A stretch of DNA of 64,000 nucleotides, from the NCBI GenBank assembly GCA_034231615.1, contig CM067306.1, positions 61,711,475 through 61,775,474 on the forward strand, written 5' to 3'. Under the pieces are notes generated by a model, which saw only the letters and a list, made by a program, of their open reading frames with translations, did no database searches and had not been told where the DNA came from. This DNA comes from Meghimatium bilineatum (Eukaryota > Mollusca > Gastropoda > Stylommatophora > Philomycidae). Made by a program: the position numbers and the translations under genes. Positions 1-64,000 of the stretch are shown one piece after another. The first letter of the stretch is position 1. Every line of letters starts with the position of its first letter.

Positions 1-345
1 AGTAACTGAAATGCTAAAGCAATTCATCCTTTTCTGAATCATAATCCATGAAGAAATAGTGAGAAATGATGGCACCAAAGCTAGGCATATACAGTTCGGC
101 TTCAAAATGTGAAAGGATGAATAAGTTACGACTGCGTATTTATATTGCTGCAGGAAACTAAGGAACAATCACTTCTATCATCATTTCTTACTATAATAGC
201 ATGATGGGAAATAAACATGGACGATTGTTGTCCATGACTACAAATGGCTATCTGGATGTAGACATTTGTCGATGTCGGATGTCTATCGTTTGATGACATT
301 TCTAGACTACAGGCTGCTACGGGTTAAGCAAGATAAAACTTGTAA
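1..345. other. Unassigned intronic DNA upstream of first visible catulin exon
   Basis: No exon-like open stretch, repeat array or recognisable element was seen. By position it lies in an intron of the alpha-catulin gene, because the first visible exon (1415) begins in the middle of the protein. Confidence 0.5.
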
Positions 346-367
346 TTCTGTGATCCAAAATAACAAA

Positions 368-585
368 ACTGTTCTTCTTCTGCATTCACATTCACTCTCA
401 AAGTCCTGCAGATTAGCAAGATATTGTATGTAGAACGGAATTATTGTATCATGGTTTACAGCTTAATTGCGATATCTGCACCTTTCAATCATCCAACACA
501 TCCGACTTCAGCCAGGTTTCTGGGTCACGTGACCCAGTTTATGGGATGGGACAGCCAACTTCACCCTTTACTTACATTCTTAAAC
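368..585 (-). mobile_element. SINE S1 copy, reverse
   Basis: Starts at the left with ctcttcttctgc-like sequence (the reversed AAG tail), then runs through cctgcagattagcaag, ggtttacagc, acacatccgacttcagcc and gggatgggacagccaac. These are the S1 landmarks in reverse order. Diverged; the 5-prime end is lost against the adjoining S2 copy. Confidence 0.75.
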
Positions 586-716
586 TCCCACTGGATCTCT
601 CTTATAGCAATGCAATGGTGCTATTAATTTCTAAAAGTATGTAGTTCAGGGAACGAAGATGTGTCGTGTAACAGTTTTATTTGCACAGGCGACCCAACAC
701 ATTTGACTTCTTTAAC
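586..716 (-). mobile_element. SINE S2 copy, reverse
   Basis: Carries aaactcccactggatctctc and gttttatttgcac, the S2 landmarks in reverse. It abuts an S1 copy head to tail. Confidence 0.7.
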
Positions 717-1414
717 AATATCACTTGTATATTAGGCCAGCCAAATGGGGAAAAAAACTGATGTTCGTACTTAAACGCTGGTCACTAAACTCAAAGCTAG
801 ACGTGGTCACGCTCGCTGACATTATTGTACTGCTGTCTTGCATTCCTATCGACATAGCAACAGACAGGCACTATTATAATAATTTGTGCATAAAATATTT
901 TATAGAAGTTATTTACATTCTTTCCTATGAGACAGATCTATAATTTTTCCATTGAGACGAAAAAAGGGAGAATAAAATTGTATTCTTCATGTTTTTATGG
1001 ATTATTTCCCTGGTATTAAATACTAAACACCAACCCAGTGTTTATTATTTACCCCACCAGCTCAATCTTAGCGTAGCGTAGATTGGTTATACTACTCATC
1101 TCGCAGCGTAGTAGGTTAAGATCATAGTATGTCCCCCATGTGTATCTAAGCATCTGGGAACACCCTTTGAAACAGTAACAATGACTTTCCCCAAAAAAAT
1201 TTATCACAATTACGGCAACAATTTTGTAACTAGGAATGCAGCAGCAGAATGATGTCACTAGTTTCTTGAAATTTCAGATTGGTGCAGATTTCTTAAAAAG
1301 TGTGAAATTTAGACCCATCTCCTAGGGAAAAAAAGTTAAAATTTTTGACATATTACACTTTGGTCATGTAGTTTCATTTTCCTAATATGACATCATTGGT
1401 GTCCATGTTGTCAG

Positions 1415-1600
1415 ATTCTCTTTGCTGCACACACCCTAGCACAGCACCCAGACTCCAAGATTGCTAGGGAAAATTTAGAAGTATTCAGTGATGCATGGGA
1501 GTCACAGATCAATGATTTATCCATTCTTGTCAAGGAAGTTAACGACGTGTGTCAAGGACGTGGTGACAAACTGGTGTATCTCTCACTGCCAAGGCCGGGG
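1415..1600 (+). CDS. CTNNAL1: Alpha-catulin exon (internal, 62 codons)
   Basis: Alpha-catulin is a cytoplasmic scaffold of the vinculin/alpha-catenin family; vertebrate work links it to Rho GEF signalling and the dystrophin-associated complex. This exon starts after tgttgtcag and ends at GGG|gtaagt. It is open in phase 0 at both ends (186 nt) and starts ILFAAHTLAQHPDSKIAREN, followed by EVFSDAWESQINDLS and ending YLSLPRPG. I recognise the matching human CTNNAL1 segment (AAETLTLHPSSKIAKENLDV, then WESQISDMS and YLSLPKP), so the assignment rests on remembered family similarity at nearly every position. The residues are those of a helical-bundle repeat in the C-terminal half. Earlier exons were not found at 1-1414 and must lie left of the window. 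Confidence 0.93.
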
Positions 1601-2140
1601 GTAAGTAACACAATTTTTGACTATCAAATTTTAATGTATAATGTCAAAGTCTATGATGTGTTCGTTGACTATCAGTACCTTTCAGGGTTCCAACATCAGT
1701 TCCTCTAAAGCAGGTGTGGCCAACCTATGGAACGTGCACCAACAGTGGTGGATTGTATGATTAGAAATGGTACATTATACACCAGTGTTAATAATAGAAC
1801 ATAAATCCAAGTCATATACAATGTATTAACTGTTAATCTATTTGAAGTAATCCAAAACAAGATTAACTTACTCAAAGAAATAGGATTTCTTGCCTAAAGT
1901 GTAATGTTAACATCTCTGTGTTTGAGTCCAGGATGGGGAATGAGATTCCCTTTTATATGATAACAAATGAACTTTTCATGTAGCATTTTTGGCTGTTACC
2001 AGCAATCACAGTGATATAAATTTGAAACTGCAGGCCCATGAACAGTTTACTAGCTTAGTACATGATATCAGTGCAGTCAAGATGAAGTTACAACTGTTTA
2101 TGTCACAGTTAGAAAACAAAGAACACATTTTCTGCTTCTT
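1601..2140 (+). other. Intron start, no recognised element
   Basis: First part of the long intron (1601-13313) after the 1415-1600 exon. A coiled-coil-like open stretch at 2032-2130 was examined and not accepted as an exon (see rejected list). Confidence 0.4.
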
Positions 2141-2144
2141 CTTC

Positions 2145-2400
2145 TATTTTTGTTCACAGTTTAGCATGTCTACTCAGCAAGTCCAGTTTGATGTTATCTA
2201 GTCGTATTGTGCGATACCATGGTTGCTGGTGCGGCTCCATTGGTATCTCCGACTTCACACCAGTGATTGCTTGGGCAGGACTGTGGTCCTGCTCAGCGTC
2301 AATCAAGGATGGTCCGATCAATGTTAGTTTCCAGCCTCTGTTGGCTGGACTAAGGCCCATCTCCACTTCAAGGGGTTGATTTTGACGGGGCATTTTCTGC
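2145..2400 (-). mobile_element. SINE-like family S3, copy 1
   Basis: Shares catgtctactcagcaagtcc, ccatggttgctggtgcg, ggtatctccgacttcac, gtggtcctgctc and agtttccagcctctgttggc with copies at 17521-17757, 29077-29280 and 50393-50605. Noncoding, about 240 bp, with an ttcttct end that reads as an AAG tail on the minus strand. Confidence 0.7.
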
Positions 2401-2459
2401 TAAAAATATTTTAAAATACTGGACAAACATCTCCCCCATCCTCCCCCGTACCGGGTTCA

Positions 2460-2535
2460 CCCCCCCCCCCCCTCAATTCATTGAATGGTAACAAGACACC
2501 ACCTCCCTACACACACACACACACACACACACACA
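2460..2535. repeat. Poly-C run and (AC)n microsatellite
   Basis: A C run at 2461-2472 and an alternating AC run at about 2511-2535. No coding content. Confidence 0.9.
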
Positions 2536-3096
2536 GCCCTGGTGGGTATGTGTTGATTGGCGCATTTGGATTGTAGTGCTTAAAAAAAATTGCACAGTTA
2601 ATGCAAAAGATTGGCCACACCTGCTCCTTTACTGTGCCTAAACATGATGACAACACACTGGTGGAGACATGCAGCCGACTGCCACAAAGTACCTTTCAGG
2701 GCTATCTCTATCTGTATCAAAAGTACAATTATATGTGTGTGGGTGAGTCCCTTCGTCTCTCCTCTACAAAGATCAGTGACCAGGTTTCTGTGGAACACAA
2801 AGCTAACACAATTAAACAGAATGAAATTACGATAAAGACACATATACCGACACAGCCAACGTTCTATGCGTACACAATGAGAGGCCTCTTCCCCCCCCCC
2901 CTCCCGAATCACTCGATATGTGCGTTACACTCTGAGTGGGGAGTGTGTGTGGATGGCCAGTGCATTGTACGCAAATCACTAGATCAGTATCCTTAGTTAC
3001 AACTTATTAAATAACCGAGTCATGAAAACTCAGTGCCATAACATATGAAATTTAAACGTTGGACTCTTATCAAGTGATTTGGTCACTGATCCTTGT

Positions 3097-3172
3097 ATTA
3101 AACCATATATATATATATATGGTTATATATATGGTTATATATATGGTTATATATATGGTTATATATATATAA
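3097..3172. repeat. 12-bp AT-rich tandem repeat
   Basis: Unit ggttatatatat repeated about four times after an AT run. Confidence 0.9.
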
Positions 3173-3179
3173 ATGGTTT

Positions 3180-3465
3180 CACATTTTTTGGGGTTAACAT
3201 TTCAAGAGATGTGTACAGCGTAACAAACACCTTCAAAGAATTACTGCAGACCATACTGCAATACTGCAACAGAAAAGAGGAGGAAACAGTAAAACACTGC
3301 ATTATTGAATGCTTGGCAATACAAGACCTATGAAAGCAACTATTTCCACCAAACCCCTCCATCACCAACACCTTTTATACAGACAAAACACAGATGAAGA
3401 TAACATGTACCTACCACTGCCTTGCACAGCGAAGAAGGAATTAAAGCTCGCACACCTGGGGGATT
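3180..3465 (+). mobile_element. LINE 3-prime fragment (L-B group)
   Basis: A conceptual reading gives CNRKEEETVKHCIIECLA followed by stops. This is the cysteine/histidine-containing tail that follows the RNase H region in one group of non-LTR retrotransposons. Short, interrupted and certainly inactive. Confidence 0.65.
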
Positions 3466-3534
3466 GAATAAGTAAGTTCTCTCAAGCAATCTTTATCAAG
3501 GACAAATTAAAAATATATCAACAAAATGACTGAA

Positions 3535-3692
3535 TTCTTCTTCATGGTTCATTCTCAAACTCCCACTGGATATCTCTTGTAGCAGGACCATAGTCCTATT
3601 AGATTTCCAGAAGGATGTAGTCCAGAGAATGGAAATGAATTGTATCACCGTTTTATTTGCGCCAATGGCCCAACACCTCCGTATTCGGCAGA
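3535..3692 (-). mobile_element. SINE S2 copy, reverse
   Basis: Full-length S2 in reverse: ttcttcttcatggttcattc tail side, tcccactggatatctcttg, ggatgtagtccagagaatgg, gttttatttgcgccaatggc, tccgtattcggc head side. Confidence 0.85.
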
Positions 3693-3779
3693 GCTCTGAA
3701 TTCAATAAATAAGGAAAAGTTATAGTGTCTCTAAAGTCATGTCTAACTCTGTGGTAGAGAGGTGCAGAGTGCATCTTAA

Positions 3780-5084
3780 GTGACTGAGGTACCAGGTTAA
3801 ATTTCTGATCAAACTGTCAGAAGATATCCGACAAGGAAAAGGAGAGTGCAGCAGTAACAAAAATAAGAAACAATAATAACTATGATAAAGTGTTATTGTC
3901 TTTGATTACTAAAATAACTAATTGCAAAAATAATGTCAATGAGAAATAACAAAGAAACAAGTACTTTTTCCACATTACAGTCTAATAGGGGACCTGTATC
4001 AAGAAACAACAAACTAGAAATAAACACAAAACAGCCAATACAATGATATGATCTTACAACCGCATCTCATTGTAATTGAAAAAAGGCACTGCTATAGGCA
4101 ATTGGCAGCCAACCTAGCATAATAGTGCCTATTAATAATAAATGTTGCCTAGAAAGTCACTATATCCAAAAGATGCTTGATTTATATGTCCTGTATAGGA
4201 TATGCTACCAGCTTTATAAAAATAAATCTAGTTGGCAACTATGAAATATAGGTCATTTCTTCAACTTTATAAAATCAACCCAGCTGGTAACTATGAAATA
4301 TAGGACATTTCTTAAACTAGACATGCAAAAAACCAGTCATTTATTTGTATTATTTTTAGACGTGCCTGCAGACTTTTCTGAATTGTTTTGTTATTTTGAC
4401 TGACTTCTAGATGTTGATTTCCATCTATATTTCTATTGAAATAGGTTGCAACCCCATCTGTGAGTAATCTTCTATAGTCACACAAAGTAATGACAGACTT
4501 AATATCATCTCAGGACCTACATTTTATTATTTTTTAATGAAATATCTACATTCTTAATTGTCGTAACAGCTTTAGAATGTATAATCTTTAACCTTATTTG
4601 CTTGGGTACATTGATTATCGTATTTGAAAAATGTGGGCAATTGGGCACAGATAGCTAGGAACAGTAATTAGAAAATATCAACTTCTGAAATATGAGACGC
4701 CACTTGAAGTATCTCTTAGTCATCCCCATATTTACTAGGGGCCACCTTTAGTGGCTTTAAATAGTAGTATTTCATAAAGTAGTTTGTAAAAATGTAGTTT
4801 TAGTCCGTGTAAGAGCTAGGTTTTACAGTTCACAAAACACAAAACTTCGTCAACCAATAAGATCTTCAAACAAAAAAATATGTGACACATTTTCAATTAT
4901 ATAGGTTATGTTATGACATTTGAAAATGATGGCTAAATAACATTACGTGACTTACATGTAAAACTATCATCATTAGTAAATGGTATGCTAGGAAATGACA
5001 CAGAACAGGTCTACAGTACACAGGCACAGGTAGTTTGTCACCAGTGTCAGATTGAATCGAAACTGATTTCTCTCATGTCTTTAG
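3780..5084 (+). other. Intronic DNA with little structure
   Basis: AT-rich sequence without coding signal. A 58-bp imperfect tandem duplication lies at about 4215-4325 (aactatgaaatataggacat seen twice). The string ggatatgctaccagctt near 4198 resembles the 3-prime end of the tRNA-like SINE at 58125, so a SINE remnant may end there. Confidence 0.45.
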
Positions 5085-5153
5085 CATGTTTTTGAACAGT
5101 CTGTAACTGTCTTGGCTGGTTCTGAATCTAAACTCACCTCACAGTTGGAAGAG
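5085..5153 (+). CDS. Candidate 69-nt cassette exon in catulin intron
   Basis: A pyrimidine-rich acceptor (tctctcatgtctttag, with aactgat as a possible branch site just upstream) and a good donor (GAG|gttagt) bracket exactly 23 codons, open in phase 0 at both ends. Every intron of this catulin gene is also phase 0, so inclusion would keep the frame. The peptide starts HVFEQSVTVLAGSESKL and ends in acidic residues. It would fall between YLSLPRPG and KHGTTS. I know of no vertebrate counterpart at that point. It lies a few bases before a LINE fragment, so it could also be chance. Confidence 0.35.
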
Positions 5154-5157
5154 GTTA

Positions 5158-5815
5158 GTCAGAATATGCATGGAAATTAGCATTGATAAAAAGTGCAAGG
5201 TATTGGTGATTAATGAAACCAATAAAAATTCCACGAATATCCGGTCAAACGATCACAAACTTGAAGAAGTTATCTCTTTCAAATATCTCGGGTCACAAAT
5301 ATTTGATTATGGCAACTCGGGAACTGAGATTAAGCTAAGACTTAAGATGGTAATGACTATCATGGCTGTGAGATCAGTATTATAGTAAAGCTCAATCTGT
5401 TCAGATCTGCTAGTGCTAAGTATACTTTTATACGGATGTGAAAGTTGAACACTCAATGCAGACACAGAAAGAAGGATTCAGGCTTTTGAAAACAAGTGCT
5501 ACAGACTCTCGTTAAGAATTAGCTATATAGAATACAAGACAAATATATTTGTCTGGCAGGAAATAAACAAACTTGCAGGATATCAAGAATCACTTTTGGC
5601 AGTGGTGAAACAGCCTAAACTTATTTGGTTTGGACATGTGACACAACATTTTTCTAAAATAATTTTGCAAGGAATAGTTGAGGGTGGAAGGAGGACAGAG
5701 ACAATTCTGGATTGCTAACAAGGAATGGTCTGGGCATGCTTTTTCTGCTGAAGTATCCAGTGTGGCACCCCTACAACCCTGATGTATTATGGATATTATT
5801 GTTATTATTAACCGC
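5158..5815 (+). mobile_element. LINE fragment, reverse transcriptase C-terminal part (L-A)
   Basis: Reads MEISIDKKCKVLVINET, then ISFKYLGSQIFDYGNSGTEI, then after a stop LYGCES-type sequence and FGHVTQHFSKIILQGIVEGG. This is the usual order of RT C-terminal and 3-prime tail motifs of this LINE group. Several stops and one shift make it dead. It ends with the family signature ccctacaaccctgatg and a TTATTATTATTA-type tail. Confidence 0.85.
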
Positions 5816-6235
5816 TGCTTTGTCTGGTTGTGTACCTAAACTTTCATTTACAGCATGTTTTTCTGTTACTGAGTACAGGAAGGTTTTATATAGGTAATGG
5901 AAATAAAGTCAGTTGTGCTACAGCGTGTACATGGTGGATTTTTATTGTATCTTTAAAAGATAAAATCCTGTCCCCACTGGTGGTTTGAACCCAAGACTTT
6001 ATAAGACGATAACGTTGAAATTACTTGGACCATATACTTTAATTGATAAAAACAGACTTCCTAAACAAATATAATGTGAAAAGCAGAGAAGGAAAAAAAA
6101 TATGGTCATCCAAATGATACTCTTCGCCGAAAAATCAACAGAGAAATCTTGATTAGTTCCAAGGGAAAGACAGCATCAATATATTTGGAAACAAGCAGAA
6201 CTGCATGAGATGTCAGAAGGTGGTTTAATACACTG
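5816..6235 (+). other. Intronic DNA, nothing recognised
   Basis: No open reading of note, no array and no match to the repeat families defined in this window. Confidence 0.4.
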
Positions 6236-6239
6236 TCTA

Positions 6240-6520
6240 CTACATTAGGGTTTGCCTCCGGATTTTCTGTAGGGGTTTACTCCCTTCACCTAGCAGCACA
6301 GACAGCGGAACATATTTTGCAAGACTGCATTATACTAAACCACATAATGGAAGAACACTGGGGCACAGAGACATATATCCACAGAAAACTGTGAGAGAGC
6401 ACTGAGGAGTTTTCAAATATTGCAGCATTTATCCAGAAAAATGGACATGTTCAACTGCAAATGAGAAGAAAAAGAATACTCTCTTTGCCTGAGGCATTAC
6501 CATGCTAATCCGCTAGGCAG
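6240..6520 (+). mobile_element. LINE 3-prime fragment (L-B group)
   Basis: Translates to TAEHILQDCIILNHIMEEHW followed, after a stop, by a short basic tail. The AEHILQDC signature matches the copy at 13676. Confidence 0.7.
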
Positions 6521-6599
6521 TGGGGATATTCTGTAGGGATTGACTCCCTTATCTTAAGGCACGTCAGTGCTAACCCATAAGTCAGCAGGTGGAGGGACT

Positions 6600-7640
6600 A
6601 ACAAACCAACCAACCAACCATGACACAATTAAGATCCTAACATGATCTAATAAAATTAAGTCATCTAATAAAATTAAGTCATCCACTGACTGAGAGATAT
6701 TAAACATGACCTGTCAGAGTTTTGTGACTGCAATCTATTTATTGTTTTCAATTGTGTCATTATTTCTGAATGTTGTGCGACAATTTCATGTTTTATCTAG
6801 CATTGTTTCACATTTCTTGTGCTCAATGTTATCACATATTTCTCCTTTGAATGTTGCTTGACTTCTTTAATCTGCTAGCCTGTATCTTTCTGGCCTACTT
6901 TTATCTAGCACCTAATCAAGAACGATATCAAATTTTTTCCCCTTCAATTATGCTTGACTGTCACCTGCCTTAATCTGCTAGTCTGCATCTTTCTGGTTTA
7001 TATTTTTCTTAGTTTCTTTTTCTTCCTGACGTCACTTTTATTGTTGACATTTATGATTATACCAAGCTGTTTCAAATATTTTTTCGTGCATATATTTATC
7101 ACTTGACGTTACAGAGCTACATGCTACGAGTGGTACTCACATCAGGCAGAGTACCGCTTCGTTGAGAGGGATGAAATACATATTGAGTAACCTGAGTACA
7201 ACAAACTCGTTCTTCTACGCCTGTTGTGGCGTTGGTGTCCGATTCTAAAATATAACAGACTTTGAAAATGCGTTTACATGGGTTTCAATGGAGTAAGTTG
7301 GTGACGCGCAGATGATGTAATATTTTTGTGTGTGTAAAATGTAAATTATACAATACAAATTATTCAAGAAATTCCAGGTTTATTAATATATAAATAACTT
7401 CATTTAATAAATTGAGGAACTAAACAAAACTAATATTCATAAAACACTGTCAATAGAAATGTAAACAAATACAGTACTTGTTTCGTAAATGGATCTACCT
7501 TCCAGGTTTTTATAAAATCTGTGTGATCACAAATTTGGTGTAATTCTGTGATGTCACAGATTACAGACTCCTAAGAAATGGCTAATGTAATCATAAGTTT
7601 GTTGAGCTTACCAGCGACCAATAAACATGTAGTAAGTCTG
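6600..7640 (+). other. Intronic DNA, nothing recognised
   Basis: Contains short CAAC and TAATAAAATTAAGTCATC repeats near 6605-6685 only. No exon signal was found. Confidence 0.4.
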
Positions 7641-7767
7641 CTACAGTCATGAGGACTGCTGTCGGATGCTAAGATCTACATACCACCCGCTGAGAGCCCT
7701 ATGCATACACCCTCCTGAAGAAATATCTCCACCTTCCCCCACTTCCATTTGATGGATGGTTGTAGTC

Positions 7768-7965
7768 AGAGTAGCCTAGTTGATAGTGAGCTTGCTTGCT
7801 ATCACCGGGTTACAGCATGCCAGGTTCAAAACCACGTCCAGATTGTAAAAAATCCGGATTGTGATTTCTTGCTTGACACGACCACTCCTGTCGACAGCTG
7901 TAAATAAGTACCTAATGCATGAGTTAAGGGAGATGAAGATAGCAAGGAAGGGAACTGGCCATCCC
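7768..7965 (+). mobile_element. tRNA-like SINE
   Basis: Begins cagagtagcctagttgatag (A-box-like) and has caggttcaaaacc about 60 bp later (B-box-like). These are the promoter elements of a tRNA-derived SINE. The body continues with cacgaccactcctgtcgac and ends near gccatcccacctaatag. Confidence 0.6.
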
Positions 7966-8855
7966 ACCTAATAGTTGCTGCGGCTTATTACACGAAGAGT
8001 TATCTTCATCACCGATGGCAGGTTGCTGCTATGGGACATACCGTTACCTTTATAGCCTAGGGAAATAATCACGAAAAACTTTTCATTTATTTCATTTCGG
8101 TTTCCGAAAAAAATATATGTCCGTTTACCAAACATGAACCAAAAATACATTTAATAATTTGACACCCTAAACAAAACTAATCCTTATAGCAATGGGAATA
8201 GAGAGCAATAATCAAATTGTTTACAACTAGTAGTAGACCTGACATAGAAAACAATAACATATACTCATATTAAGAGTACCCACGGCTTTTTATATGTATT
8301 CAAGCCACTAATCACGACACTTTGCAATACGGAAACTTGTATACATGCATTTTCGAGATTGGGTTTTGTTTTAGAATCATAAACCACACCATTTTTTTTT
8401 TTAAATCTCTCGCTTTATTTGTATGAGATTTCCAGAGTTGATATCAAATGATGAGTTATGAGAGTTGTGCCTACTAAGGAAATGGGTACCAGCTCTTCTG
8501 GGAAAGTAAAGACAGTGTGCATGTTCACTACACCATCCTTAGATCAGCCGTTGGTAATAAAAAAATACAGGCCTAACATCATATTCCCCAATGCTGCTCA
8601 ACGGCGTGGAGAAGGGAAACTTAACTTCCTTTGCAAATCTCATTCAGTATTTGTGTTGTTGTTTATAATGAATGTTGCCCAGGATTGTGTTCACTTGTGT
8701 TTGCACAAAATATGCACTGTTCTTCTATATATCTGTATGTTTACTTCCTGGCCCAATTTGATGTTTTCTTCATTGTTTATGTGTTTGCACCATATATCAA
8801 ATACGTTAAACAAATCAATATACTCAAAGTATGCTGCGCAGGATAGAAATAGAAA
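7966..8855 (+). other. Intronic DNA, nothing firmly recognised
   Basis: A 136-codon open frame at 8458-8868 shows no domain, has low-complexity hydrophobic content and runs into LINE sequence. It is not accepted as a gene. Confidence 0.45.
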
Positions 8856-9310
8856 AGTGTATGATTAGAACTGAATGGGTCACTCTTCTCAACAATGTGC
8901 AGAGTATTACATGGATCTACTGTCCAGGGCATGATGGAGTCAGGGGAAACGAAAGAGCCGATTCGTTGCTGATAAAGCCTTGGAGAATGGCACCGAGGTA
9001 AGAAGAGACAGGATTGATTAGAGCAGTCATGGATACCCTACGAGAAGACGAGGAGGAAGTCAAATGAGAGAGTGTATATATTCAGAGAATGGGAGTGACT
9101 AGAGAGAATGGGAGAAAGTGCTCCCTCTTCGAAAGATCAGAAGAACGCGTAATCAGCAACTGACCGGGACACTGAACTTATACACTTTTAGATGGCTGAC
9201 GGAACAGCAAGCAGAGCATATATGGGAACACCCCTAGTGCTGTGACACTTGTTCCTAATCAAGAAGAATCAAATATGTATGAAATCGGAAGCAACGTAGA
9301 CTAAAAGCAC
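8856..9310 (+). mobile_element. LINE fragment with RNase H remnant (L-B)
   Basis: Reads WIYCPGHDGVRGNERADS, the end of an RNase H domain (the GNERAD motif holds the last catalytic Asp). Downstream, EQQAEHIWEHP and aatcaagaagaatc match the fragment at 54960-55172. Stops interrupt it. Confidence 0.8.
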
Positions 9311-9318
9311 TTGCATCT

Positions 9319-9618
9319 TTAACCCTTTAGGTGCTGTGCACAAGTTTACTCTTTCCTCTATCATACTCGTATTGATGAGTAAACCCATGGTTTTTTTTTA
9401 ATCCCCTCATTTAAAAACGATTTCACTCTGAAATCACAAAGCTTCAGTACTCTTCAACATTCCCATCCATGCAGTATATATTTTCTGGTCACAATAAAAA
9501 GCCAGTACCATAGAAGCTCTTATTTTTATAGCTCAAAAGGAATTAGCACAAGGGGAAATAATTTAGCACAGTTGGGATCAGTTACAAATAACAATGTAAC
9601 GGCTGGCTAAAGGGTTAA
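9319..9618 (-). mobile_element. piggyBac-like MITE with TTAA target sites
   Basis: TTAA occurs at 9319-9322 and 9615-9618. Between them the ends are CCCTTTAGgtgctg and ctggCTAAAGGG, inverted copies of CCCTTTAG. TTAA duplication with CCCTTT-type ends is characteristic of piggyBac elements. At 292 bp and noncoding it is nonautonomous. Related copies are at 27820 and 39041. Confidence 0.8.
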
Positions 9619-10072
9619 ACACAGATTTGTTATGGATATTCTGTTCTCGTCCAGTTGATAAAAAAATCAACAAAATAGTCACGACAGAATGCAATTTGAG
9701 GGTTTTGTCATCAAATTTTTTTCCGTGTCTTGTTTCCTATCTGCAAAGATTCAAAAGAACACAATATACCTATATCAATTGATGTTTGTCATTCGTAAGA
9801 AATCGACAAATACGTTCAGTACCAAGCAGTTTCCATCTAAATTTACTAGCGCTGAGCTAGGCAAACCATTTCACGCAAGCAAGCGTGCTTGCTAGCTTCC
9901 TAGAAAAAAGAGGTGACATGTTAACTGTGCCTTCAATAATGAATAATTAAATAAATGTTACAAGTACCTACAACTACCGGGTACTAATTAAAAATATGAT
10001 GAAAACAATTATAAATAAGCAGTGGCTGTTTTTCTCTTTAAGATCTTTGTCTGAACAAACATATAATAGCAT

Positions 10073-10120
10073 CATATAATATGTATAATATAACATATAA
10101 TATGGGTCCTTATAATATAG
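10073..10120. repeat. Short AT-rich repeat (ataatatg)
   Basis: catataatatgtataatataacatataatat-type low-complexity sequence; no other content. Confidence 0.6.
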
Positions 10121-10289
10121 GTCATGTCATTTTGTTTGTTCAGACGAGGATCGTAGATCGAAACGGCAAATGTTTTCAGTCGTATTTGTTCTATTATAAT
10201 TGTATTTATCATCTGTTTATTAGTAGTGTAGGTATTTATAATACATATTGACTTATTCATGACCCTTGACAAAGACACTAGCAAAAATG

Positions 10290-10650
10290 ATCACAGTGTG
10301 TGAAGTAAGGTATTTGCAGAAAACTATAAATGTCACGAGGAGAAACCGACAGAAATGAAAATATCAGGAAAGAAATCAAGACTATTTCGTCAAACTACAT
10401 CGAAAGACAGCAAAGATAGGTGTTTTGGTCATGTTATGAGAATTGAATCAATCCTTTGCACATATAACAGCAGATCAGACTACAAGATATGAGAAAGACC
10501 AAGAATTAGATGGGTGGAGACAATCAAAGAAACCTTAAAGAGATATAAGCTGACCATGGCTAATGCTACCTAAATGGCCAGACAAACACCTGCAACTTTC
10601 CCCACCCGACGCTTAACAGCACAAGTGGAAATGGCAATAGATAGATAGTT
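10290..10650 (+). mobile_element. LINE 3-prime end (L-C group)
   Basis: Nucleotides agaattagatgggtggagac, aatcaaagaaaccttaaag and aaatggccagacaaacacc match the L-C fragments at 15190 (reverse) and 32000. The 3-prime terminus cttaacagcacaagtgg then gatagatag is intact here and is the source motif of the array at 14310-15186. Confidence 0.75.
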
Positions 10651-10954
10651 TTACTTATTCACTATTATTATTTTGGTATTTGTGTTACTGCGGCCCATAC
10701 CTGATTGTTGTATATTCTCTGGCTGTTTGTTAATTATATAGCTGTGTATTACTGTGCATATTATGCTGGTTGTTCTTCTAAAAGTCAAATCGTTGGCTTA
10801 ACTTTGTCTCAAATAAGGGTCTGCCCCTTGCCTGAAGGCACAGGTCAACTTTGTCTCAAATAAAGACCTGTCTCTTGCAAGGAGGCACAGGTCAGCTTGT
10901 ATCAAATAAAGACCTGTCTCTTGCATAGGTCAGCAGGTAGATAGTGTTGTTCTT

Positions 10955-11490
10955 CTTCTGCATTCGTTCACAAACTCCTGCAGATTAGTAGGATGTACGC
11001 CCGTGTGTTGCCGGAACCCGAAAGGGGAGCAAAGAGTAGCAACACTGTTTACCTTCCATGCATGTCATAAAAGGCGACTATGGAGGTTATGGGATGGAGT
11101 TGGCTGTCCCATCCCATATAGGGTCAGTGACCCAAAGCCATGCTGAAGTCGGTTGTGTCAGGCCGAAAGGCGCATATATCGCAGCAATGCTGTAAACCAT
11201 GACACAACGCATTCCATTCTCCGGACTACATCTTACTAATCTGCAGGAGTTTGAGAACGAATGCAAAGAAGAAGAAGAAGTAGGATGTAGTTCGGAGAAC
11301 AAAATACCTGCACTTTTCAGCCTGATAATCCGACTTCAGCATGGCTTCCGGGTCACTTTGGTCCTATATGGGATGGGACAGACAACTCCACCCCATAACC
11401 TCCTTAGTTGCCTCTTATGACATGCATTGAAAGTAAACAATGTTTATATTCTTTGCTCACCTTTCGGATTCCGGCAACACACAGGAGAGT
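10955..11490 (-). mobile_element. SINE S1 copy, reverse, split by a second S1
   Basis: The outer reverse S1 occupies about 10955-10997 and 11280-11490 and is interrupted by the forward S1 at 10998-11279. Rejoined, the order is tail (cttcttctgcattcgttc), gattagtaggatgta, gttcggagaac, gggatgggacagac, ttccggcaacacacagg. Confidence 0.85.
10998..11279 (+). mobile_element. SINE S1 reference copy, full length, with target-site duplication
   Basis: A 282-bp element starting cgcccgtgtgttgccggaac and ending gcaaagaagaagaagaa. It is flanked by the 10-bp direct repeat gtaggatgta at 10988-10997 and 11280-11289. S1 landmarks in order: ggggagcaaagagtagc, gcatgtcataaaaggcgac, ggttatgggatgg, catgctgaagtcgg, tcaggccgaaaggcgc, aaaccatgacacaacgc, ctgcaggagtttgagaac, AAG tail. 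No B-box-like motif was seen, so its origin is open. Confidence 0.9.
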
Positions 11491-11591
11491 TAGCGCTCCA
11501 AGATTAGTGTTGCCCGGCCTACGTCAGTAGGCATTGAGTACTCAAAGTGTTGAGTTCCCAGTGGCATGTTCTTTGCTTGTGTGCTTCTCAA

Positions 11592-11752
11592 TGCTGCAGA
11601 AGATGGATGTATCGAGCCTTTGGTGCAAATAAAATGGCAACACGGCGTAATTCCATTCTTTGAACAACATTCCAGCTGGAAATTTAGTAAGACCACTGTC
11701 CTGTTACAAGAGAGATTCCGCGGAAGTTTGAAAATGTACGCTGAAGAAGAAG
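11592..11752 (+). mobile_element. SINE S2 copy, forward
   Basis: gaagatggatgtatcgagcc, gcaaataaaatggcaacacg, cctgttacaagagagattcc and cgctgaagaagaag follow in order. The S2 body is about 155 bp. Confidence 0.85.
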
Positions 11753-11877
11753 CTTCTCAATCATTTTTAATCCAGTAAAATCAGCCCCTACTTGGTTCCA
11801 GGTGTGGAAACCTTTGTATATATAACAATATGGCTGATAAAAGGACTGGGGAAATGGGTACAACACAGTCCCTTAAA

Positions 11878-12140
11878 TTCTTCTTTCATTCTCAAACTCC
11901 TGCAGGTTTTCAGAATGTAATCCAGGGAACAGAATGTGTTGTCAAGGTTTACAGCTTGACTGTGAGATCTGCAGCTTTCAGTCTGACTCATCCAACTTCA
12001 GCATGACTTCTAAGTCACTTTGACCTTCAAAAGGATGGAACAGCCAACCCCTCACTCAAAATCTCCTTAATTGCCTTTTACAACATGTGTGGCAGGTATT
12101 CTTTGCTCCCCAATTCGGGCTCCTCAAAGCACAGACAAAA
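11878..12140 (-). mobile_element. SINE S1 copy, reverse
   Basis: ttcattctcaaactcctgcag, aaggtttacagcttg, catccaacttcagcatgac, ctttgctccccaattcggg in reverse S1 order. About 20 percent diverged by eye. Confidence 0.8.
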
Positions 12141-12501
12141 CCCTTAAATAATTGCCCAGGCTAAGCATAAAATTTAGTCTATAAGATAGATTGCCTGTAA
12201 AGACATAAAATGTCATATTTCAATCTCCTGCTGTGTGTTAATAAGTAAAGTGTACAATTGGGTAATAAAGTTTTGCTAATAATACAAAACAAACATAGGC
12301 ACACACACACAAATAGACATTTCCACCAAAAGGCCTTTATCAAGGATAACATACACATATGAATAAAAAATGACAAATGGAGACGACACAACTTTTGTTC
12401 ACATCTAGTGAAATGGCCGAAAGAATAGAAAATGTAAATATATAAATATGTATTAATATATTTTTCATGTTGAGGAATGCATGTTCTTATATTTCTTCTT
12501 A

Positions 12502-12853
12502 TTCTTTTCCTTTGAGAAATGTTAGTTCTTCTGTGTGACTTGGGAAAATGTTAGTTCTTCTGTGTGACTTGGGAAAATGTTAGTTCTTCTGTGTGACTTG
12601 GGAAAATGTTAGTTCTTCTGTGTGACTTGGGAAAATGTTAGTTCTTCTGTGTGACTTGGGAAAATGTTAGTTCTTCTGTGTGACTTGGGAAAATGTTAGT
12701 TCTTCTGTGTGACTTGGGAAAATGTTAGTTCTTCTGTGTGACTTGGGAAAATGTTAGTTCTTCTGTGTGACTTGGGAAAATGTTAGTTCTTCTGTGTGAC
12801 TTGGGAAAATGTTAGTTCTTCTGTGTGACTTGGGAAAATGTTAGTTCTTCTGA
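12502..12853. repeat. 29-bp minisatellite, about 12 copies
   Basis: Unit contains gaaaatgttagttcttctg followed by tgtgacttgg. Copies are almost identical, which implies recent expansion. Lies in the catulin intron 460 bp before the 13314 exon. Confidence 0.97.
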
Positions 12854-12924
12854 CTTGAGATTAGTGTCGTTGTGAAACACCTGATTTGACATTGATAACA
12901 CAGAGTTGACATATAAATACTGTT

Positions 12925-13210
12925 TATCAATTCTTTCTGTTGTGTGACTCCGAGAAATTGAGTGTTGGTGATATTGTGTGACTCACAGAAATGGAGTATT
13001 TGGTCTATTGTGTGACGGAGAAGTCGAGTATTTGGTCTATTGTGTGACTCAGAGATATGGGATGTCAGTTCTATTGTGATTCAGAGAAATGTAATGTGAG
13101 TTCTGTTGTGTGACTCAAGAGACATGTAATGTTAGTTCTGTTGTGTGGCTCAAGAGGCATGTAATGTTAGTTCTGTTGTGTGGCTCAAGAGGCATGCAAT
13201 GTTAGTATTC
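12925..13210. repeat. Degenerate repeat related to the 29-bp array
   Basis: Diverged copies of ttgtgtgactcagagaaatg-like units about 35 bp long. They share gtgtgact and gttagttct with the array at 12502, so they are probably its older flank. Confidence 0.75.
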
Positions 13211-13313
13211 TGAAATTATGTTGTGTTTATTAGTATACATAATAGATCTAGATCACATTAGGTATATTATAATCATGTCTGATCAGATCTTGTCTGAATT
13301 CTTTCTATCGTAG

Positions 13314-13406
13314 AAACATGGGACCACGTCTCGCTCTCTAAGACCCATCAAACTTGATGCTGGAGCTACAGCCCGTACTCTCAGACCAACTAAACTTGAT
13401 GCTGAG
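13314..13406 (+). CDS. CTNNAL1: Alpha-catulin exon with internal duplication (31 codons)
   Basis: Starts after ttctatcgtag and ends at GAG|gtaagc, phase 0 at both ends (93 nt). It reads KHGTTSRSLRPIKLDAGA then TARTLRPTKLDAE. It occupies the linker between the YLSLP exon and EQAKIAKLG, where human alpha-catulin has a single short basic stretch (NLKSLKPDKPDSE). Here the stretch is present twice, S-R-S-L-R-P-I-K-L-D-A and A-R-T-L-R-P-T-K-L-D-A, 42 nt apart, so the exon carries an in-frame tandem duplication. The linker is probably flexible and tolerant of length change. Confidence 0.88.
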
Positions 13407-13675
13407 GTAAGCCTACCATCTTCTTCATATAATCTGGTACATTTCATTTGGCTGTGTTTGTACAAATTGATATTATGTTGTTGTTTTTTTTACTTTATTT
13501 AAGTCCCCAGGAAAGGATAGATCTCTTGAAGCCTTGTACGCAATGGTTAAAATCTCCATACCCAGAAACTCTTAACTATCAACATTGTGCAATGTTAAGT
13601 TTCTCCATTCCCAGAAGACTCACAACTGTCAACATTGTGCAATGGTGAAGTTTCTCCATTCTCAGAAGACTCCAG

Positions 13676-13936
13676 GTGTCAGTGTTGTGCACAATATTTC
13701 GCCTTAGAACAGGCCACTGCAGACTGTTGGGTCACCTTTACCGATTGAGGATCTCATGTCCATGTGGATCCGGAACCCAGACTCTGGAACACATACTTCA
13801 GGACTGCCCAACATACAAAGAACAGAGACAACAGACCTGGCCAGAAAATACAGACTTGAGGCAAAAGCTATGGGGCAGCCGCTCTGACCTGGAGAAGACA
13901 GTGGACTTCGCCCTAACGACAGGCCTGACAATATAA
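13676..13936 (+). mobile_element. LINE 3-prime fragment, open (L-B)
   Basis: Translates without a stop over 86 codons: FRLRTGHCRLLGHLYRL, CPCGSGTQTLEHILQDCP and a C-terminal tail. FRLRTGH and CxCG…EHILxxCP are the usual post-RNase H signature of this LINE type. It lies just after the 13314 exon, in the intron, and is not part of catulin. Confidence 0.85.
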
Positions 13937-14157
13937 CATGACCACAGACGCTGAACGCAGAAGTGTGTTGTGCAATGGTGAAGTTTCTCCATTTCCAGAA
14001 GACTCAAACTGTCAACGTTGTTCAAAATCAATGATGTAAGGATGACAATCCATGTATGGCTGAAAAGGTTATATTGTAAGTGAGGAAAGAACCTGTATGT
14101 TGACAAGTATGATGATATCTCTTCAAATTGCTGAACATCAACGCAAATAAACACTGC

Positions 14158-14235
14158 TTGATTTAGTGGTTAAGCTGTTTACCTTGTGTTCAAGAAGGTG
14201 GTTCGATCCCCGGTAGTGATGTCTTGTTTACATGA
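14158..14235 (+). mobile_element. tRNA-like SINE head
   Basis: tagtggttaagctg (A-box-like) and ggttcgatccccgg (strong B-box match) are spaced as in a tRNA-derived SINE. Related reverse copies are at 27625 and 28650. The right end meets the 38-bp array region. Confidence 0.75.
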
Positions 14236-14309
14236 GAATTTTGTTTTGGAGATCCTAGGCAATTACCACTTGAAACTAGAGTTACATGTTGTGAGTGATA
14301 TTCTGCTAT

Positions 14310-15186
14310 GTTCTGTCTATCTATTGTCATTTCTACTTGTACTGTTAAGTCTGTCTGTCTATTGTCATTTCTACTTGTGCTGTTAAGTCTGTCTGTCTAT
14401 TGTCATTTCCACTTGTGCTGTTAGGTCTGTCTGTCTATTGTCATTTCCACTTGTGGTGTTAGGTCTGTCTGTCTATTGTCATTTCCACTTGTACTGTTAA
14501 GTCTGTCTATCTATTGTCATTTCCACTTGTGCTGTTAAGTCTGTCTGTCTATTGTCATTTCCACTTGTACTGTTAAGTCTGTCTGTCTATTGTCATTTCC
14601 ACTTGTACTGTTAAGTCTGTCTGTCTATTGTCATTTCCACTTGTGCTGTTAAGTCTATCTATCTATTGTCATTTCCACTTGTACTGTTAAGTCTGTCTGT
14701 CTATTGTCATTTCCACTTGTACTGTTAAGTCTGTCTGTCTATTGTCATTTCCACTTATGCTGTTAAGTCTATCTATCTATTGTCATTTCCACTTGTGCTG
14801 TTAAGTCTGTCTGTCTATTGTCATTTCCACTTGTGCTGTTAAGTCTGTCTGTCTATTGTCATTTCCACTTGTACTGTTAAGTCTGTCTGTCTATTGTCAT
14901 TTCCACTTGTGCTGTTAAGTCTGTCTGTCTATTGTCATTTCCACTTGTGCTGTTAAGTCTATCTATCTATTGTCATTTTCACTTGTGCTGTTAAGTCTGT
15001 CTGTCTATTGTCATTTCCACTTGTGCTGTTAAGTCTGTCTGTCTATTGTCATTTCCACTTGTGCTGTTAAGTCTGTCTGTCTATTGTCATTTCCACTTGT
15101 GCTGTTAAGTCTGTCTGTCTATTGTCATTTCCACTTGTGCTGTTAAGTCTGTCTGTCTATTGTAATTTCCACTTGTACTGTTAAGT
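14310..15186. repeat. 38-bp minisatellite, about 23 copies, made from a LINE end
   Basis: Unit tctgtctgtctattgtcatt plus tccacttgtgctgttaag. On the minus strand the unit is cttaacagcacaagtgg then aaatgacaatagacagacag, which equals the L-C 3-prime terminus seen once at 10607-10648. The array runs directly into a reverse L-C fragment at 15187. Variants (gtgctg or gtactg, gtctgtctg or atctatcta) alternate along the array. Confidence 0.97.
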
Positions 15187-15320
15187 GTCATGGAGGAAAG
15201 TTGGAGTTGTCTGTCTTTGGCCATTTGGATCGCACCGGCCATGGCCAGCCCATGTCTCTTTAAGGTTTCTTTGATTGTCTCTACCCATCTGCTCGGTTGA
15301 GAGGGGAAAAGTACTAGAGG
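15187..15320 (-). mobile_element. LINE 3-prime end (L-C), reverse
   Basis: On the minus strand reads gagacaatcaaagaaacctt, aaagagacatggg, aaatggccaaagacag and aactttcctccatgacac, then the terminal unit that has expanded into the adjoining 38-bp array. Confidence 0.8.
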
Positions 15321-15624
15321 AGACCCAATAAAACTGAAATCAATCTCCTAAGATTTTAAATCTTTTTTTAATATTTGTGTTAACCAAGATTTATTTTTTT
15401 AATTGTCTTTTTAAAAATTAACCTTTCTTTGTGAAGTACTTTTCTTTTAACAGCGGATGCCCATTTTGGTTACATTAGGTCACGTGGCCATCAAGAATAA
15501 TGTTTAGATAATCCTGTCATTTAAAAGTTAGAAAATACCTTATTTTAACTGCATAACTCATAATGAAAATAACCTAGTCCTCCTTGAACAAACAGCACAT
15601 CACTGCATGCAAGCATATTTGTGT

Positions 15625-15781
15625 CTTCTTCTTCAGCGTACATTCTCAAACTCCTGCTGAATTCTCTTATAGCAGGACATGTCCTACTAGATTTCCAGCA
15701 GAATGTAGCCCAGAGAATGGAAATGCATTGTGTCGCCGTTTTATTTGCTCCAATGGCCCGACACATCCGTCTTCGGCGGGA
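15625..15781 (-). mobile_element. SINE S2 copy, reverse, 45 bp before a catulin exon
   Basis: tcttcttcttcagcgtacat, ctcctgctgaattctc, cagagaatggaaatgcattg, tccaatggcccgacacatcc, cttcggcggg. Close to the S2 consensus, so it is a young-looking insertion. Confidence 0.9.
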
Positions 15782-15826
15782 TATTTGTGTCTGAAAGTGT
15801 ATAATGTATGCTCATTTTTACAACAG

Positions 15827-16087
15827 GAACAAGCTAAGATAGCCAAGCTAGGGCTAGAGATGAAATTGATAACATCAGAAACAGAAGCAGAAGCAGACAA
15901 GTGGGAGGAGCCAGATAACGCTGTGGTCAAGCGAGCCAAAAATATGTCCAGTATGGCCTTTAGTATGTACCTATTCACACGAGGGGAGGGTCCATTGCGC
16001 ACAACACATGACCTGTTTGTGCAAGCTCAATTTTTTGCTCAAGAAGGCAACAAGTTATACTCAACTATACAGCACTTTGCACAGAAA
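15827..16087 (+). CDS. CTNNAL1: Alpha-catulin exon (87 codons), best conserved segment
   Basis: Starts after tttttacaacag and ends at AAA|gtaagt, phase 0 at both ends (261 nt). It begins EQAKIAKLGLEMKLITSETE and contains DKWEEPDN, NMSSMAFSMYLFTRGEGPL and FFAQEGNKLYSTIQHFAQK. Human CTNNAL1 has EQAKIAKLGLKLGLLTSD, EKWEDQEN, NMSSMAYSLYLFTRGEGPLK and VFAAEGLKLTSSVQAFSK in the same order. The MSSMA-YLFTRGEGPL core is also typical of alpha-catenin and vinculin C-terminal bundles, but the starting EQAKIAKLGL fits catulin specifically. No break or missing residue is visible. Confidence 0.96.
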
Positions 16088-16299
16088 GTAAGTGCTGAAT
16101 GTGTACTTATTACATTTGTTTACGATATTACTTTCTTCATTTCAATGCAAAAAGCCTTGCAGCATCAGGGGTAGAAGAGTTCTCTGGAGAAGGCCTATTT
16201 GTGTGCTTCATATATTTTTTGTTTTTCATTGATTCTTTTATTTTTGTAATCCATCTTTTGCATTGTCTGCCGATAGCTTTGTATCCACCGTTTTACTGA

Positions 16300-16455
16300 A
16301 GATGAATGTGTCAGGCCATTGGTGCAAATAAAATGGCGACACAACACATTTCCTTTCTCTGGACTACATCCTGCTGGAAATCTAGTAAAACCATTGTCCT
16401 GCTATAAGAAAGATCCAGCGGGAGTTTGAGAATGAACACAGAAGAAGAAGAAGTA
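16300..16455 (+). mobile_element. SINE S2 copy, forward
   Basis: gaagatgaatgtgtcaggcc, ataaaatggcgacacaacac, tggactacatcctgctgg, gagaatgaacacagaagaag. Full length. Confidence 0.9.
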
Positions 16456-16659
16456 TTTATCGAATCTGTATAGTTATGCTTTTTTTTAGGGACACTGTCT
16501 GATGGTAGTCTGTAAGCATGTGAGAACCACTTAATCTATTGTCTTCTGGTGTAATCCAGGACTGACATGTATTTGTTAGTCTTCTGATGTTTTCATTTCT
16601 GATTTTGTCTCTTGTTTATTACTGGTATTACTTTCATCTGTGCTTTTTACCTTGGAAGG

Positions 16660-16812
16660 AGAGAAGAACAACAATGAAGATCCTGGATTGATAACATCAA
16701 GGAATAGTCTGGGCTCGATTTTTCTACATTCTGAATGGCTGAGCTTTTTGTGCTGATGTATCCAGTTCGATCATCCCTACGACCCTGACGGATTATGGGT
16801 CTTATTATTATT
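16660..16812 (+). mobile_element. LINE 3-prime fragment (L-A)
   Basis: gatcctggattgataacatc, aaggaatagtctggg, tgatgtatccagttcg and ccctacgaccctgacgg, then a TTATTATTA tail, match the L-A ends at 49900 and 5790. Confidence 0.75.
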
Positions 16813-16814
16813 AC

Positions 16815-17520
16815 ATTTGTTTACGGTATTACTTTCATCTGTACTTATTACATTTGTTTAAGGTATTCCAAATTATGAATTATTAGATAATGTGGCATAA
16901 TCTGGCGCCTGACTTCTCCACTGATATGACAAATTATTATAGCTGCAGATTGGTCAATATGGAAGCATTCTCCATAATGATAAAATCACACTGAAATAAC
17001 AAATACATACTTCACACATTCACTGAAAATAATAGGAAAAGTACAAGCATGCTATATTAGTATTTTCATGAACAGTGGCTTGATGTAGTGAGGAGATTGA
17101 AGTCGGAGGGTGTCATATTCATTTTTGCTCCTAGTCTTTAGGGTATTCAAGGCAATGAGAGATAAGATAGTTCGGCAGGTTCTGCCACTGTATTGAGTGA
17201 CAGAGCCATGGATCATGCTGACATATTGAAGTCTTCTTTAAAAGAAACTGCACGATCAAATGAAATTAATGAACATGATATTTTTTTTATGTGTTAAAAA
17301 TAAAGGAGCCAGACTTAAAATGTGGTGTTTCCAGAAATGAACATTATTATGGACAGCAAAGAATGTTTGTCAACCAACAGAGAACTGAAACTGTCAGTTG
17401 TGGAATTGATAACATCGGAAACAGAAGCGGAAGCAGACAAGTGAGAGGAGCCAGATAACGCTGTTGACATAATACTCAGGGGGAGATGGGAGCACCTATG
17501 GATGTGTCCTATTTGCAATA
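16815..17520 (+). other. Intronic DNA, mostly unassigned
   Basis: Most is unassigned. At 17400-17465 the string aacatcggaaacagaagcgg with acaagtgagaggagccagat is a near copy of the catulin exon segment at 15865-15925 (see the pseudogene entry). Confidence 0.5.
17395..17470 (+). pseudogene. Partial duplicate of the 15827 catulin exon
   Basis: About 70 bp (gaattgataacatcggaaac, agaagcggaagcagacaagt, gagaggagccagataacgct) repeats the part of the 15827-16087 exon that encodes LITSETEAEADKWEEPDNA. Here the Trp codon tgg has become tga, giving a stop, and no splice sites flank it. It is an exon scrap copied 1.5 kb downstream in the same orientation. Confidence 0.85.
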
Positions 17521-17757
17521 GTTTTTTAGTTGTTGTGAAGACATGTAATCTAGTTGTGTTGCATGATAGTTTCGGTTGCATCACGTTTGCTGGTGCACCT
17601 CTTGCCTGGTATCTCTGACTTCTACACCAGGGATTGCTTGGACATGACTGTGGTCCTGCTCGATGTCAGGGATGGTCTGACCAATCTTTTGTTGCCAGCC
17701 TCTGTTGGCTGGACTAAGCCCCATCTCCACTTCAAGGAGTTGGCCTCAATGTCAGGA
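17521..17757 (-). mobile_element. SINE-like family S3, copy 2
   Basis: ttgctggtgcacctcttgcc, ggtatctctgacttctacac, gactgtggtcctgctcg, cagcctctgttggctgg, cccatctccacttcaagg: same order as the copy at 2145. Confidence 0.75.
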
Positions 17758-17796
17758 TAGCCTGACCAATCCTAGTTTCCAGCCTTTATTGGCTGG

Positions 17797-18035
17797 AACT
17801 TCTTCTTCTTCTGCGTTCGCTCTCATATAACCACGATGAATGTATCATGTGATTTCCGCCGGTGAGCATGAAGTACGTTGTGCTGCAAGTTCCACAGTGT
17901 TCCACGGTAAAACTGTTATTTGCACCTCGGTTCACCACTCTGTGGTCTGGATGTCCGAAGTCCAGCACATCCGTTTTCGTCATGCCTTTAATTCAGGTAG
18001 GCTTCCTTAGTCCGTGACAGCCGGCTGGAACTAAC
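17797..18035 (-). mobile_element. SINE-like family S4, copy 1
   Basis: tcttctgcgttcgctctcat, atgtgatttccgccgg, ttatttgcacctcggtt, cactctgtggtctgg and tccagcacatccgttttcg recur at 29693. The left end is a reversed AAG tail as in S1/S2. Confidence 0.75.
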
Positions 18036-18246
18036 TCTTGTAGATCTTGTTCTGACTGAGCCATAAGATCAATATCATTAACAATATCTTCAGTGCAAAT
18101 TGCAGATAGAGTGACCTCCAGTAGGCAAGTTATAATCTGCAAGGGTCTCCAGTGTTATGTACTCCAAGCTTATGTTGAAAAAAGTACTGGATTCATGATG
18201 CATCCCTTTCATGCAGTTTCTGAAAATGTTTTTTTTACTACTCTAG

Positions 18247-18369
18247 GTACCACCATGCCCTCAGAAAGAAGAGCTTCTCATGTATTTGGATAGAGTTCCA
18301 GTCTGCTGCCATCAGCTGCTGACAACACTCAAGGCTGCAACATTTGGCAAGACAGCCACTTTCAATAAG
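18247..18369 (+). CDS. CTNNAL1: Alpha-catulin exon (41 codons)
   Basis: Acceptor ttttttttactactctag, donor AAT AAG|gtctgt, phase 0 both ends, 123 nt. Reads VPPCPQKEELLMYLDRVPVC then CHQLLTTLKAATFGKTATFNK. Human alpha-catulin has DKLMLLLEINKLIPLCHQLQ followed by TKTSLQNKV here, so the LCHQL core and the T-K pattern are kept while the start is divergent. The donor gtctgt is weak, but the reading frame and the following exon support it. Confidence 0.9.
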
Positions 18370-18494
18370 GTCTGTATATCTGTTATAGTTTACATGAACA
18401 ACTATCCTATAAATAACATTGCATCCTACATGTGATAAAGTCATCTTTTTAGCTATCAGCAAATGGCTCCTGACAGCCAATAGTCTTTCTGGCT

Positions 18495-18738
18495 TCCTCG
18501 TTCGTTCTCAAATACCTGCAGATTAGCAGGATTTAGTCCTGATAAAGGAATACAGTTTTTTGTCGTTGCTTACAGCTTCGCTGTGATATCTGCACCTTTC
18601 GGCCTGACACGTCCACCTTCAGTATGACTTCTAGATAAATTTTACCTTATATTGGATAACCAACTACACCCAAAACACCTGCTTGGTTTGCCTTTTACGA
18701 CAACATGCATGGAAGGTAAACCTTTCTGACAAGACCGT
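18495..18738 (-). mobile_element. SINE S1 copy, reverse
   Basis: cgttcgttctcaaatacctg, cagattagcaggatttagtc, tctgcacctttcggcctgac, aacatgcatggaaggtaaac. Diverged and cut at the 5-prime end. Confidence 0.8.
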
Positions 18739-18744
18739 AGGCCT

Positions 18745-19895
18745 TTCTCAATTGAGTAACCAAAGTGATACCAAAACTTTTATAGCATTTGTTAACTCAA
18801 AGGCAGTGGGAGGAGGGTTATGAATGCATGTTTAGTCCCCAAAGGGAGACATTCCAGTTTGGCAGTATCCCGAAATTACCAAATCCTGCCATGAACACAG
18901 TATACACTTCTGGGCCAACTAGTTCATCATTTTTTGCAAGGTTTAACCTGTAACGACCCAAAGGCAACACGTCACATTAGAGTTAGCCATTTGTTGCCAT
19001 AGTAAACAGTCTCACATGATCTTTTCCCATCATGATTTTGTAATAGCTAGTTGCTAGACCCTAATTTTAGTAGTGGAAATATCAGATCCCATAGATTATT
19101 GATCAGATCTCTTCACATTTACACATGTACAGATCAAAGTTTGATACTTTTCACTCTTGTACAGTGCCGATATTGTTTGTGAATTCTTCATGGATGCAGT
19201 TTCTTACGATGATTTGGAATGCTTCCATGGTGTAATATTGTGTCATGTGACGTATTTTCTCCAAAAAGTTGTCTTCTCAATGAACTTCCCGAACCCTTCT
19301 CTGTCTTGTGCGATGTGACTTGCATTTTTCAACTATGTATTCATGTTATCTTTAATTTTGTCAGTCCATCGTCTTCTTCTCTGCCTTTTCTACCCGTCCA
19401 GGTGCTCTTCCCTCCATTATTTGTCTTTCTAAACAGTTGTGTCTCTTTGGTGTAATATTAGTATAATATATAATATTAGCGATGTAAATACTGTCAGTAG
19501 TGGCTCGGAAATTGAGGAAACAGGTTCGTCTATTGGCATGATGATTACCTCTAAATTTTTTACCTCTAAACTGTAAGTCCTTTAGGTGCATTTCTTTTTG
19601 TTATTGTCCTCATTGTCCATGTTGGTTGTCCACAACATAACACTGGCACATACAAACACCACCACCATATCTACTTATCTATATTGTCTCCAAATTTGAA
19701 ATCAATAACAGAATAGGCCTAAATAAAAAGTTATGCCAAAAAAAGGAAACACATCCAGAAAAACCAGAAGTCATAAAAAAATGGCCCATCACCCCATGAC
19801 CCTACATTGCACCCCCCCCCCCCAAAAAACTCAGTACCCTGCAGGGGGTGTTTTTGCTCACTTTGAGAAACCCTGTTTTTAAACTGTTTAAACAC
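18745..19895 (+). other. Intronic DNA, nothing recognised
   Basis: Contains an C run (19811-19823). No exon, array or defined family member was found. Confidence 0.4.
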
Positions 19896-19899
19896 CCTC

Positions 19900-19988
19900 A
19901 TGGTGTGGAGCCAGAACGGGGAGCAAAGAATAGTGACTTACCTGTCATGCACATTGTAATAGGTGACTAATGAGGTTTTGGGGTGAAG
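19900..19988 (+). mobile_element. SINE S1 fragment, 5-prime part
   Basis: gtggagccagaacggggagc, aaagaatagtgacttacc and gaggttttggggtgaagttg match the first third of S1. The fragment stops exactly where the exon-edge array begins. Confidence 0.75.
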
Positions 19989-19993
19989 TTGAC

Positions 19994-20208
19994 ATGATTG
20001 TTATATATATCTTCAACAGGTTGACAGTCCACATTAACATGATTGTTACATATACATTCAACAAGTTGACAGTCCACATTAACATGATTGTTACATATAC
20101 ATTCAACAAGTTGACAGTCCACATTAACATGATTGTTACATATACATTCAACAAGTTGACAGTCCACATTAACATGATTGTTACATACACCTTCAACAGG
20201 TTGACAGT
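19994..20208 (+). repeat. 45-bp array containing a catulin splice acceptor and exon start
   Basis: Five units at an exact 45-bp period. Each contains cattcaacaagttgacagt or cttcaacaggttgacagt. The last unit is the genuine acceptor, cttcaacag|GTTGACAGT, of the exon at 20200. The equivalent AG falls at 20019, 20064, 20109 and 20154. The first and last copies keep cag|G; the three middle ones read caa|G. Confidence 0.97.
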
Positions 20209-20283
20209 GCAATACAAGAAACCAAAAATTTGATGAATGTTGTAGCAAAGGTAGTCACCACATGCTTCGTCTGTGCTACAAAG
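20200..20283 (+). CDS. CTNNAL1: Alpha-catulin exon (28 codons)
   Basis: Acceptor caacag, donor AAG|gtgaac, phase 0 both ends, 84 nt. Reads VDSAIQETKNLMNVVAKVVT then TCFVCATK. Human CTNNAL1 has VDKCITKTRSMMALLVQLLS then LCYKLLKK, so V-D, I-x-x-T-x-x-x-M and the hydrophobic spacing agree. This is the last part of the protein that I can align to vertebrate catulin. Its first 9 nt and its acceptor are repeated upstream in a tandem array. Confidence 0.9.
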
Positions 20284-20319
20284 GTGAACCTCTTTGTTAG
20301 TTTGTACTTTTTAAAATGT

Positions 20320-20395
20320 TTGTTCTCAAACTTCCGCTGGGTGTCTCTTGTAGCCAGGTATCCTACTCAATTTCCAACAGAATGTGAAATGAACA
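20320..20395 (-). mobile_element. SINE S2 fragment, reverse
   Basis: ttctcaaacttccgctggg, tgtctcttgtagccagg and caatttccaacagaatgtg match reversed S2 for about 75 bp. Confidence 0.65.
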
Positions 20396-20424
20396 CAGAT
20401 ATAGAACCGTTATGCCAGAGGTTG

Positions 20425-20680
20425 TTGCTGAGATCTGAAACGGGAACAAAGAATAGTAACACTTTTTACGTTCCATGAATGTTGTAGGAGACAACTAAGA
20501 AAGTTGAGGGGTGGAGTTGACTGTGTCATCACGTATAGGGTCAAGTGAATCAGAAGTCATGATGGTGACAGATGTGTCAGGCCCAAATATTGCAGCTAAA
20601 CTGTAAACCACGGCACAACACATTCTGTTCTTTGGACTACATCCTGCTAATCTGTCAATGTTTGAGAACAGAATTTTTGT
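20425..20680 (+). mobile_element. SINE S1 copy, forward
   Basis: gaaacgggaacaaagaatag, ttccatgaatgttgtaggag, cagatgtgtcaggcccaaat, aaaccacggcacaacacatt, cctgctaatctgtcaatg. No AAG tail remains. Confidence 0.8.
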
Positions 20681-20759
20681 GTGTCAGCTAACATCCTTGA
20701 TATTATTTTTTTTTAAATAGTGTTAAATGTGTTTGTCTTGTGAACTTATTCAATAGTTA

Positions 20760-22520
20760 GTTAGTTAGTTAGTCGTCAGATCATCGTCACTGCACTCCGG
20801 ACAAGTCCATGAGTGCTTAGATCTCTCCTTGAGTGTATTCGCCATTACACGTTGACTGACAGTCCCAGTACGCCGTTGATTGATCATCATTGTTCCTCGC
20901 CCACGAAACGGCTCCATTCTAGCGACACCACATTTCAAACCAAGCTCCCATATTCTAGTCATGGAACAAGAGTCATCATCACTTCTTCTTCTTCTGCGTT
21001 TGTTCTCAAACTATTGCAGATTAGCAGGATGTAGTCCGGAGAACGGAATGCGCTGTGTCATGATTTACAGCATTGCTGCGATATCTGCGCCTTTCGGCCT
21101 GACACATCCGACTTCAGCATGGCTTTGGGTCACTGACCCTATATGAGATGCGACAGCCAACTCCATCCCATAACCTCCTTAGTCGCCTTTTACAACATGC
21201 GTGGAAGGTAAACAGTGTTGCTATTCTTTGCTCCCCTTTTGGGCCCTGGCAACACACAAGCGATCATCACTTATACAGTCATTTATTCATGTGTTTTCCC
21301 GTATGGTGTTCAAAATATCTGTCCAATCCATCACTCCATCAACAGCCGTAGTATCTGTGTGGTGCTGCCAAACTATCTGTTCTCTCATTACCCCAGACAT
21401 TACTCCCACATGTCCTGGCACAAAACTAAAAGTCACTTTACGTACACAGGAATCTTCATGACATCCAGCCACTGTTCCTGAATTTACCCTGCCTGCACTT
21501 TCACAATCATGCTTATTGAGTCACTGAGTATACAGACAATTGTTGCAGTCTGCGAGCACACCCATTTCATAGCTTTGGTTACTGCCAAAATCTCGATTGT
21601 TATGCTGCTTGTCGTCTGAGCAAACGCACCACATTCCTCTCTGATAGTCTTCCCCCACCTTTGAGCAGTGAAGGCCTAGGCACTCCTGATGTGTCTCCCA
21701 ACCGACCCATCTGTATGTATAATCATTTCACATTTCCTGGAATTCTCACCTATCAGAGTCAGAGTCATCACCTGCAACTCTACCACTGTCAGACACCATT
21801 CCCTGCATTCTGTAGTGAGTGTTATTATTAATTTGAAGGCTGTTGGATACTCTAAGGACGCTTGACTCCATTCCATTCCATTAAACACCAGGTAGCACAT
21901 CCTCCAATCTGCACAAACTTTGTATAATATCCTATGCGTGCCCCATCCATGACTTTCCTCTCTTAAGTCAACTGCCTTTCACTTTGAGAATTTCAGGATA
22001 TAGAGGGTGCTCTTTATCAGTGGTGATTTGTAGGTAGTCCCGCACCCTGCTCATTGTATTCTTTGCTCTGCAGTTGGGCAATCAAGTAAGTTTCGCATAG
22101 CCCATACCGATGTATCTCTTGTACACCCCAAAATTATTTGCATTGCCTGATTCTGGATTCTATCCAATCTTTCTGTTTGAGTCTGACTCAGTGTCAGAAT
22201 CGCTAGTGCATACTCTACCACGGCCACTACCAATCCCTCATACAGCAGAAATAGCAGCCTCTGTTCACATTGAGCAGCAGCCATAACTTTCATCACCACA
22301 AGACCTTTATAGCCTTTAAAATGATGTGGTCAACATGATCTTTGAAACTCAAGACTTCGGTTCACCATAACCCCCAAGTACTTCATTGTGCTAGTTCTCT
22401 CGTTGACATCCCCTCTCAAGGTCACTGATGGCGTGGACGTGTTTACTATGTAATTATTCAGGGAAAACCATGTTATCGATGCTTTTGATGGATTAATAAA
22501 AGCTCCCATTAATGAAGCTT
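20760..22520 (-). mobile_element. LINE L-D, 3-prime 1.7 kb, reverse, split by a SINE
   Basis: On the minus strand the order is RT C-terminal (KYLGVMVNRSLEF near 22380, then LLFLLYEGLVVAVVEYALAI at 22150-22260, a thumb-like segment), an RNase H start (IIHTDGSVG near 21715), and a C-terminal tail (MTRIWELGLKCGVARMEP) at 20765-20962. Stops and shifts interrupt it. The SINE S1 at 20985-21262 is inserted in it. The tail peptide also occurs at 42515-42700. Confidence 0.85.
20985..21262 (-). mobile_element. SINE S1, full length, reverse, with target-site duplication
   Basis: 278 bp between direct repeats atcatcactt at 20975-20984 and 21263-21272. Sequence is close to the 10998 copy (gtagtccggagaacggaatg, gcctgacacatccgacttc, gggccctggcaacacacaag). 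It sits inside LINE L-D, so it is younger than that LINE. Confidence 0.95.
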
Positions 22521-22652
22521 ATTCAATGTTAAATGTCAGCTAAAACATCCTTGATATGTCTTTTTTTAAATAGAGTCCAATATGTTTGTGTCTTGTGAAC
22601 ATATTATTCATTGTTTGCTGTCAATAATCTATTTTATCTCAATCTATTACAG

Positions 22653-22859
22653 TTCAGTATTGACTATCGCGCTTCTCCTACCCCAAGTACCAGTGGCAGC
22701 AATGGTCAAATGTGTAGATGGACGTCATGTCCCCGATATGAGTTTCGCACAAGTGGCAGTGATGCAGACTCAGGCCTAGGTCTTAGTGGACAAGGAGATG
22801 GACTGTACAGAAGTTCTAGTCTGAGCAAACCCTTGTCTCATCTAGATAAGACTGGATAA
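22653..22859 (+). CDS. CTNNAL1: Alpha-catulin terminal exon (68 codons plus stop)
   Basis: Acceptor tcaatctattacag, phase 0, ending in taa at 22857-22859. Reads FSIDYRASPTPSTSGSNGQM, then SCPRYEFRTSGSDADSGLGL and ends SHLDKTG. The segment is rich in Ser and Gly, looks disordered and does not resemble the short human C-terminus. It is assigned by position, by matching phase with the previous exon, by the long clean frame to a stop and by the lack of any later candidate. A 40-bp tandem array begins just after the stop. Confidence 0.82.
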   Translation, partial: FSIDYRASPTPSTSGSNGQMCRWTSCPRYEFRTSGSDADSGLGLSGQGDGLYRSSSLSKPLSHLDKTG

Positions 22860-22884
22860 TGTATTGGAAGGCACTAGTTGATAG

Positions 22885-23690
22885 AGAGTTTTATCTAGTG
22901 GGAAGATTTCTAGTTGATGGACAGAGTTTTAGTTAATTGGAAGATTTCTAGTTGATGGACAGACTGTTTTAGTTAATGGGAAGATTTCTAGTTGATGGAC
23001 AGACTGTTTGAGTTAATGGGAAGATTTCTAGTTGATGGACAGACTGTTTTAGTTAATGGGAAGATTTCTAGTTGATGGACAGACTGTTTTAGTTAATGGG
23101 AAGATTTCTAGTTGATGGACAGACTGTTTTAGTTAATGGGAAGATTTCTAGTTGATGGACAGACTGTTTGAGTTAATGGGAAGATTTCTAGTTGATGGAC
23201 AGACTGTTTGAGTTAATGGGAAGATTTCTAGTTGATGGACAGACTGTTTTAGTTAATGGGAAGATTTCTAGTTGATGGACAGACTGTTTTAGTTAATGGG
23301 AAGATTTCTAGTTGATGGACAGACTGTTTGAGTTAATGGGAAGATTTCTAGTTGATGGACAGACTGTTTGAGTTAATGGGAAGATTTCTAGTTGATGGAC
23401 AGACTGTTTTAGTTAATGGGAAGATTTCTAGTTGATGGACAGACTGTTTGAGTTAATGGGAAGATTTCTAGTTGATGGACAGACTGTTTGAGTTAATGGG
23501 AAGATTTCTAGTTGATGGACAGACTGTTTTAGTTAATTGGAAGATTTCTAGTTGATGGACAGACTGTTTTAGTTAATGGGAAGATTTCTAGTTGATGGAC
23601 AGACTGTTTGAGTTAATGGGAAGATTTCTAGTTGATGGACAGACTGTTTTAGTTAATTGGAAGATTTCTAGTTGATGGACAGACTTCTAG
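22885..23690. repeat. 40-bp minisatellite, about 20 copies, in the catulin 3-prime UTR
   Basis: Unit agactgttttagttaatggg plus aagatttctagttgatggac, at an exact 40-bp period. Copies differ mainly at one site (tgttttagtt or tgtttgagtt) and occasionally ttaattgg. Degenerate gatggacag units continue to about 23860. Confidence 0.98.
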
Positions 23691-23820
23691 TTGATGGACA
23701 GTGTTCTAGTTGATGGACAGACTTCTAGTTGATGGACAGGTAGTTTTATCTGATGGACAGACCGTTCTATCTGATAGATATCTATCTAGTTCTATCTAGT
23801 TGATGGACAGAGTTCTGTGC

Positions 23821-23826
23821 AATAAA
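23821..23826 (+). promoter_or_regulatory. Candidate polyadenylation signal
   Basis: aataaa about 960 bp after the catulin stop and immediately after the array. It is embedded in an A run, so the call is weak. Confidence 0.35.
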
Positions 23827-23879
23827 AAAAAAAAAGACAGCATTCTGTTTGATGGACAGATTTCTGTATGGTATTACAG

Positions 23880-24555
23880 ATGACATATTTGAATTTAAAT
23901 GACATAATAATAGATGTCATGGAATGCCAGAGCTGCATATAGCATATATAATGTCAGGACTACAGATGTCATAGACCCTATAATGGCAGTAAGGGTTAAG
24001 AAGTTGATCAAGCCGAGTCATTTTCTAGTCAGTTTTAATGTTTATTTATTGAGAATTTTTTCCATTTCTGCAGCTGATACATGTTGTTTCAGACTGTTTG
24101 CTTTGTATGATCGTAACCAACTTTGCTTCATTATTTGTTCCAAATTACATTATTTGTGTACCAAATGTTTATTTTGAGTGGAAATTGTGAAATTTTCAAC
24201 CATTATTCACCCAATCAAATACTTGTTTGCAGTAGCCAAGAATATTATTTGTGTGTGTGTCCTGGCAATGATCTGTGTGTTTTCAGTAACCATTATAAGC
24301 GTATGGTTTGTGTGTGTGTGTGTGTGTGTGTCCTAGCAATGATCTGTGTTTTCAGTAACCATTATAAGCATATGGTATGTGTATATGTCCCCTATGTCCT
24401 AGCAATGATCTGCTCTAGGACAATGATGAATCCCCAGTGATGCTATTTTTATGTTGTTATTTATTCTGTGACACGAGACTTGACATTGTTTCTTGACATG
24501 TTCAATGGGATTCTAGTTAGTGGTTTCGATTGATAGTCAAAGTGTTTATATGCTA
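23880..24555. other. Intergenic DNA with TG-rich microsatellite
   Basis: ccattataagcgtatggttt-type 60-bp units occur twice (24250-24410), with a (TG)n run at 24308-24332. Nothing coding. Confidence 0.5.
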
Positions 24556-24559
24556 GTAT

Positions 24560-24718
24560 TTTCTTCTTAGCGTTCTTTCTCAAACTCTCTCTAGATGTTT
24601 CTTGTAAGAAGATATAGGTCCTACTAGATTTCCAGCAGGATATAGTCCAGAGAATGGAAATGCATTGTGTCTGCATTTTATTTGTGTCAATGGCCTGACA
24701 CGTCTGTCTTTAGCGGTG
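24560..24718 (-). mobile_element. SINE S2 copy, reverse
   Basis: ttttcttcttagcgttcttt, ctactagatttccagcagg, cagagaatggaaatgcattg, tcaatggcctgacacgtctg. Confidence 0.85.
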
Positions 24719-24904
24719 TGCGGGTATATAAGAAATGTTATCTTCGATGGTTAGTGGGCCAATCTCAAAAAGTCAACTCAATCAAACTTGCTCATAGTTC
24801 TAGGTGCAGTCAAGTTGATCATACATATTGTACTGGCAATGTAAATGGATGTGTTTGTGGTGCCTCAAAATTCAACAATAATTGAGTAACAATACCCAAT
24901 ACAG

Positions 24905-25115
24905 GATATGCTTCTTCTTCTTCTTTCGTTCACTTAAAACATGTCTATATCTGTAATTCTGTCTCCTTAATAAAACTCACTGTCTTTTGTAGTTCATACA
25001 GTGTCCCATAGAGCTTTGATTCCAGTGTTGTTTCCTCTGGCCAATATGTCTGCCTCAGCGTTTTTATGCTCAGAACACTCTTGAAGTATATGTTTAGGAT
25101 ATGCTTTAAATAAAA
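24905..25115 (-). mobile_element. LINE L-B tail, reverse, with AAG-tailed scrap
   Basis: On the minus strand reads PKHILQECSEHKNAEADI and NNTGIKALWDTV, the same tail as 6240 and 13676. At 24908-24955 a cttcttcttcttctttcgtt start resembles S3. Confidence 0.7.
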
Positions 25116-25549
25116 ACTTTAAAACTGTGATAAAGATTAGTATTGTAATCACATGCTGTTTCCGCATCAAAGGTTTGCTGCAACGGACTTCCAACATTCT
25201 GTCTCTTGAACTGATCACTGGAATAATGTGATATTGTTACGTAACTAAATGTAACAACAATATTACATTATCCCAGTTATCGCTTCGTGGTTTTGTTATC
25301 GCCGCATTCTCCACCTTGTCGTATTATCCTCTGATAGTTTGGCTATTTATATCTCTCTTAAATTAGTGGTGCACTCAGCTAGAATGTAATCTGTCCATCT
25401 TGTGATGTTTCCCTCCCACTTTGTATCTTTGCCTACCTCTTGCTTGCCTCCTCTCAATTTTATCTTCAAGTAAGGTCTTCAGCAAGTTGTCTTGTCTTTT
25501 AACGTCCAAAATATTTGATTTGTTTGATTATCTTTTAATTTCCCAAATC

Positions 25550-25808
25550 TTGCCAGGGCCTAAAAGGGAAGCAAAGAATAGTGACACTTTTACCTCAAGT
25601 ATGTCCTAAGAGTCAGCTAAGGAAGTTCTGGGGTGGAGGCTGTCCCATCATATATAAGGTCAAAGTTACCCAGAAGTCATTCTGAAGTCGGGTGCGACAT
25701 ACCAAAAAGCACAGATTTCTCAGCTAGCTATAAACTATGATACAGCTCATTCAGTTCTCCAAACTACATCCTGTTAATCTGCAGGAGTTTGAGAACAAAG
25801 AAGAACCA
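25550..25808 (+). mobile_element. SINE S1 copy, forward
   Basis: gaagcaaagaatagtgacac, tcctaagagtcagctaagg, cattctgaagtcgggtgcg, cctgttaatctgcaggagtt, gaacaaagaagaa. Diverged. Confidence 0.85.
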
Positions 25809-26269
25809 TGAGCAAATTAGTGAGACAGGCCCCACTGATCACTTTACCTGGATCAATACAGATTTAGTGGACTAACTAGAATAATAAACTGTAGAACATG
25901 CATTTTCAGCTCTACAAGGATGAGAGAAATGTGGCATACCTGGACACCTCTACTTTCTGACAGAAGAGGCTCCATATATGTCCTAAAGTGAATCACACAA
26001 ACCTTTACAGCAGATAATGCTATAACCTGATAGTAGAACAGTGAAGTTCTTTATGTGATGTCCAGCGTTTTTTATTTGTTAAATGTGTCAAGCCTCTTGC
26101 TGAGACACGATTCTTTCAATCTGAAACCAGAATCTGTATTGGTTATATCGGGTCATTTATATTGGTTATATCTGGCCATCTATATTGGTTATATATGTCC
26201 AGTCCGCAATACTTTCAGTCAATATATGATACATCAATATTTTATTTGATTTGTCTTGTATTTTTATGA

Positions 26270-26415
26270 CATGTGCAATCTTTATTTTATGATCGTTTAT
26301 GTGACATGTCCAGTATTTATGTGACATGTCCAGTATTTATGTGACACATTATTTCCATGTATGACATGTCCAGTATTTATGTGACACATCAGTTCCATGT
26401 GTGACATGTTCAGTA
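26270..26415. repeat. About 20-bp repeat (gtgacatgtccagtatttat)
   Basis: Several imperfect copies. The same unit with tctagt for tccagt forms the array at 29425-29690. Confidence 0.85.
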
Positions 26416-26524
26416 TATATCTGATAATTCTAGTTCTGATATGAACAAGTGTATCTAAACTCTAATGTGGTCATACATGGTCAGTTTGTGTCATATATCA
26501 AGAATAAAGAGAGTGAACTGTCAC

Positions 26525-26935
26525 AGTTGGATATGTCAAGTCATGTCTAGATATGTCAAACCTTGGCAAGCCATGTCTAGATATGCCAAACCTTGGCAAG
26601 ATATGTCAAGTCATGTCTAGATATGTCAAACCTTGGTAAGCCATGTCTAGATATGCCAAACCTTGGCAAGATATGTCAAGCCATGTCTAGATATGTCAAA
26701 CCTTGACAAGCCATGTCTAGATATGCCAAACCTTGGCAAGATATGTCAAGTCATGTCTAGATATGTCAAACCTTGGCATGATATGTCAAGTCATGTCTAG
26801 ATATGTCAAACCTTGGTATGCCATGTCTAGATATGCCAAACCTTGGCAAGCCATGTCTAGATATGCCAAACCTTGGCAAGATATGTCAAGTCATGTCTAG
26901 ATATGTCAAACCTTCGCAAGATATGCCAAACCATT
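26525..26935. repeat. About 30-bp array with higher-order alternation
   Basis: Units atgtctagatatgtcaaacc and ttggcaagccatgtctagat alternate with variants (gtcaag or gccaag, tcaaacc or ccaaacc), giving a mixed 30/60-bp period. Confidence 0.93.
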
Positions 26936-26967
26936 GTCGCAAATATTTCAGCAGCAGGTCTTTCCAC

Positions 26968-27055
26968 TATCTGGGTTACATCCAGCTATAATTCTAGCAG
27001 CACCATTACTCTTCTACAAGTGAGACCTAGCGGGAGTTTGAGAACAAATGCTTCA
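26968..27055 (+). mobile_element. SINE S2 fragment, 3-prime part
   Basis: ctgggttacatccagctata, ccattactcttctacaag, gcgggagtttgagaacaaat. Confidence 0.7.
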
Positions 27056-27304
27056 AATATAAAAGTAACAAGAGTTTGAGTGTATCAGACGATGAATCAT
27101 TTTCTACACAAAACTATATTTCATTTTGTGAGAACTTCACAAGAGAATATTTTCACTAACAGTTATTAATGAATTCTTTGTAAAGTTGATGTTTTTATTC
27201 ACAACTATTTTTGTGTACATTGTTCCAATGAGCTAGGTTATTCCGGAACTGAACGTCAACATGTATTTTTGTGTGTGTATATCACTTCATTAATGTTATT
27301 AATA

Positions 27305-27479
27305 CAGTGGAATCCCGTTATAACAACTTGTTTTGAACTGAGAAAATATGTATGTAATAACAGACAGTCGCTATATACAGTTTATTGTATAGACTGTGAA
27401 GAATAAATTTGAGGATTTTGAAGTGTTGTTATATAAGGAAATTTGTTATAAAAGAATGCGCTATAAATGGATTCCACTG
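27305..27479 (+). mobile_element. TA-flanked MITE, reference copy (pogo/Tc1-like)
   Basis: 175 bp from cagtggaatcccgttataac to ataaatggattccactg, with ta on both sides. The inverted ends share CAGTGGAATCC and continue imperfectly. TA target sites and CAGT ends suggest the Tc1/mariner-pogo superfamily. Other copies are at 30419, 30784 and 33020. Confidence 0.88.
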
Positions 27480-27624
27480 TAATAGCCTGAGAAGTTTTAC
27501 ATTGCCTGTCTCCTTTTATTTATTATTACCAGAAAGATAAATGGATTTGTTTTGCTTCTTTTTATGATGTAAATTTTACAAAAAGAACTCTAAAGGTGTG
27601 GAGGATTGACTTCAAGGTACAATA

Positions 27625-27818
27625 CTCAGATTTTCTAATGCACTACATCCCTTTCAACGAAGCAGCTTGCTGCCTGGTTAGAGTACCACTGGTAGCACGT
27701 AACTAACTCCATGACTTCAAATGATAATCCACATTGAACCCACGAAAATAATTCACTTGTAAACAAGATGTCGTGATCCGGCATCGAACCTATAACACTT
27801 TGAACACAAAACAAATTA
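27625..27818 (-). mobile_element. tRNA-like SINE, reverse
   Basis: On the minus strand: ttgtgttcaaagtgttatag, then ggttcgatgccgg (B-box) and gacatcttgtttacaagtg, as in the head at 14158. The right end adjoins a piggyBac-like MITE. Confidence 0.75.
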
Positions 27819-27819
27819 C

Positions 27820-28267
27820 TTAACCCTTTAGTTGCTATCATTGTTTTCAGTAATTCATCTCATGGTGCAAAATTTTTTTCCCTGTTATCGATACTTTTCT
27901 TCTCGTTAAAAAAATAAGAACACTTCATACTGGCTTTCATTTGATGCTAAAAAATATGTACCGCATGGATGGGATGTTTGACGTATACTGACACTTTGAT
28001 TTCAAATTGAACATGTTTTTAAGCAATGAGGGGATAGAAAACACCAGTTAACTCATCAATACCAATCTCATAGAGGAAGCCAGCCGAAGATGGATGTGTC
28101 AGTCATTGATGCAAATAAAATGATGGCACAACATATTTCCCTTCCCTGGACTACATCCTGCTGGAAATCCAGTATGACCATTGTCATGCTATAATAGAGA
28201 ACCAGTGGGAGTTTCAGAATGAACGCTGAAAAAGATAGAGTAAACTTATGAATAGCAGCTAAAGTGT
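27820..28267 (+). mobile_element. piggyBac-like MITE with SINE S2 inside
   Basis: Starts ttaaccctttagttgct and ends cagctaaagtgtcaa, a decayed CTAAAGGGTTAA. Relative to the 9319 copy the interior is in the opposite orientation (cagttaactcatcaatac equals the reverse of gtattgatgagtaaac). The S2 at about 28078-28236 interrupts atagaggaa/agagtaaac. Confidence 0.78.
28078..28236 (+). mobile_element. SINE S2 copy, forward
   Basis: gaagatggatgtgtcagtca, ccctggactacatcctgctg, gggagtttcagaatgaacgc. Possible target duplication atagag on both sides. Confidence 0.85.
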
Positions 28268-28370
28268 CAATGCCGCAGAGATCCCCATCACTTCACAGCC
28301 TCGCTTCAGCAGATTTGATAGTGTTTGGAATGAGAGCTTAATTTATTTCCTGATCTATTCACCTCCTTGA

Positions 28371-28558
28371 TATTATTACATTCACTGGATACTAATAGAT
28401 TCAGTTTACACTCACTGGATACTAATAGATTCAGTTTACACTCACTGGATACTAATAGATTCAGTTTACACTCACTGGATACTAATAGATTCAGTTTACA
28501 CTCACTGGATACTAATAGATTCAGTTTACACTCACTGGATACTAATAGATTCAGTTTG
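28371..28558. repeat. 30-bp minisatellite, 6 identical copies
   Basis: Unit actcactggatactaatag plus attcagtttac. Copies are identical, so a recent expansion. Confidence 0.98.
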
Positions 28559-28649
28559 TGATATGTTTTATGCATATTTTGACTTATTGTTACAATGTGA
28601 TACATGTCATCGTATCCTGCCACAATTCTCATTAAATTTATAAATGTTG

Positions 28650-28895
28650 AAAAGGCATAGAGGATTTACTTCATTGTACTCGAGTTAGCACATGTATTCC
28701 GTCCCTCTCAATGAAGCGGAACGCCACCCGCCGAGGGTGCCAGTCATCGCACGTTACTCCGTAGCTCTAAGCGATAATCTCCAGGGATCTCCGAAAAAAA
28801 TCAATTTTGTAAATAAGATATCGCGAGCAAGACTTGAACCCGGGACCTCTTGAGCACAAAGCAAACAGCTTTACCACTTCATCTGGGAAATTCAT
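28650..28895 (-). mobile_element. tRNA-like SINE, reverse, nearly full length
   Basis: Minus strand: gatgaagtggtaaagctg (A-box-like), ggtcccgggttcaagtc (B-box) and gcgatatcttatttac, then a long body to about 28650 (ccctcggcgggtggcgttcc). Confidence 0.8.
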
Positions 28896-29076
28896 AAATG
28901 TCTTCATTGTAAGTTTATTTGGGGTTTTTTTGTGTGTGCAGATAGCTCTGTATCATTTATTTTTTGTCAAACTGTGATATTTTTAGTTTTTGCATCAAGC
29001 ACAAACGAATAGTTCTGACAGATTAATAAAAGTCATGACAACACGAGACAATGAATTGAACTTTTGTTAGTGTATT

Positions 29077-29280
29077 TTGTTGTTGTTGTGAAGACGTTAT
29101 TTTGTCGTGTTGTGTGAGACCATGGTTTCTTGTGCGCCTCTCGGCATGGTATCTCTGACTTCAGTACCGGTGATTGTTTGGGCATGACTATAGTCCTGCT
29201 TGATGTCAGGGATGCCCTACCTCTCTTAGTTTCCATCCTCTGTTCAAGCATCTCCACCTCAAGGAGTTGGCCCGGATGGG
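29077..29280 (-). mobile_element. SINE-like family S3, copy 3
   Basis: accatggtttcttgtgcgcc, catggtatctctgacttcag, atagtcctgcttgatgtcag, ccacctcaaggagttggcc. Confidence 0.75.
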
Positions 29281-29424
29281 GGTTAGTGTATGTTACTGCA
29301 TTTTGTTGCCTGTTAGAAGTTACTTGTTAGAATGTACAGGGAGAATTCTATCTATCTGTGTTCCTTCAACACTAAATGTGATTGAGTAGACCAGAAACAA
29401 GTGCTCTCTAGGTTGAGTGATGTA

Positions 29425-29690
29425 ATGTGACATGTCTGGTATTTGTGACATATCAATTCTGTGATATGTCTAGTATTTATGTGACATCAGTTTCATATGT
29501 GACATGTCTAGTATTTGTGACATCAATTCTATATGTGACATGTCTAGTATTTATGTGACATGTCAGTTCTATAAGTGGCATGTCTAATATTTATGTGACA
29601 TCAATTCCATATGTGACAGGTCTAGTATTTATGTGACATGTCAATTCCATGTGACATGTCTAGTATTTATTTGATATGTCAGTTCTATAT
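29425..29690. repeat. About 40-bp degenerate repeat (gtgacatgtctagtattt)
   Basis: Roughly seven imperfect copies. The unit is shared with 26270-26415. Confidence 0.85.
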
Positions 29691-29692
29691 GT

Positions 29693-29985
29693 TCTTCTGC
29701 TTCAGCGTTCGCTCTCATATAACCACAACGAATATATCATGTGATTTACGTTGTGCTGCAGGTTCCACAGTAAAACTTTTATTTGCACCTCGGTTGGCCA
29801 CTCTGTGGTCTAGACGTCCGAGGTCCAGCACATCCATTTTCATCAGTCCTTTATTTCGGCTTTGGTCCCTAATCCGTGACAGCCTATCTATCTGTCACCG
29901 GGCAAGCAGGTGTGTGACTCTTCGCCTAGACGATTGTTGTTCACGTCTATCTCGCACGAGGTGTTCCACCGTCTATGAACTCACA
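29693..29985 (-). mobile_element. SINE-like family S4, copy 2
   Basis: tcagcgttcgctctcatata, atttgcacctcggttggcc, ctctgtggtctagacgtccg, gtccctaatccgtgacagcc, then an extra cgcctagacgattgttg segment. Confidence 0.75.
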
Positions 29986-30224
29986 TCATGAATTTGTTAT
30001 GTTGTAAGCAATATTAGTGGAAAGTTGCCCTATTCTGAATAATGTTGGTGGGGAATTGTTCCATTGTGAGTAGTGTTAGTCAGTAATTGTTCCACTGTAG
30101 GCTATGTTAATGGGGAATTGCCCCCGTTGCTCACAATGTGGCAATTATATATACACACACACACACACACAGACAACACTGGAAATACCTTTTATCTGTC
30201 AACTTTTAGCGTTGTAATCTAATG

Positions 30225-30425
30225 CCATATGTGTGCATAATGAAGAACAAAAGTGCTGCTTGCTTTGGCGATCCTGGTATACACTTCACAATCAACGATG
30301 GCATTTTGTGATAGTTTACTACCGAGATATGTGAATATATTCACCTCTTTCAGTGCCACACCATTTACCTTTATATAGGGGCTAGGGGCTCGTTGGAACA
30401 TGACTTGTTTTCTCTCTACAATCAA
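30225..30425 (-). mobile_element. LINE reverse transcriptase fragment
   Basis: Minus-strand frame reads KQVMFQRAPSPYIKVNGVAL then FTYLGSKLSQNAIVDCEV and ARIAKAS-like sequence. The FTYLGS block is the standard RT motif that follows the catalytic region. Fragment only. Confidence 0.8.
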
Positions 30426-30757
30426 ATCCCATTATAACAGCTTGGTCCTGACCAAAGGAATATTTATGTTCTTCTTCTTCAGCGTTCATTCTCAAACTTC
30501 GACTGGATATCTCTTGTAGCAGGACTATGGTCCTATTAGATTTCCAGAAGGATGTAGTCCAGAGAATGGAAATGCGTTGTGCGCCGTTTTATTTGTGCCA
30601 ATGGCCCGACACATCCGTCTTCTGCGGAAATATATATGTAATAACAGAAATTAGCTATATACAGTATAAATAATAAATATAATTTCAGATTTTGAAAATT
30701 GTTTTTATATAGGAAAATTTGTTTTGTAAACATATGCACTATAGAGGAATATCACTG
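30419..30757 (-). mobile_element. TA-flanked MITE with SINE S2 inserted
   Basis: Begins caatcaaatcccattataac and ends gaggaatatcactg. The S2 copy at 30470-30628 splits it, with aatatttatgt and aatatatatgt as an imperfect target duplication. Confidence 0.75.
30470..30628 (-). mobile_element. SINE S2 copy, reverse
   Basis: tcttcttcttcagcgttcat, tcgactggatatctcttgta, gtagtccagagaatggaaat, ccgacacatccgtcttctgc. Close to consensus. Confidence 0.9.
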
Positions 30758-30783
30758 TATCAATAGTAAGTCCAAAGTTGGTA

Positions 30784-30951
30784 CAGTGGAATCCCTCTAT
30801 AGCGCATTCTTTTATAACAAATTTTCCTATATAACAACACTTTTCATATCAATGATATTTTTTCTTTATTTTTGGTACTCTGTATAGCAAATTTCTGTTA
30901 TTACATACATATTTTGTCGTTTCAACCAATTGCTATAACAGGATTTCACTG
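30784..30951 (+). mobile_element. TA-flanked MITE
   Basis: cagtggaatccctctatagc to aacaggatttcactg. Interior ttcctatataacaacacttt is shared with the other copies. The left flank is ta; the right has decayed to tg. Confidence 0.82.
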
Positions 30952-30954
30952 TGC

Positions 30955-31022
30955 AGGCTTTGGAACATCTATCTGCTACATGGAAGATCCAGCAGGAGTT
31001 TGAGAATGAACGCTGAAGAAGA
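30955..31022 (+). mobile_element. SINE S2 fragment, 3-prime end
   Basis: catggaagatccagcaggag, tttgagaatgaacgctgaag, then the AAG tail. Confidence 0.75.
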
Positions 31023-31024
31023 AC

Positions 31025-31970
31025 ACAATATATGTAGATCAGAGTTAGCATTGACAGCATAAATAAGTACACACAGCAGCAGAATAATGCAGCAACTACA
31101 GAAACCACTTCAAACAAAATTATACAAAAAAACTTGACCAAAATTTCAAAAATAAAATTTTTATTGGCTGTTGCCAGGGTTTTATGCATGTAGCGATGCA
31201 AGACGAGCAACCAAAATCATATTGAGGCGGACATCAAATAAAGCTCTAAAATTACAACTGTAAAAACGAAGAAAAAAATCATCAGTGTGAAGACAAATAT
31301 GACGGTCTCCCATATGCTGTCATTGCAAATGACCACACTACAGTGTACCACAGCTACAGCAAATAATATCACATGACTTTACTCTCGGAAACTTTTGATT
31401 GTAAATATATTATTAGGGCGTGTGTCGTTTATTTACAATCTGACACATCCAATCCCGCTCGTGCTTTATCCTGGGGATAAAAACAATCAATGGCAAATCA
31501 TAAAGTGAAGAAATACAAATTTCATAAAATAATTGAATAACATGCTGGCAACAATCACACACAAAATAAACTACTAAATCTCTCAACCTCTAACTCAACC
31601 TCATTTTGGTTTCGTAAAATATACCTCTTATGCTGACGTACACCGCTTTCAACTGTGGATGTTAATCCAATATGTTTATATCAAAGCTTTACAACCATCA
31701 AAAAATAGTGGTCACAGTTCTGGTAATCTAGTCACCATAATCTCTGGGTTTTTGGAAAATCCCGAATCAACTTTACATGCCTTTAGTCTTATTGAAGAAA
31801 TATAGATCAGTGATTCTCAACCTTTTGGGCCCTGTGTGCCCCTTGTGGGACAAATTTTATTCTCTGTTCCAGTGGTGCCTAAAGTAAAATATCTTGTGAC
31901 ATATATATATTGTGAAATATATATATATCGTGACATATATAATTGTGCTATATGACAATTGATAAACAGT
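31025..31970. other. Intergenic DNA, unassigned
   Basis: AT-rich, with a short tatatat run at 31905-31935. No coding or repeat family match was seen. Confidence 0.4.
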
Positions 31971-31984
31971 ATTTATACCAACTC

Positions 31985-32610
31985 TCTGCTACCAATGTCA
32001 AACATGACCCTTGACAAATAACTAGCGAAAAAATCACAGTATGTGAAATGAGATGTTTGAGGAAAGCTATAAATGTCACAAGAAGACATTTCTCCAAAGG
32101 AGCAATGAAGATTTCAAGGAATAAATATAGACTATCTCAAGTCAAGACTATATTGAAAGAAAGCAAATCAGGTGGTTGGAACTAACGCAACCAGCCCTTC
32201 ATGCAGAAGATCAGGCTACAAGGAATGAGAATTATATGACTGGAGACAATCATAAAAACCTTAAAGAGACACTGTCCAATACAACCCAAATGGCCAAACT
32301 CCAACTTTCCTCCACAACGCTTAGCAGCGCAAGTGCAAATAACGATACATATATTGTGCTATATGGTTGTGAGAGTTGGACACTTACTGCAAACATGGAG
32401 AGACGATAACAGACTTTTGAATGCAAATGTTAAATACGAATTTTACGAAATCTCCTACATAGAGTATAAGATGTGCATCAATGAAATAAAATAGAGATAT
32501 ATACAGATACACAAGTAATCCTTACTTTCAATAGTGAAACGATGACAACTTGCATGGTCTAGACATATATGCTGACATGATTCCTAGTTTAAAAATAGTG
32601 AATACCTTAC
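31985..32610 (+). mobile_element. LINE fragments L-C then L-A, end to end
   Basis: 31985-32345 holds the L-C end (acaatcataaaaaccttaaa, cccaaatggccaaactcc, aacgcttagcagcgcaagtg). From 32346 an L-A piece follows (LYGCESWTLTANMERR, then gtgaaacgatgacaactt). Both are broken. Confidence 0.7.
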
Positions 32611-32779
32611 TTGTCCCATCGCCTGCAACTCTCCGTGGCCCCCAGGAAGGGAGGGGAAGGCCACATAGCCCATGTTGATAACCACTGATATACTAGTTGA
32701 AAAGTGGTGCCAACAAGATAACAATACATATTTGTAGACTCTTATGATTGCATGTCTGTATACACAGTACTGGACAAGT

Positions 32780-33015
32780 AAAGGTAAGTTATGATCCAAC
32801 ATAGAAAACTTTTCAGTAAAGGTAAGTTATGATCTAACATAGAAAACTTTTCAGTAAAGGTAAGTTATGATCCAACATAGAAAACTTTTCAGTAAAGGTA
32901 AGCAGAGTTATGATCCAACATAGAAAACTTTTCAGTAAAGGTAAGTTATGATCCAACATAGAAAACTTTTCAGTAAAGGTAAGCAGAGTTATGATCCAAC
33001 ATAGAAAACTTTTCA
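32780..33015. repeat. 38-bp array, 6 copies
   Basis: Unit ttcagtaaaggtaagttatg plus atccaacatagaaaactt. Two copies carry an extra gcaga. It abuts the MITE at 33020. Confidence 0.96.
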
Positions 33016-33019
33016 AATA

Positions 33020-33304
33020 CAGTGGAATCCCTCTATAACACATTATTTAATTTAAAAATATCCCTCTATAACAACAATTTTCAAAATTTCCAATTATATT
33101 CTTTATTGCTTCTTCTTCTGCGTTCGTTCTCAAACTCCTGCAGATTCGCAGGATGCAGTCCTGAGAAAAATGTGTTGTGCCATGGTTTACAGCATTGCTG
33201 CGATATTTTCGCCTTTTTATTGCTTATACTGTATATAGTGAATTTCTGTTATTACATACATATTTCGTCAGTTCGGAACAAGTTGTTATAACAGGATTCC
33301 AATG
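33020..33304 (+). mobile_element. TA-flanked MITE with SINE S1 fragment inside
   Basis: cagtggaatccctctataac to acaggattccaatg, ta on both sides. The reverse S1 tail piece at 33111-33215 is flanked by tttattgct at 33102-33110 and 33216-33224. Confidence 0.88.
33111..33215 (-). mobile_element. SINE S1, 5-prime truncated, reverse, with target duplication
   Basis: 105 bp: tcttcttctgcgttcgttct, ctcctgcagattcgcaggat, ggtttacagcattgctgcga. Bounded by tttattgct repeats. Confidence 0.92.
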
Positions 33305-33705
33305 TACGCGTAATTACTCAGCTGCCTAGTGAGTGGTTGACCATAAACTGCATGGCTAGTGTCGCTTTCGGATTTGCTCAGAAGCGATATCACTTTCCCT
33401 CAACCTTCCTAAATCATGAGCCCTAGTATTGTGGTACCTTGTGGCTGGGTGAACCACAGGAGTAATTTTTACTTCAAACCATGAATAAACTTCAAACCCC
33501 GGTATGTCGATGATTAACACAACTCCCAATGGAGTGCATGCCTTCTATTCAAGTACACATAGACTCTCATCTAAATATGAGGCTTCTTCTCAAAGAATTG
33601 CCTACCATAGAGAGAAGTCTTCTGGGTGTATACTAGACAGCTCTGAAGAAACTTTCCATTGCATAAAGGAGAAGAGCATCATTGCACATCACTCCAGAGA
33701 TTGAA

Positions 33706-33890
33706 ACACTCATGTTGTCTGAGATGGTAATTGGGTGATACAAATCATGTTGTCTGAAATAGTAATTAGGGGATATGAATCATGTTGTCTGAAATAGTAA
33801 TTAGGGGATATGAATCATGTTGTCTGAGATGGTAATTGGGTGATACAAATCATGTTGTCTGAAATAGTAATTAGGGGATACGAATCATGC
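33706..33890. repeat. 35-39-bp array, 5 copies
   Basis: Unit catgttgtctgaaatagtaa plus ttaggggatatgaat, with variants. Confidence 0.93.
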
Positions 33891-34165
33891 ATTTATGTGA
33901 AACTCAACTCATTATCCGCGTAAGGGTTTTCCTGTTCTGTCTTATAAATTTATAATTCTCCATAAAATTGGAGGTTTTATTAGCTTACAGGTACAAATGG
34001 TTTAGAGGGCTGCATAGCACGGTGGCTTCACATATCCTGGTTTCATTCCCAAGTTGAGACGAAAATGTTTTTCAGACCGAAATGGCTCCTGGACTGACCA
34101 AGCCTTAATTGGGTACCATATGAGTCCAGTAAGTTGAATTAGTATCTACACCATATGAAAATAAG
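33888..34165 (+). mobile_element. S5 element, copy 1
   Basis: gaaactcaactcattatccg, cgtaagggttttcctgttct, gcatagcacggtggcttcac, atcctggtttcattccc (weak B-box) and gggtaccatatgagtccag repeat at 36228-36480. It lacks the later half and CTTTA tail. Confidence 0.85.
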
Positions 34166-34169
34166 TGCA

Positions 34170-35195
34170 TACGGTTGACCAAATTTAAAACTCTTCTGTC
34201 TTTGTGAAAAACATAGACTATAGAATAGTCAAGTACAATTTATCCTGACTTGCATAAGTGGAATAAAGATCAGGATAGCACAAGATAAATTAGCATTTCA
34301 AAACATGAGAAACAATGGAGTACTACCAAACAGGATGACTAGTTGGCTGGTTCTGATAGCATAATAGATGGTCAGCTTATGGACAGAGCAAACATACTCA
34401 ATGCTCTATGAGAGTATGAACAACCGTATCTCGAGGTCAGCAAGCATGAATCAGTATTGAGAATGCTCAAATTGGGAGTGATGATAGGCATAGCCAAGAG
34501 AAAACACTTCTCAATATTTCTAAATGAGCACTCAAAATTGAACGAAAATCATTAGCCGTGACACTGTGAGAGATTTAATTGAATCGAAGACTTTAGCACC
34601 TATGAATACACACACACACACACTCTCTCCCTCCCCCCTGTGTTCAAAGACAATAATCAACAAACCTAATATACTGAAATTTTTCATCACATAATGTCCG
34701 AGAATTTATACAACTGAAGAAAAACAAAACAAATTAGAAAATGCTTCATTTCTTAATAGAAACTCCGGTAAGAATTACCCGGTATGTTTCAAGAATGACT
34801 TCTGCATAAACAAATAAAGCAGGAAAAAAATGTGTGGGAAAAAAACAATACATGTTAAACATAAATGCAAATTGAAGGAAACGTTATTATACACAGATTA
34901 TTTGTCGCAGACAGAAAGTCTATCTACAATGTGTCAATCTGGGAGCAGTGCTTCCCAAACTTTTTTGATGCATTTTGTCACAAATTATCGTCCGTTGCCC
35001 CTCTCCCCTTGATTTCATGATTCCTAAAAACGGGTCATTGATTATTTTGCAGACAACTATAGCCTTACATCATTTTCAGACATATGTAGCATCTCATTAT
35101 TTGCTTGTGGTTTTCATTGTGATTGATGTTCCAAGATTGGGTAAATTGATGATTCTCAAATTGCCCCACTGTGGAACATAATCTCCACTTTGAGA
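34170..35195. other. Intergenic DNA, unassigned
   Basis: (AC)n at about 34610-34622. No coding or family signal. Confidence 0.4.
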
Positions 35196-35204
35196 AACAT
35201 GCAT

Positions 35205-35785
35205 CTAGAGTGTTACACAGATTTAATATGGTCAATGTGTCAGTCTAAATTGTTACACAGATTTAACATGGTTGTCAGTGTCAGTCTAAAGTGTTACACA
35301 GATTTAACATGGTTGTCAGTGTGTCAGTCTAAAGTGTTACACAGATTTAACATGTTGTCAGTGTGTCAGTCTAGAGTGTTACACAGATTTAACATGGTTG
35401 TCAGTGTGTCAGTCTAGAGTGTTACACAGATTTAACATGGTTGTCAGTGTGTCAGTCTAGAGTGTTACACAGATTTAACATGTTGTCAGTGTGTCAGTCT
35501 AGAGTGTTACACAGATTAAACATGGTCATCAGAGTGTTAGTCTAGAGTGGTACATAGATTAAACATGGTCGTCAGAGTGTCAGTCTAGAGTGTTACACAG
35601 ATTAAACATGGTCATCAGTGTGTCAGTCTAGAGTGGTACACAGATTAAACACGGTCGTCAGTGTGTCAGCCTAGAGTGGTACACAGATTAAACATCGTCG
35701 TCAGTGTGTCAGTCTAGAGTGGTACACAGATTAAACATGGTCGTCAGTGTGTCAGTATAGAGTGGTACACAGATTCAGCATGGTC
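35205..35785. repeat. 43-bp array, about 14 copies
   Basis: Unit gtgttacacagatttaacat plus ggttgtcagtgtgtcagtc; left copies carry ttaac, right copies ttaaacatggtcgtc, so there are two sub-blocks. Confidence 0.96.
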
Positions 35786-36227
35786 ATAAAATAGAACAGA
35801 AAAATGCTTATAAAGCTGGTATTAGAAATAATAAAGACAAACGGCAAGGCTGTGTTCCATGATTAAAAACAGACAATATATTGTTAAAACAGCTTGTGTC
35901 AAAAAAATCATATTTCAACAATTGATTATATTCAAGTGTCTGGTATTAAGTGTCCTTCTATCTGGTCACTAGTTAAATGTATGCCACTGACCAGTAGCCA
36001 AGTTAACATTACTAAGTAAAGTGTGAGTTATTCTCTTCCAGTCATGTTCGCTTGTAAAAGTTGTCACACATCATTCAGCTGAAGGAACATTGCAGCTGGT
36101 TTATGCAGCATTGTGTATCTTCTTGGCTGTTCTAAGATACATCACTTTCTGTATTTATTCACACAGACAAACATTCCAAAAATAAATAACATTTCTCCAA
36201 TGTACACAAGAGGGGGAAAAATGAGTG

Positions 36228-36600
36228 CTGCCAGATGTACAAGGGAAACTCAACTCATTATCCGCGTAAGGGTTTTCCTGTTCTGTCTTATAAATTTATA
36301 ATTCTCCGTAAAATTGGAGGTTTTATTAGCCAACCGGTACAAATGGAGGGCTGCATAGCATGGTGGCTTCACATATCCTGGTTTCATTCCCAAGTTGAGG
36401 CCTAACTGTTTTTCAAACCGAAATTACTCCTGGACTGACCAAACCTTAATTGGGTACCATATGAGTCCAGTAAGTAATGACTGTGAGGAGATGGCAACCA
36501 CCCTCATATAGCAGAACCACTGAAATGTGAGATTGCTAACATCACATCTCATACACCTACAACAGTTAAACGCTATGGGTTAACTTTACTTTACTTACTA
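36228..36600 (+). mobile_element. S5 element, full copy with CTTTA tail
   Basis: Same 5-prime half as 33888, continuing agtaatgactgtgaggagat, ggcaaccaccctcatatagc, gaaatgtgagattgctaac and ending taactttactttacttac. The half with tggtttcattccc resembles a tRNA-derived head. Confidence 0.85.
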
Positions 36601-36607
36601 CAATCGG

Positions 36608-36770
36608 TTGCCTGCCGAAGACGGATGTGTCGGGCCATTGGCGCAAATAAAACCGTGACACAATGCATTTCCATTCTCTGGACTACATCCTGCTGGAAAT
36701 CTAGTAGGACCATGGTCCTGCTACAAGAGAATTCAGCAGGAGTTTAAGAATGAACACTGAAGAAGAAGAA
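36608..36770 (+). mobile_element. SINE S2 reference copy, forward
   Basis: Near-consensus: gaagacggatgtgtcgggcc, attggcgcaaataaaaccgt, gacacaatgcatttccattc, tctggactacatcctgctgg, accatggtcctgctacaaga, gaatgaacactgaagaagaa. Confidence 0.93.
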
Positions 36771-36899
36771 TCAGTTAGTTTAAGTAATTGTTTAATTGAT
36801 TGATTTACCGGCACAGCAGGTTAGTTTGAGTGGCTGTTTTATTGATTGGCTTACTGAAACAGCAGATTAGTTTAAGTGGCTGTTTTATTTGTTTACCAG

Positions 36900-37072
36900 T
36901 ACAGTGGGTTAATTTAAGTTATTGTATCAGCTTACGGAGATCAATGAGTTATTTTATCAGCTTACGGAGATCAGTGAGTTGTTATTTTATCAACTTACGG
37001 AGATCAATACGTTATTTTATCAGCTTACGGAGATCAATGAGTTATTTTTTCAGCTTACGGAGATCAAAGAGT
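36900..37072. repeat. About 32-bp array (cagcttacggagatcaatga)
   Basis: Five imperfect copies of ttattttatcagcttacggag plus atcaatgag. Confidence 0.92.
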
Positions 37073-37409
37073 TGAATTGTCTTTAATTTACAGTACAACA
37101 GTCATCTGACGACTAATCCAGTTATTTCTTGAGTCATCCAGTAATTTACTACCCAAATATAAACATCCAACAGCATTCACTTATAAAACACACACACACA
37201 AAATCCAGGATTATTTATAAACACACAGTTTACACATTTACATTTAATAACAGCATATAGAATTTGTACAGTTAGTATGATTTGAGGCAAACACTATATG
37301 TTGTATCCAAACACAAAGGTTTTATCTCAGGTTAGAGTATGTTCCAAGCACAAACATCTCATTCAAAATGTCCCAAACATTGGTTAAGTTCTATTTCAGA
37401 TGAGAATTT

Positions 37410-37885
37410 CCCAAACATATTTCTCTCAGGTTCACAATGTCCCAGACATATTGCTCTCAGGTTCACAATGTCCCAAACATATTTCTCTCAGGTTCACAAT
37501 GTCCCGGATATATTTCTCTCAGGTTCACAATTTCCCAAACATATTTCTCTCAGGTTCACAATGTCCCAAACATATTTCTCTCAGGTTCACAATGTCCCAA
37601 ACATATTTCTCTCAGGTTCACAATGTCCCAAACATATTTCTCTCAGGTTCACAATGTCCCGGATATATTTATCTCAGGTTGACAATGTCCCAAACATATT
37701 TCTCTCAGGTTCACAATGTCCCGGATGTATTTCTCTCAGGTTCACAATGTCCCGATATATTTCTCTCAGGATCACAATGTCCCGATATATTTCTCTCAGG
37801 TTCACAATGTCCCGATATATTTCTCTCAGGTTGACAATGTCCTAAACATATTTCTCTCAGGTTCACAATGTCCCAGACATATGTT
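37410..37885. repeat. 31-bp array, about 15 copies
   Basis: Unit ttctctcaggttcacaatgt plus cccaaacatat. Long open frames across it are products of the repeat (31 bp cycles through all frames), not genes. Confidence 0.97.
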
Positions 37886-37949
37886 TTTAAGTTCTATCTC
37901 AGGTTGCAGAATGCTGTAAATTTACATGCCTACTATGTTTTATGTATAC

Positions 37950-38112
37950 CACAGCATGGAGAGTCGGCTCAGCGATTGAGCAGAGAGTGGGCCTGCCTCA
38001 CATACTACAACATGGAGTGTCGGCTCAATGACTGAGCAGAGTGGGGCTGCCTCACATACCACAACACGGAGTGTTGGCTCAGTGATTGAGCAGAGAGTGG
38101 GCCTGCCTCACA
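37950..38112. repeat. About 58-bp tandem repeat, 3 copies
   Basis: Unit acaacatggagtgtcggctc then aatgactgagcagagtgggc and ctgcctcacatac. Confidence 0.93.
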
Positions 38113-38114
38113 AA

Positions 38115-38755
38115 TGTAACTGTGCAATAAGATTGTGTTTCAAAAACCGATCGGCAACATTGTACTGGTAATACGTCTGGATGTATTAGTAGTACCTAAA
38201 ATATTTACAACGGTTGAACAGCAATATCCGATACACGATAAACTTACATTATTTTTGTTATCACAACTAGGGTGAATTTGTCAATTAGCATGACATTTTT
38301 TGCATAGCCATGTCTATTGTCTGTTCCCAGATGAATGATGGTTGATCTTATTCATGCTTGCCGTTAAGTGTAGGGGTGGGAGCTTAAGCTGTCATTCCAA
38401 TGCCAGATGTGTTGCCGTGGTTGCATTTAGTCCATGTTTGTTCAAGGTTATCTTGATGTTTCCTATCCACCGTTTTCTAGGTCTAAAATAAAGTTATGGT
38501 GCATTGCTATAACTAATAAAAATAAAACAGGGGAATTTCTCTCTAAAAAGCATTATTTTAGAACAAACTGGAATCTCTCTACATAGCATTATTTTATAAC
38601 AAATTTTGTATGCTGCCTATAAATTACATCAATAATTAAGGATGGGGAGTGTCTGAAAAAAGTATGTCAGTTGGTTACAGGGTCGATAAAAGTTGACGGC
38701 AACATTTTCATTTTATACAACAATTAAGATGTTTGAATTTGAATCGTTTTTCACA
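38115..38755. other. Intergenic DNA with MITE-like remnant
   Basis: aatctctctacatagcatta and tttataacaaattttgtat near 38570 resemble the CAGTGGAATCC MITE family, but the ends are not clear. Confidence 0.4.
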
Positions 38756-38756
38756 G

Positions 38757-38905
38757 CTGATGATAGATGTGTCACACCACTGGCGCAAATAAAACAGCGA
38801 CACAATGCCTTGCCATTCTCTGGACTAAATCACTCTGGATATTAGAACCATTGTCCTGCTACGAGAGAAATCCAGCGACAGTTTGAGAACGAAAGCTGAA
38901 GACAA
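38757..38905 (+). mobile_element. SINE S2 copy, forward
   Basis: gatgatagatgtgtcacacc, gcgcaaataaaacagcgaca, ccattctctggactaaatca, gacagtttgagaacgaaagc. Confidence 0.85.
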
Positions 38906-39040
38906 AGTACTTTATATAGCAAACTGATGTTACCACATAAATATGTTACTACATTGGTCTGTACCAAGTTGTTACAATGGTTTTTTGTACAACTAACTTG
39001 AGGTTAATAAGGAAAAATGTTCCCAGATATCAGTGAGAAT

Positions 39041-39583
39041 ATTAACCCTCTAGCTGCTACAGGCAAGTTGACTGGTTTTCTTTGTTTTCTAGCCCTTCAT
39101 TACTAAAAATGATTTTACTCTGAGATCGCCAAGTGACAGAAGGCATCAAATTTTCCATCCATGTGGTACATACTTTGGTACAGTACAAGTAGACGCCACC
39201 ACATTTAATTATTTTCCTTGTTTATGTTTGCCAATTTCATGTTCATCATTTAATAATTGAAATATTTATTTATTTATGGTTGGGGTTAGGGTTAGTTATA
39301 TAAAACACAACTATCCAAACCCTAAAATAAATTAATATTTAACTTATTAAATAATGAACATGAAATGTACATAGACAAGGAAAAATAACGTGACTATGTG
39401 GAGGCATCTACTTGTACTGTACCCATATTTCTGATATCAATAAAAAAAACCATGACCATGGAAGTTCATATTTTTTGTAGGACAAGAAATGGAATCAGCA
39501 AAGTGGGAAGATCTTCAGGGGAAAAATTTACAAAGCTGGGATTTGATACTATGAACAATGTACCAGCTAAAGGGTTTAACACT
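39041..39583 (-). mobile_element. piggyBac-like MITE carrying another MITE
   Basis: Starts ttaaccctctagctgctac and ends ccagctaaagggtttaa. It shares ttactaaaaatgattttact and tttccatccatgtgg with the 9319 copy. The element at 39176-39422 interrupts it. Confidence 0.8.
39176..39422. mobile_element. MITE with about 27-bp inverted ends
   Basis: Left end ggtacagtacaagtagacgc then caccaca; right end tgtggaggcatc then tacttgtactgtaccc. These are inverted copies with two or three mismatches. No coding content (about 245 bp). The target duplication is unclear, so the superfamily is not assigned. Confidence 0.85.
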
Positions 39584-39967
39584 GGACCAATGTCACACGC
39601 CCCTCCCCCTCCTATATTAGGGTATAATCTTCTTCTCGTTCGTAGTTTGACATGTCTACACAGCAAGTCCAGTTTTCTTAATGTATGCTGCTGTATTTGA
39701 AATCTCCTCAGTGCTACCATACAGCTTTTTGTGGATATCTGTTTCAGGGTATAATAAATGGGGGTGTTGCTACACATACAGAGAGAGAGATGGCCGAATT
39801 CATCATTGTAGATGATCTTCAAGCATATACATCTTTATATTTCATCTGGGAAATTGTATAAAATGGTCAATGCAGTTACCACTGATCCTGTCATATCTAC
39901 AGTTATATTCTTAACACTTTACAGACCAATTTTGACGGTCATTGAATCTCCATTATAAAAACTTGAC

Positions 39968-40132
39968 CCAGCCTTAAATGGGTACCGGATTAATCCGGGA
40001 AGTAAAGACTGCGAGGGAGAGGAGATGGCTACCGACCTCATTTGCAGAGCCTCTGAAATGTGAGATCGCTAACATCTCCACCCCTACAGCATTAATAAAT
40101 GCTATGGGTTACTTTACTTTACTTTATAAAAC
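39968..40132 (+). mobile_element. S5 element, 3-prime half
   Basis: ccagccttaaatgggtaccg, ggagatggctaccgacctca, gaaatgtgagatcgctaac, ttactttactttacttta. Flanked by tataaaa (39955-39961 region and 40128-40134 region). Confidence 0.82.
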
Positions 40133-40574
40133 CTTGGTGACCAATGTCTATGATCGTCGAACCCGCTATATTTAGAAATGGTAAATACTATAATTAAGTA
40201 ATTATATTATTGATATTCAGAAATACAGCAACGATAGCTATACTGTTACTAAAAATAACTCACATGGAATATTATTTGTTCCAAAATTGTGGCACCCATG
40301 AATAGTCTATAAACATCATTCATGATTATTAATCATGAAGAAATATGAGATTTCGAAGGTGAAATTGTATGATATATAGACATTAAGGTAAATATAGGTC
40401 TGGGAGAATTAATCTACTATTAGGATAAGTAGGATTTTGCACTTGAAATAACTCTGGCACATTCAAATTCATTCAGAAAGTGCAAACATTCATTATATCA
40501 CATAGAAAGTTTCAAGGTTCTCACAAGCGATTTCGATTTTATGGACATTTTTAAAGACGGTGATGTCGATGTCT

Positions 40575-41030
40575 AAAAAAATTACATCCTCGGTAATGGG
40601 GGAGAAGAATTTGCATACATCCTCGGTAAGGGAAAAGAAGAATTTGCATACATCATCGGTATGGGGAAAGAAGAATTTGCATACATCCTCAGTAAGGGGA
40701 AAGAAGAATTTGCATACATCCTTGGTAAGGGAAAAGAAGAATTTGCATACATCCTTGGTAAGGGAAAAGAAGAATTTGCATACATCCTTGGTAAGAGGAA
40801 AGAAGAATTTGCATACATCCTCAGTGTAAGGGGAGAGAAGAATTTGCACACATCCTTGGTAAGGGGAATGGTTTGCATACATCCTTGGTAAGAGGAAAGA
40901 AGTATTTGCATACATCCTCAGCAATGGGAGAGAATTTGCATACATCCTCTGTAATTGGAGAAAATAATTTGCATACATCCTTGGTAATGGGAGAAAGGAA
41001 TTAGCGTACATCCTCGGTAATGGGAAAGAA
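40575..41030. repeat. 33-bp array, about 13 copies, inside R1
   Basis: Unit gaatttgcatacatcctcgg plus taagggaaaagaa. R1 copy 2 has only one related segment there (caaattttgtaaacaaacac then tcttggtagtgagag), so the array arose inside this copy. Confidence 0.95.
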
Positions 41031-41154
41031 GTAATCTCTGGATTTCTGGTTAACCAAGTGTTACGGTGGGGGAACTGGTCCCAATGTTTGAAATGGAGTA
41101 AATCTAAAATTACCAGATATGAGATTGATGTTCACGCAAGAGAAATGTGCATCT

Positions 41155-41312
41155 TTTGGGGAGCTTTGCAAGCAATTCACTTGTCAACCCCTGAGAGTAA
41201 CTTTACAAGCAACTCACTTGTTAACCGCTGAGAGCAACTTTGCAAGCAACTCACTTGTCACCTGCTAGGAGTAACTTTACATGCAACCCACTTGTCACTC
41301 GCTGGGAGCAAC
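41155..41312. repeat. About 42-bp repeat, 3-4 copies
   Basis: Unit gcaactcacttgtcaac-type then cgctgagagcaactttgcaa. Confidence 0.88.
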
Positions 41313-41319
41313 TTTGTTT

Positions 41320-41458
41320 CACTAGCCATGCTGAAGTCGGATGTGTCAGGCTGAAAGGTGACAATATCACAACTAAGCTATAAACCATGACACAACACAT
41401 TCCGTTCTCTTGATTACACCCTGCTAATCTGCAGGAATTTGAGAACAAACACAGAAGA
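41320..41458 (+). mobile_element. SINE S1 fragment, 3-prime half
   Basis: agccatgctgaagtcggatg, aaaccatgacacaacacatt, cctgctaatctgcaggaatt, gaacaaacacagaagaa. Confidence 0.85.
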
Positions 41459-41561
41459 ATGGACAAATCCCTAGTGAGATTTCACCCATGTTATTGCTAC
41501 GTAAATAAAAACATTATGTGGACCTTGCAAGCCCCAACCGTACATTTCACAATACAAACAT

Positions 41562-41612
41562 ATCCATTATCCATAACATATCCATTATCCATAACATATC
41601 CATTATCCATTA
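41562..41612. repeat. 18-bp repeat, 3 copies
   Basis: tccattatccataacata repeated. Confidence 0.95.
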
Positions 41613-41639
41613 TTTTAAATTGTATCTTATTCAGGATGT

Positions 41640-41755
41640 AGCTAGAATTTTTGGCTGTAGTTATTTTCTGGGCAGTATTTACACTAGTAGTTTGCCATTG
41701 CTTTCTAAACAGTCCAGATGCACTTCTTCCTGTTGTGGCAATTGTAAATAATCTT
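41640..41755 (-). mobile_element. tRNA-like SINE 3-prime body, reverse
   Basis: ctagtagtttgccattgctt and ctaaacagtccagatgcact, reversed, match caatagcaaactactgaac and gcatctggactgttcagaaa at 58215-58260. Confidence 0.75.
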
Positions 41756-41759
41756 AAGT

Positions 41760-42384
41760 GTATCACAATAAATCGTATGAGCCTTATGGCAGTAGGCTAT
41801 TAAGCAGCATTTATAATGTATATGCACTATGAAAAAGCGTTAATTGGCACACACTTTCTTTAGAGAGTATAACTAGCACGGCCAAAATGCCTGATAAGAT
41901 ATGATCTGGGTTACATACAATAATGATCTCACTAACACAATTGATCAAGAAAATCAACAATAGCTAGCAAACATGAGGGCTGTTCAATAAGTTCCCAGAC
42001 AGATGTTTCTCTGAAATATCAAACTGGAGTAGATGATCAAAGCATTCTGAATGTCTTGCCATGCTCAATGTGGTACACACCGCTCCACTAGAGTCGTCTT
42101 TGTACCCGTTATGCCAGCTAGTTGCATTATCTAAGTACTCTACTAAGACTAGTATTTACATGATCTGGCAGGCAGACCCTAATTGCAACGTCCTTAATTA
42201 CGTAAGTCGCTCTCACTTCGATTCGGTTTTATCCACCAGTTCCTACAAATTATGGTCTCTACTATACTTATATTATTTCGTTCTATTTCCTTCAAAGTAT
42301 TTCCCTTGTGACTGTATACACTTATTCCACCGCTCCTGCCAGTTACTATGTACACGTCCATAGCTGCTCCAATCTCCACTTGAG
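41760..42384. other. Intergenic DNA; possible mariner-like end
   Basis: gagggctgttcaataagttc at about 41975 resembles the terminal text of some mariner elements, but no partner end or transposase was found. Confidence 0.3.
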
Positions 42385-42515
42385 TTTGTTTGTTTGTTTG
42401 TTTTGTGTTCGCTCCATTGTAACCATCACGGATATCCGTGCGATTTCCGCCGGGAGCGTGATTACGTTGTGCCACCGTTATGCGCCTTGTAGGCCTAGCA
42501 CATCCGATTTCGGCA
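42385..42515 (-). mobile_element. Short SINE-like S4b copy, reverse
   Basis: tttgtttgtttgtttgtttt (tail), cgctccattgtaaccatcac, tgcgatttccgccgggagcg, gtgattacgttgtgccaccg, tgtaggcctagcacatccga. The forward copy is at 60975. It shares gcgatttccgccgg with S4. Confidence 0.85.
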
Positions 42516-42705
42516 TGTCCACTTGAGTGTATCCACTATTACATGATGACTCAAAGTTCCATTTATTTGTTGATTGACAAACTTTCTCCTAAATACACCG
42601 TAACGCTCACTTCTGGCAATGTCACAATTCAAGCCAAGTTCCTTTATTCTGGACATAGAAAAGTAATCATCACCCTCATTCATGTCTACAAATGAATGAC
42701 AGAGG
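42515..42705 (-). mobile_element. LINE L-D tail, reverse
   Basis: Minus-strand frame reads SRIKELGLNCDIARSERYGV and FVNQQINGTLSHHVIVDTLK, parallel to the tail at 20765-20962. Confidence 0.8.
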
Positions 42706-42744
42706 CCCATTGGCTGCAAACTTGAAAATGTGTTTTAATTTTTT

Positions 42745-42870
42745 ATATTAAAAATTTATCATTTATTTTTTATCATTTGTCTTTATCATTTATATATATC
42801 ATTTGTTTTTTATCATTTATATTTCTCACATTTTTATCATTTATATTTCTCACATTTTATCATTTATACT
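42745..42870. repeat. atcatttatattt low-complexity repeat
   Basis: tatcatttatatttctcaca and variants repeated. Confidence 0.85.
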
Positions 42871-43019
42871 TATCGCTGTATTTTATTATTGGATGTTTCC
42901 AAATAGCAACATTGTATTACTTACCCCTTTCTGTATCACTTTCAATGTATGATACTGCATCCCTCTCCTCATGTCTGACTTTTTGCTGGCATCTTGGTTA
43001 TTACGTATTTCAATTTCTT

Positions 43020-43104
43020 CTATTCATAAAGATATCAATCCATAAAGATATCAACCCATAAAGATATCAATCCATAAAGATATCAATCCATAAAGATATC
43101 AACC
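43020..43104. repeat. 17-bp repeat, 5 copies
   Basis: ccataaagatatcaat or ccataaagatatcaac repeated. Confidence 0.95.
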
Positions 43105-43249
43105 CTGCTGTAATGTAACTAAAAATTGAGGTTTTAGCAGCTAGACAGCAGAAGCTGTTTGCTGAACTAGTTGTTTATCAGTTTGCCAGATATAAAGAGT
43201 TAATGTCCTAAGTTACAAACATTATTAGTCATATTTACACTCATGTTTC

Positions 43250-43500
43250 AGGGCTCAAAAGCAGAGCAAATAATAGTGATACTGTTTCCTACCAGGCATG
43301 TTGTAAGAGGCAACTAAGGAAATTTTGGGGTGAAGTTGGTTGCCCATCCCATAGTCAAAGTGGCTCAGCCGCCATACTGAAATCAGCTGTGTCAGGTCGA
43401 AAGGTGCAGATATAGCAGCTAAGTCATAAACCATAACGAAATCTATTCCCTAGACTATATTCTGCTAACCTGCAGGAGTTTGAGAATGAACGAAGAAGAT
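43250..43500 (+). mobile_element. SINE S1 copy, forward
   Basis: agcagagcaaataatagtga, gttgtaagaggcaactaagg, aaatcagctgtgtcaggtcg, ctgcaggagtttgagaatga. Confidence 0.85.
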
Positions 43501-43639
43501 GTTATATTTCTTTCAATGCCCTTACCTACAAATATTACCACACATTTGTACAAGTCCTTACAAATGTGATCAATCATGTGTTGTACATATTCTTACACAT
43601 TATCAACAATATTTTGACAATCACAGCTACAAATATTTT

Positions 43640-44125
43640 ATCATATTTTCATGAACCAAGTGTTGCTACATATTTCATGAACCAAACCATGTGTTGTTAC
43701 ATATTGCATGAATCAAACCATGTGTTGTTACATATTTCACCAACCAAGTGTTGTTACATATTTCATGAACCAAGTCTTGTTACATATTTCATGAACCAAG
43801 TCTTGTTACATATTTCATCAACCAAGTGTTGTTACATATTTCATCAACCAAGTGTTGTTACATATTTCATCAACCAAGTGTTGTTACATATTTCATGAAC
43901 CAAGTATTGTTACATATTTCATCAACCAAGTGTTGTTACATATTTCATCAACCAAGTGTTGTTACATATTTCATGAACCAAGTATTGTTACATATTTCAT
44001 CAACCAAGTGTTGTTACATATTTCATGAACCAAGAGTTGTTACATATTTCATCAACCAAGTCTTGTTACATATTTCATGAACCAAGAGTTGTGCATATTT
44101 TATGAACCAAGTGTCATACATATTT
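43640..44125. repeat. 26-bp array, about 18 copies
   Basis: Unit caagtgttgttacatatttc plus atcaac or atgaac. Open frames across it are repeat artefacts. Confidence 0.97.
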
Positions 44126-44175
44126 TATCAGCCATGTGTCCTATAATTCTCTCTTCTACAAATGTTAGAAACTGG

Positions 44176-44259
44176 TCAAATATTGTAAGTACAGTCAAGC
44201 CACGCCCACTTATCTACAAGGTCATCACCAACAGTGTCGAGGTCACCATCCAACAGCAG
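44176..44259 (-). CDS. Orphan terminal-exon candidate (27 codons plus stop)
   Basis: On the minus strand an excellent acceptor (attttctttctacag) opens phase 0 onto LLLDGDLDTVGDDLVDKWAW then LDCTYNI and tga. The composition (acidic, two Trp) is more protein-like than the surroundings. It lies 1.6 kb past the kinase stop. Its phase does not fit splicing from kinase exon 48071-48161 (which ends in phase 1), but it could follow a phase-0 exon of that gene or belong to another minus-strand gene. I do not recognise the peptide. Confidence 0.3.
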   Translation of the reverse strand: MLLDGDLDTVGDDLVDKWAWLDCTYNI

Positions 44260-44486
44260 CTGTAGAAAGAAAATATTGCAGACATTTAATATTCACATAA
44301 GTATATAATAAATGTTACTGAATATAGCCTAACTATCAATATAAATAAATCAGACATAGAAATAAAACAAAGAACAAAGACAATTCTCCGTGTGTCGGTC
44401 CTACTGGGACCTTTGTCAAGAAACAAAAACCAATTAAGACAACACAACTATAAAAATACAACAATCCACAGACTTGGACAATGGCT

Positions 44487-44592
44487 TCCCTACAAAAACT
44501 AGGTTATTCCCTACAAAAACTAGGTTATTCCCTACAAAAACTAGGTTATTCCCTACAAAAACTAGGTTATTCCCTACAAAAACTAGGTTATT
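44487..44592. repeat. 21-bp array, 5 copies
   Basis: Unit tccctacaaaaactaggtta plus t. Confidence 0.97.
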
Positions 44593-44687
44593 TATAATAT
44601 TCACATATAACGTGAAGTTACAGTAATCACACAAACTAATCACATGAACATTACAGTATTTGTAAACTAAAATTCACACGCTACTGT

Positions 44688-44838
44688 AATCACACATAAC
44701 CTAACATTAACTGTAATCACACATAACCTAACATTAACTGTAATCACACATAACCTAACATTAACTGTAATCACACATAACCTAACATTAACTGTAATCA
44801 CACATAACCTAACATTAACTGTAATCAAACATGACCTA
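44688..44838. repeat. 27-bp array, 5-6 copies
   Basis: Unit taatcacacataacctaaca plus ttaactg. Confidence 0.97.
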
Positions 44839-44934
44839 ATTTTAGACACTTTCAGGACACAGCAATATTCAGGTGGTTTAAACTCTTGTTCAACAATTTT
44901 TGTTCACCAAAAACAAAAAAAGGTAACCCATATG

Positions 44935-45155
44935 CCGTAGGTGCCCAAAGGAGGAGTAAATAATGTTGACATTGTTACCAGCCATGTTTGTCCTAAGAGG
45001 AGACTAACAGATGCCATGGAGAAGTTGGATGTTGGGTATCAGGCAGAAAAGTGCAGATATCGAAGCTATACTGTAAACCATGACACAACACACTCTGCTC
45101 TACATCCTTCTAATCTGCAGGAGTGTGAGATTGTACAAACAAAGAAGGTTTGTGG
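44935..45155 (+). mobile_element. SINE S1 copy, forward, diverged
   Basis: gtgcccaaaggaggagtaaa, catgtttgtcctaagaggag, aaaccatgacacaacacact, cttctaatctgcaggagtgt. Confidence 0.8.
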
Positions 45156-45157
45156 AT

Positions 45158-45850
45158 ACACACTTTACAGACCATGTGCGACAGTCGTCAAATTTCCATT
45201 ATATGACCTTGGTGACCAACTTCGACGATCATCGTAACCGCTAAGATACTTCAGAAATACGGCAACCATAGCGATACTGTTACTAAAAAATAGCTCACCC
45301 TGCAAAGTATGTTGTTCCAAAATGGCGACACCCACGAAATAAGTCTATAGATGTCGTTCATGAGTATTAATCATGAATAAATCAGATTTTTCAAAGGTTT
45401 GATTTAGTGATGTATAGAAAGTAATGTAAATCTAGGCCTAGCATTATAATAAGTAGGATTTAGCTCTTGAAATAATGTATAGAAAGTAATGTAAATCTAG
45501 GCCTATCATTATGATAAGTAGGATTTAGCTCTTGAAATAATGTATAGAAAGTAATGTAAATCTAGGCCTATCATTATGATAAGTAGGATTTAGCTCTTGA
45601 AATAATGTATAGAAAGTAATGTAAATCTAGGCCTAGCATTATAATAAGTAGGATTTAGCTCTTGAAATAAGCCAGGAGCTTTCAAATTCAGAAAGCGCAT
45701 ACATTCTTTAGGACACATAGAATGTAACAAGACTCTCTAGCGAGTTTGATTTTATACAGATTTTTTAACGAGATGATGCTGATATTAAACAAATTTTGTA
45801 AACAAACACTCTTGGTAGTGAGAGATAGTACGCTCTGTATTTCTGGTCAG
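45158..45850 (+). repeat. Dispersed repeat R1, copy 2, with 65-bp internal array
   Basis: Matches 39912-41050. At 45412-45672 a 65-bp segment (tgtatagaaagtaatgtaaa, tctaggcctatcattatgat, aagtaggatttagctcttga) occurs four times; copy 1 has it once. It ends about 50 bp short of the kinase stop codon. Confidence 0.85.
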
Positions 45851-45898
45851 TAATATATTAAAGGAATTAACAATGAGTTTGCCCTGACCTGCGATAGA

Positions 45899-46017
45899 TC
45901 ACATTTTCAGTGTTGTTCGTATTCCACTTCGTCCAGACTGTCGCCCTCTGTGTGAAATGGGTACATCATCTGTTTCAGGAAACAAGTGCAGGCCCGGAAT
46001 GTGGAAAATTGAAGTGG
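45899..46017 (-). CDS. CDK14: PFTAIRE kinase terminal exon (C-terminus and stop)
   Basis: Acceptor gtctcaacag, entering in phase 1 to complete a Thr codon, then TSIFHIPGLHLFPETDDVPI, SHRGRQSGRSGIRTTLKM and tga. Human CDK14 has MSSIFTVPNVRLQPEAGES at this point, so S-I-F-x-x-P-x-x-x-L-x-P-E agrees and the last 20 residues are lineage-specific and basic. This follows the kinase domain directly. No clear AATAAA was seen downstream on the minus strand before the R1 repeat, so the 3-prime end is undefined. Confidence 0.92.
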
Positions 46018-46079
46018 CTGTTGAGACAAATGTTATTTTATTTCTCAAATGGCGATCACAATACAAGAAAATTATTTTC

Positions 46080-46232
46080 TTCTTTAGCATTAATTCTCAC
46101 AAACTCCCGCTGGATCTCTCTTGAATCAGGACAATGGTCCTACTAGATTTCCAGCAGGATGTAGTCCCGAGAATGGAAATGCGTTGTCTCCCCGTTTTAT
46201 TTGCAGCAATGGCCCTACACATGTTTTCGGTG
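46080..46232 (-). mobile_element. SINE S2 copy, reverse, in last kinase intron
   Basis: ttctcacaaactcccgctgg, ctactagatttccagcagga, gagaatggaaatgcgttgtc, ggccctacacatgttttcgg. Confidence 0.87.
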
Positions 46233-46504
46233 GGAGCAAATGATTTATTGGCAGAAATTTTTAGAACTTCATATTGATCTAGGAGCTTGTTTCCTTAAAC
46301 CAACACAATATGGCATGTTCCTTATTCTTCTTCTTCTGCAATCAGTCACTATGCATCCAGTCCAATAATGGTCATATATAAATGTTTTAGGTCGCTGTGG
46401 GTTCCTCACAATCTAGTTTGCAGAGACGCTCCTATGGGCCAGATTGTTGTTCTGTGAGCTTCTATGTCCAGTATTTGTTTTTTAATTGCAGATCGTTTGA
46501 ACAT

Positions 46505-46660
46505 TTTACTGCCGCAGACAGATGTGTTGGGCCATTGGCACAAATAAAACAGTGACACAATGCATTTTCATTCTCTGAACTACATCATGCTAGAAATCCA
46601 GTAGGACCATTGTCCTGCTACAAGAGAGATCTAACAAGAGTTTGAGATGAACGCTGAAGA
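46505..46660 (+). mobile_element. SINE S2 copy, forward
   Basis: gcagacagatgtgttgggcc, attggcacaaataaaacagt, gctacaagagagatctaac, gatgaacgctgaagaagaa. Confidence 0.87.
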
Positions 46661-47089
46661 AGAACATTTTGACCAATCACCAATTCAGGTGTCTGGTGCA
46701 TAGGAGAGATCCAGTTCGCCAGAATCACCATATCCCGCTAGGATCACAGCATACAATTCTAGGCTAACTAACTCATCATTCTGCTATCAGATTTATGGCC
46801 CATCTGCAGCAACAGTACATCTAACATTCTCCCAACTTTACTTGGTCCTCCGTTATGACATGCCTGGAAAGAAGACAGGCCCTGAATGCCGCATGGGCAA
46901 TAGTAGAGGAATGAGGCCATCGTCATGAAATATGTGTTGAATTGCGACACTAGGAAAGTTATACCAGGTCGTACAATCTAGAAAAGTATAGGATTTCTTC
47001 CCTAATAGTCAGATGTGTGCTGCCAAAAGGAATAGACATTGCAAGCAAGCTATAAACCTAACTTAGCTGAATAGATAGGCCATGGGACA

Positions 47090-47335
47090 CACTAGGAGAG
47101 AAATTCCAAGACAACATCAATCTCCCAGGAAGGAAAGACCAGAGTATCATCTTCAGGCTTTGTACAAAATATGTAGAGCTTAGCAATTACCTAAACAGAA
47201 TACAACCACAACACACTCCAGGGTGCCGACTATGCACTAATTCCTACGAAACTGTTGACCACCACCTTGTTTGAATGTCCAGCACTGGATGGTATCAGGA
47301 AAATGCTTCTCCCTCCAAGGTCAGATAAATAGAAC
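47090..47335 (+). mobile_element. LINE tail fragment (L-B-like)
   Basis: Reads IIFRLCTKYVELSNYLNRIQ then CRLCTNSYETVDHHLV and ECPALDG after a shift. C-x-x-C…HH…CP is the post-RNase H pattern. Confidence 0.75.
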
Positions 47336-47454
47336 ACGTTATATTGAAACAAAACAACAGCTCATAAATACATGCATACATCACACGATGCCATTGGGTC
47401 AAAGGGCATGAGCCTATGGACTGCTAATTAGCCACCTATACATAAAAATACACA

Positions 47455-47585
47455 TGCTGAAATCAGATGTATCTAGCTAAAAGGAGCAGAGATTGCGGTC
47501 AAGCAATAAACCCCAACACATTGAATTCCGTTCTCCGGACTACATCCTGCTAATTTGTAGACGTTTGAGAACAAATGCAAAAGAA
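47455..47585 (+). mobile_element. SINE S1 fragment, forward
   Basis: tgctgaaatcagatgtatct, ccgttctccggactacatcc, gagaacaaatgcaaaagaag. Confidence 0.8.
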
Positions 47586-47599
47586 GAAAATACTCACCA

Positions 47600-47688
47600 A
47601 AGATGCATGTGTCTTGCCATTGACCTGCTACAAGAGAGATCCAGCAGGAGTTTGAGAATGAATGCTGAAGACGAAGAAGATCTATGAG
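47600..47688 (+). mobile_element. SINE S2, internally deleted
   Basis: aaagatgcatgtgtcttgcc, then straight to attgacctgctacaagagag, gagtttgagaatgaatgctg. About 70 bp of the middle is missing. Confidence 0.8.
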
Positions 47689-47704
47689 AGACTAATAATA
47701 TCCA

Positions 47705-47984
47705 CTCCCGTGTGTTGCCGGGCCCGAAAGAGGAGCAAAGAATAGCAACACTGTTTACCTTCCATGCATGTCATAAGAGGCGACTAAGGAGGTTATGGGA
47801 TGGAGTTTGCTGTCCCATCCCATATAGGGTCAGTGACCCACAGCCATGCTGAAGTCGGATGTGTCAGGCCGAAAGGCACTGATATCGCAGCAATGTTGTA
47901 AACCATGACACAGCGCATTCCGTTCTCCGGACTACATTCTGCTAATCTGCAGGAGTTTGAGAACGAACGCAAAGGAAGAAGAAG
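47705..47984 (+). mobile_element. SINE S1, full length, with target-site duplication
   Basis: 280 bp starting ctcccgtgtgttgccgggcc and ending gaagaag. Flanked by aataatatcca at 47694-47704 and 47985-47995. Nearly identical to 10998-11279, so probably a recent insertion. Confidence 0.96.
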
Positions 47985-48070
47985 AATAATATCCATTTCA
48001 ACCAACAGTAACAAACTGCCACATGGCAAAGCTTTTCTACAACTAAACTGTTATTTAAGTCAGAACTTAC

Positions 48071-48161
48071 TGTCAGACAACTCATGTATCCTGGGAGGCA
48101 AATCCTGAAAGTAATCATGGTGCTTGGCACTGGAGGCTGAGATTCGTTTATGTGGCTGCAT
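48071..48161 (-). CDS. CDK14: PFTAIRE kinase exon, end of kinase domain
   Basis: Acceptor cttgtactacacag, donor GACA|gtaagt; phase 0 in, phase 1 out, 91 nt. Reads MQPHKRISASSAKHHDYFQD then LPPRIHELSD. Human CDK14 has CSPKNRLSAQAALSHEYFSD then LPPRLWELTD. The arginine in KRIS is the conserved helix-I Arg of the kinase fold, and HDYF is the usual CDK end. The first residue is Met only by chance of the codon; it is not a start. Confidence 0.95.
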
Positions 48162-48734
48162 CTGTGTAGTACAAGATATTATTATTCAGGGAGGCATTCA
48201 AGACAACTAGACAAGCAAACACTCATGTATGCAAGTTGAATATAAATACAATAAGAAAATTAACAACTGATTTCTTTTTTCCCTGAATTTTTCTTATTCC
48301 TCAGAGTCATCATCATCATCATCAGGTGCCATGCCGGCTGGCATAAGCGGTCATGGCTCTCCACAGCTCTGTCTCCAGTATTATAAATCAAGATCGTTGT
48401 TGTTTCCCTGCCGTGCCAGGCTGCCAAAATGTCTAATATTTTCTCACGTTGTCGCCCTCTGTCTTTGTTGCCTTCAATCTTGCCTGTTGTGACTTGGTTC
48501 TCTAAACCTCCCTATCTCCCTATAAGTGACCATAAAATGAAGATTGTCTTTTTCTTATATTATTGATTAAGCTCTGTTTCGCATTTGACTTTTTCAACAC
48601 ATCCACATTAGTTTTTCTGGCAGTCCATGGTATTCTCAGCATTCTTCTGTAGAACTCTATTCTCTCTAATTTCCCACTTTCCAGTTTGTTCCTCTAAGAG
48701 ACAAAGCATTTAATATGACATGGTAAAGTAAGAT

Positions 48735-48895
48735 CAGTATTACAGTAAAGATCAATCTATTCAGATCTGCTAGTGCTAAGTATACTTTTATACGGATGTG
48801 AAAGCTGGACACTCAATGCAGGAAAGGAAAGAAGGATTCAGGCTTTTTAAAACAAGCACTACAGATGTTTGTTAAGAATTAGTTATATAGAACAC
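48735..48895 (+). mobile_element. LINE L-A fragment, left part of a split copy
   Basis: agatctgctagtgctaagta, ttttatacggatgtgaaag and ctggacactcaatgcagg match 5400-5470. The copy resumes at 49620 after an insertion. Confidence 0.82.
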
Positions 48896-49608
48896 TGACG
48901 TCATCACGACAATATGGCGTTGTGTTTTCTTTCTATGAAGCAGGGATATGTTATGTATTATATTCATTGAATGTGCAGTGGACAATATGTCAATGTGTCG
49001 TGATAATATCTTGAAGGTTACTTCGTTAATGGATTAAAAGATAACAACATAGTGAAGGTATTATCAAGTTTAGAAGTCTTTATGTGGATGCGTATGAAGT
49101 AAGGTTGTGACCTAGTGAAACGGTAGCGATGCATTAGCGCGAAGTTCAAACGTGATGTAGTGTCAACATCAGCAAAGTACAATGGAGATGGAGAGAGAAG
49201 ACACATCCATGTAACCACATCATAAGGACAGCTGGAGAGGAGATGGGTACCACTAGCTAAACCTTTCGCCCACTGAAATACTAGAATGGATAATCACACA
49301 CAGAGAATAAAGAACAAAGCTCTTAAACTTGCCGAAAACTGTGTTATCAGAAACTAGCATGGTTCGGACATGTATGCAGGCACAATTCCTTGTCAAAAGT
49401 CAAAAACAATACTGCAGGGAACTGTCGAGGGTGGAAGAAGCAGAGGAGGACAAATAAAGGCATGGACAGACAACATCAAGGAATGGACAGGGCAAGATAT
49501 TTCCACACTCATCCGCATCACTTAGGATAGAATTCTCTGGAGGACTGTGTGCTGAGGCATCCAATGTGGTACCCCTACGACCCTGAAGGGTTACGGTTTT
49601 ATTGATTG
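48896..49608 (+). mobile_element. Inserted LINE-derived unit with deleted interior
   Basis: 713 bp flanked by atatagaacac (48885-48895 and 49609-49619). The first about 400 bp starts tgacgtcatcacgacaatat and has no LINE protein similarity; it may be a LINE 5-prime region. The rest is an L-A-type 3-prime end (ctagcatggttcggacatgt, gtcgagggtggaagaagcag, ggcatggacagacaacatca) ending ttttattgattg. Confidence 0.85.
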
Positions 49609-49619
49609 ATATAGAACAC

Positions 49620-49948
49620 AAGACAAATATATTTGCCAGACAGCAAATAAACAAAACTTGAAGGTTATCAAGAACCACTTTTGGCATTGGTGAAACGACG
49701 TAAACTTGTTTGGTTTGGACATGTAACATGACTCGCTTTCTAAAATTACTTCACAAGAAACAGTCCAGGGTGGAAGGAGGAGAGGAGGACAGAGAAAATC
49801 CTGGATTGATAACATCAAGGAATAGTCTGGGTGTGATTATTCCACACTCCTGTGAATGGCTGAGGATATTGTTTGGAGAGCTTTCTGTACTGATGTTTCC
49901 AGTGTGACACCCTTACAACCCCAACGGGTTGTATGTCTTATTATTATA
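49620..49948 (+). mobile_element. LINE L-A fragment, right part of the split copy
   Basis: acaagacaaatatatttgcc, gtttggacatgtaacatg, gtccagggtggaaggagg, acccttacaaccccaacgg and a TTATTATTATA tail continue the fragment at 48735. Confidence 0.82.
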
Positions 49949-50061
49949 TTATATAAACATTACAAATTATAATATGTTTGTGCATCAAATGTGATAAACC
50001 CTTTGTGTGTTATGTTCATGGTAATATCGGAGACAATCTTTATTCTTGAAACACTTTATTC

Positions 50062-50216
50062 CATTGAAGACGGATGTGTCGGGCCATTGGCACAAAATAA
50101 AACGGCGACACAGCGCATTTCCATTCTCTGGACTAAATCTTGCTGGAAATCTAGTAGGACCATGGTCCTGCTGTAAGGGCGATCCAGCGGGAGTTTGAGA
50201 AGAATGCTGAAGAAGA
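50062..50216 (+). mobile_element. SINE S2 copy, forward
   Basis: gaagacggatgtgtcgggcc, acggcgacacagcgcatttc, atctagtaggaccatggtcc, gagtttgagaagaatgctga. Confidence 0.9.
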
Positions 50217-50392
50217 AACGCTATATGAGATGGAGATCTGAAGAACAAAGTTAGAACTGGCAAGATAGACAGCAAGAGAGATCAAGGATGACAACGAGGA
50301 AATAATAAGATAGTCAATATATAGAAGGATAGGGAGAACGTCATGGAAAGAGAAGGTAAAACATAAAAACTTGACATGCAAAAAAGTCTTCT

Positions 50393-50605
50393 TCTTCTTT
50401 CGTTCACTTTTGAGCTTTGTGCGTGGCATTCTGATTATCTGTGCGCCTTTTGGCTGGATGCGTCCATCTTCAGCACTCTGCTTACTTGGGCCGGACTATG
50501 ATCCTGCTCAAGTGGGACTGCCCGACTAGTCTTAGTTTCCAGCCCCTGATTGCTGAACTAAGTCCCATCACCACTTCAAGGTTCTGGCCTCCATGGGGGA
50601 AAAAA
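50393..50605 (-). mobile_element. SINE-like family S3, copy 4
   Basis: cttcttcttctttcgttcac, cgccttttggctggatgcg, ctatgatcctgctcaagtgg, tcttagtttccagcccctg, catcaccacttcaaggttc. Confidence 0.75.
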
Positions 50606-50894
50606 ATTCAACAATGACCCTGATAAAACATTCTTGAAATAGAGAATTGTAGAGATCTATGACTGCCTATGCCAATTGGCACAGAACCTTAAAATGAACA
50701 TTAAAAATGTTTGTTTTATTTTATTTTCCCCACAAAAATTCTATGTAGAATTATTGACAGTACTATTATGTTTAGGGATTGGCAATCCATTGATTGTGGA
50801 CTAAGTACTAAGATTAATATTTGAGCAATTTTTGAACGACTTAATCACAAGTATATAATATTTTATGATTATTTTTAAAAAGTCAGTAAAAGTG

Positions 50895-51178
50895 ATGGAG
50901 TATGGAGCACAGACCAGACAGACAAACTGGTTTTATGATAGAGCACATACCAGACACAAGACAGTCAAAGATACATCAGACAGACAAATTGGTTCAATGA
51001 TGGAGCACAGACCACACACAAGGCAGTCAAAGATACATCAGACAGACAAACTGGTTCAATGATGGAGCACAGACCAGAAACAAGACAGACAAACATATAT
51101 CAGACAGACAAACTGGTTCCATGATGGAGCCCACACCAGACACAAGACGATCAAACATACAACAGACAGACAAACTGA
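50895..51178. repeat. About 62-bp array, 4-5 copies, beside a kinase exon
   Basis: Unit gatggagcacagaccagaca, caagacagtcaaagatacat, cagacagacaaactggttca. It ends about 12 bp before the intron side of the exon donor at 51190-51195. Confidence 0.93.
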
Positions 51179-51195
51179 TTACAGTAATGACTTGC

Positions 51196-51293
51196 CTGCA
51201 AGAAGCACACTGCCAAATCCTCTGCATGCGGAACAAATGACAATTTAGGTACACAACATACCAGCGACTGTCGTGGATACATCTCAAGTTTTT
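51196..51293 (-). CDS. CDK14: PFTAIRE kinase exon with GC donor
   Basis: Acceptor ctgtcattctctag, entering in phase 1; 98 nt; ends TTG CAG|gcaagt. The peptide KKLEMYPRQSLVCCVPKLSF then VPHAEDLAVCFLQ matches human FTLYSSKNLRQAWNKLSYV then NHAEDLASKLLQ. The HAEDLA block is diagnostic for the PFTAIRE/PCTAIRE C-lobe. Only a GC donor joins it in frame to MQPHKRIS; the nearest GT (gtcatt) would shift the frame. cag|gcaagt is the standard context of GC-AG introns. Confidence 0.92.
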
Positions 51294-51559
51294 CTAGAGA
51301 ATGACAGAAGTAACATTTGAAAGTGCATACTGACACAAGCATCACAATCTGTCTTCATACTACAGATACAACCAGCATACAAATAATAGTAACACCTATA
51401 GTACATCAGGGTTGTAGGGGTGTCCCATCAGAGACACCAGTAAAAGCCCTCCCTCTATCCACATTCATTGAGTGTAGAAATATCATACCCGGACCATTCC
51501 ATCATTCCAAAATATTCTTTGTCACCTCTTTTTCTTGTAAGTTCCTGTCATGATCACAT

Positions 51560-51850
51560 TAAGTTGATATTAATGTTCATGTTCATGTTCACATCCTGTT
51601 CATGTTGATGTTATGTTCACATCATGTTCATGTTCATGTTATGTTCACATCCTGTTCATGTTCATGTTATGTTCATGTTATGTTTGTATTCTTTTCATGC
51701 TGATGTTATGTTTATTTTATGTTCATATTGAAAAGTTATGTCTATGTTATGTTTACATTCTATTCATGTTGATGATGTTATGTTCACATTGATGTTATGT
51801 TATTGTAATGTTACTCTCATGTCATGTTCATAATAATGTTATGTTCTGTT
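51560..51850. repeat. Degenerate atgttcatgtt repeat
   Basis: Irregular units atgttcacatcctgttcatg and ttgatgttatgttcac. Confidence 0.85.
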
Positions 51851-51984
51851 CGTGCTAAATGAACTCAACCTGTATTATCAAGTTATGTACCAGACCCATC
51901 ATTCCCTAAGAGATTTACTGAAGTGAAGAACTGAGTACCTACGGACATGTCTGGTGTGCTATGAGGGTAATCAATATATCTAAC

Positions 51985-52089
<105 letters not shown>

Positions 52090-52169
52090 ACGGTGTGGCC
52101 CTTGTTTGCTTTGTGGCGTCACCTTTCAACGTCATGGTGGAAGAGTTGTCTGGAGATTGAGATTATCTA

Positions 52170-52640
52170 ACCTAATCATGTTATATAATCAATCACATTT
52201 TGTAATATATCATTTCATGTCATCATCTGTAACTAATTATACATATATATTGACCATCCTGTGCAATGATATACAATCAATCATGTCATGTAATCGTATT
52301 ATTACTTATTCATGTTATATAATAAATAATGTAATGTAATCATATTATTTATTCATGTTATATAATAAATCATGTTCTGTAATCAATTATACCCTGTAAT
52401 CAATTACAATGTAATCAATCATGTTCTGTAGTCAGTAAATACTCTGTAATCAATCATACTCTGTAATCAATCATGTTCTGTAATCAATTATACCCTGTAA
52501 TCAATCATACCCTGTAATCTATCACACTCTGTAATCAATTATGTTCTGTAATCAATCATGTTATGTAATCAATCATGTTCTGTAATCAATCATGTTCTGT
52601 AATCAATCATGTTCTGTAATCAATCATGTTCTGTAACAAT
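52170..52640. repeat. About 17-bp degenerate array (gtaatcaatcatgttct)
   Basis: About 25 imperfect copies in which catgttctg alternates with cataccctg or catactctg. The right end stops 10-15 bp before the donor of kinase exon 52656-52813. Confidence 0.93.
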
Positions 52641-52655
52641 ATCTTAATGACTCAC

Positions 52656-52813
52656 TGAGATCATAATGAGCAAATCTAGTCACTCCTTCCCATGTGTTCT
52701 CTGTAGGTGTGCCCAATACTTTGAAGATCTGGTTCAACTGATCAAATGCATCCTTCATCCCAGGAAATGTAGCTTGACCAGAGATCATTTCAGTAAAAAT
52801 ACAGCCAACACCC
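52656..52813 (-). CDS. CDK14: PFTAIRE kinase exon, C-lobe
   Basis: Acceptor ctttgactatacag; its first G completes the Trp codon begun in the previous exon. Donor CTCA|gtgagt; 158 nt. Reads GVGCIFTEMISGQATFPGMK then DAFDQLNQIFKVLGTPTENT and WEGVTRFAHYDL. Human CDK14: GVGCIFVEMIQGVAAFPGMK, DQLERIFLVLGTPNEDTWPG. GVGCI with FPG and LGTP are CDK helix F-G markers. Upstream (higher coordinates) the acceptor plus the first 13 nt of this exon are repeated about eleven times. Confidence 0.96.
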
Positions 52814-53251
52814 CTGTATAGTCAAAGAATTCATCAAATTACAGCCAGCACCCCTGTATAGTCAAATAATGACTCACTTTACAGCCTACAACCCCTGTTT
52901 AGTCAAATAATTCATCAAATTACAGTCAGCACCCCTGTATAGTCAAATAATTCATAAAATTACAGTTAGCACCCCTATATAGTCAAATAATTCATAAAAT
53001 TAGTCAGCACCCCTGTATAGTCAAAGAATTTATCAAATTAGTCAGCACCCCTGTATAGTCAAAGAATTCATCAAATTACAGTTAGCACCCCTATATAGTC
53101 AAATAATTTATTAAATTACAGTCAGCACCCCTGTATAGTCAAAGAATTTATCAAATTAGTCAGCACCCCTGTATAGTCAAAGAATTTATCAAATTACAGT
53201 CAGCACCCCGTAGAGTCAAAGAATTCATCAAATTACAGCCAATATTCCTGT
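52801..53251 (-). repeat. 38-41-bp array of the kinase exon acceptor, 12 copies
   Basis: Plus-strand unit acagccagcacccctgtata plus gtcaaagaattcatcaaatt. On the minus strand each unit is intron end (ctttgactatacag) plus exon start (GGGTGCTGGCTGT). The genuine exon edge at 52801-52820 is the first unit. Eleven of twelve keep the AG; the copy near 53208 (ccccgtagag) has lost it. Confidence 0.97.
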
Positions 53252-53259
53252 ACAGTAAA

Positions 53260-53693
53260 ATATACATGTATGTGGCACGATAGTTTATCCGCCCACGTGG
53301 TATGTAGGCGAACTCCAGCAATGTGGTGTGGACTATATCAAGCATGGTGAGACACATAGAAAACCAGTCATCCACTGTATTGAATCTCATTTCCAGCCAT
53401 CTCGATTTGTCTCACCACTGGTTTCAAATGAGATCCAACACGAGAGTGAGTTCGACGCTTTGCACAACTCTTGCTCACTTACATCAAAATCCTCAGTGCA
53501 AGTCATTTTCACATTCACGAAAATTCACTCAAAGGGAAAAGGTTTTCCCACTGAAAACTGTCTAAGGACATTCGCGTCCTGAATAAGGCTTATTAGCCAT
53601 TTATAAAGTCATAATCAAGGACATTAACTAAATTTTTAAAAGTGGATGTAATAAATGGTCCTAATCACTTGTGATGGACGAACAACAACAACA
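53260..53693 (+). mobile_element. Insertion with (AAC)n tail and target duplication
   Basis: 434 bp ending aacaacaacaacaac, flanked by acagtaaa at 53252-53259 and 53694-53701. It splits the acceptor array. Minus-strand text atgcttgatatagtccacac resembles catgctcaatgtggtacaca near 42060, so it may be a repeat family. No clear A/B box. Confidence 0.78.
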
Positions 53694-53701
53694 ACAGTAA
53701 A

Positions 53702-53840
53702 CTAATGACTCAAAAAACAGCCAACAAACCCATATAATCAAGGAATAAATTTAACATCAAACACGCCCGTATAATCAAGAAATTAATCAATTTTCACCCA
53801 ATACTTCTGTATAATTAAGGAATTAATCAATTTACAATAA
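53702..53840 (-). repeat. Diverged continuation of the acceptor array
   Basis: Three decayed units (acagccaacaaacccatata, acatcaaacacgcccgtata, cacccaatacttctgtataa), each followed by atcaag…aattaatcaattt. They extend the 52801 array beyond the insertion. Confidence 0.85.
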
Positions 53841-54009
53841 ACATCTCAGCTAGTACCCCGACTATGAACAGGTGGCACATAAGATGTGAAAAGCAACTCT
53901 TAAGCACATTTCAGGTGGTACCCTGACTATGAACAGGTGGCAACTCTTAAGCACATAAAGCATATAACCCCTAAAATTCTCCCCCCCCCCCTATGACTAT
54001 GAGGTTTCT

Positions 54010-54262
54010 CACAGTGCTGCACACCGCTGAGAGATAAAGTCTTCTGGGTATGAAATAAAGATCTGAAGAAGCCAGACATTGCAGATAGGCTGGCCAAAGA
54101 AGGAGCTGGCCTGCTACAAGACCACTATCTGGTCAGCTAAGAGGAAATGAAGACTATCATCAAAGGCAGCTACAACAAAACATTAAAGAGATAAAGTCTA
54201 CTGGGTATGAAATAAAGATCTGGAGTAACCAATTCATCGTTAAATCTCACAGTTTCTATCGT
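54010..54262 (+). mobile_element. LINE RNase H fragment (L-B)
   Basis: Reads PDIADRLAKEGAGLLQDHYL, the last RNase H motif with its Asp. A 50-bp segment (gagataaagtcttctgggta, tgaaataaagatctgaag) is present on both sides of it, a possible duplication. Confidence 0.7.
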
Positions 54263-54457
54263 GACAGAAGGTGTTTCAAGATTGGTGTAAGTTAATAATT
54301 TACATATTTGGCTTTTTGATTGGTTTCAAGTTTCACCTGTTGAATTACAGTTTTTCTGCAAATTTTACCTATTTTCAAAATGATGAAGAGACATGCATAA
54401 TGTAGTACTTCATAAAACACAAATAACAATGGACAGTAACGTGAATAATTGACTGAC

Positions 54458-54578
54458 CACATGTCCAGTGAGGTTGAATATTCAGTGGAGCCCAAGAGGA
54501 CATCAGGTGGACGATACCACAAAGTTACCACCTCGTGGGAATATGTGTGACTAGGAATACTCTTGGCTCTAGCCAAAC
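54458..54578 (-). CDS. CDK14: PFTAIRE kinase exon, activation segment
   Basis: Acceptor gtatttgcag, donor GACATGTG|gtcagt; 121 nt. It completes the DFG glycine, then [20 protein letters not shown] and [19 protein letters not shown]. Human CDK14 is LARAKSVPSHTYSNEVVTLW then [20 protein letters not shown]: four differences in this stretch. It covers the T-loop and the YRPPD substrate-binding block. SIPSHTYS is the PFTAIRE-type loop, which distinguishes it from the [14 protein letters not shown] of CDK1/2-type loops. Confidence 0.98.
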
Positions 54579-54619
54579 CTGCAAATACAAAATTGGATAT
54601 TTTAAAAATGCATGTGTAA

Positions 54620-54775
54620 TATTATCAGATTCACGCATACAATACATGGGCACTATATCAGATTCACACATATAATACATGGGCACTATATCAGATTCAC
54701 ACATATAATACATGGGCACTATATCAGATTCACACATACAATACATGTGCACTATTATCAGATTCACACATGCAC
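54620..54775. repeat. 33-bp array, 4-5 copies
   Basis: Unit cagattcacacatataatac plus atgggcactatat. Three related units recur at 55165-55260 after a LINE scrap, so an insertion probably split it. Confidence 0.92.
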
Positions 54776-54959
54776 ATGCGGTTGTGTCTGTGGGTCTGAC
54801 CAATGGCTCACTAGACAAACAAACCATGCAACAGAAAACCTAAGTAGATGACATGCCTTTATGTTGAGGTTATCTTCTTATAGAAGCTTCATGGCATGTC
54901 ATCTATACAACCCCGCAGTCGTAACCTTCAATAAAAGTTACCATGTTGTTCCAACATGC

Positions 54960-55172
54960 CGATGTTGTGCTTGAACTAGTTACGGGCACGACATGGGTGG
55001 GCGGAACAACAAAGAAACCTGTCGCAAGGGCCAGAGTTGTGCCCTGATGTTGACATCTGTTTCAGCAACATTAGACTCGAAATACCATCGAGTCGAATGG
55101 CTGCTGGAACAGAGGGCGGAGCACTTATGGGAATGCCCCACGTGCTGTGAGGCCAGTTTCTAATCAAGAAGA
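54960..55172 (+). mobile_element. LINE fragment (L-B), inserted in the 33-bp array
   Basis: Shares ctgctggaacagagggcgga, gcacttatgggaatgcccc and tttctaatcaagaagaatc with 9190-9265. The repeat cagattcacacatacaatac resumes directly after aagaagaat. Confidence 0.72.
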
Positions 55173-55257
55173 ATCAGATTCACACATACAATACATGGGC
55201 TCTATACATGAGTACTATTAAAGATTCATATATATTATACATGGGTACTATACATGG

Positions 55258-55440
55258 GTAAGTAAAGTTAAGCCATAGCATTTATTAATGACGTAGGGGT
55301 GTGAAATGTTAGCGATCTCATTTCATTTCAGTGGCTCTACTATATGAGGGCAGTAGCTAACTCCTCTCCCTCACAGTCTTTACTACCTGGATTAATCTGA
55401 TACCCAATTATGGCTGGGTCGACCTGGGGTTCTTGATTTG
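55258..55440 (-). mobile_element. S5 element, 3-prime half, reverse
   Basis: agtaaagttaagccatagca, atgttagcgatctcatttca, actcctctccctcacagtct, tacccaattatggctgggtc. Confidence 0.82.
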
Positions 55441-55890
55441 AAAATGTTCTACCTCGACCACACAACCTCTACCTACTTGATTTGAAAACTTTCTTCCTCC
55501 ACCACACAACCTCCGTCTATATGATTTAGAAATGTTATACCTACACCACACAACCTCTACCTACTTGATTTGAAAATGTTCTACCTCTACAACACAACCT
55601 ACCAACTTCCATCTACTTGATTTGGAAATGTACGTCCAACACACAACCTCCATCTACATGATTTAGAAATGTTCTACCTCCACCACACAACCTCTACCTA
55701 CTTGATTTGAAAATGTTCTACCTCTACAACACAACCTACCAACCTCCATCTACTTGATTTAGAAATGTTCTACCACCACACAACCTTCACCTACTTGATT
55801 TATCTACCTGAACCACAGAACCTCCCATGTACCATGTTCAGAAATGTTCTATCACACAACCTTCCCTTACCATGTTCAGAATTATTCATC
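55440..55890. repeat. About 40-66-bp degenerate array
   Basis: Units ctacttgatttgaaaatgtt, ctacctctaccacacaacct and variants, about nine copies with two alternating lengths. Confidence 0.9.
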
Positions 55891-56078
55891 ACACAACCCT
55901 TACCCTACCAGGTTTATAGATCTAATTACTTATCTGTAATGAACAGATGTTATAACCAAACTATCAGAGAATACGGCAAGGTGGAGAGTGCTGCATCAAC
56001 CAAACTAAGACTTGACAACGACTATGACATGCACGATTGTGAAAGTTGCTATCATGTTATGACTTATAAAAAAATTAC

Positions 56079-56140
56079 CAAAATCTGCCAGTTTGAGCTC
56101 TCCATGTTCACTAATCAACAAGTTCTGAGGCTTGAGATCC
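56079..56140 (-). CDS. CDK14: PFTAIRE kinase exon, catalytic loop and DFG
   Basis: Acceptor tactgtcttcag, donor TTTTG|gtaatt; 62 nt. It completes Arg of HRD, then DLKPQNLLISEHGELKLADF and the first base of Gly. Catalytic Asp and Lys (DLKPQN) and the Mg-binding Asp of DFG are all present. Human: DLKPQNLLISDTGELKLADF. Confirms an active-type kinase. Confidence 0.98.
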
Positions 56141-56157
56141 CTGAAGACAGTACACAA

Positions 56158-56448
56158 ATATACTGTAATATGCAACATGAACAATGTCATGGTACTAATA
56201 ATATGCAACATGAACAATGTCATGGTTCTAGTAATATGCAACATGAACAATGTCATAGTTCTAATAATATGCAACATGAACAATGTCATGGTTCTAGTAA
56301 TATGCAACATGAACAATGTCATGGCTCTAATAATATGCAACATGAACAATGTCATGGTTCTAGTAATATGCAACATGAACAATGTCATGGTTCTAGTAAT
56401 ATGCAACATGAACAATGTCATGGTTCTAGTAATATGCAACATGAACAA
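56158..56448. repeat. 33-bp array, left block, about 9 copies
   Basis: Unit atgcaacatgaacaatgtca plus tggttctagtaat. It starts about 18 bp from the acceptor of the kinase exon at 56140. Open frames of up to 245 codons here are repeat artefacts. Confidence 0.97.
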
Positions 56449-56790
56449 ACATAAGACCAATGTGTACGTAAGAAATAAAGTAGAGATGTGTGCAGGTGTC
56501 CAGGAGCCATTGCTTTCAATAGTGAAACGATGAAAACTAGCATGGTTCGGACATGTATGCAGGCACGATTCCTTGTCAAAAACAATACTGCAGGGAACTG
56601 TCGAGGGTGGAAGAAGCAGAGGAGGGCAAATAAAGACATGGACAGACAACATCAAGGAATGGACAGGGCTAGATATTTCCACACTCATCCGCATCGCTGA
56701 GGATAGAATTCGCTGGAGGACTCTGTGTGCTGAAGCATCCAATGTGGTACTCCTACGACCCTGAAGGGTTATGGGTTTATTGATTGATTG
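56449..56790 (+). mobile_element. LINE 3-prime end inserted in the 33-bp array
   Basis: 342 bp flanked by aacatgaacaa (56438-56448 and 56791-56801), which is also array sequence. Reads FGHVCRHDSLSKTILQGTVE then GGRSRGGQIKTWTDNIKEW and ends ccctgaagggttatgggttt then attgattgattg. It is 5-prime truncated and the same family as 49380-49608. Confidence 0.93.
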
Positions 56791-57165
56791 AACATGAACA
56801 ATGTCATGTTTCTAGTAATATGCAACATGAACAATGTCATGTTTCTAGTAATATGCAACATGAACAATGTCATGTTTCTAGTAATATGCAACATGAACAA
56901 TGTCATGGTTCTAGTAATATGCAACATGAGCAATATCATGGTTCTAGTAATATGCAACATGAGCAATATCATGGTACAAGTAATATGCAATATGAACAAT
57001 GTTATGGTTCTAGTAATATGCAACATGAACAATGTCATGGTTCTAGTAATATGCAACATGAACAATGTCATGGTTCTAGTAATATACAACATGAGCAATG
57101 TCATGGTACAAGTAATATGCAATATGAACAATGTTATCTTTCTAGTAATATCACTAGCGAAAATT
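56791..57165. repeat. 33-bp array, right block, about 11 copies
   Basis: Same unit as the left block, with the first copies carrying catgtttctag instead of catggttctag and later ones gagcaatatcatgg. Confidence 0.97.
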
Positions 57166-57535
57166 GAAAACAATCAAGTTTTCTAGTTTTGCTAATCATT
57201 GGAGACACTTGAAAACACATACATATCGACATTAAAAAAAATTCTTGATCAAGTACACAACACAGCAAACAATGAGTTACGGTATGACTCTGTCAATGAT
57301 CTTATCACGATGCTAAATGATAACACAAATGTAGGAAGTTCAGAAGGACATGAACTAATATAAATAATATACAAAATTAATATAAAAACTGGAGAAACTG
57401 AGACAAAACAAAACAAATGAAAATTGACAGAACACGACAGGATATCTACATATAGGAATAACAGATGTTAACACTTAACTTTGGATGATAGAATATATCA
57501 ACTTCCAGAAGGAATATTCGTCTCAGATTTGCTTT
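57165..57535 (-). other. Kinase intron, unassigned
   Basis: No feature recognised. Confidence 0.4.
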
Positions 57536-57537
57536 GC

Positions 57538-57610
57538 TGGAGCCCGAAGGGAATGCAAAGACACTTACCTGCCATGAGAGGCAACTAAGGAGATATTTTG
57601 GGGTGGAGAG
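57538..57610 (+). mobile_element. SINE S1 fragment, 5-prime part
   Basis: tggagcccgaagggaatgca, cttacctgccatgagaggca and actaaggagatattttgggg match S1 positions 10-95. Confidence 0.7.
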
Positions 57611-57629
57611 GCCAGGATTTAACCAAAAT

Positions 57630-57885
57630 TGAAGTCAATGAACACAAAATTCAAGAATGGCAACACATCCATGTGTACATGTTGATAGGAGCCTGAGTCT
57701 ACAGAACATATATTTCGAGAATGTCCTGAATATGAGACACTGAGACAAACAGACTGACCCATATAAACAACAATAAAATCAAAGCTGTATGTACCTCTGT
57801 ATGAGACACAAAATACAGTGAAGTTTATTTGAGACAAAACTACAGATATAGATACATTTCAAGCCAATGAAAGAAGAAGAATATA
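57630..57885 (+). mobile_element. LINE tail remnant (L-B), decayed
   Basis: gcaacacatccatgtgtaca, agcctgagtctacagaacat and atatttcgagaatgtcctga read as a C…EHI..ECP tail with several stops. Confidence 0.5.
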
Positions 57886-57904
57886 ACATAAGCACATAAC
57901 AATG

Positions 57905-58040
57905 TAAATTTACTAGATTAACGGATGTATGACTGACTATATCATAAGTAATTAAAATTACTAGATTAACGGATGTATGATTAGATGTGTGACTATATCA
58001 CTAGCAATTAAAATTACTAGATTAATGGATGTATGACTAG
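57905..58040. repeat. About 58-bp repeat, 2-3 copies
   Basis: attactagattaacggatgt then atgactgactatatca, repeated with small changes. Confidence 0.88.
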
Positions 58041-58124
58041 ATCAGAGGTAGGTAGTCTTTTCAGGTTGACAGGCTAGATTGAGTTTTCTCATGTGGTAGG
58101 AGAGTAAAAAAAACTGTTTTTTAA

Positions 58125-58350
58125 TCCTTAAGATCTCCAGTCCGGCTCTGTGACGGCATGGTACAGAGTGTGTCTGTGGCGGCCAAGGTATCGGATTCGA
58201 ATCCCACCACAAGCAATTGTGCATCTGGACTGTTCAGAAAGCAATAGCAAACTACTGAACATATTTATATTGTCTAGAAAATCACTGAAGCTAACAAATA
58301 CTGGGTTGATGGCTATATCCTGAATAGGATATGCTACCAATTTTTAAAGA
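58125..58350 (+). mobile_element. tRNA-like SINE, forward
   Basis: tgtctgtggcggccaaggta (A-box region) and ggattcgaatcccacc (near-perfect B-box), then gcatctggactgttcagaaa and ggatatgctaccaattttta. The body is shared with 41640-41755. Confidence 0.82.
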
Positions 58351-58394
58351 TCTCCAGATTGTACTTTCTGGCCATTGCACACAGTACTTTTAAA

Positions 58395-58525
58395 TCTGCC
58401 CGGCGACCCAGTTAATGTGGTTTCGTAGGCCAAACAAATGTGGTTTTGCAGGTCAGTAAATGTGGTTTGGCGGGCCGTACAAATGTGGTTTGGCGACCTA
58501 GTAAATGTGGTTTGGCAGGCCAGAC
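58395..58525. repeat. About 30-bp repeat (aaatgtggtttggcgggcc)
   Basis: Five imperfect copies of gtaaatgtggtttggcaggcc. Confidence 0.9.
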
Positions 58526-58635
58526 TTTGCCCGCAGGCTGTATTATGCCTATCCCTGGATTAGATGAACAGATGTGTGATCAGATGAAAGCATGCATGCA
58601 TGGATGAAAAATGCAATTAAAACTACGTAACTGAC

Positions 58636-58697
58636 CTGTGTAAAATACGACGCTGATGGCAGTATGCAAGACCTCGAAGCAATTGATACAGGAACAT
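58636..58697 (-). CDS. CDK14: PFTAIRE kinase exon, helix E to HR
   Basis: Acceptor gttctcactag, donor CACAG|gtcagt; phase 0 in, phase 2 out, 62 nt. Reads MFLYQLLRGLAYCHQRRILH then the split Arg. Human: LFLFQLLRGLSYIHQRYILHR. The split HR|D codon is completed by the 56079-56140 exon. Confidence 0.96.
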
Positions 58698-58827
58698 CTA
58701 GTGAGAACATGACAAATGTTGAACAATTTCAGTCACATAGTAATGTCAGATAAGTCAGCAACAAGTCAAAAATACAGCAACTGTGTTCAATGGAAAGTGA
58801 TGACTGTTCAAGAAGAACAATATGTTA

Positions 58828-59092
58828 AAGTCTTCTTCTTCTGCGTTTGTTCTCAAACTCCTGTAGATTAGCAGGATTAGTGTCACGGTTTACAGCACTG
58901 CTGCGATATCTGTGCCTTTCAGCCAACACATCCAGCTTTAGCATGGCTTTTGGTCACTTTAACCCTATATGAAACGGAACAGCCAACTCCACCCCATAAT
59001 ATCATTAGTCAACTCTTACGACATGCATGGAAGGTAAGCAGTGTTGCTATTCTTTGCTCCCCTTTCGGGCCCTAGCGACAAACATAGGGAAT
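58828..59092 (-). mobile_element. SINE S1 copy, reverse
   Basis: cttcttcttctgcgtttgtt, ctcctgtagattagcaggat, gtttacagcactgctgcgat, ctccccataatatcattagt, ctttcgggccctagcgac. Confidence 0.88.
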
Positions 59093-59109
59093 TATTTTCA
59101 AATGAGAGG

Positions 59110-59330
59110 ATGATTATGTTCAAAAGAGATAGGTGTGTACTCAAGTGGATGACTATTTTATAAAGATAAAATGTGTACAGAGTGAGGGATGTACTCAAGT
59201 GGATGACTGTTTTGTAAGGGTAAAATATGTACAAGGTGAGGTGATTACTCAAGTGGATGACTGTTTTGAAAGGGTAAAATATGTACAGGGTGAGGTGATT
59301 ACTCAAGTGGATGACTGTTTTTTAAGAGAA
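59110..59330. repeat. About 54-bp array, 4 copies
   Basis: Unit actcaagtggatgactgttt, tgaaagggtaaaatatgtac, aaggtgaggtgatt. Confidence 0.93.
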
Positions 59331-59370
59331 AAACATACATATTCAAGATGAGAAGTAAGAGAAGGGCTAT

Positions 59371-59680
59371 CTCAAATGCAAACATCTTACCTTGACAACA
59401 AATGCAAACATCTTACCTTGACATCAAATGCAAACATCTTACCTTGACATCAAATGCAAACATCTTACCTTGACATCAAATGCAAACATCTTACATTGAC
59501 ATCAAATGAAAACATCTTACTTTGACATCAAATGCAAACATCTTACCTTGACATCAAATGCAAACATCTTACCTTGACATCAAATGCAAACATCTTACCT
59601 GGACATCAAATGCAAAAATCTTACCTGGACATCAAATGCAAACATCTTACCTGGACATCAAATGCAAACATCTTACCTTG
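59371..59680 (-). repeat. 26-bp array of the kinase exon donor, 12 copies
   Basis: catcttac occurs at 59383 and every 26 bp to 59669. On the minus strand each unit is TGTCAAG|gtaagatg then tttgcatttga. The unit nearest 59677 is the genuine exon end (AATGTCAAG|gtaagat). gtaagat is kept in all twelve; the exon-side base varies (CAAG, CCAG, CAAT, CAAA). Confidence 0.98.
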
Positions 59681-59739
59681 ACATTAAAAGTATTCAGCCC
59701 TCCCGGATGTTTCTCCAGGTACTGACTCAAGTCTGTGTG
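59677..59739 (-). CDS. CDK14: PFTAIRE kinase exon (21 codons)
   Basis: Acceptor ctttcatccacag, donor GTCAAG|gtaaga, phase 0 both ends, 63 nt. Reads HTDLSQYLEKHPGGLNTFNV then K. Human CDK14: HTDLCQYMDKHPGGLHPDNV. The HPGGL insert is characteristic of the PFTAIRE/PCTAIRE kinases. Its donor is the seed of the 26-bp array downstream. Confidence 0.97.
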
Positions 59740-59835
59740 CTGTGGATGAAAGGTCAAACACAAAAGTAAAATTTTACAAATTGTTTAGTAGACAATATCA
59801 GTGTATACATTTTCACATTGTACACATCTTTACAT

Positions 59836-59990
59836 ACTCAAAGACAACACACCATCAACATACAATGCATAATTATGAACTGGACTGTGTCTAAAACTGA
59901 CCACATATTCAAAGACAACACACCATCAACATACAATATACAATTATGAACTGGACTGTGACTAAAACTGACCACATATTCAAAGACGAA
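59836..59990 (-). repeat. 72-bp duplication of a kinase exon end and donor
   Basis: ctgaccacatattcaaagac occurs at 59968-59987 (genuine exon end and donor) and 72 bp lower, with a third, partial unit at 59836. On the minus strand both intact copies read GTCTTTGAATATGTG|gtcagt. The third has lost the donor (gtatgtaaag). Confidence 0.95.
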
Positions 59991-60067
59991 AGTAAGAGTT
60001 TCTTTGGTGTGCACAATGTCATGAAGGGTCACAATGTTTGCATGACGCAGGCCTTTGAGAAGTGATG
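59973..60067 (-). CDS. CDK14: PFTAIRE kinase exon, helix C to hinge
   Basis: Acceptor tttcctcccaacag, donor TATGTG|gtcagt; 95 nt, phase 1 in, phase 0 out. It completes Ala, then [20 protein letters not shown] and [11 protein letters not shown]. Human: SLLKGLKHANIVLLHDIIHT then KETLTLVFEYV. FEYV is the hinge. Confidence 0.97.
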
Positions 60068-60089
60068 CTGTTGGGAGGAAAAAAATTAA

Positions 60090-60960
60090 GATTTTTGAAT
60101 ACAATGTTCAAGAATTTTCATTCAAGTTGAATAAAAACAATTATCAAGAAAGTTGCAAAGCTGTAGCTAAAGACATTCAAAAATCATGCACAACTGCCAC
60201 AGTCTAGCTACCTCACACAACACACAACTGTTACGGTTGAGTTACCTCACACAACTGCTACAGTTTAACTCATCATTACTCACCATCATTATGTCATTAA
60301 CTCATCGCACAGTTGTTACAGATGAGATAATCACCACTGCACACAGACAGGCTTTCTCTAATAATAAAACAAAACTATGAGGAATAATGTTCAATATTAA
60401 CTTTCAGCCAGCTGGATTAAAATAACACATTCTTTCCCCAGCCACCATTTTTTTTAAATTTGTGTTTTTTATTATGGGTTTTTGGAAAATGCTATAACTT
60501 TTTTGTTTTTAGAGATTTTGAAATACTATTTTTGCACATTTAAATAAATAATTGCATACTGAAAATATGTTTGTAATTTGCTGCTTTTTATATAATGCGC
60601 ATGTGGATGTATTTTTTCCTGGCACCAATGAAAAAGAAGGAAAAACCTGTCAGCAAAGACAAAGAAGAATTAATTCCAATGAACACGATGCTTAACTGAG
60701 TTTTTCTGGGGTTTCTAGGGTTTTATTTAAGTATTTTTTAAAAATATTTAGAATTTTTTTATTTTGATCTTAGTTCTATTGGTACTTTTATTTATTTTCA
60801 AGAGTTTTCGTGTTGTTTTGAGGTTTTCTAATGTTTACTGTTTAATGTAGTACCGTATGATGTCTCCGGCCTTTATTTGTTGTTATTGTTGTGATGTCTT
60901 GTTATATAAGTAAATTGTAATAAGCCGCGATGGCAGGTCGTCTCTACATACAAGAATGAT
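60090..60960 (-). other. Kinase intron, unassigned
   Basis: tttttggaaaatgctataac, ttttgcacatttaaataaat near 60480-60560 recur in part at 62020-62090 (gtgtttggaaaatgcaacaa, ttgcacatttaaataaagaa), so a small dispersed repeat is present on both sides of the 17-bp array. Confidence 0.5.
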
Positions 60961-60974
60961 TCTCAAAAACATTC

Positions 60975-61112
60975 TACCTCATGCCGAAATCGAATGTGCT
61001 AGGCCTACAAGGCGCATAACGGTGGCACAACGTAATCACGCTCCCGGCAGAAATCGCACGGACACCCGTGATGGTTACAATGGAGCGAACGCAAAACAAA
61101 CAAACAAACATT
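60975..61112 (+). mobile_element. Short SINE-like S4b copy, forward
   Basis: catgccgaaatcgaatgtgc, taggcctacaaggcgcataa, ggtggcacaacgtaatcacg, acacccgtgatggttacaat, then aaacaaacaaacaaac. Nearly identical to the reverse of 42385-42515. Confidence 0.9.
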
Positions 61113-61461
61113 CTACCTCTTCTGTTTGCTGTTACGTATGCTTAAACTGTGTTTATTTTTGTTGTGACTTCTTGCTATAACCAACTTGGTATAACTCTGT
61201 CTAATTCTGTGTTTGCTGTTTGTTGCAACTCCCTGATATAACCAAGGGAGTATGATGTGTATGAATAGACCGTCTCCTTACAAAGAATAGCTCTCCAAAA
61301 ACCATCTGCCCCTATCTAACTTGTGCTATTTTGAATTAATCCTGGTCAACCTGTCTATGTTTAGGTGTATATGTCGTTTGTTGTTCGTAGAGTGCTGCAT
61401 GGGGTCTTCTTAGTAGTTGATGATCATTAGTTAATGATAGTAGTTGGGACATACAAAATAG

Positions 61462-61945
61462 TCACACATATACAGACAACACATATATACAGACAACACA
61501 TATATACAGACAACACATATATAGACAACACACATATACAGACAACACACATATACAGACAACACACATATACAGACAACACATATATACAGACAACACA
61601 TATATACAGACAACACATATATACAGACAACACATATATACAGACAACACATATATACAGACAACACATATATACAGACAACACATATATACAGACAACA
61701 CATATATACAGACAACACATATATACAGACACCACATATATACAGACAACACATATATACAGACAACACATATATACAGACAACACATATATACAGACAA
61801 CACATATATACAGACAACACATATATACAGACAACACATATATACAGACAACACATATATACAGACAACACATATATACAGACAACACATATATACAGAC
61901 AACACATATATACAGACAACACATATATACAGACAACATATATAT
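61462..61945. repeat. 17-bp array, about 28 copies
   Basis: Unit cagacaacacatatata, highly homogeneous. Because 51 nt is three units with no stop, both strands show long open frames (up to 203 codons) of Tyr/Cys/Val-rich peptide. These are artefacts. Confidence 0.99.
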
Positions 61946-62109
61946 ATATATATGATACATGAGGTGTGAGGAAGTAGTGAAGATGTTTTTTGCACACAAA
62001 AAAACAACCAAACATGAGTGTTTGGAAAATGCAACAAACTGTTAATAGAGATTTTAAAATAATTGTTGCACATTTAAATAAAGAACTGAATACTGTATAT
62101 ATGGGTGTA

Positions 62110-62780
62110 CATTTTGTTTGTGTGTGTGATACAAGAGGTGTGAGAAGGTTGGAAAGATGGGAAAAGGGAAAACACCAAAATCTAATAAAAAAAAATTTCT
62201 TTTAATTGCTCACCTTTATTTATTTTTCAGTGTGGCAACCCCGAAAACATCGTTTTACACACCAAAGTCTATTGTATTTAAGTAGTTTCATAATCAAAAT
62301 AACATAATATCACTGAGGAAATAAATAAAATATGTAAAAATAACTTACTTTGTCAAAAAAATGATTCTAGAAACTTGTTAAATGTTATATCACAATGAAA
62401 CCTATGTATTACCATATCTAATTTTAAAACAAACATAATTCCCAAGAATTCTTTACTATCAGAATCACAATCCATAATGATTTTGCATCAATTTTACATA
62501 TTGGCGGCCATGGTAACCCGCCGATGGATTCCGCACTGGATTTCTTTTATTATTTACAATTTTTTTGTACCACAAAATTCTTCCCTGTTTCATATTATGC
62601 TGGTCTCGGAAGTAGAAAGCTACTGTTAACTATGTTTGCTGATTCCGGTCACGTAACATTAGCAATCATGTTGTTACAAGTCGATGAAGGACTGTATTAG
62701 CAACAGGGAGCCTAATGTCACCAACGATAAACAATTGAAAAATCATTGGCTACAATACGTGCTAATGGCGCGGTGAAAGT
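62110..62780 (-). other. Kinase intron, unassigned
   Basis: AT-rich; no element or exon recognised. Confidence 0.4.
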
Positions 62781-62784
62781 TGAC

Positions 62785-62952
62785 AACAACAATAATAAAA
62801 CAAGTCATCATCCCATTCAAAGTTAACAACAGCAATAATAAAACAAGTGATCATCCCATTCAAAGTTAACAACAGCAATAATAAAACAAGTGATCATCCC
62901 ATTCAAAGTTAACAACAGCAATAATAAAACAAGTCATCATCCCATTCAAAAT
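62785..62952. repeat. 43-bp array, about 4 copies
   Basis: Unit gttaacaacagcaataataa, aacaagtgatcatcccattc, aaa. Confidence 0.96.
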
Positions 62953-62989
62953 GGGAATGTACAAAACTGCATATGTATCACAATTAAGA

Positions 62990-63238
62990 TTCTCTGATGG
63001 TGACAGGACAAACAGATTTACTCTGATGGTGACAGGACAAACAGATTAACTCTGATGGTGACAGGACAAACAGATTTACGCTGATGGTGACAGAACAAAT
63101 AGATTCCCTCTGATGGTGACAACAGTTTACACTGATGGTGACATAACACTTTACTCTGATGGTGACAGAACAAACATATTTACCCTGATGGTGATATAAC
63201 AGATTTACTCTGAGATGATGATAGAACATTTACTCAAC
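62990..63238. repeat. About 29-bp array, 9 copies
   Basis: Unit ctctgatggtgacaggacaa plus acagattta, decaying toward the kinase exon. The ctctgatgg core also occurs at the exon end (63393-63401), so a link to the exon edge is possible but not proven. Confidence 0.92.
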
Positions 63239-63389
63239 GACAGAACACTGATGATGTTCAAACAACCAAATTTACCCGAATGATTATAGAACGCACACAA
63301 ACAGCCAAACATAATCTCTGATGAGATAAACATCACACACATCTTCACTGATTATGACTGGAGACACACACAAAAGCACACAAACACAC

Positions 63390-63561
63390 CCTCTCTGATG
63401 GCAGTAAATGGAGCTCCCTCCTCTTCTTGTAATCTTATTTCCTTGAGAGCAACGACCTGGTTAGTGAGACTGCTAAATCCCTTGAAGACTGTGGCATATG
63501 AACCTTCCCCCAATTGCTCCAGTTTACTGTAAGAGTCTGCACGACCAAATGGTGATGGACC
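63390..63561 (-). CDS. CDK14: PFTAIRE kinase exon, start of kinase domain
   Basis: Acceptor ttgtgagctcag, donor GAGG|gtgtgt; 172 nt, phase 0 in, phase 1 out. Reads [40 protein letters not shown] and [17 protein letters not shown]. It contains the glycine loop (GEGSYATV), the ATP-binding Lys (ALK) and the PFTAIRE helix that names the subfamily. Human CDK14: FGKADSYEKLEKLGEG and EEEGTPFTAIRE. CDK14 works with cyclin Y at the plasma membrane, where it phosphorylates LRP6 in Wnt signalling; invertebrates usually have one gene for CDK14/15 (Eip63E in fly), so the vertebrate symbol is used loosely. N-terminal exons lie beyond 64000. Confidence 0.97.
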
Positions 63562-63589
63562 CTGAGCTCACAACAATGATATATCAATA

Positions 63590-63835
63590 AATATTTGTAT
63601 ACATTTCATTTGTAGACATTTTGTTTTTAAACATTTTACTAGTAGACATTTTGTTTTGTAGACATTTTACTAGTAGAAATTTTAAATGTATACATTTCAT
63701 CTGTAGACATTTTGTTTTTAAACTAGTAGACGTTTTACTAGTAGACATTTTGTAGACATTTTACTAGTAGAAATTTTATTTTGTAGACACTTTACTAGAA
63801 GAAATTTTATTTTGTAGACATTTTACTAATAGAAA
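63590..63835. repeat. Degenerate gtagacattttactagtagaa repeat
   Basis: About nine imperfect copies of ttttgtagacattttactag plus tagaaatt. It starts about 30 bp upstream of the kinase exon acceptor. Confidence 0.92.
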
Positions 63836-64000
63836 TTGGTTCTTTCCTAGTACATGGGTGCCAGTAATTTAACGAATTTAATCCAAATTTTACAAAATGT
63901 GTAGTGAAATATAAGTCAAGTTAGGGGACAGAACTGGTACCGGAAAACAGCACCAGTACATTGTCTGAATATGAAGAGAGGGTCATGTGTGCGACATTTG

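Follow-up and report, generated by a model that had tools for sequence, protein, structure and literature searches.

Splice junctions embedded in minisatellites of two convergent genes, compared with the mirages of lancelets

Junction-spanning repeats in other systems

The mirages of the lancelet Adh genes are said to have been presented in a paper of 2002. Reports on lancelets describe mirages in Adh3, the globins BflGb6 and BflGb9, troponin C and PGBD5 as minisatellite-like tandem duplications across an exon-intron boundary, which include the splice signal of either a donor or an acceptor. Their units measure 10-72 bp in Adh3 and 60-160 bp in PGBD5 and the globins (PMC3087553, PMC3902484). 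The same reports mention length instability, while regular splicing was seemingly undisturbed (PMC3087553, PMC3902484). We analyzed a window of 64 kb, the whole stretch of DNA considered here, in which tandem minisatellite-like copies (units of 26-71 bp, each present 2.2 to 12 times) likewise contain the boundary and its splice signal, at two acceptors and two donors. Our observations concern 28 junctions in two genes, 4 of which are affected, and were made on one haplotype, from DNA alone. The phenomenon is already published as mirages, and the present case mainly extends the lancelet mirages to two more genes and to a minisatellite-rich genome.

Other systems share single aspects of this arrangement. 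In human IFI6, repeat units are reported to bring extra splice donors to the exon end (PMC4526556), as the present arrays do; its downstream units are reportedly used in alternative mRNAs, whereas here every decoy that was scored would introduce a stop codon if used. In the model of intron gain through tandem genomic duplication, AGGT segments are copied and local tandem duplication likewise makes extra splice sites (PMC3443670), but there an exonic segment gives rise to a new intron, whereas here existing junctions were copied into existing introns, and no new intron was seen. The portion available on earthworm metallothionein deals with intronic minisatellites, and junction-spanning ones were not found there (PMC12783039); minisatellites and splicing are also the subject of a C. 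elegans paper, available in part (PMC4039745).

Two genes and four junction-spanning arrays

Two convergent genes were mapped in the window (Table 1), with 28 splice junctions and 15 coding exons, one fewer than the sixteen counted in an earlier sequence-only reading. An NCBIfam search of the catulin piece returned 0 families, and an extra short exon of this gene could still lie between 1415-1600 and 15827-16087. In the kinase gene, the exon 51293-51196 has a GC donor.

Table 1. Genes, exons and arrays in the window (positions are those of the window).
Feature	Position	Strand	Description
Alpha-catulin-like gene, 3' part	1415..22859	+	Exons 1415-1600, 15827-16087, 18247-18369, 20200-20283, 22653-22859 (stop)
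Catulin-like exon cat4	20200..20283	+	VDSAIQETKNLMN...; exon edge 20200
cat4 acceptor minisatellite	19992..20208	+	TRF: 45-bp unit, 4.8 copies; carries acceptor and 8-9 bp of exon
CDK14/PFTAIRE-like kinase gene	45899..63561	-	Exons 63561-63390, 60067-59973, 59739-59677, 58697-58636, 56140-56079
CDK14/PFTAIRE-like kinase, remaining exons		-	54578-54458, 52813-52656, 51293-51196, 48161-48071, last from 46017 to stop ending 45899
Kinase exon G	52656..52813	-	GVGCIFTEMI...; acceptor edge 52813
Exon G acceptor minisatellite	52789..53238	-	TRF: ~40-bp unit, ~11 copies; carries acceptor and ~14 bp of exon
Degenerate exon G unit copies	53702..53836	-	nhmmer best E 0.0016; two weaker, E 0.22 and 5.1
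Kinase exon C	59677..59739	-	HTDLSQYLEKHPGGLNTFNVK; donor edge 59677
Exon C donor minisatellite	59372..59688	-	TRF: 26-bp unit, 12 copies; TGTCAAG/GTAAGA donor and 7-12 bp of exon
Kinase exon B	59973..60067	-	Ends ...VFEYV; donor edge 59973
Exon B donor minisatellite	59832..59987	-	TRF: 71-bp unit, 2.2 copies; TATGTG/GTCAGT donor and ~15 bp of exon
Doubtful fifth case	62992..63235	-	155 bp downstream of exon A donor (63390); CCATCAGAG common to unit and exon end
Unrelated array	50915..51177		19 bp from exon H donor (51196)
Unrelated array	52266..52640		16 bp from exon G donor (52656)
Unrelated array	54623..54771		45 bp from exon F acceptor (54578)
Unrelated array	56165..57151		25 bp from exon E acceptor (56140)
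Unrelated array	63592..63837		31 bp from exon A acceptor (63561)

Tandemly repeated copies comprising an exon edge and its splice signal occur at the acceptors 20200 and 52813 and at the donors 59677 and 59973. These are the four arrays proposed by the sequence-only reading; they are present as merged TRF arrays and were recovered independently of TRF, when a 20+20 bp junction query was compared with the adjoining intron and with 200 shuffles. The scores in the adjacent intron were 44 for cat4 (shuffle maximum 26), 57 for exon G (25), 59 for exon C (29) and 65 for exon B (26), whereas the other 24 junctions, at which no such copies occur, scored 12-23, within their shuffle ranges. As in a mirage, the authentic junction is kept at the gene-proximal edge of each array and the spliced frame is open through the exon-proximal sites. 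The degenerate copies of the exon G unit are separated from the main array by about 460 bp of unrelated sequence.

The match of each unit with an exon could stem from duplication of the exon edge itself, from capture of the edge from a pre-existing intronic array, or from insertion of one mobile or introner-like element bearing splice sites. The last would account for the splice signal and the junction position common to all four arrays, but every unit carries the edge of the exon beside it, and at a threshold of E < 0.01 none of the four unit profiles detected a second locus in the window. A dispersed or introner-like element is thus unsupported in the window, and we regard this origin as extremely improbable.

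Solved alpha-catenin and CDK16 were used as paralogues for comparison of the exon edges. VDSA and KNLMN stand at the same place in the alignment of the cat4 edge with alpha-catenin, GVGCIF of the exon G edge is identical in CDK16, NVK of exon C is also found in CDK16, and VFEYV of the exon B edge corresponds to VFEYL. Since the edge residues are shared with the paralogues, the exons predate the arrays and the arrays were derived from the exons. Capture of exon edges from older arrays would also leave a sequence common to edge and array, but it is scarcely credible against this conservation. That minisatellites were repeatedly born from exon edges is therefore borne out by four arrays with locus-specific units and edges matching the paralogues, that is, by four separate births with the exon as source.

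A fifth array, which had been suggested possibly to include an exon edge, showed a weak likeness to the exon A donor (P = 0.013), but ranked sixth of 27 array-junction comparisons and was equalled in score by an implausible pair. Its assignment as a mirage is doubtful.

Placement of arrays relative to exons

Arrays were taken as TRF rows of period 10 or more, rows of period under 10 being excluded, and cover 21% of the window and 22% of sampled non-exonic points. Exonic cover is 3.2% of 1902 bases and consists of the four edge overlaps (61 bases). As a single window was picked after the pattern had been noticed, all P values are post hoc.

If mutation favoured tandem duplication in or around exon edges, for instance because co-transcriptional R-loops or the splice-signal motifs hinder replication or repair, arrays should be in excess at these places. 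Judged by junction coverage, a hotspot was rejected, since 4 of 28 junctions were covered against a circular-shift mean of 5.8 (arrays displaced beyond the window end being dropped at each shift). No array reaches a full unit into its exon (9 of 45 bp in cat4, 25 of 40 in G, 12 of 26 in C, 15 of 71 in B). Counting only arrays that reach at most one unit into the exon, 4 were observed against 0.8-1.6 expected, with P of 0.011-0.051 in the full-window models and 0.07 for the kinase region only, an excess that is small, nominal and post hoc. The corresponding half-unit rule gave 3 (P 0.012) or 4 (P 0.0017) against 0.49 expected, depending on the TRF row that bounds the exon G array. Nine of the 28 junctions were spanned or lay within 50 bp of an array, against 2.5-3.7 expected under random placement that avoided 67 of 69 dispersed-repeat intervals (P 0.001-0.006).

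The latter count includes unrelated arrays lying beside other splice sites, four of which, at 16-31 bp, had been noticed before and are confirmed here together with another at 45 bp. None of these five arrays, near exons H, G, E, A and F, resembles its exon edge; their interpretation as decayed mirages was rejected on this ground.

Cover by distance also speaks on both sides. At 26-300 bp from exons it amounts to 29-39% and exceeds the background, which favours a bias near exons; at 1-25 bp it is only 17%, no higher than the 16-22% seen beyond 400 bp, and the peak of 39% lies at 100-200 bp, which leaves no density peak at the junction itself. Arrays span the edges of dispersed repeats as well, at 7 of 138 edges, or 7 of 134 without two intervals representing an exon piece and its copy. 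The spanning rate of the junctions (4/28) differed from that of these edges with a Fisher P of 0.09-0.10, and the proportion spanned or within 50 bp (9/28 versus 18/138) with a Fisher P of 0.02; the dispersed repeats were derived from a self-comparison of the 64 kb, which gives an incomplete transposon map, and intervals no longer than about 60 bases were left out. A further array, 13553-13672, sits within what we take to be the remnant of a retroelement open reading frame, and together with the dispersed-repeat edges it indicates that arrays are born beyond exon edges too.

The earlier claim that arrays elsewhere in the window show no such motif finds no support in the intergenic arrays 32777, 36774 and 41164, whose donor-like motifs match those of the real-junction arrays in strength; such motifs would agree with a bias driven by splice signals. 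A third protein-coding gene as the source of these arrays is without Pfam support, as a six-frame search of 22900-46800 gave nothing above the curated cut-off and four weak matches below it. Spliced-form (exon-exon) units, proposed as a sign of RNA involvement, were not seen by eye in the units of the four arrays, which counts against a mutational bias.

Taken together, a hotspot at exon edges is not established. A mutational bias appears unlikely to us, given the low cover next to the junction, the spanning of dispersed-repeat edges, the weak P values and the post hoc choice of one window. The one-unit, half-unit, 50-bp and 26-300 bp excesses nevertheless suggest that neutral placement alone may not be the whole story, and a lower number of transposons in exon-proximal intron could be a partial cause of the near-exon excess.

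Decoy splice sites and probable tolerance of the arrays

The intronic copies raise the possibility that extra splice sites are useful, as alternative exon ends or in the tuning of splicing, and are maintained by selection. By a simple matrix, 15 of the 26 decoys scored are equal to or above the authentic site, and exon C alone has nine at least as strong as its real donor; for IFI6, three mRNAs are reported to use donors located in downstream repeat units (PMC4526556). All 26 decoys, however, would introduce a premature stop if used, three copies of the cat4 array have CAAG instead of CAGG and have thus lost the CAG acceptor, and the lancelet mirages, as far as their reports go, apparently leave regular splicing intact. 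A useful role is therefore quite improbable, and the proposed role as a source of ready-made splice sites and variant exons finds no support here.

We conclude that the four arrays are probably mirage-type minisatellites of ordinary birth, tolerated at exon edges. A short stretch lying by chance astride an exon-intron junction would have been tandemly duplicated, as happens throughout this repeat-rich genome, presumably through slippage or repair, and would then have expanded and been homogenised like any minisatellite. The copy touching the exon would keep the reading frame and the splice site, and the remaining copies would stay in the intron as decoys, while purifying selection would keep the exons themselves free of arrays. 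Junction duplications would be tolerated because the exon-touching copy retains both frame and splice site; on this reading the exon-proximal sites are expected to be used faithfully and the arrays to be neutral.

Concerning the sequence-only reading as a whole, its four junction arrays and its nearby unrelated arrays stand, the exon count and the absence of motifs elsewhere do not, and its fifth array is doubtful. In its interpretation the recurrent birth holds, and of the two causes it offered the persistence of arrays where splicing is unbroken fits better; a process starting duplication at exon edges agrees poorly with the cover at 1-25 bp, the distant peak, the spanned dispersed-repeat edges and the small post hoc excess, and the supply of splice variants is not borne out.

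The arrays look like a by-product of a minisatellite-crowded genome, not proof of a special process. Four clear cases among 28 junctions nonetheless provide a worked example of splice-site duplication, in which at exon C the spliceosome would have to ignore nine decoys of equal or greater matrix strength. It is possible but unlikely that tandem duplication in this lineage is biased towards near-exon intron, junction included; mirages would then recur at a large share of exon edges (in this window 4 of 28 junctions spanned, and 9 of 28 spanned or within 50 bp), and their duplicated splice sites would be continually at hand for the making of new introns or exon ends. If the near-exon excess extended across the genome, the birth of minisatellites would be linked both to gene structure and to intron gain.

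Gene structure and junction-spanning arrays

The window contains two convergent animal-type genes, an alpha-catulin-like gene on the + strand, with 5 exons mapped within the window, and a kinase gene on the - strand, with 10 mapped exons, giving 15 exons and 28 junctions in total instead of the sixteen exons previously counted. The spliced catulin product matched the Vinculin family (2.2e-30) and the solved catenin alpha-1 (2.1e-27), and the closest solved relative of the kinase was CDK16 (3.7e-117); the kinase sequence also fits CDK14. Both spliced products showed an open reading frame and all mapped introns had GT-AG ends except one, in which the donor of kinase exon H at 51196 is of the GC type (CAG/GCAAGT, the slash marking the exon edge).

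TRF arrays of period at least 10 were merged, resulting in 55 arrays that cover 13,406 bases (21%) of the window. Four junctions were crossed by these arrays, and each repeat unit comprises the first or last bases of its own exon together with the splice signal. Independently of TRF, junction 40-mers were searched for a duplicate in the adjacent intron and scored against shuffles: the four array junctions scored 44-65, with top shuffle scores of 25-29, and the remaining 24 of the 28 junctions scored 12-23, returning the same four junctions and none extra. Both procedures confirmed the claim of the sequence-only reading that four arrays include an exon edge and its splice signal.

Arrays crossing exon-intron junctions and the motif carried by their units
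Junction	Position	Strand	Unit (bp)	Unit motif
Catulin exon cat4 acceptor	20200	+	45	CAG/GTTGACAG; CAAG in 3 copies
Kinase exon G acceptor	52813	-	40	TATACAG/GGGTG
Kinase exon C donor	59677	-	26	TGTCAAG/GTAAGA
Kinase exon B donor	59973	-	71	TATGTG/GTCAGT

The cat4 edge encodes VDSA, common to solved alpha-catenin, and kinase exon edges encode NVK and GVGCIF, both also present in CDK16, and VFEYV, which is VFEYL in CDK16. Since exon-edge residues are common to the solved paralogues, the exons gave rise to the arrays, and not the reverse. When the window was searched, the unit profiles matched only their own locus at E <0.01, and the arrays represent four separate births. The exon G unit returned one degenerate copy at E <0.01 and two weaker ones beside it (53702-53836), in the same intron and about 570-1000 bp from the exon; the birth of this array is old enough for decayed copies. 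The sequence GAGTCATTA occurs in one odd copy of the exon G array (52854-52893), in one decayed copy (53702-53726) and at the exon G donor (52656); the copies bearing it perhaps reflect an exon start fused to the donor, or perhaps chance.

Duplicated splice sites and other repeats

The intronic array copies of the splice sites (decoys) were scored against the authentic exon-proximal sites: 11 at exon C, 1 at B, 10 at G (1 without its AG) and 4 at cat4. Fifteen of the 26 equalled or exceeded the authentic site and 11 fell below it; the CAG acceptor is lost in 3 catulin array copies. With the last kinase exon left out of the check, all 26 decoys, if used, led to a stop codon ahead of the normal end of the joined exons, so the cell would have to use the exon-proximal copy, to which exon definition would presumably direct splicing.

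Contrary to the earlier statement that arrays elsewhere lack such motifs, donor-like motifs were found in three intergenic arrays (32777-33015, 36774-36889 and 41164-41316), scoring 11.9, 8.8 and 9.2 by the matrix versus 3.7-10.3 for 13 real donors. No Pfam match above cut-off was found in their region; these arrays may mark the margins of non-coding exons, or the motifs may have arisen by chance. The array at 62992-63235, put forward earlier as a possible fifth case, weakly resembles the nearby exon A donor (P = 0.013 among 27 comparisons).

Further duplications were observed in the window. An interior 64 bp of catulin exon cat2 (15861-15924) recurs with 60/64 identity in the following intron (17401-17464), some 1.5 kb downstream; this copy, which contains a stop codon when read in the frame of the exon, reflects a recent, non-tandem duplication of an exon fragment. 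A 33-bp array (56165-57151) is interrupted by about 340 bp (56449-56790) containing what we take to be a piece of a non-LTR retroelement 3' end, with an ORF including WFGHVCRHDSLSKTILQGTVEGG; the retroelement appears to have inserted into the array. A 51-bp-unit array (13553-13672) sits in what is presumably a retroelement ORF remnant, which suggests that arrays also arise in coding-like sequence outside exons. A SINE-like family, with TTCTCAAACTCCTGCAGATTAGCAG close to one of its ends, occurs at 20961-21270 and in about 15 further places, and one fragment (19907-19991) adjoins the catulin junction array. A perfect ATCT microsatellite of 25.5 copies lies at 51988-52089.

Array placement relative to exons

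All placement figures derive from one window, chosen because the pattern was noticed there. By simple coverage junctions are not special, as 4 of 28 lay inside arrays versus a mean of 5.8 after shifting the array set round the window (P = 0.81). When arrays were required to enter the exon by at most one unit, 4 were observed versus 0.82 expected by circular shift (P = 0.011), 0.98 by constrained placement (P = 0.013; second run 1.00, P = 0.019) and 1.07-1.58 in a set of four runs in which block stratification and dispersed-repeat avoidance were applied or omitted (P = 0.026-0.051); the kinase region alone gave 3 versus 1.00 (P = 0.07). A half-unit limit retained 3 arrays by merged coordinates versus 0.49 (P = 0.012), or 4 with the limits of the exon G array taken from the 40-bp TRF row (0.49, P = 0.0017). 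Arrays outside the exon but within 50 bp numbered 5 versus 1.2-2.1 (P = 0.008-0.053), and 9 of 28 junctions were spanned or had an array within 50 bp versus 2.5-3.7 (P = 0.001-0.006).

As control boundaries, 138 edges of 69 dispersed-repeat intervals were used. Under the one-unit rule 7/138 were spanned versus 4/28 junctions (Fisher P = 0.09), and 18/138 versus 9/28 were spanned or had an array no more than 50 bp away (P = 0.02); removal of the cat2 piece and its copy gave 7/134 (P = 0.10) and 18/134 (P = 0.02). Array cover rose from 17% at 1-25 bp from junctions to 29-33% (26-100 bp) and a maximum of 39% (101-200 bp), then fell to 33% (201-300 bp), 25% (301-400 bp) and 16-22% (beyond 400 bp, to 1000 bp). 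Arrays are thus denser in the few hundred bases beside exons, with no peak at the junction. Part of this excess would follow if transposons avoid the intron sequence close to exons; the repeat map, drawn from the window alone, is incomplete.

A mutational process favouring tandem duplication at or near exon edges appears unlikely, and ordinary minisatellite birth tolerated at exon edges is the probable explanation; because the junction zone is at background and is not the lowest zone, the former is slightly more favoured and the latter slightly less. The arrays share the structure that defines the lancelet mirages, minisatellite-like tandem duplications across an exon-intron boundary with its splice signal, and on structural grounds the four would be a further example of this published class. 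PGBD5 and troponin C are among the mirage genes named in PMC3902484, and PMC4526556 cites the minisatellite of human IFI6 as a source of donor sites.
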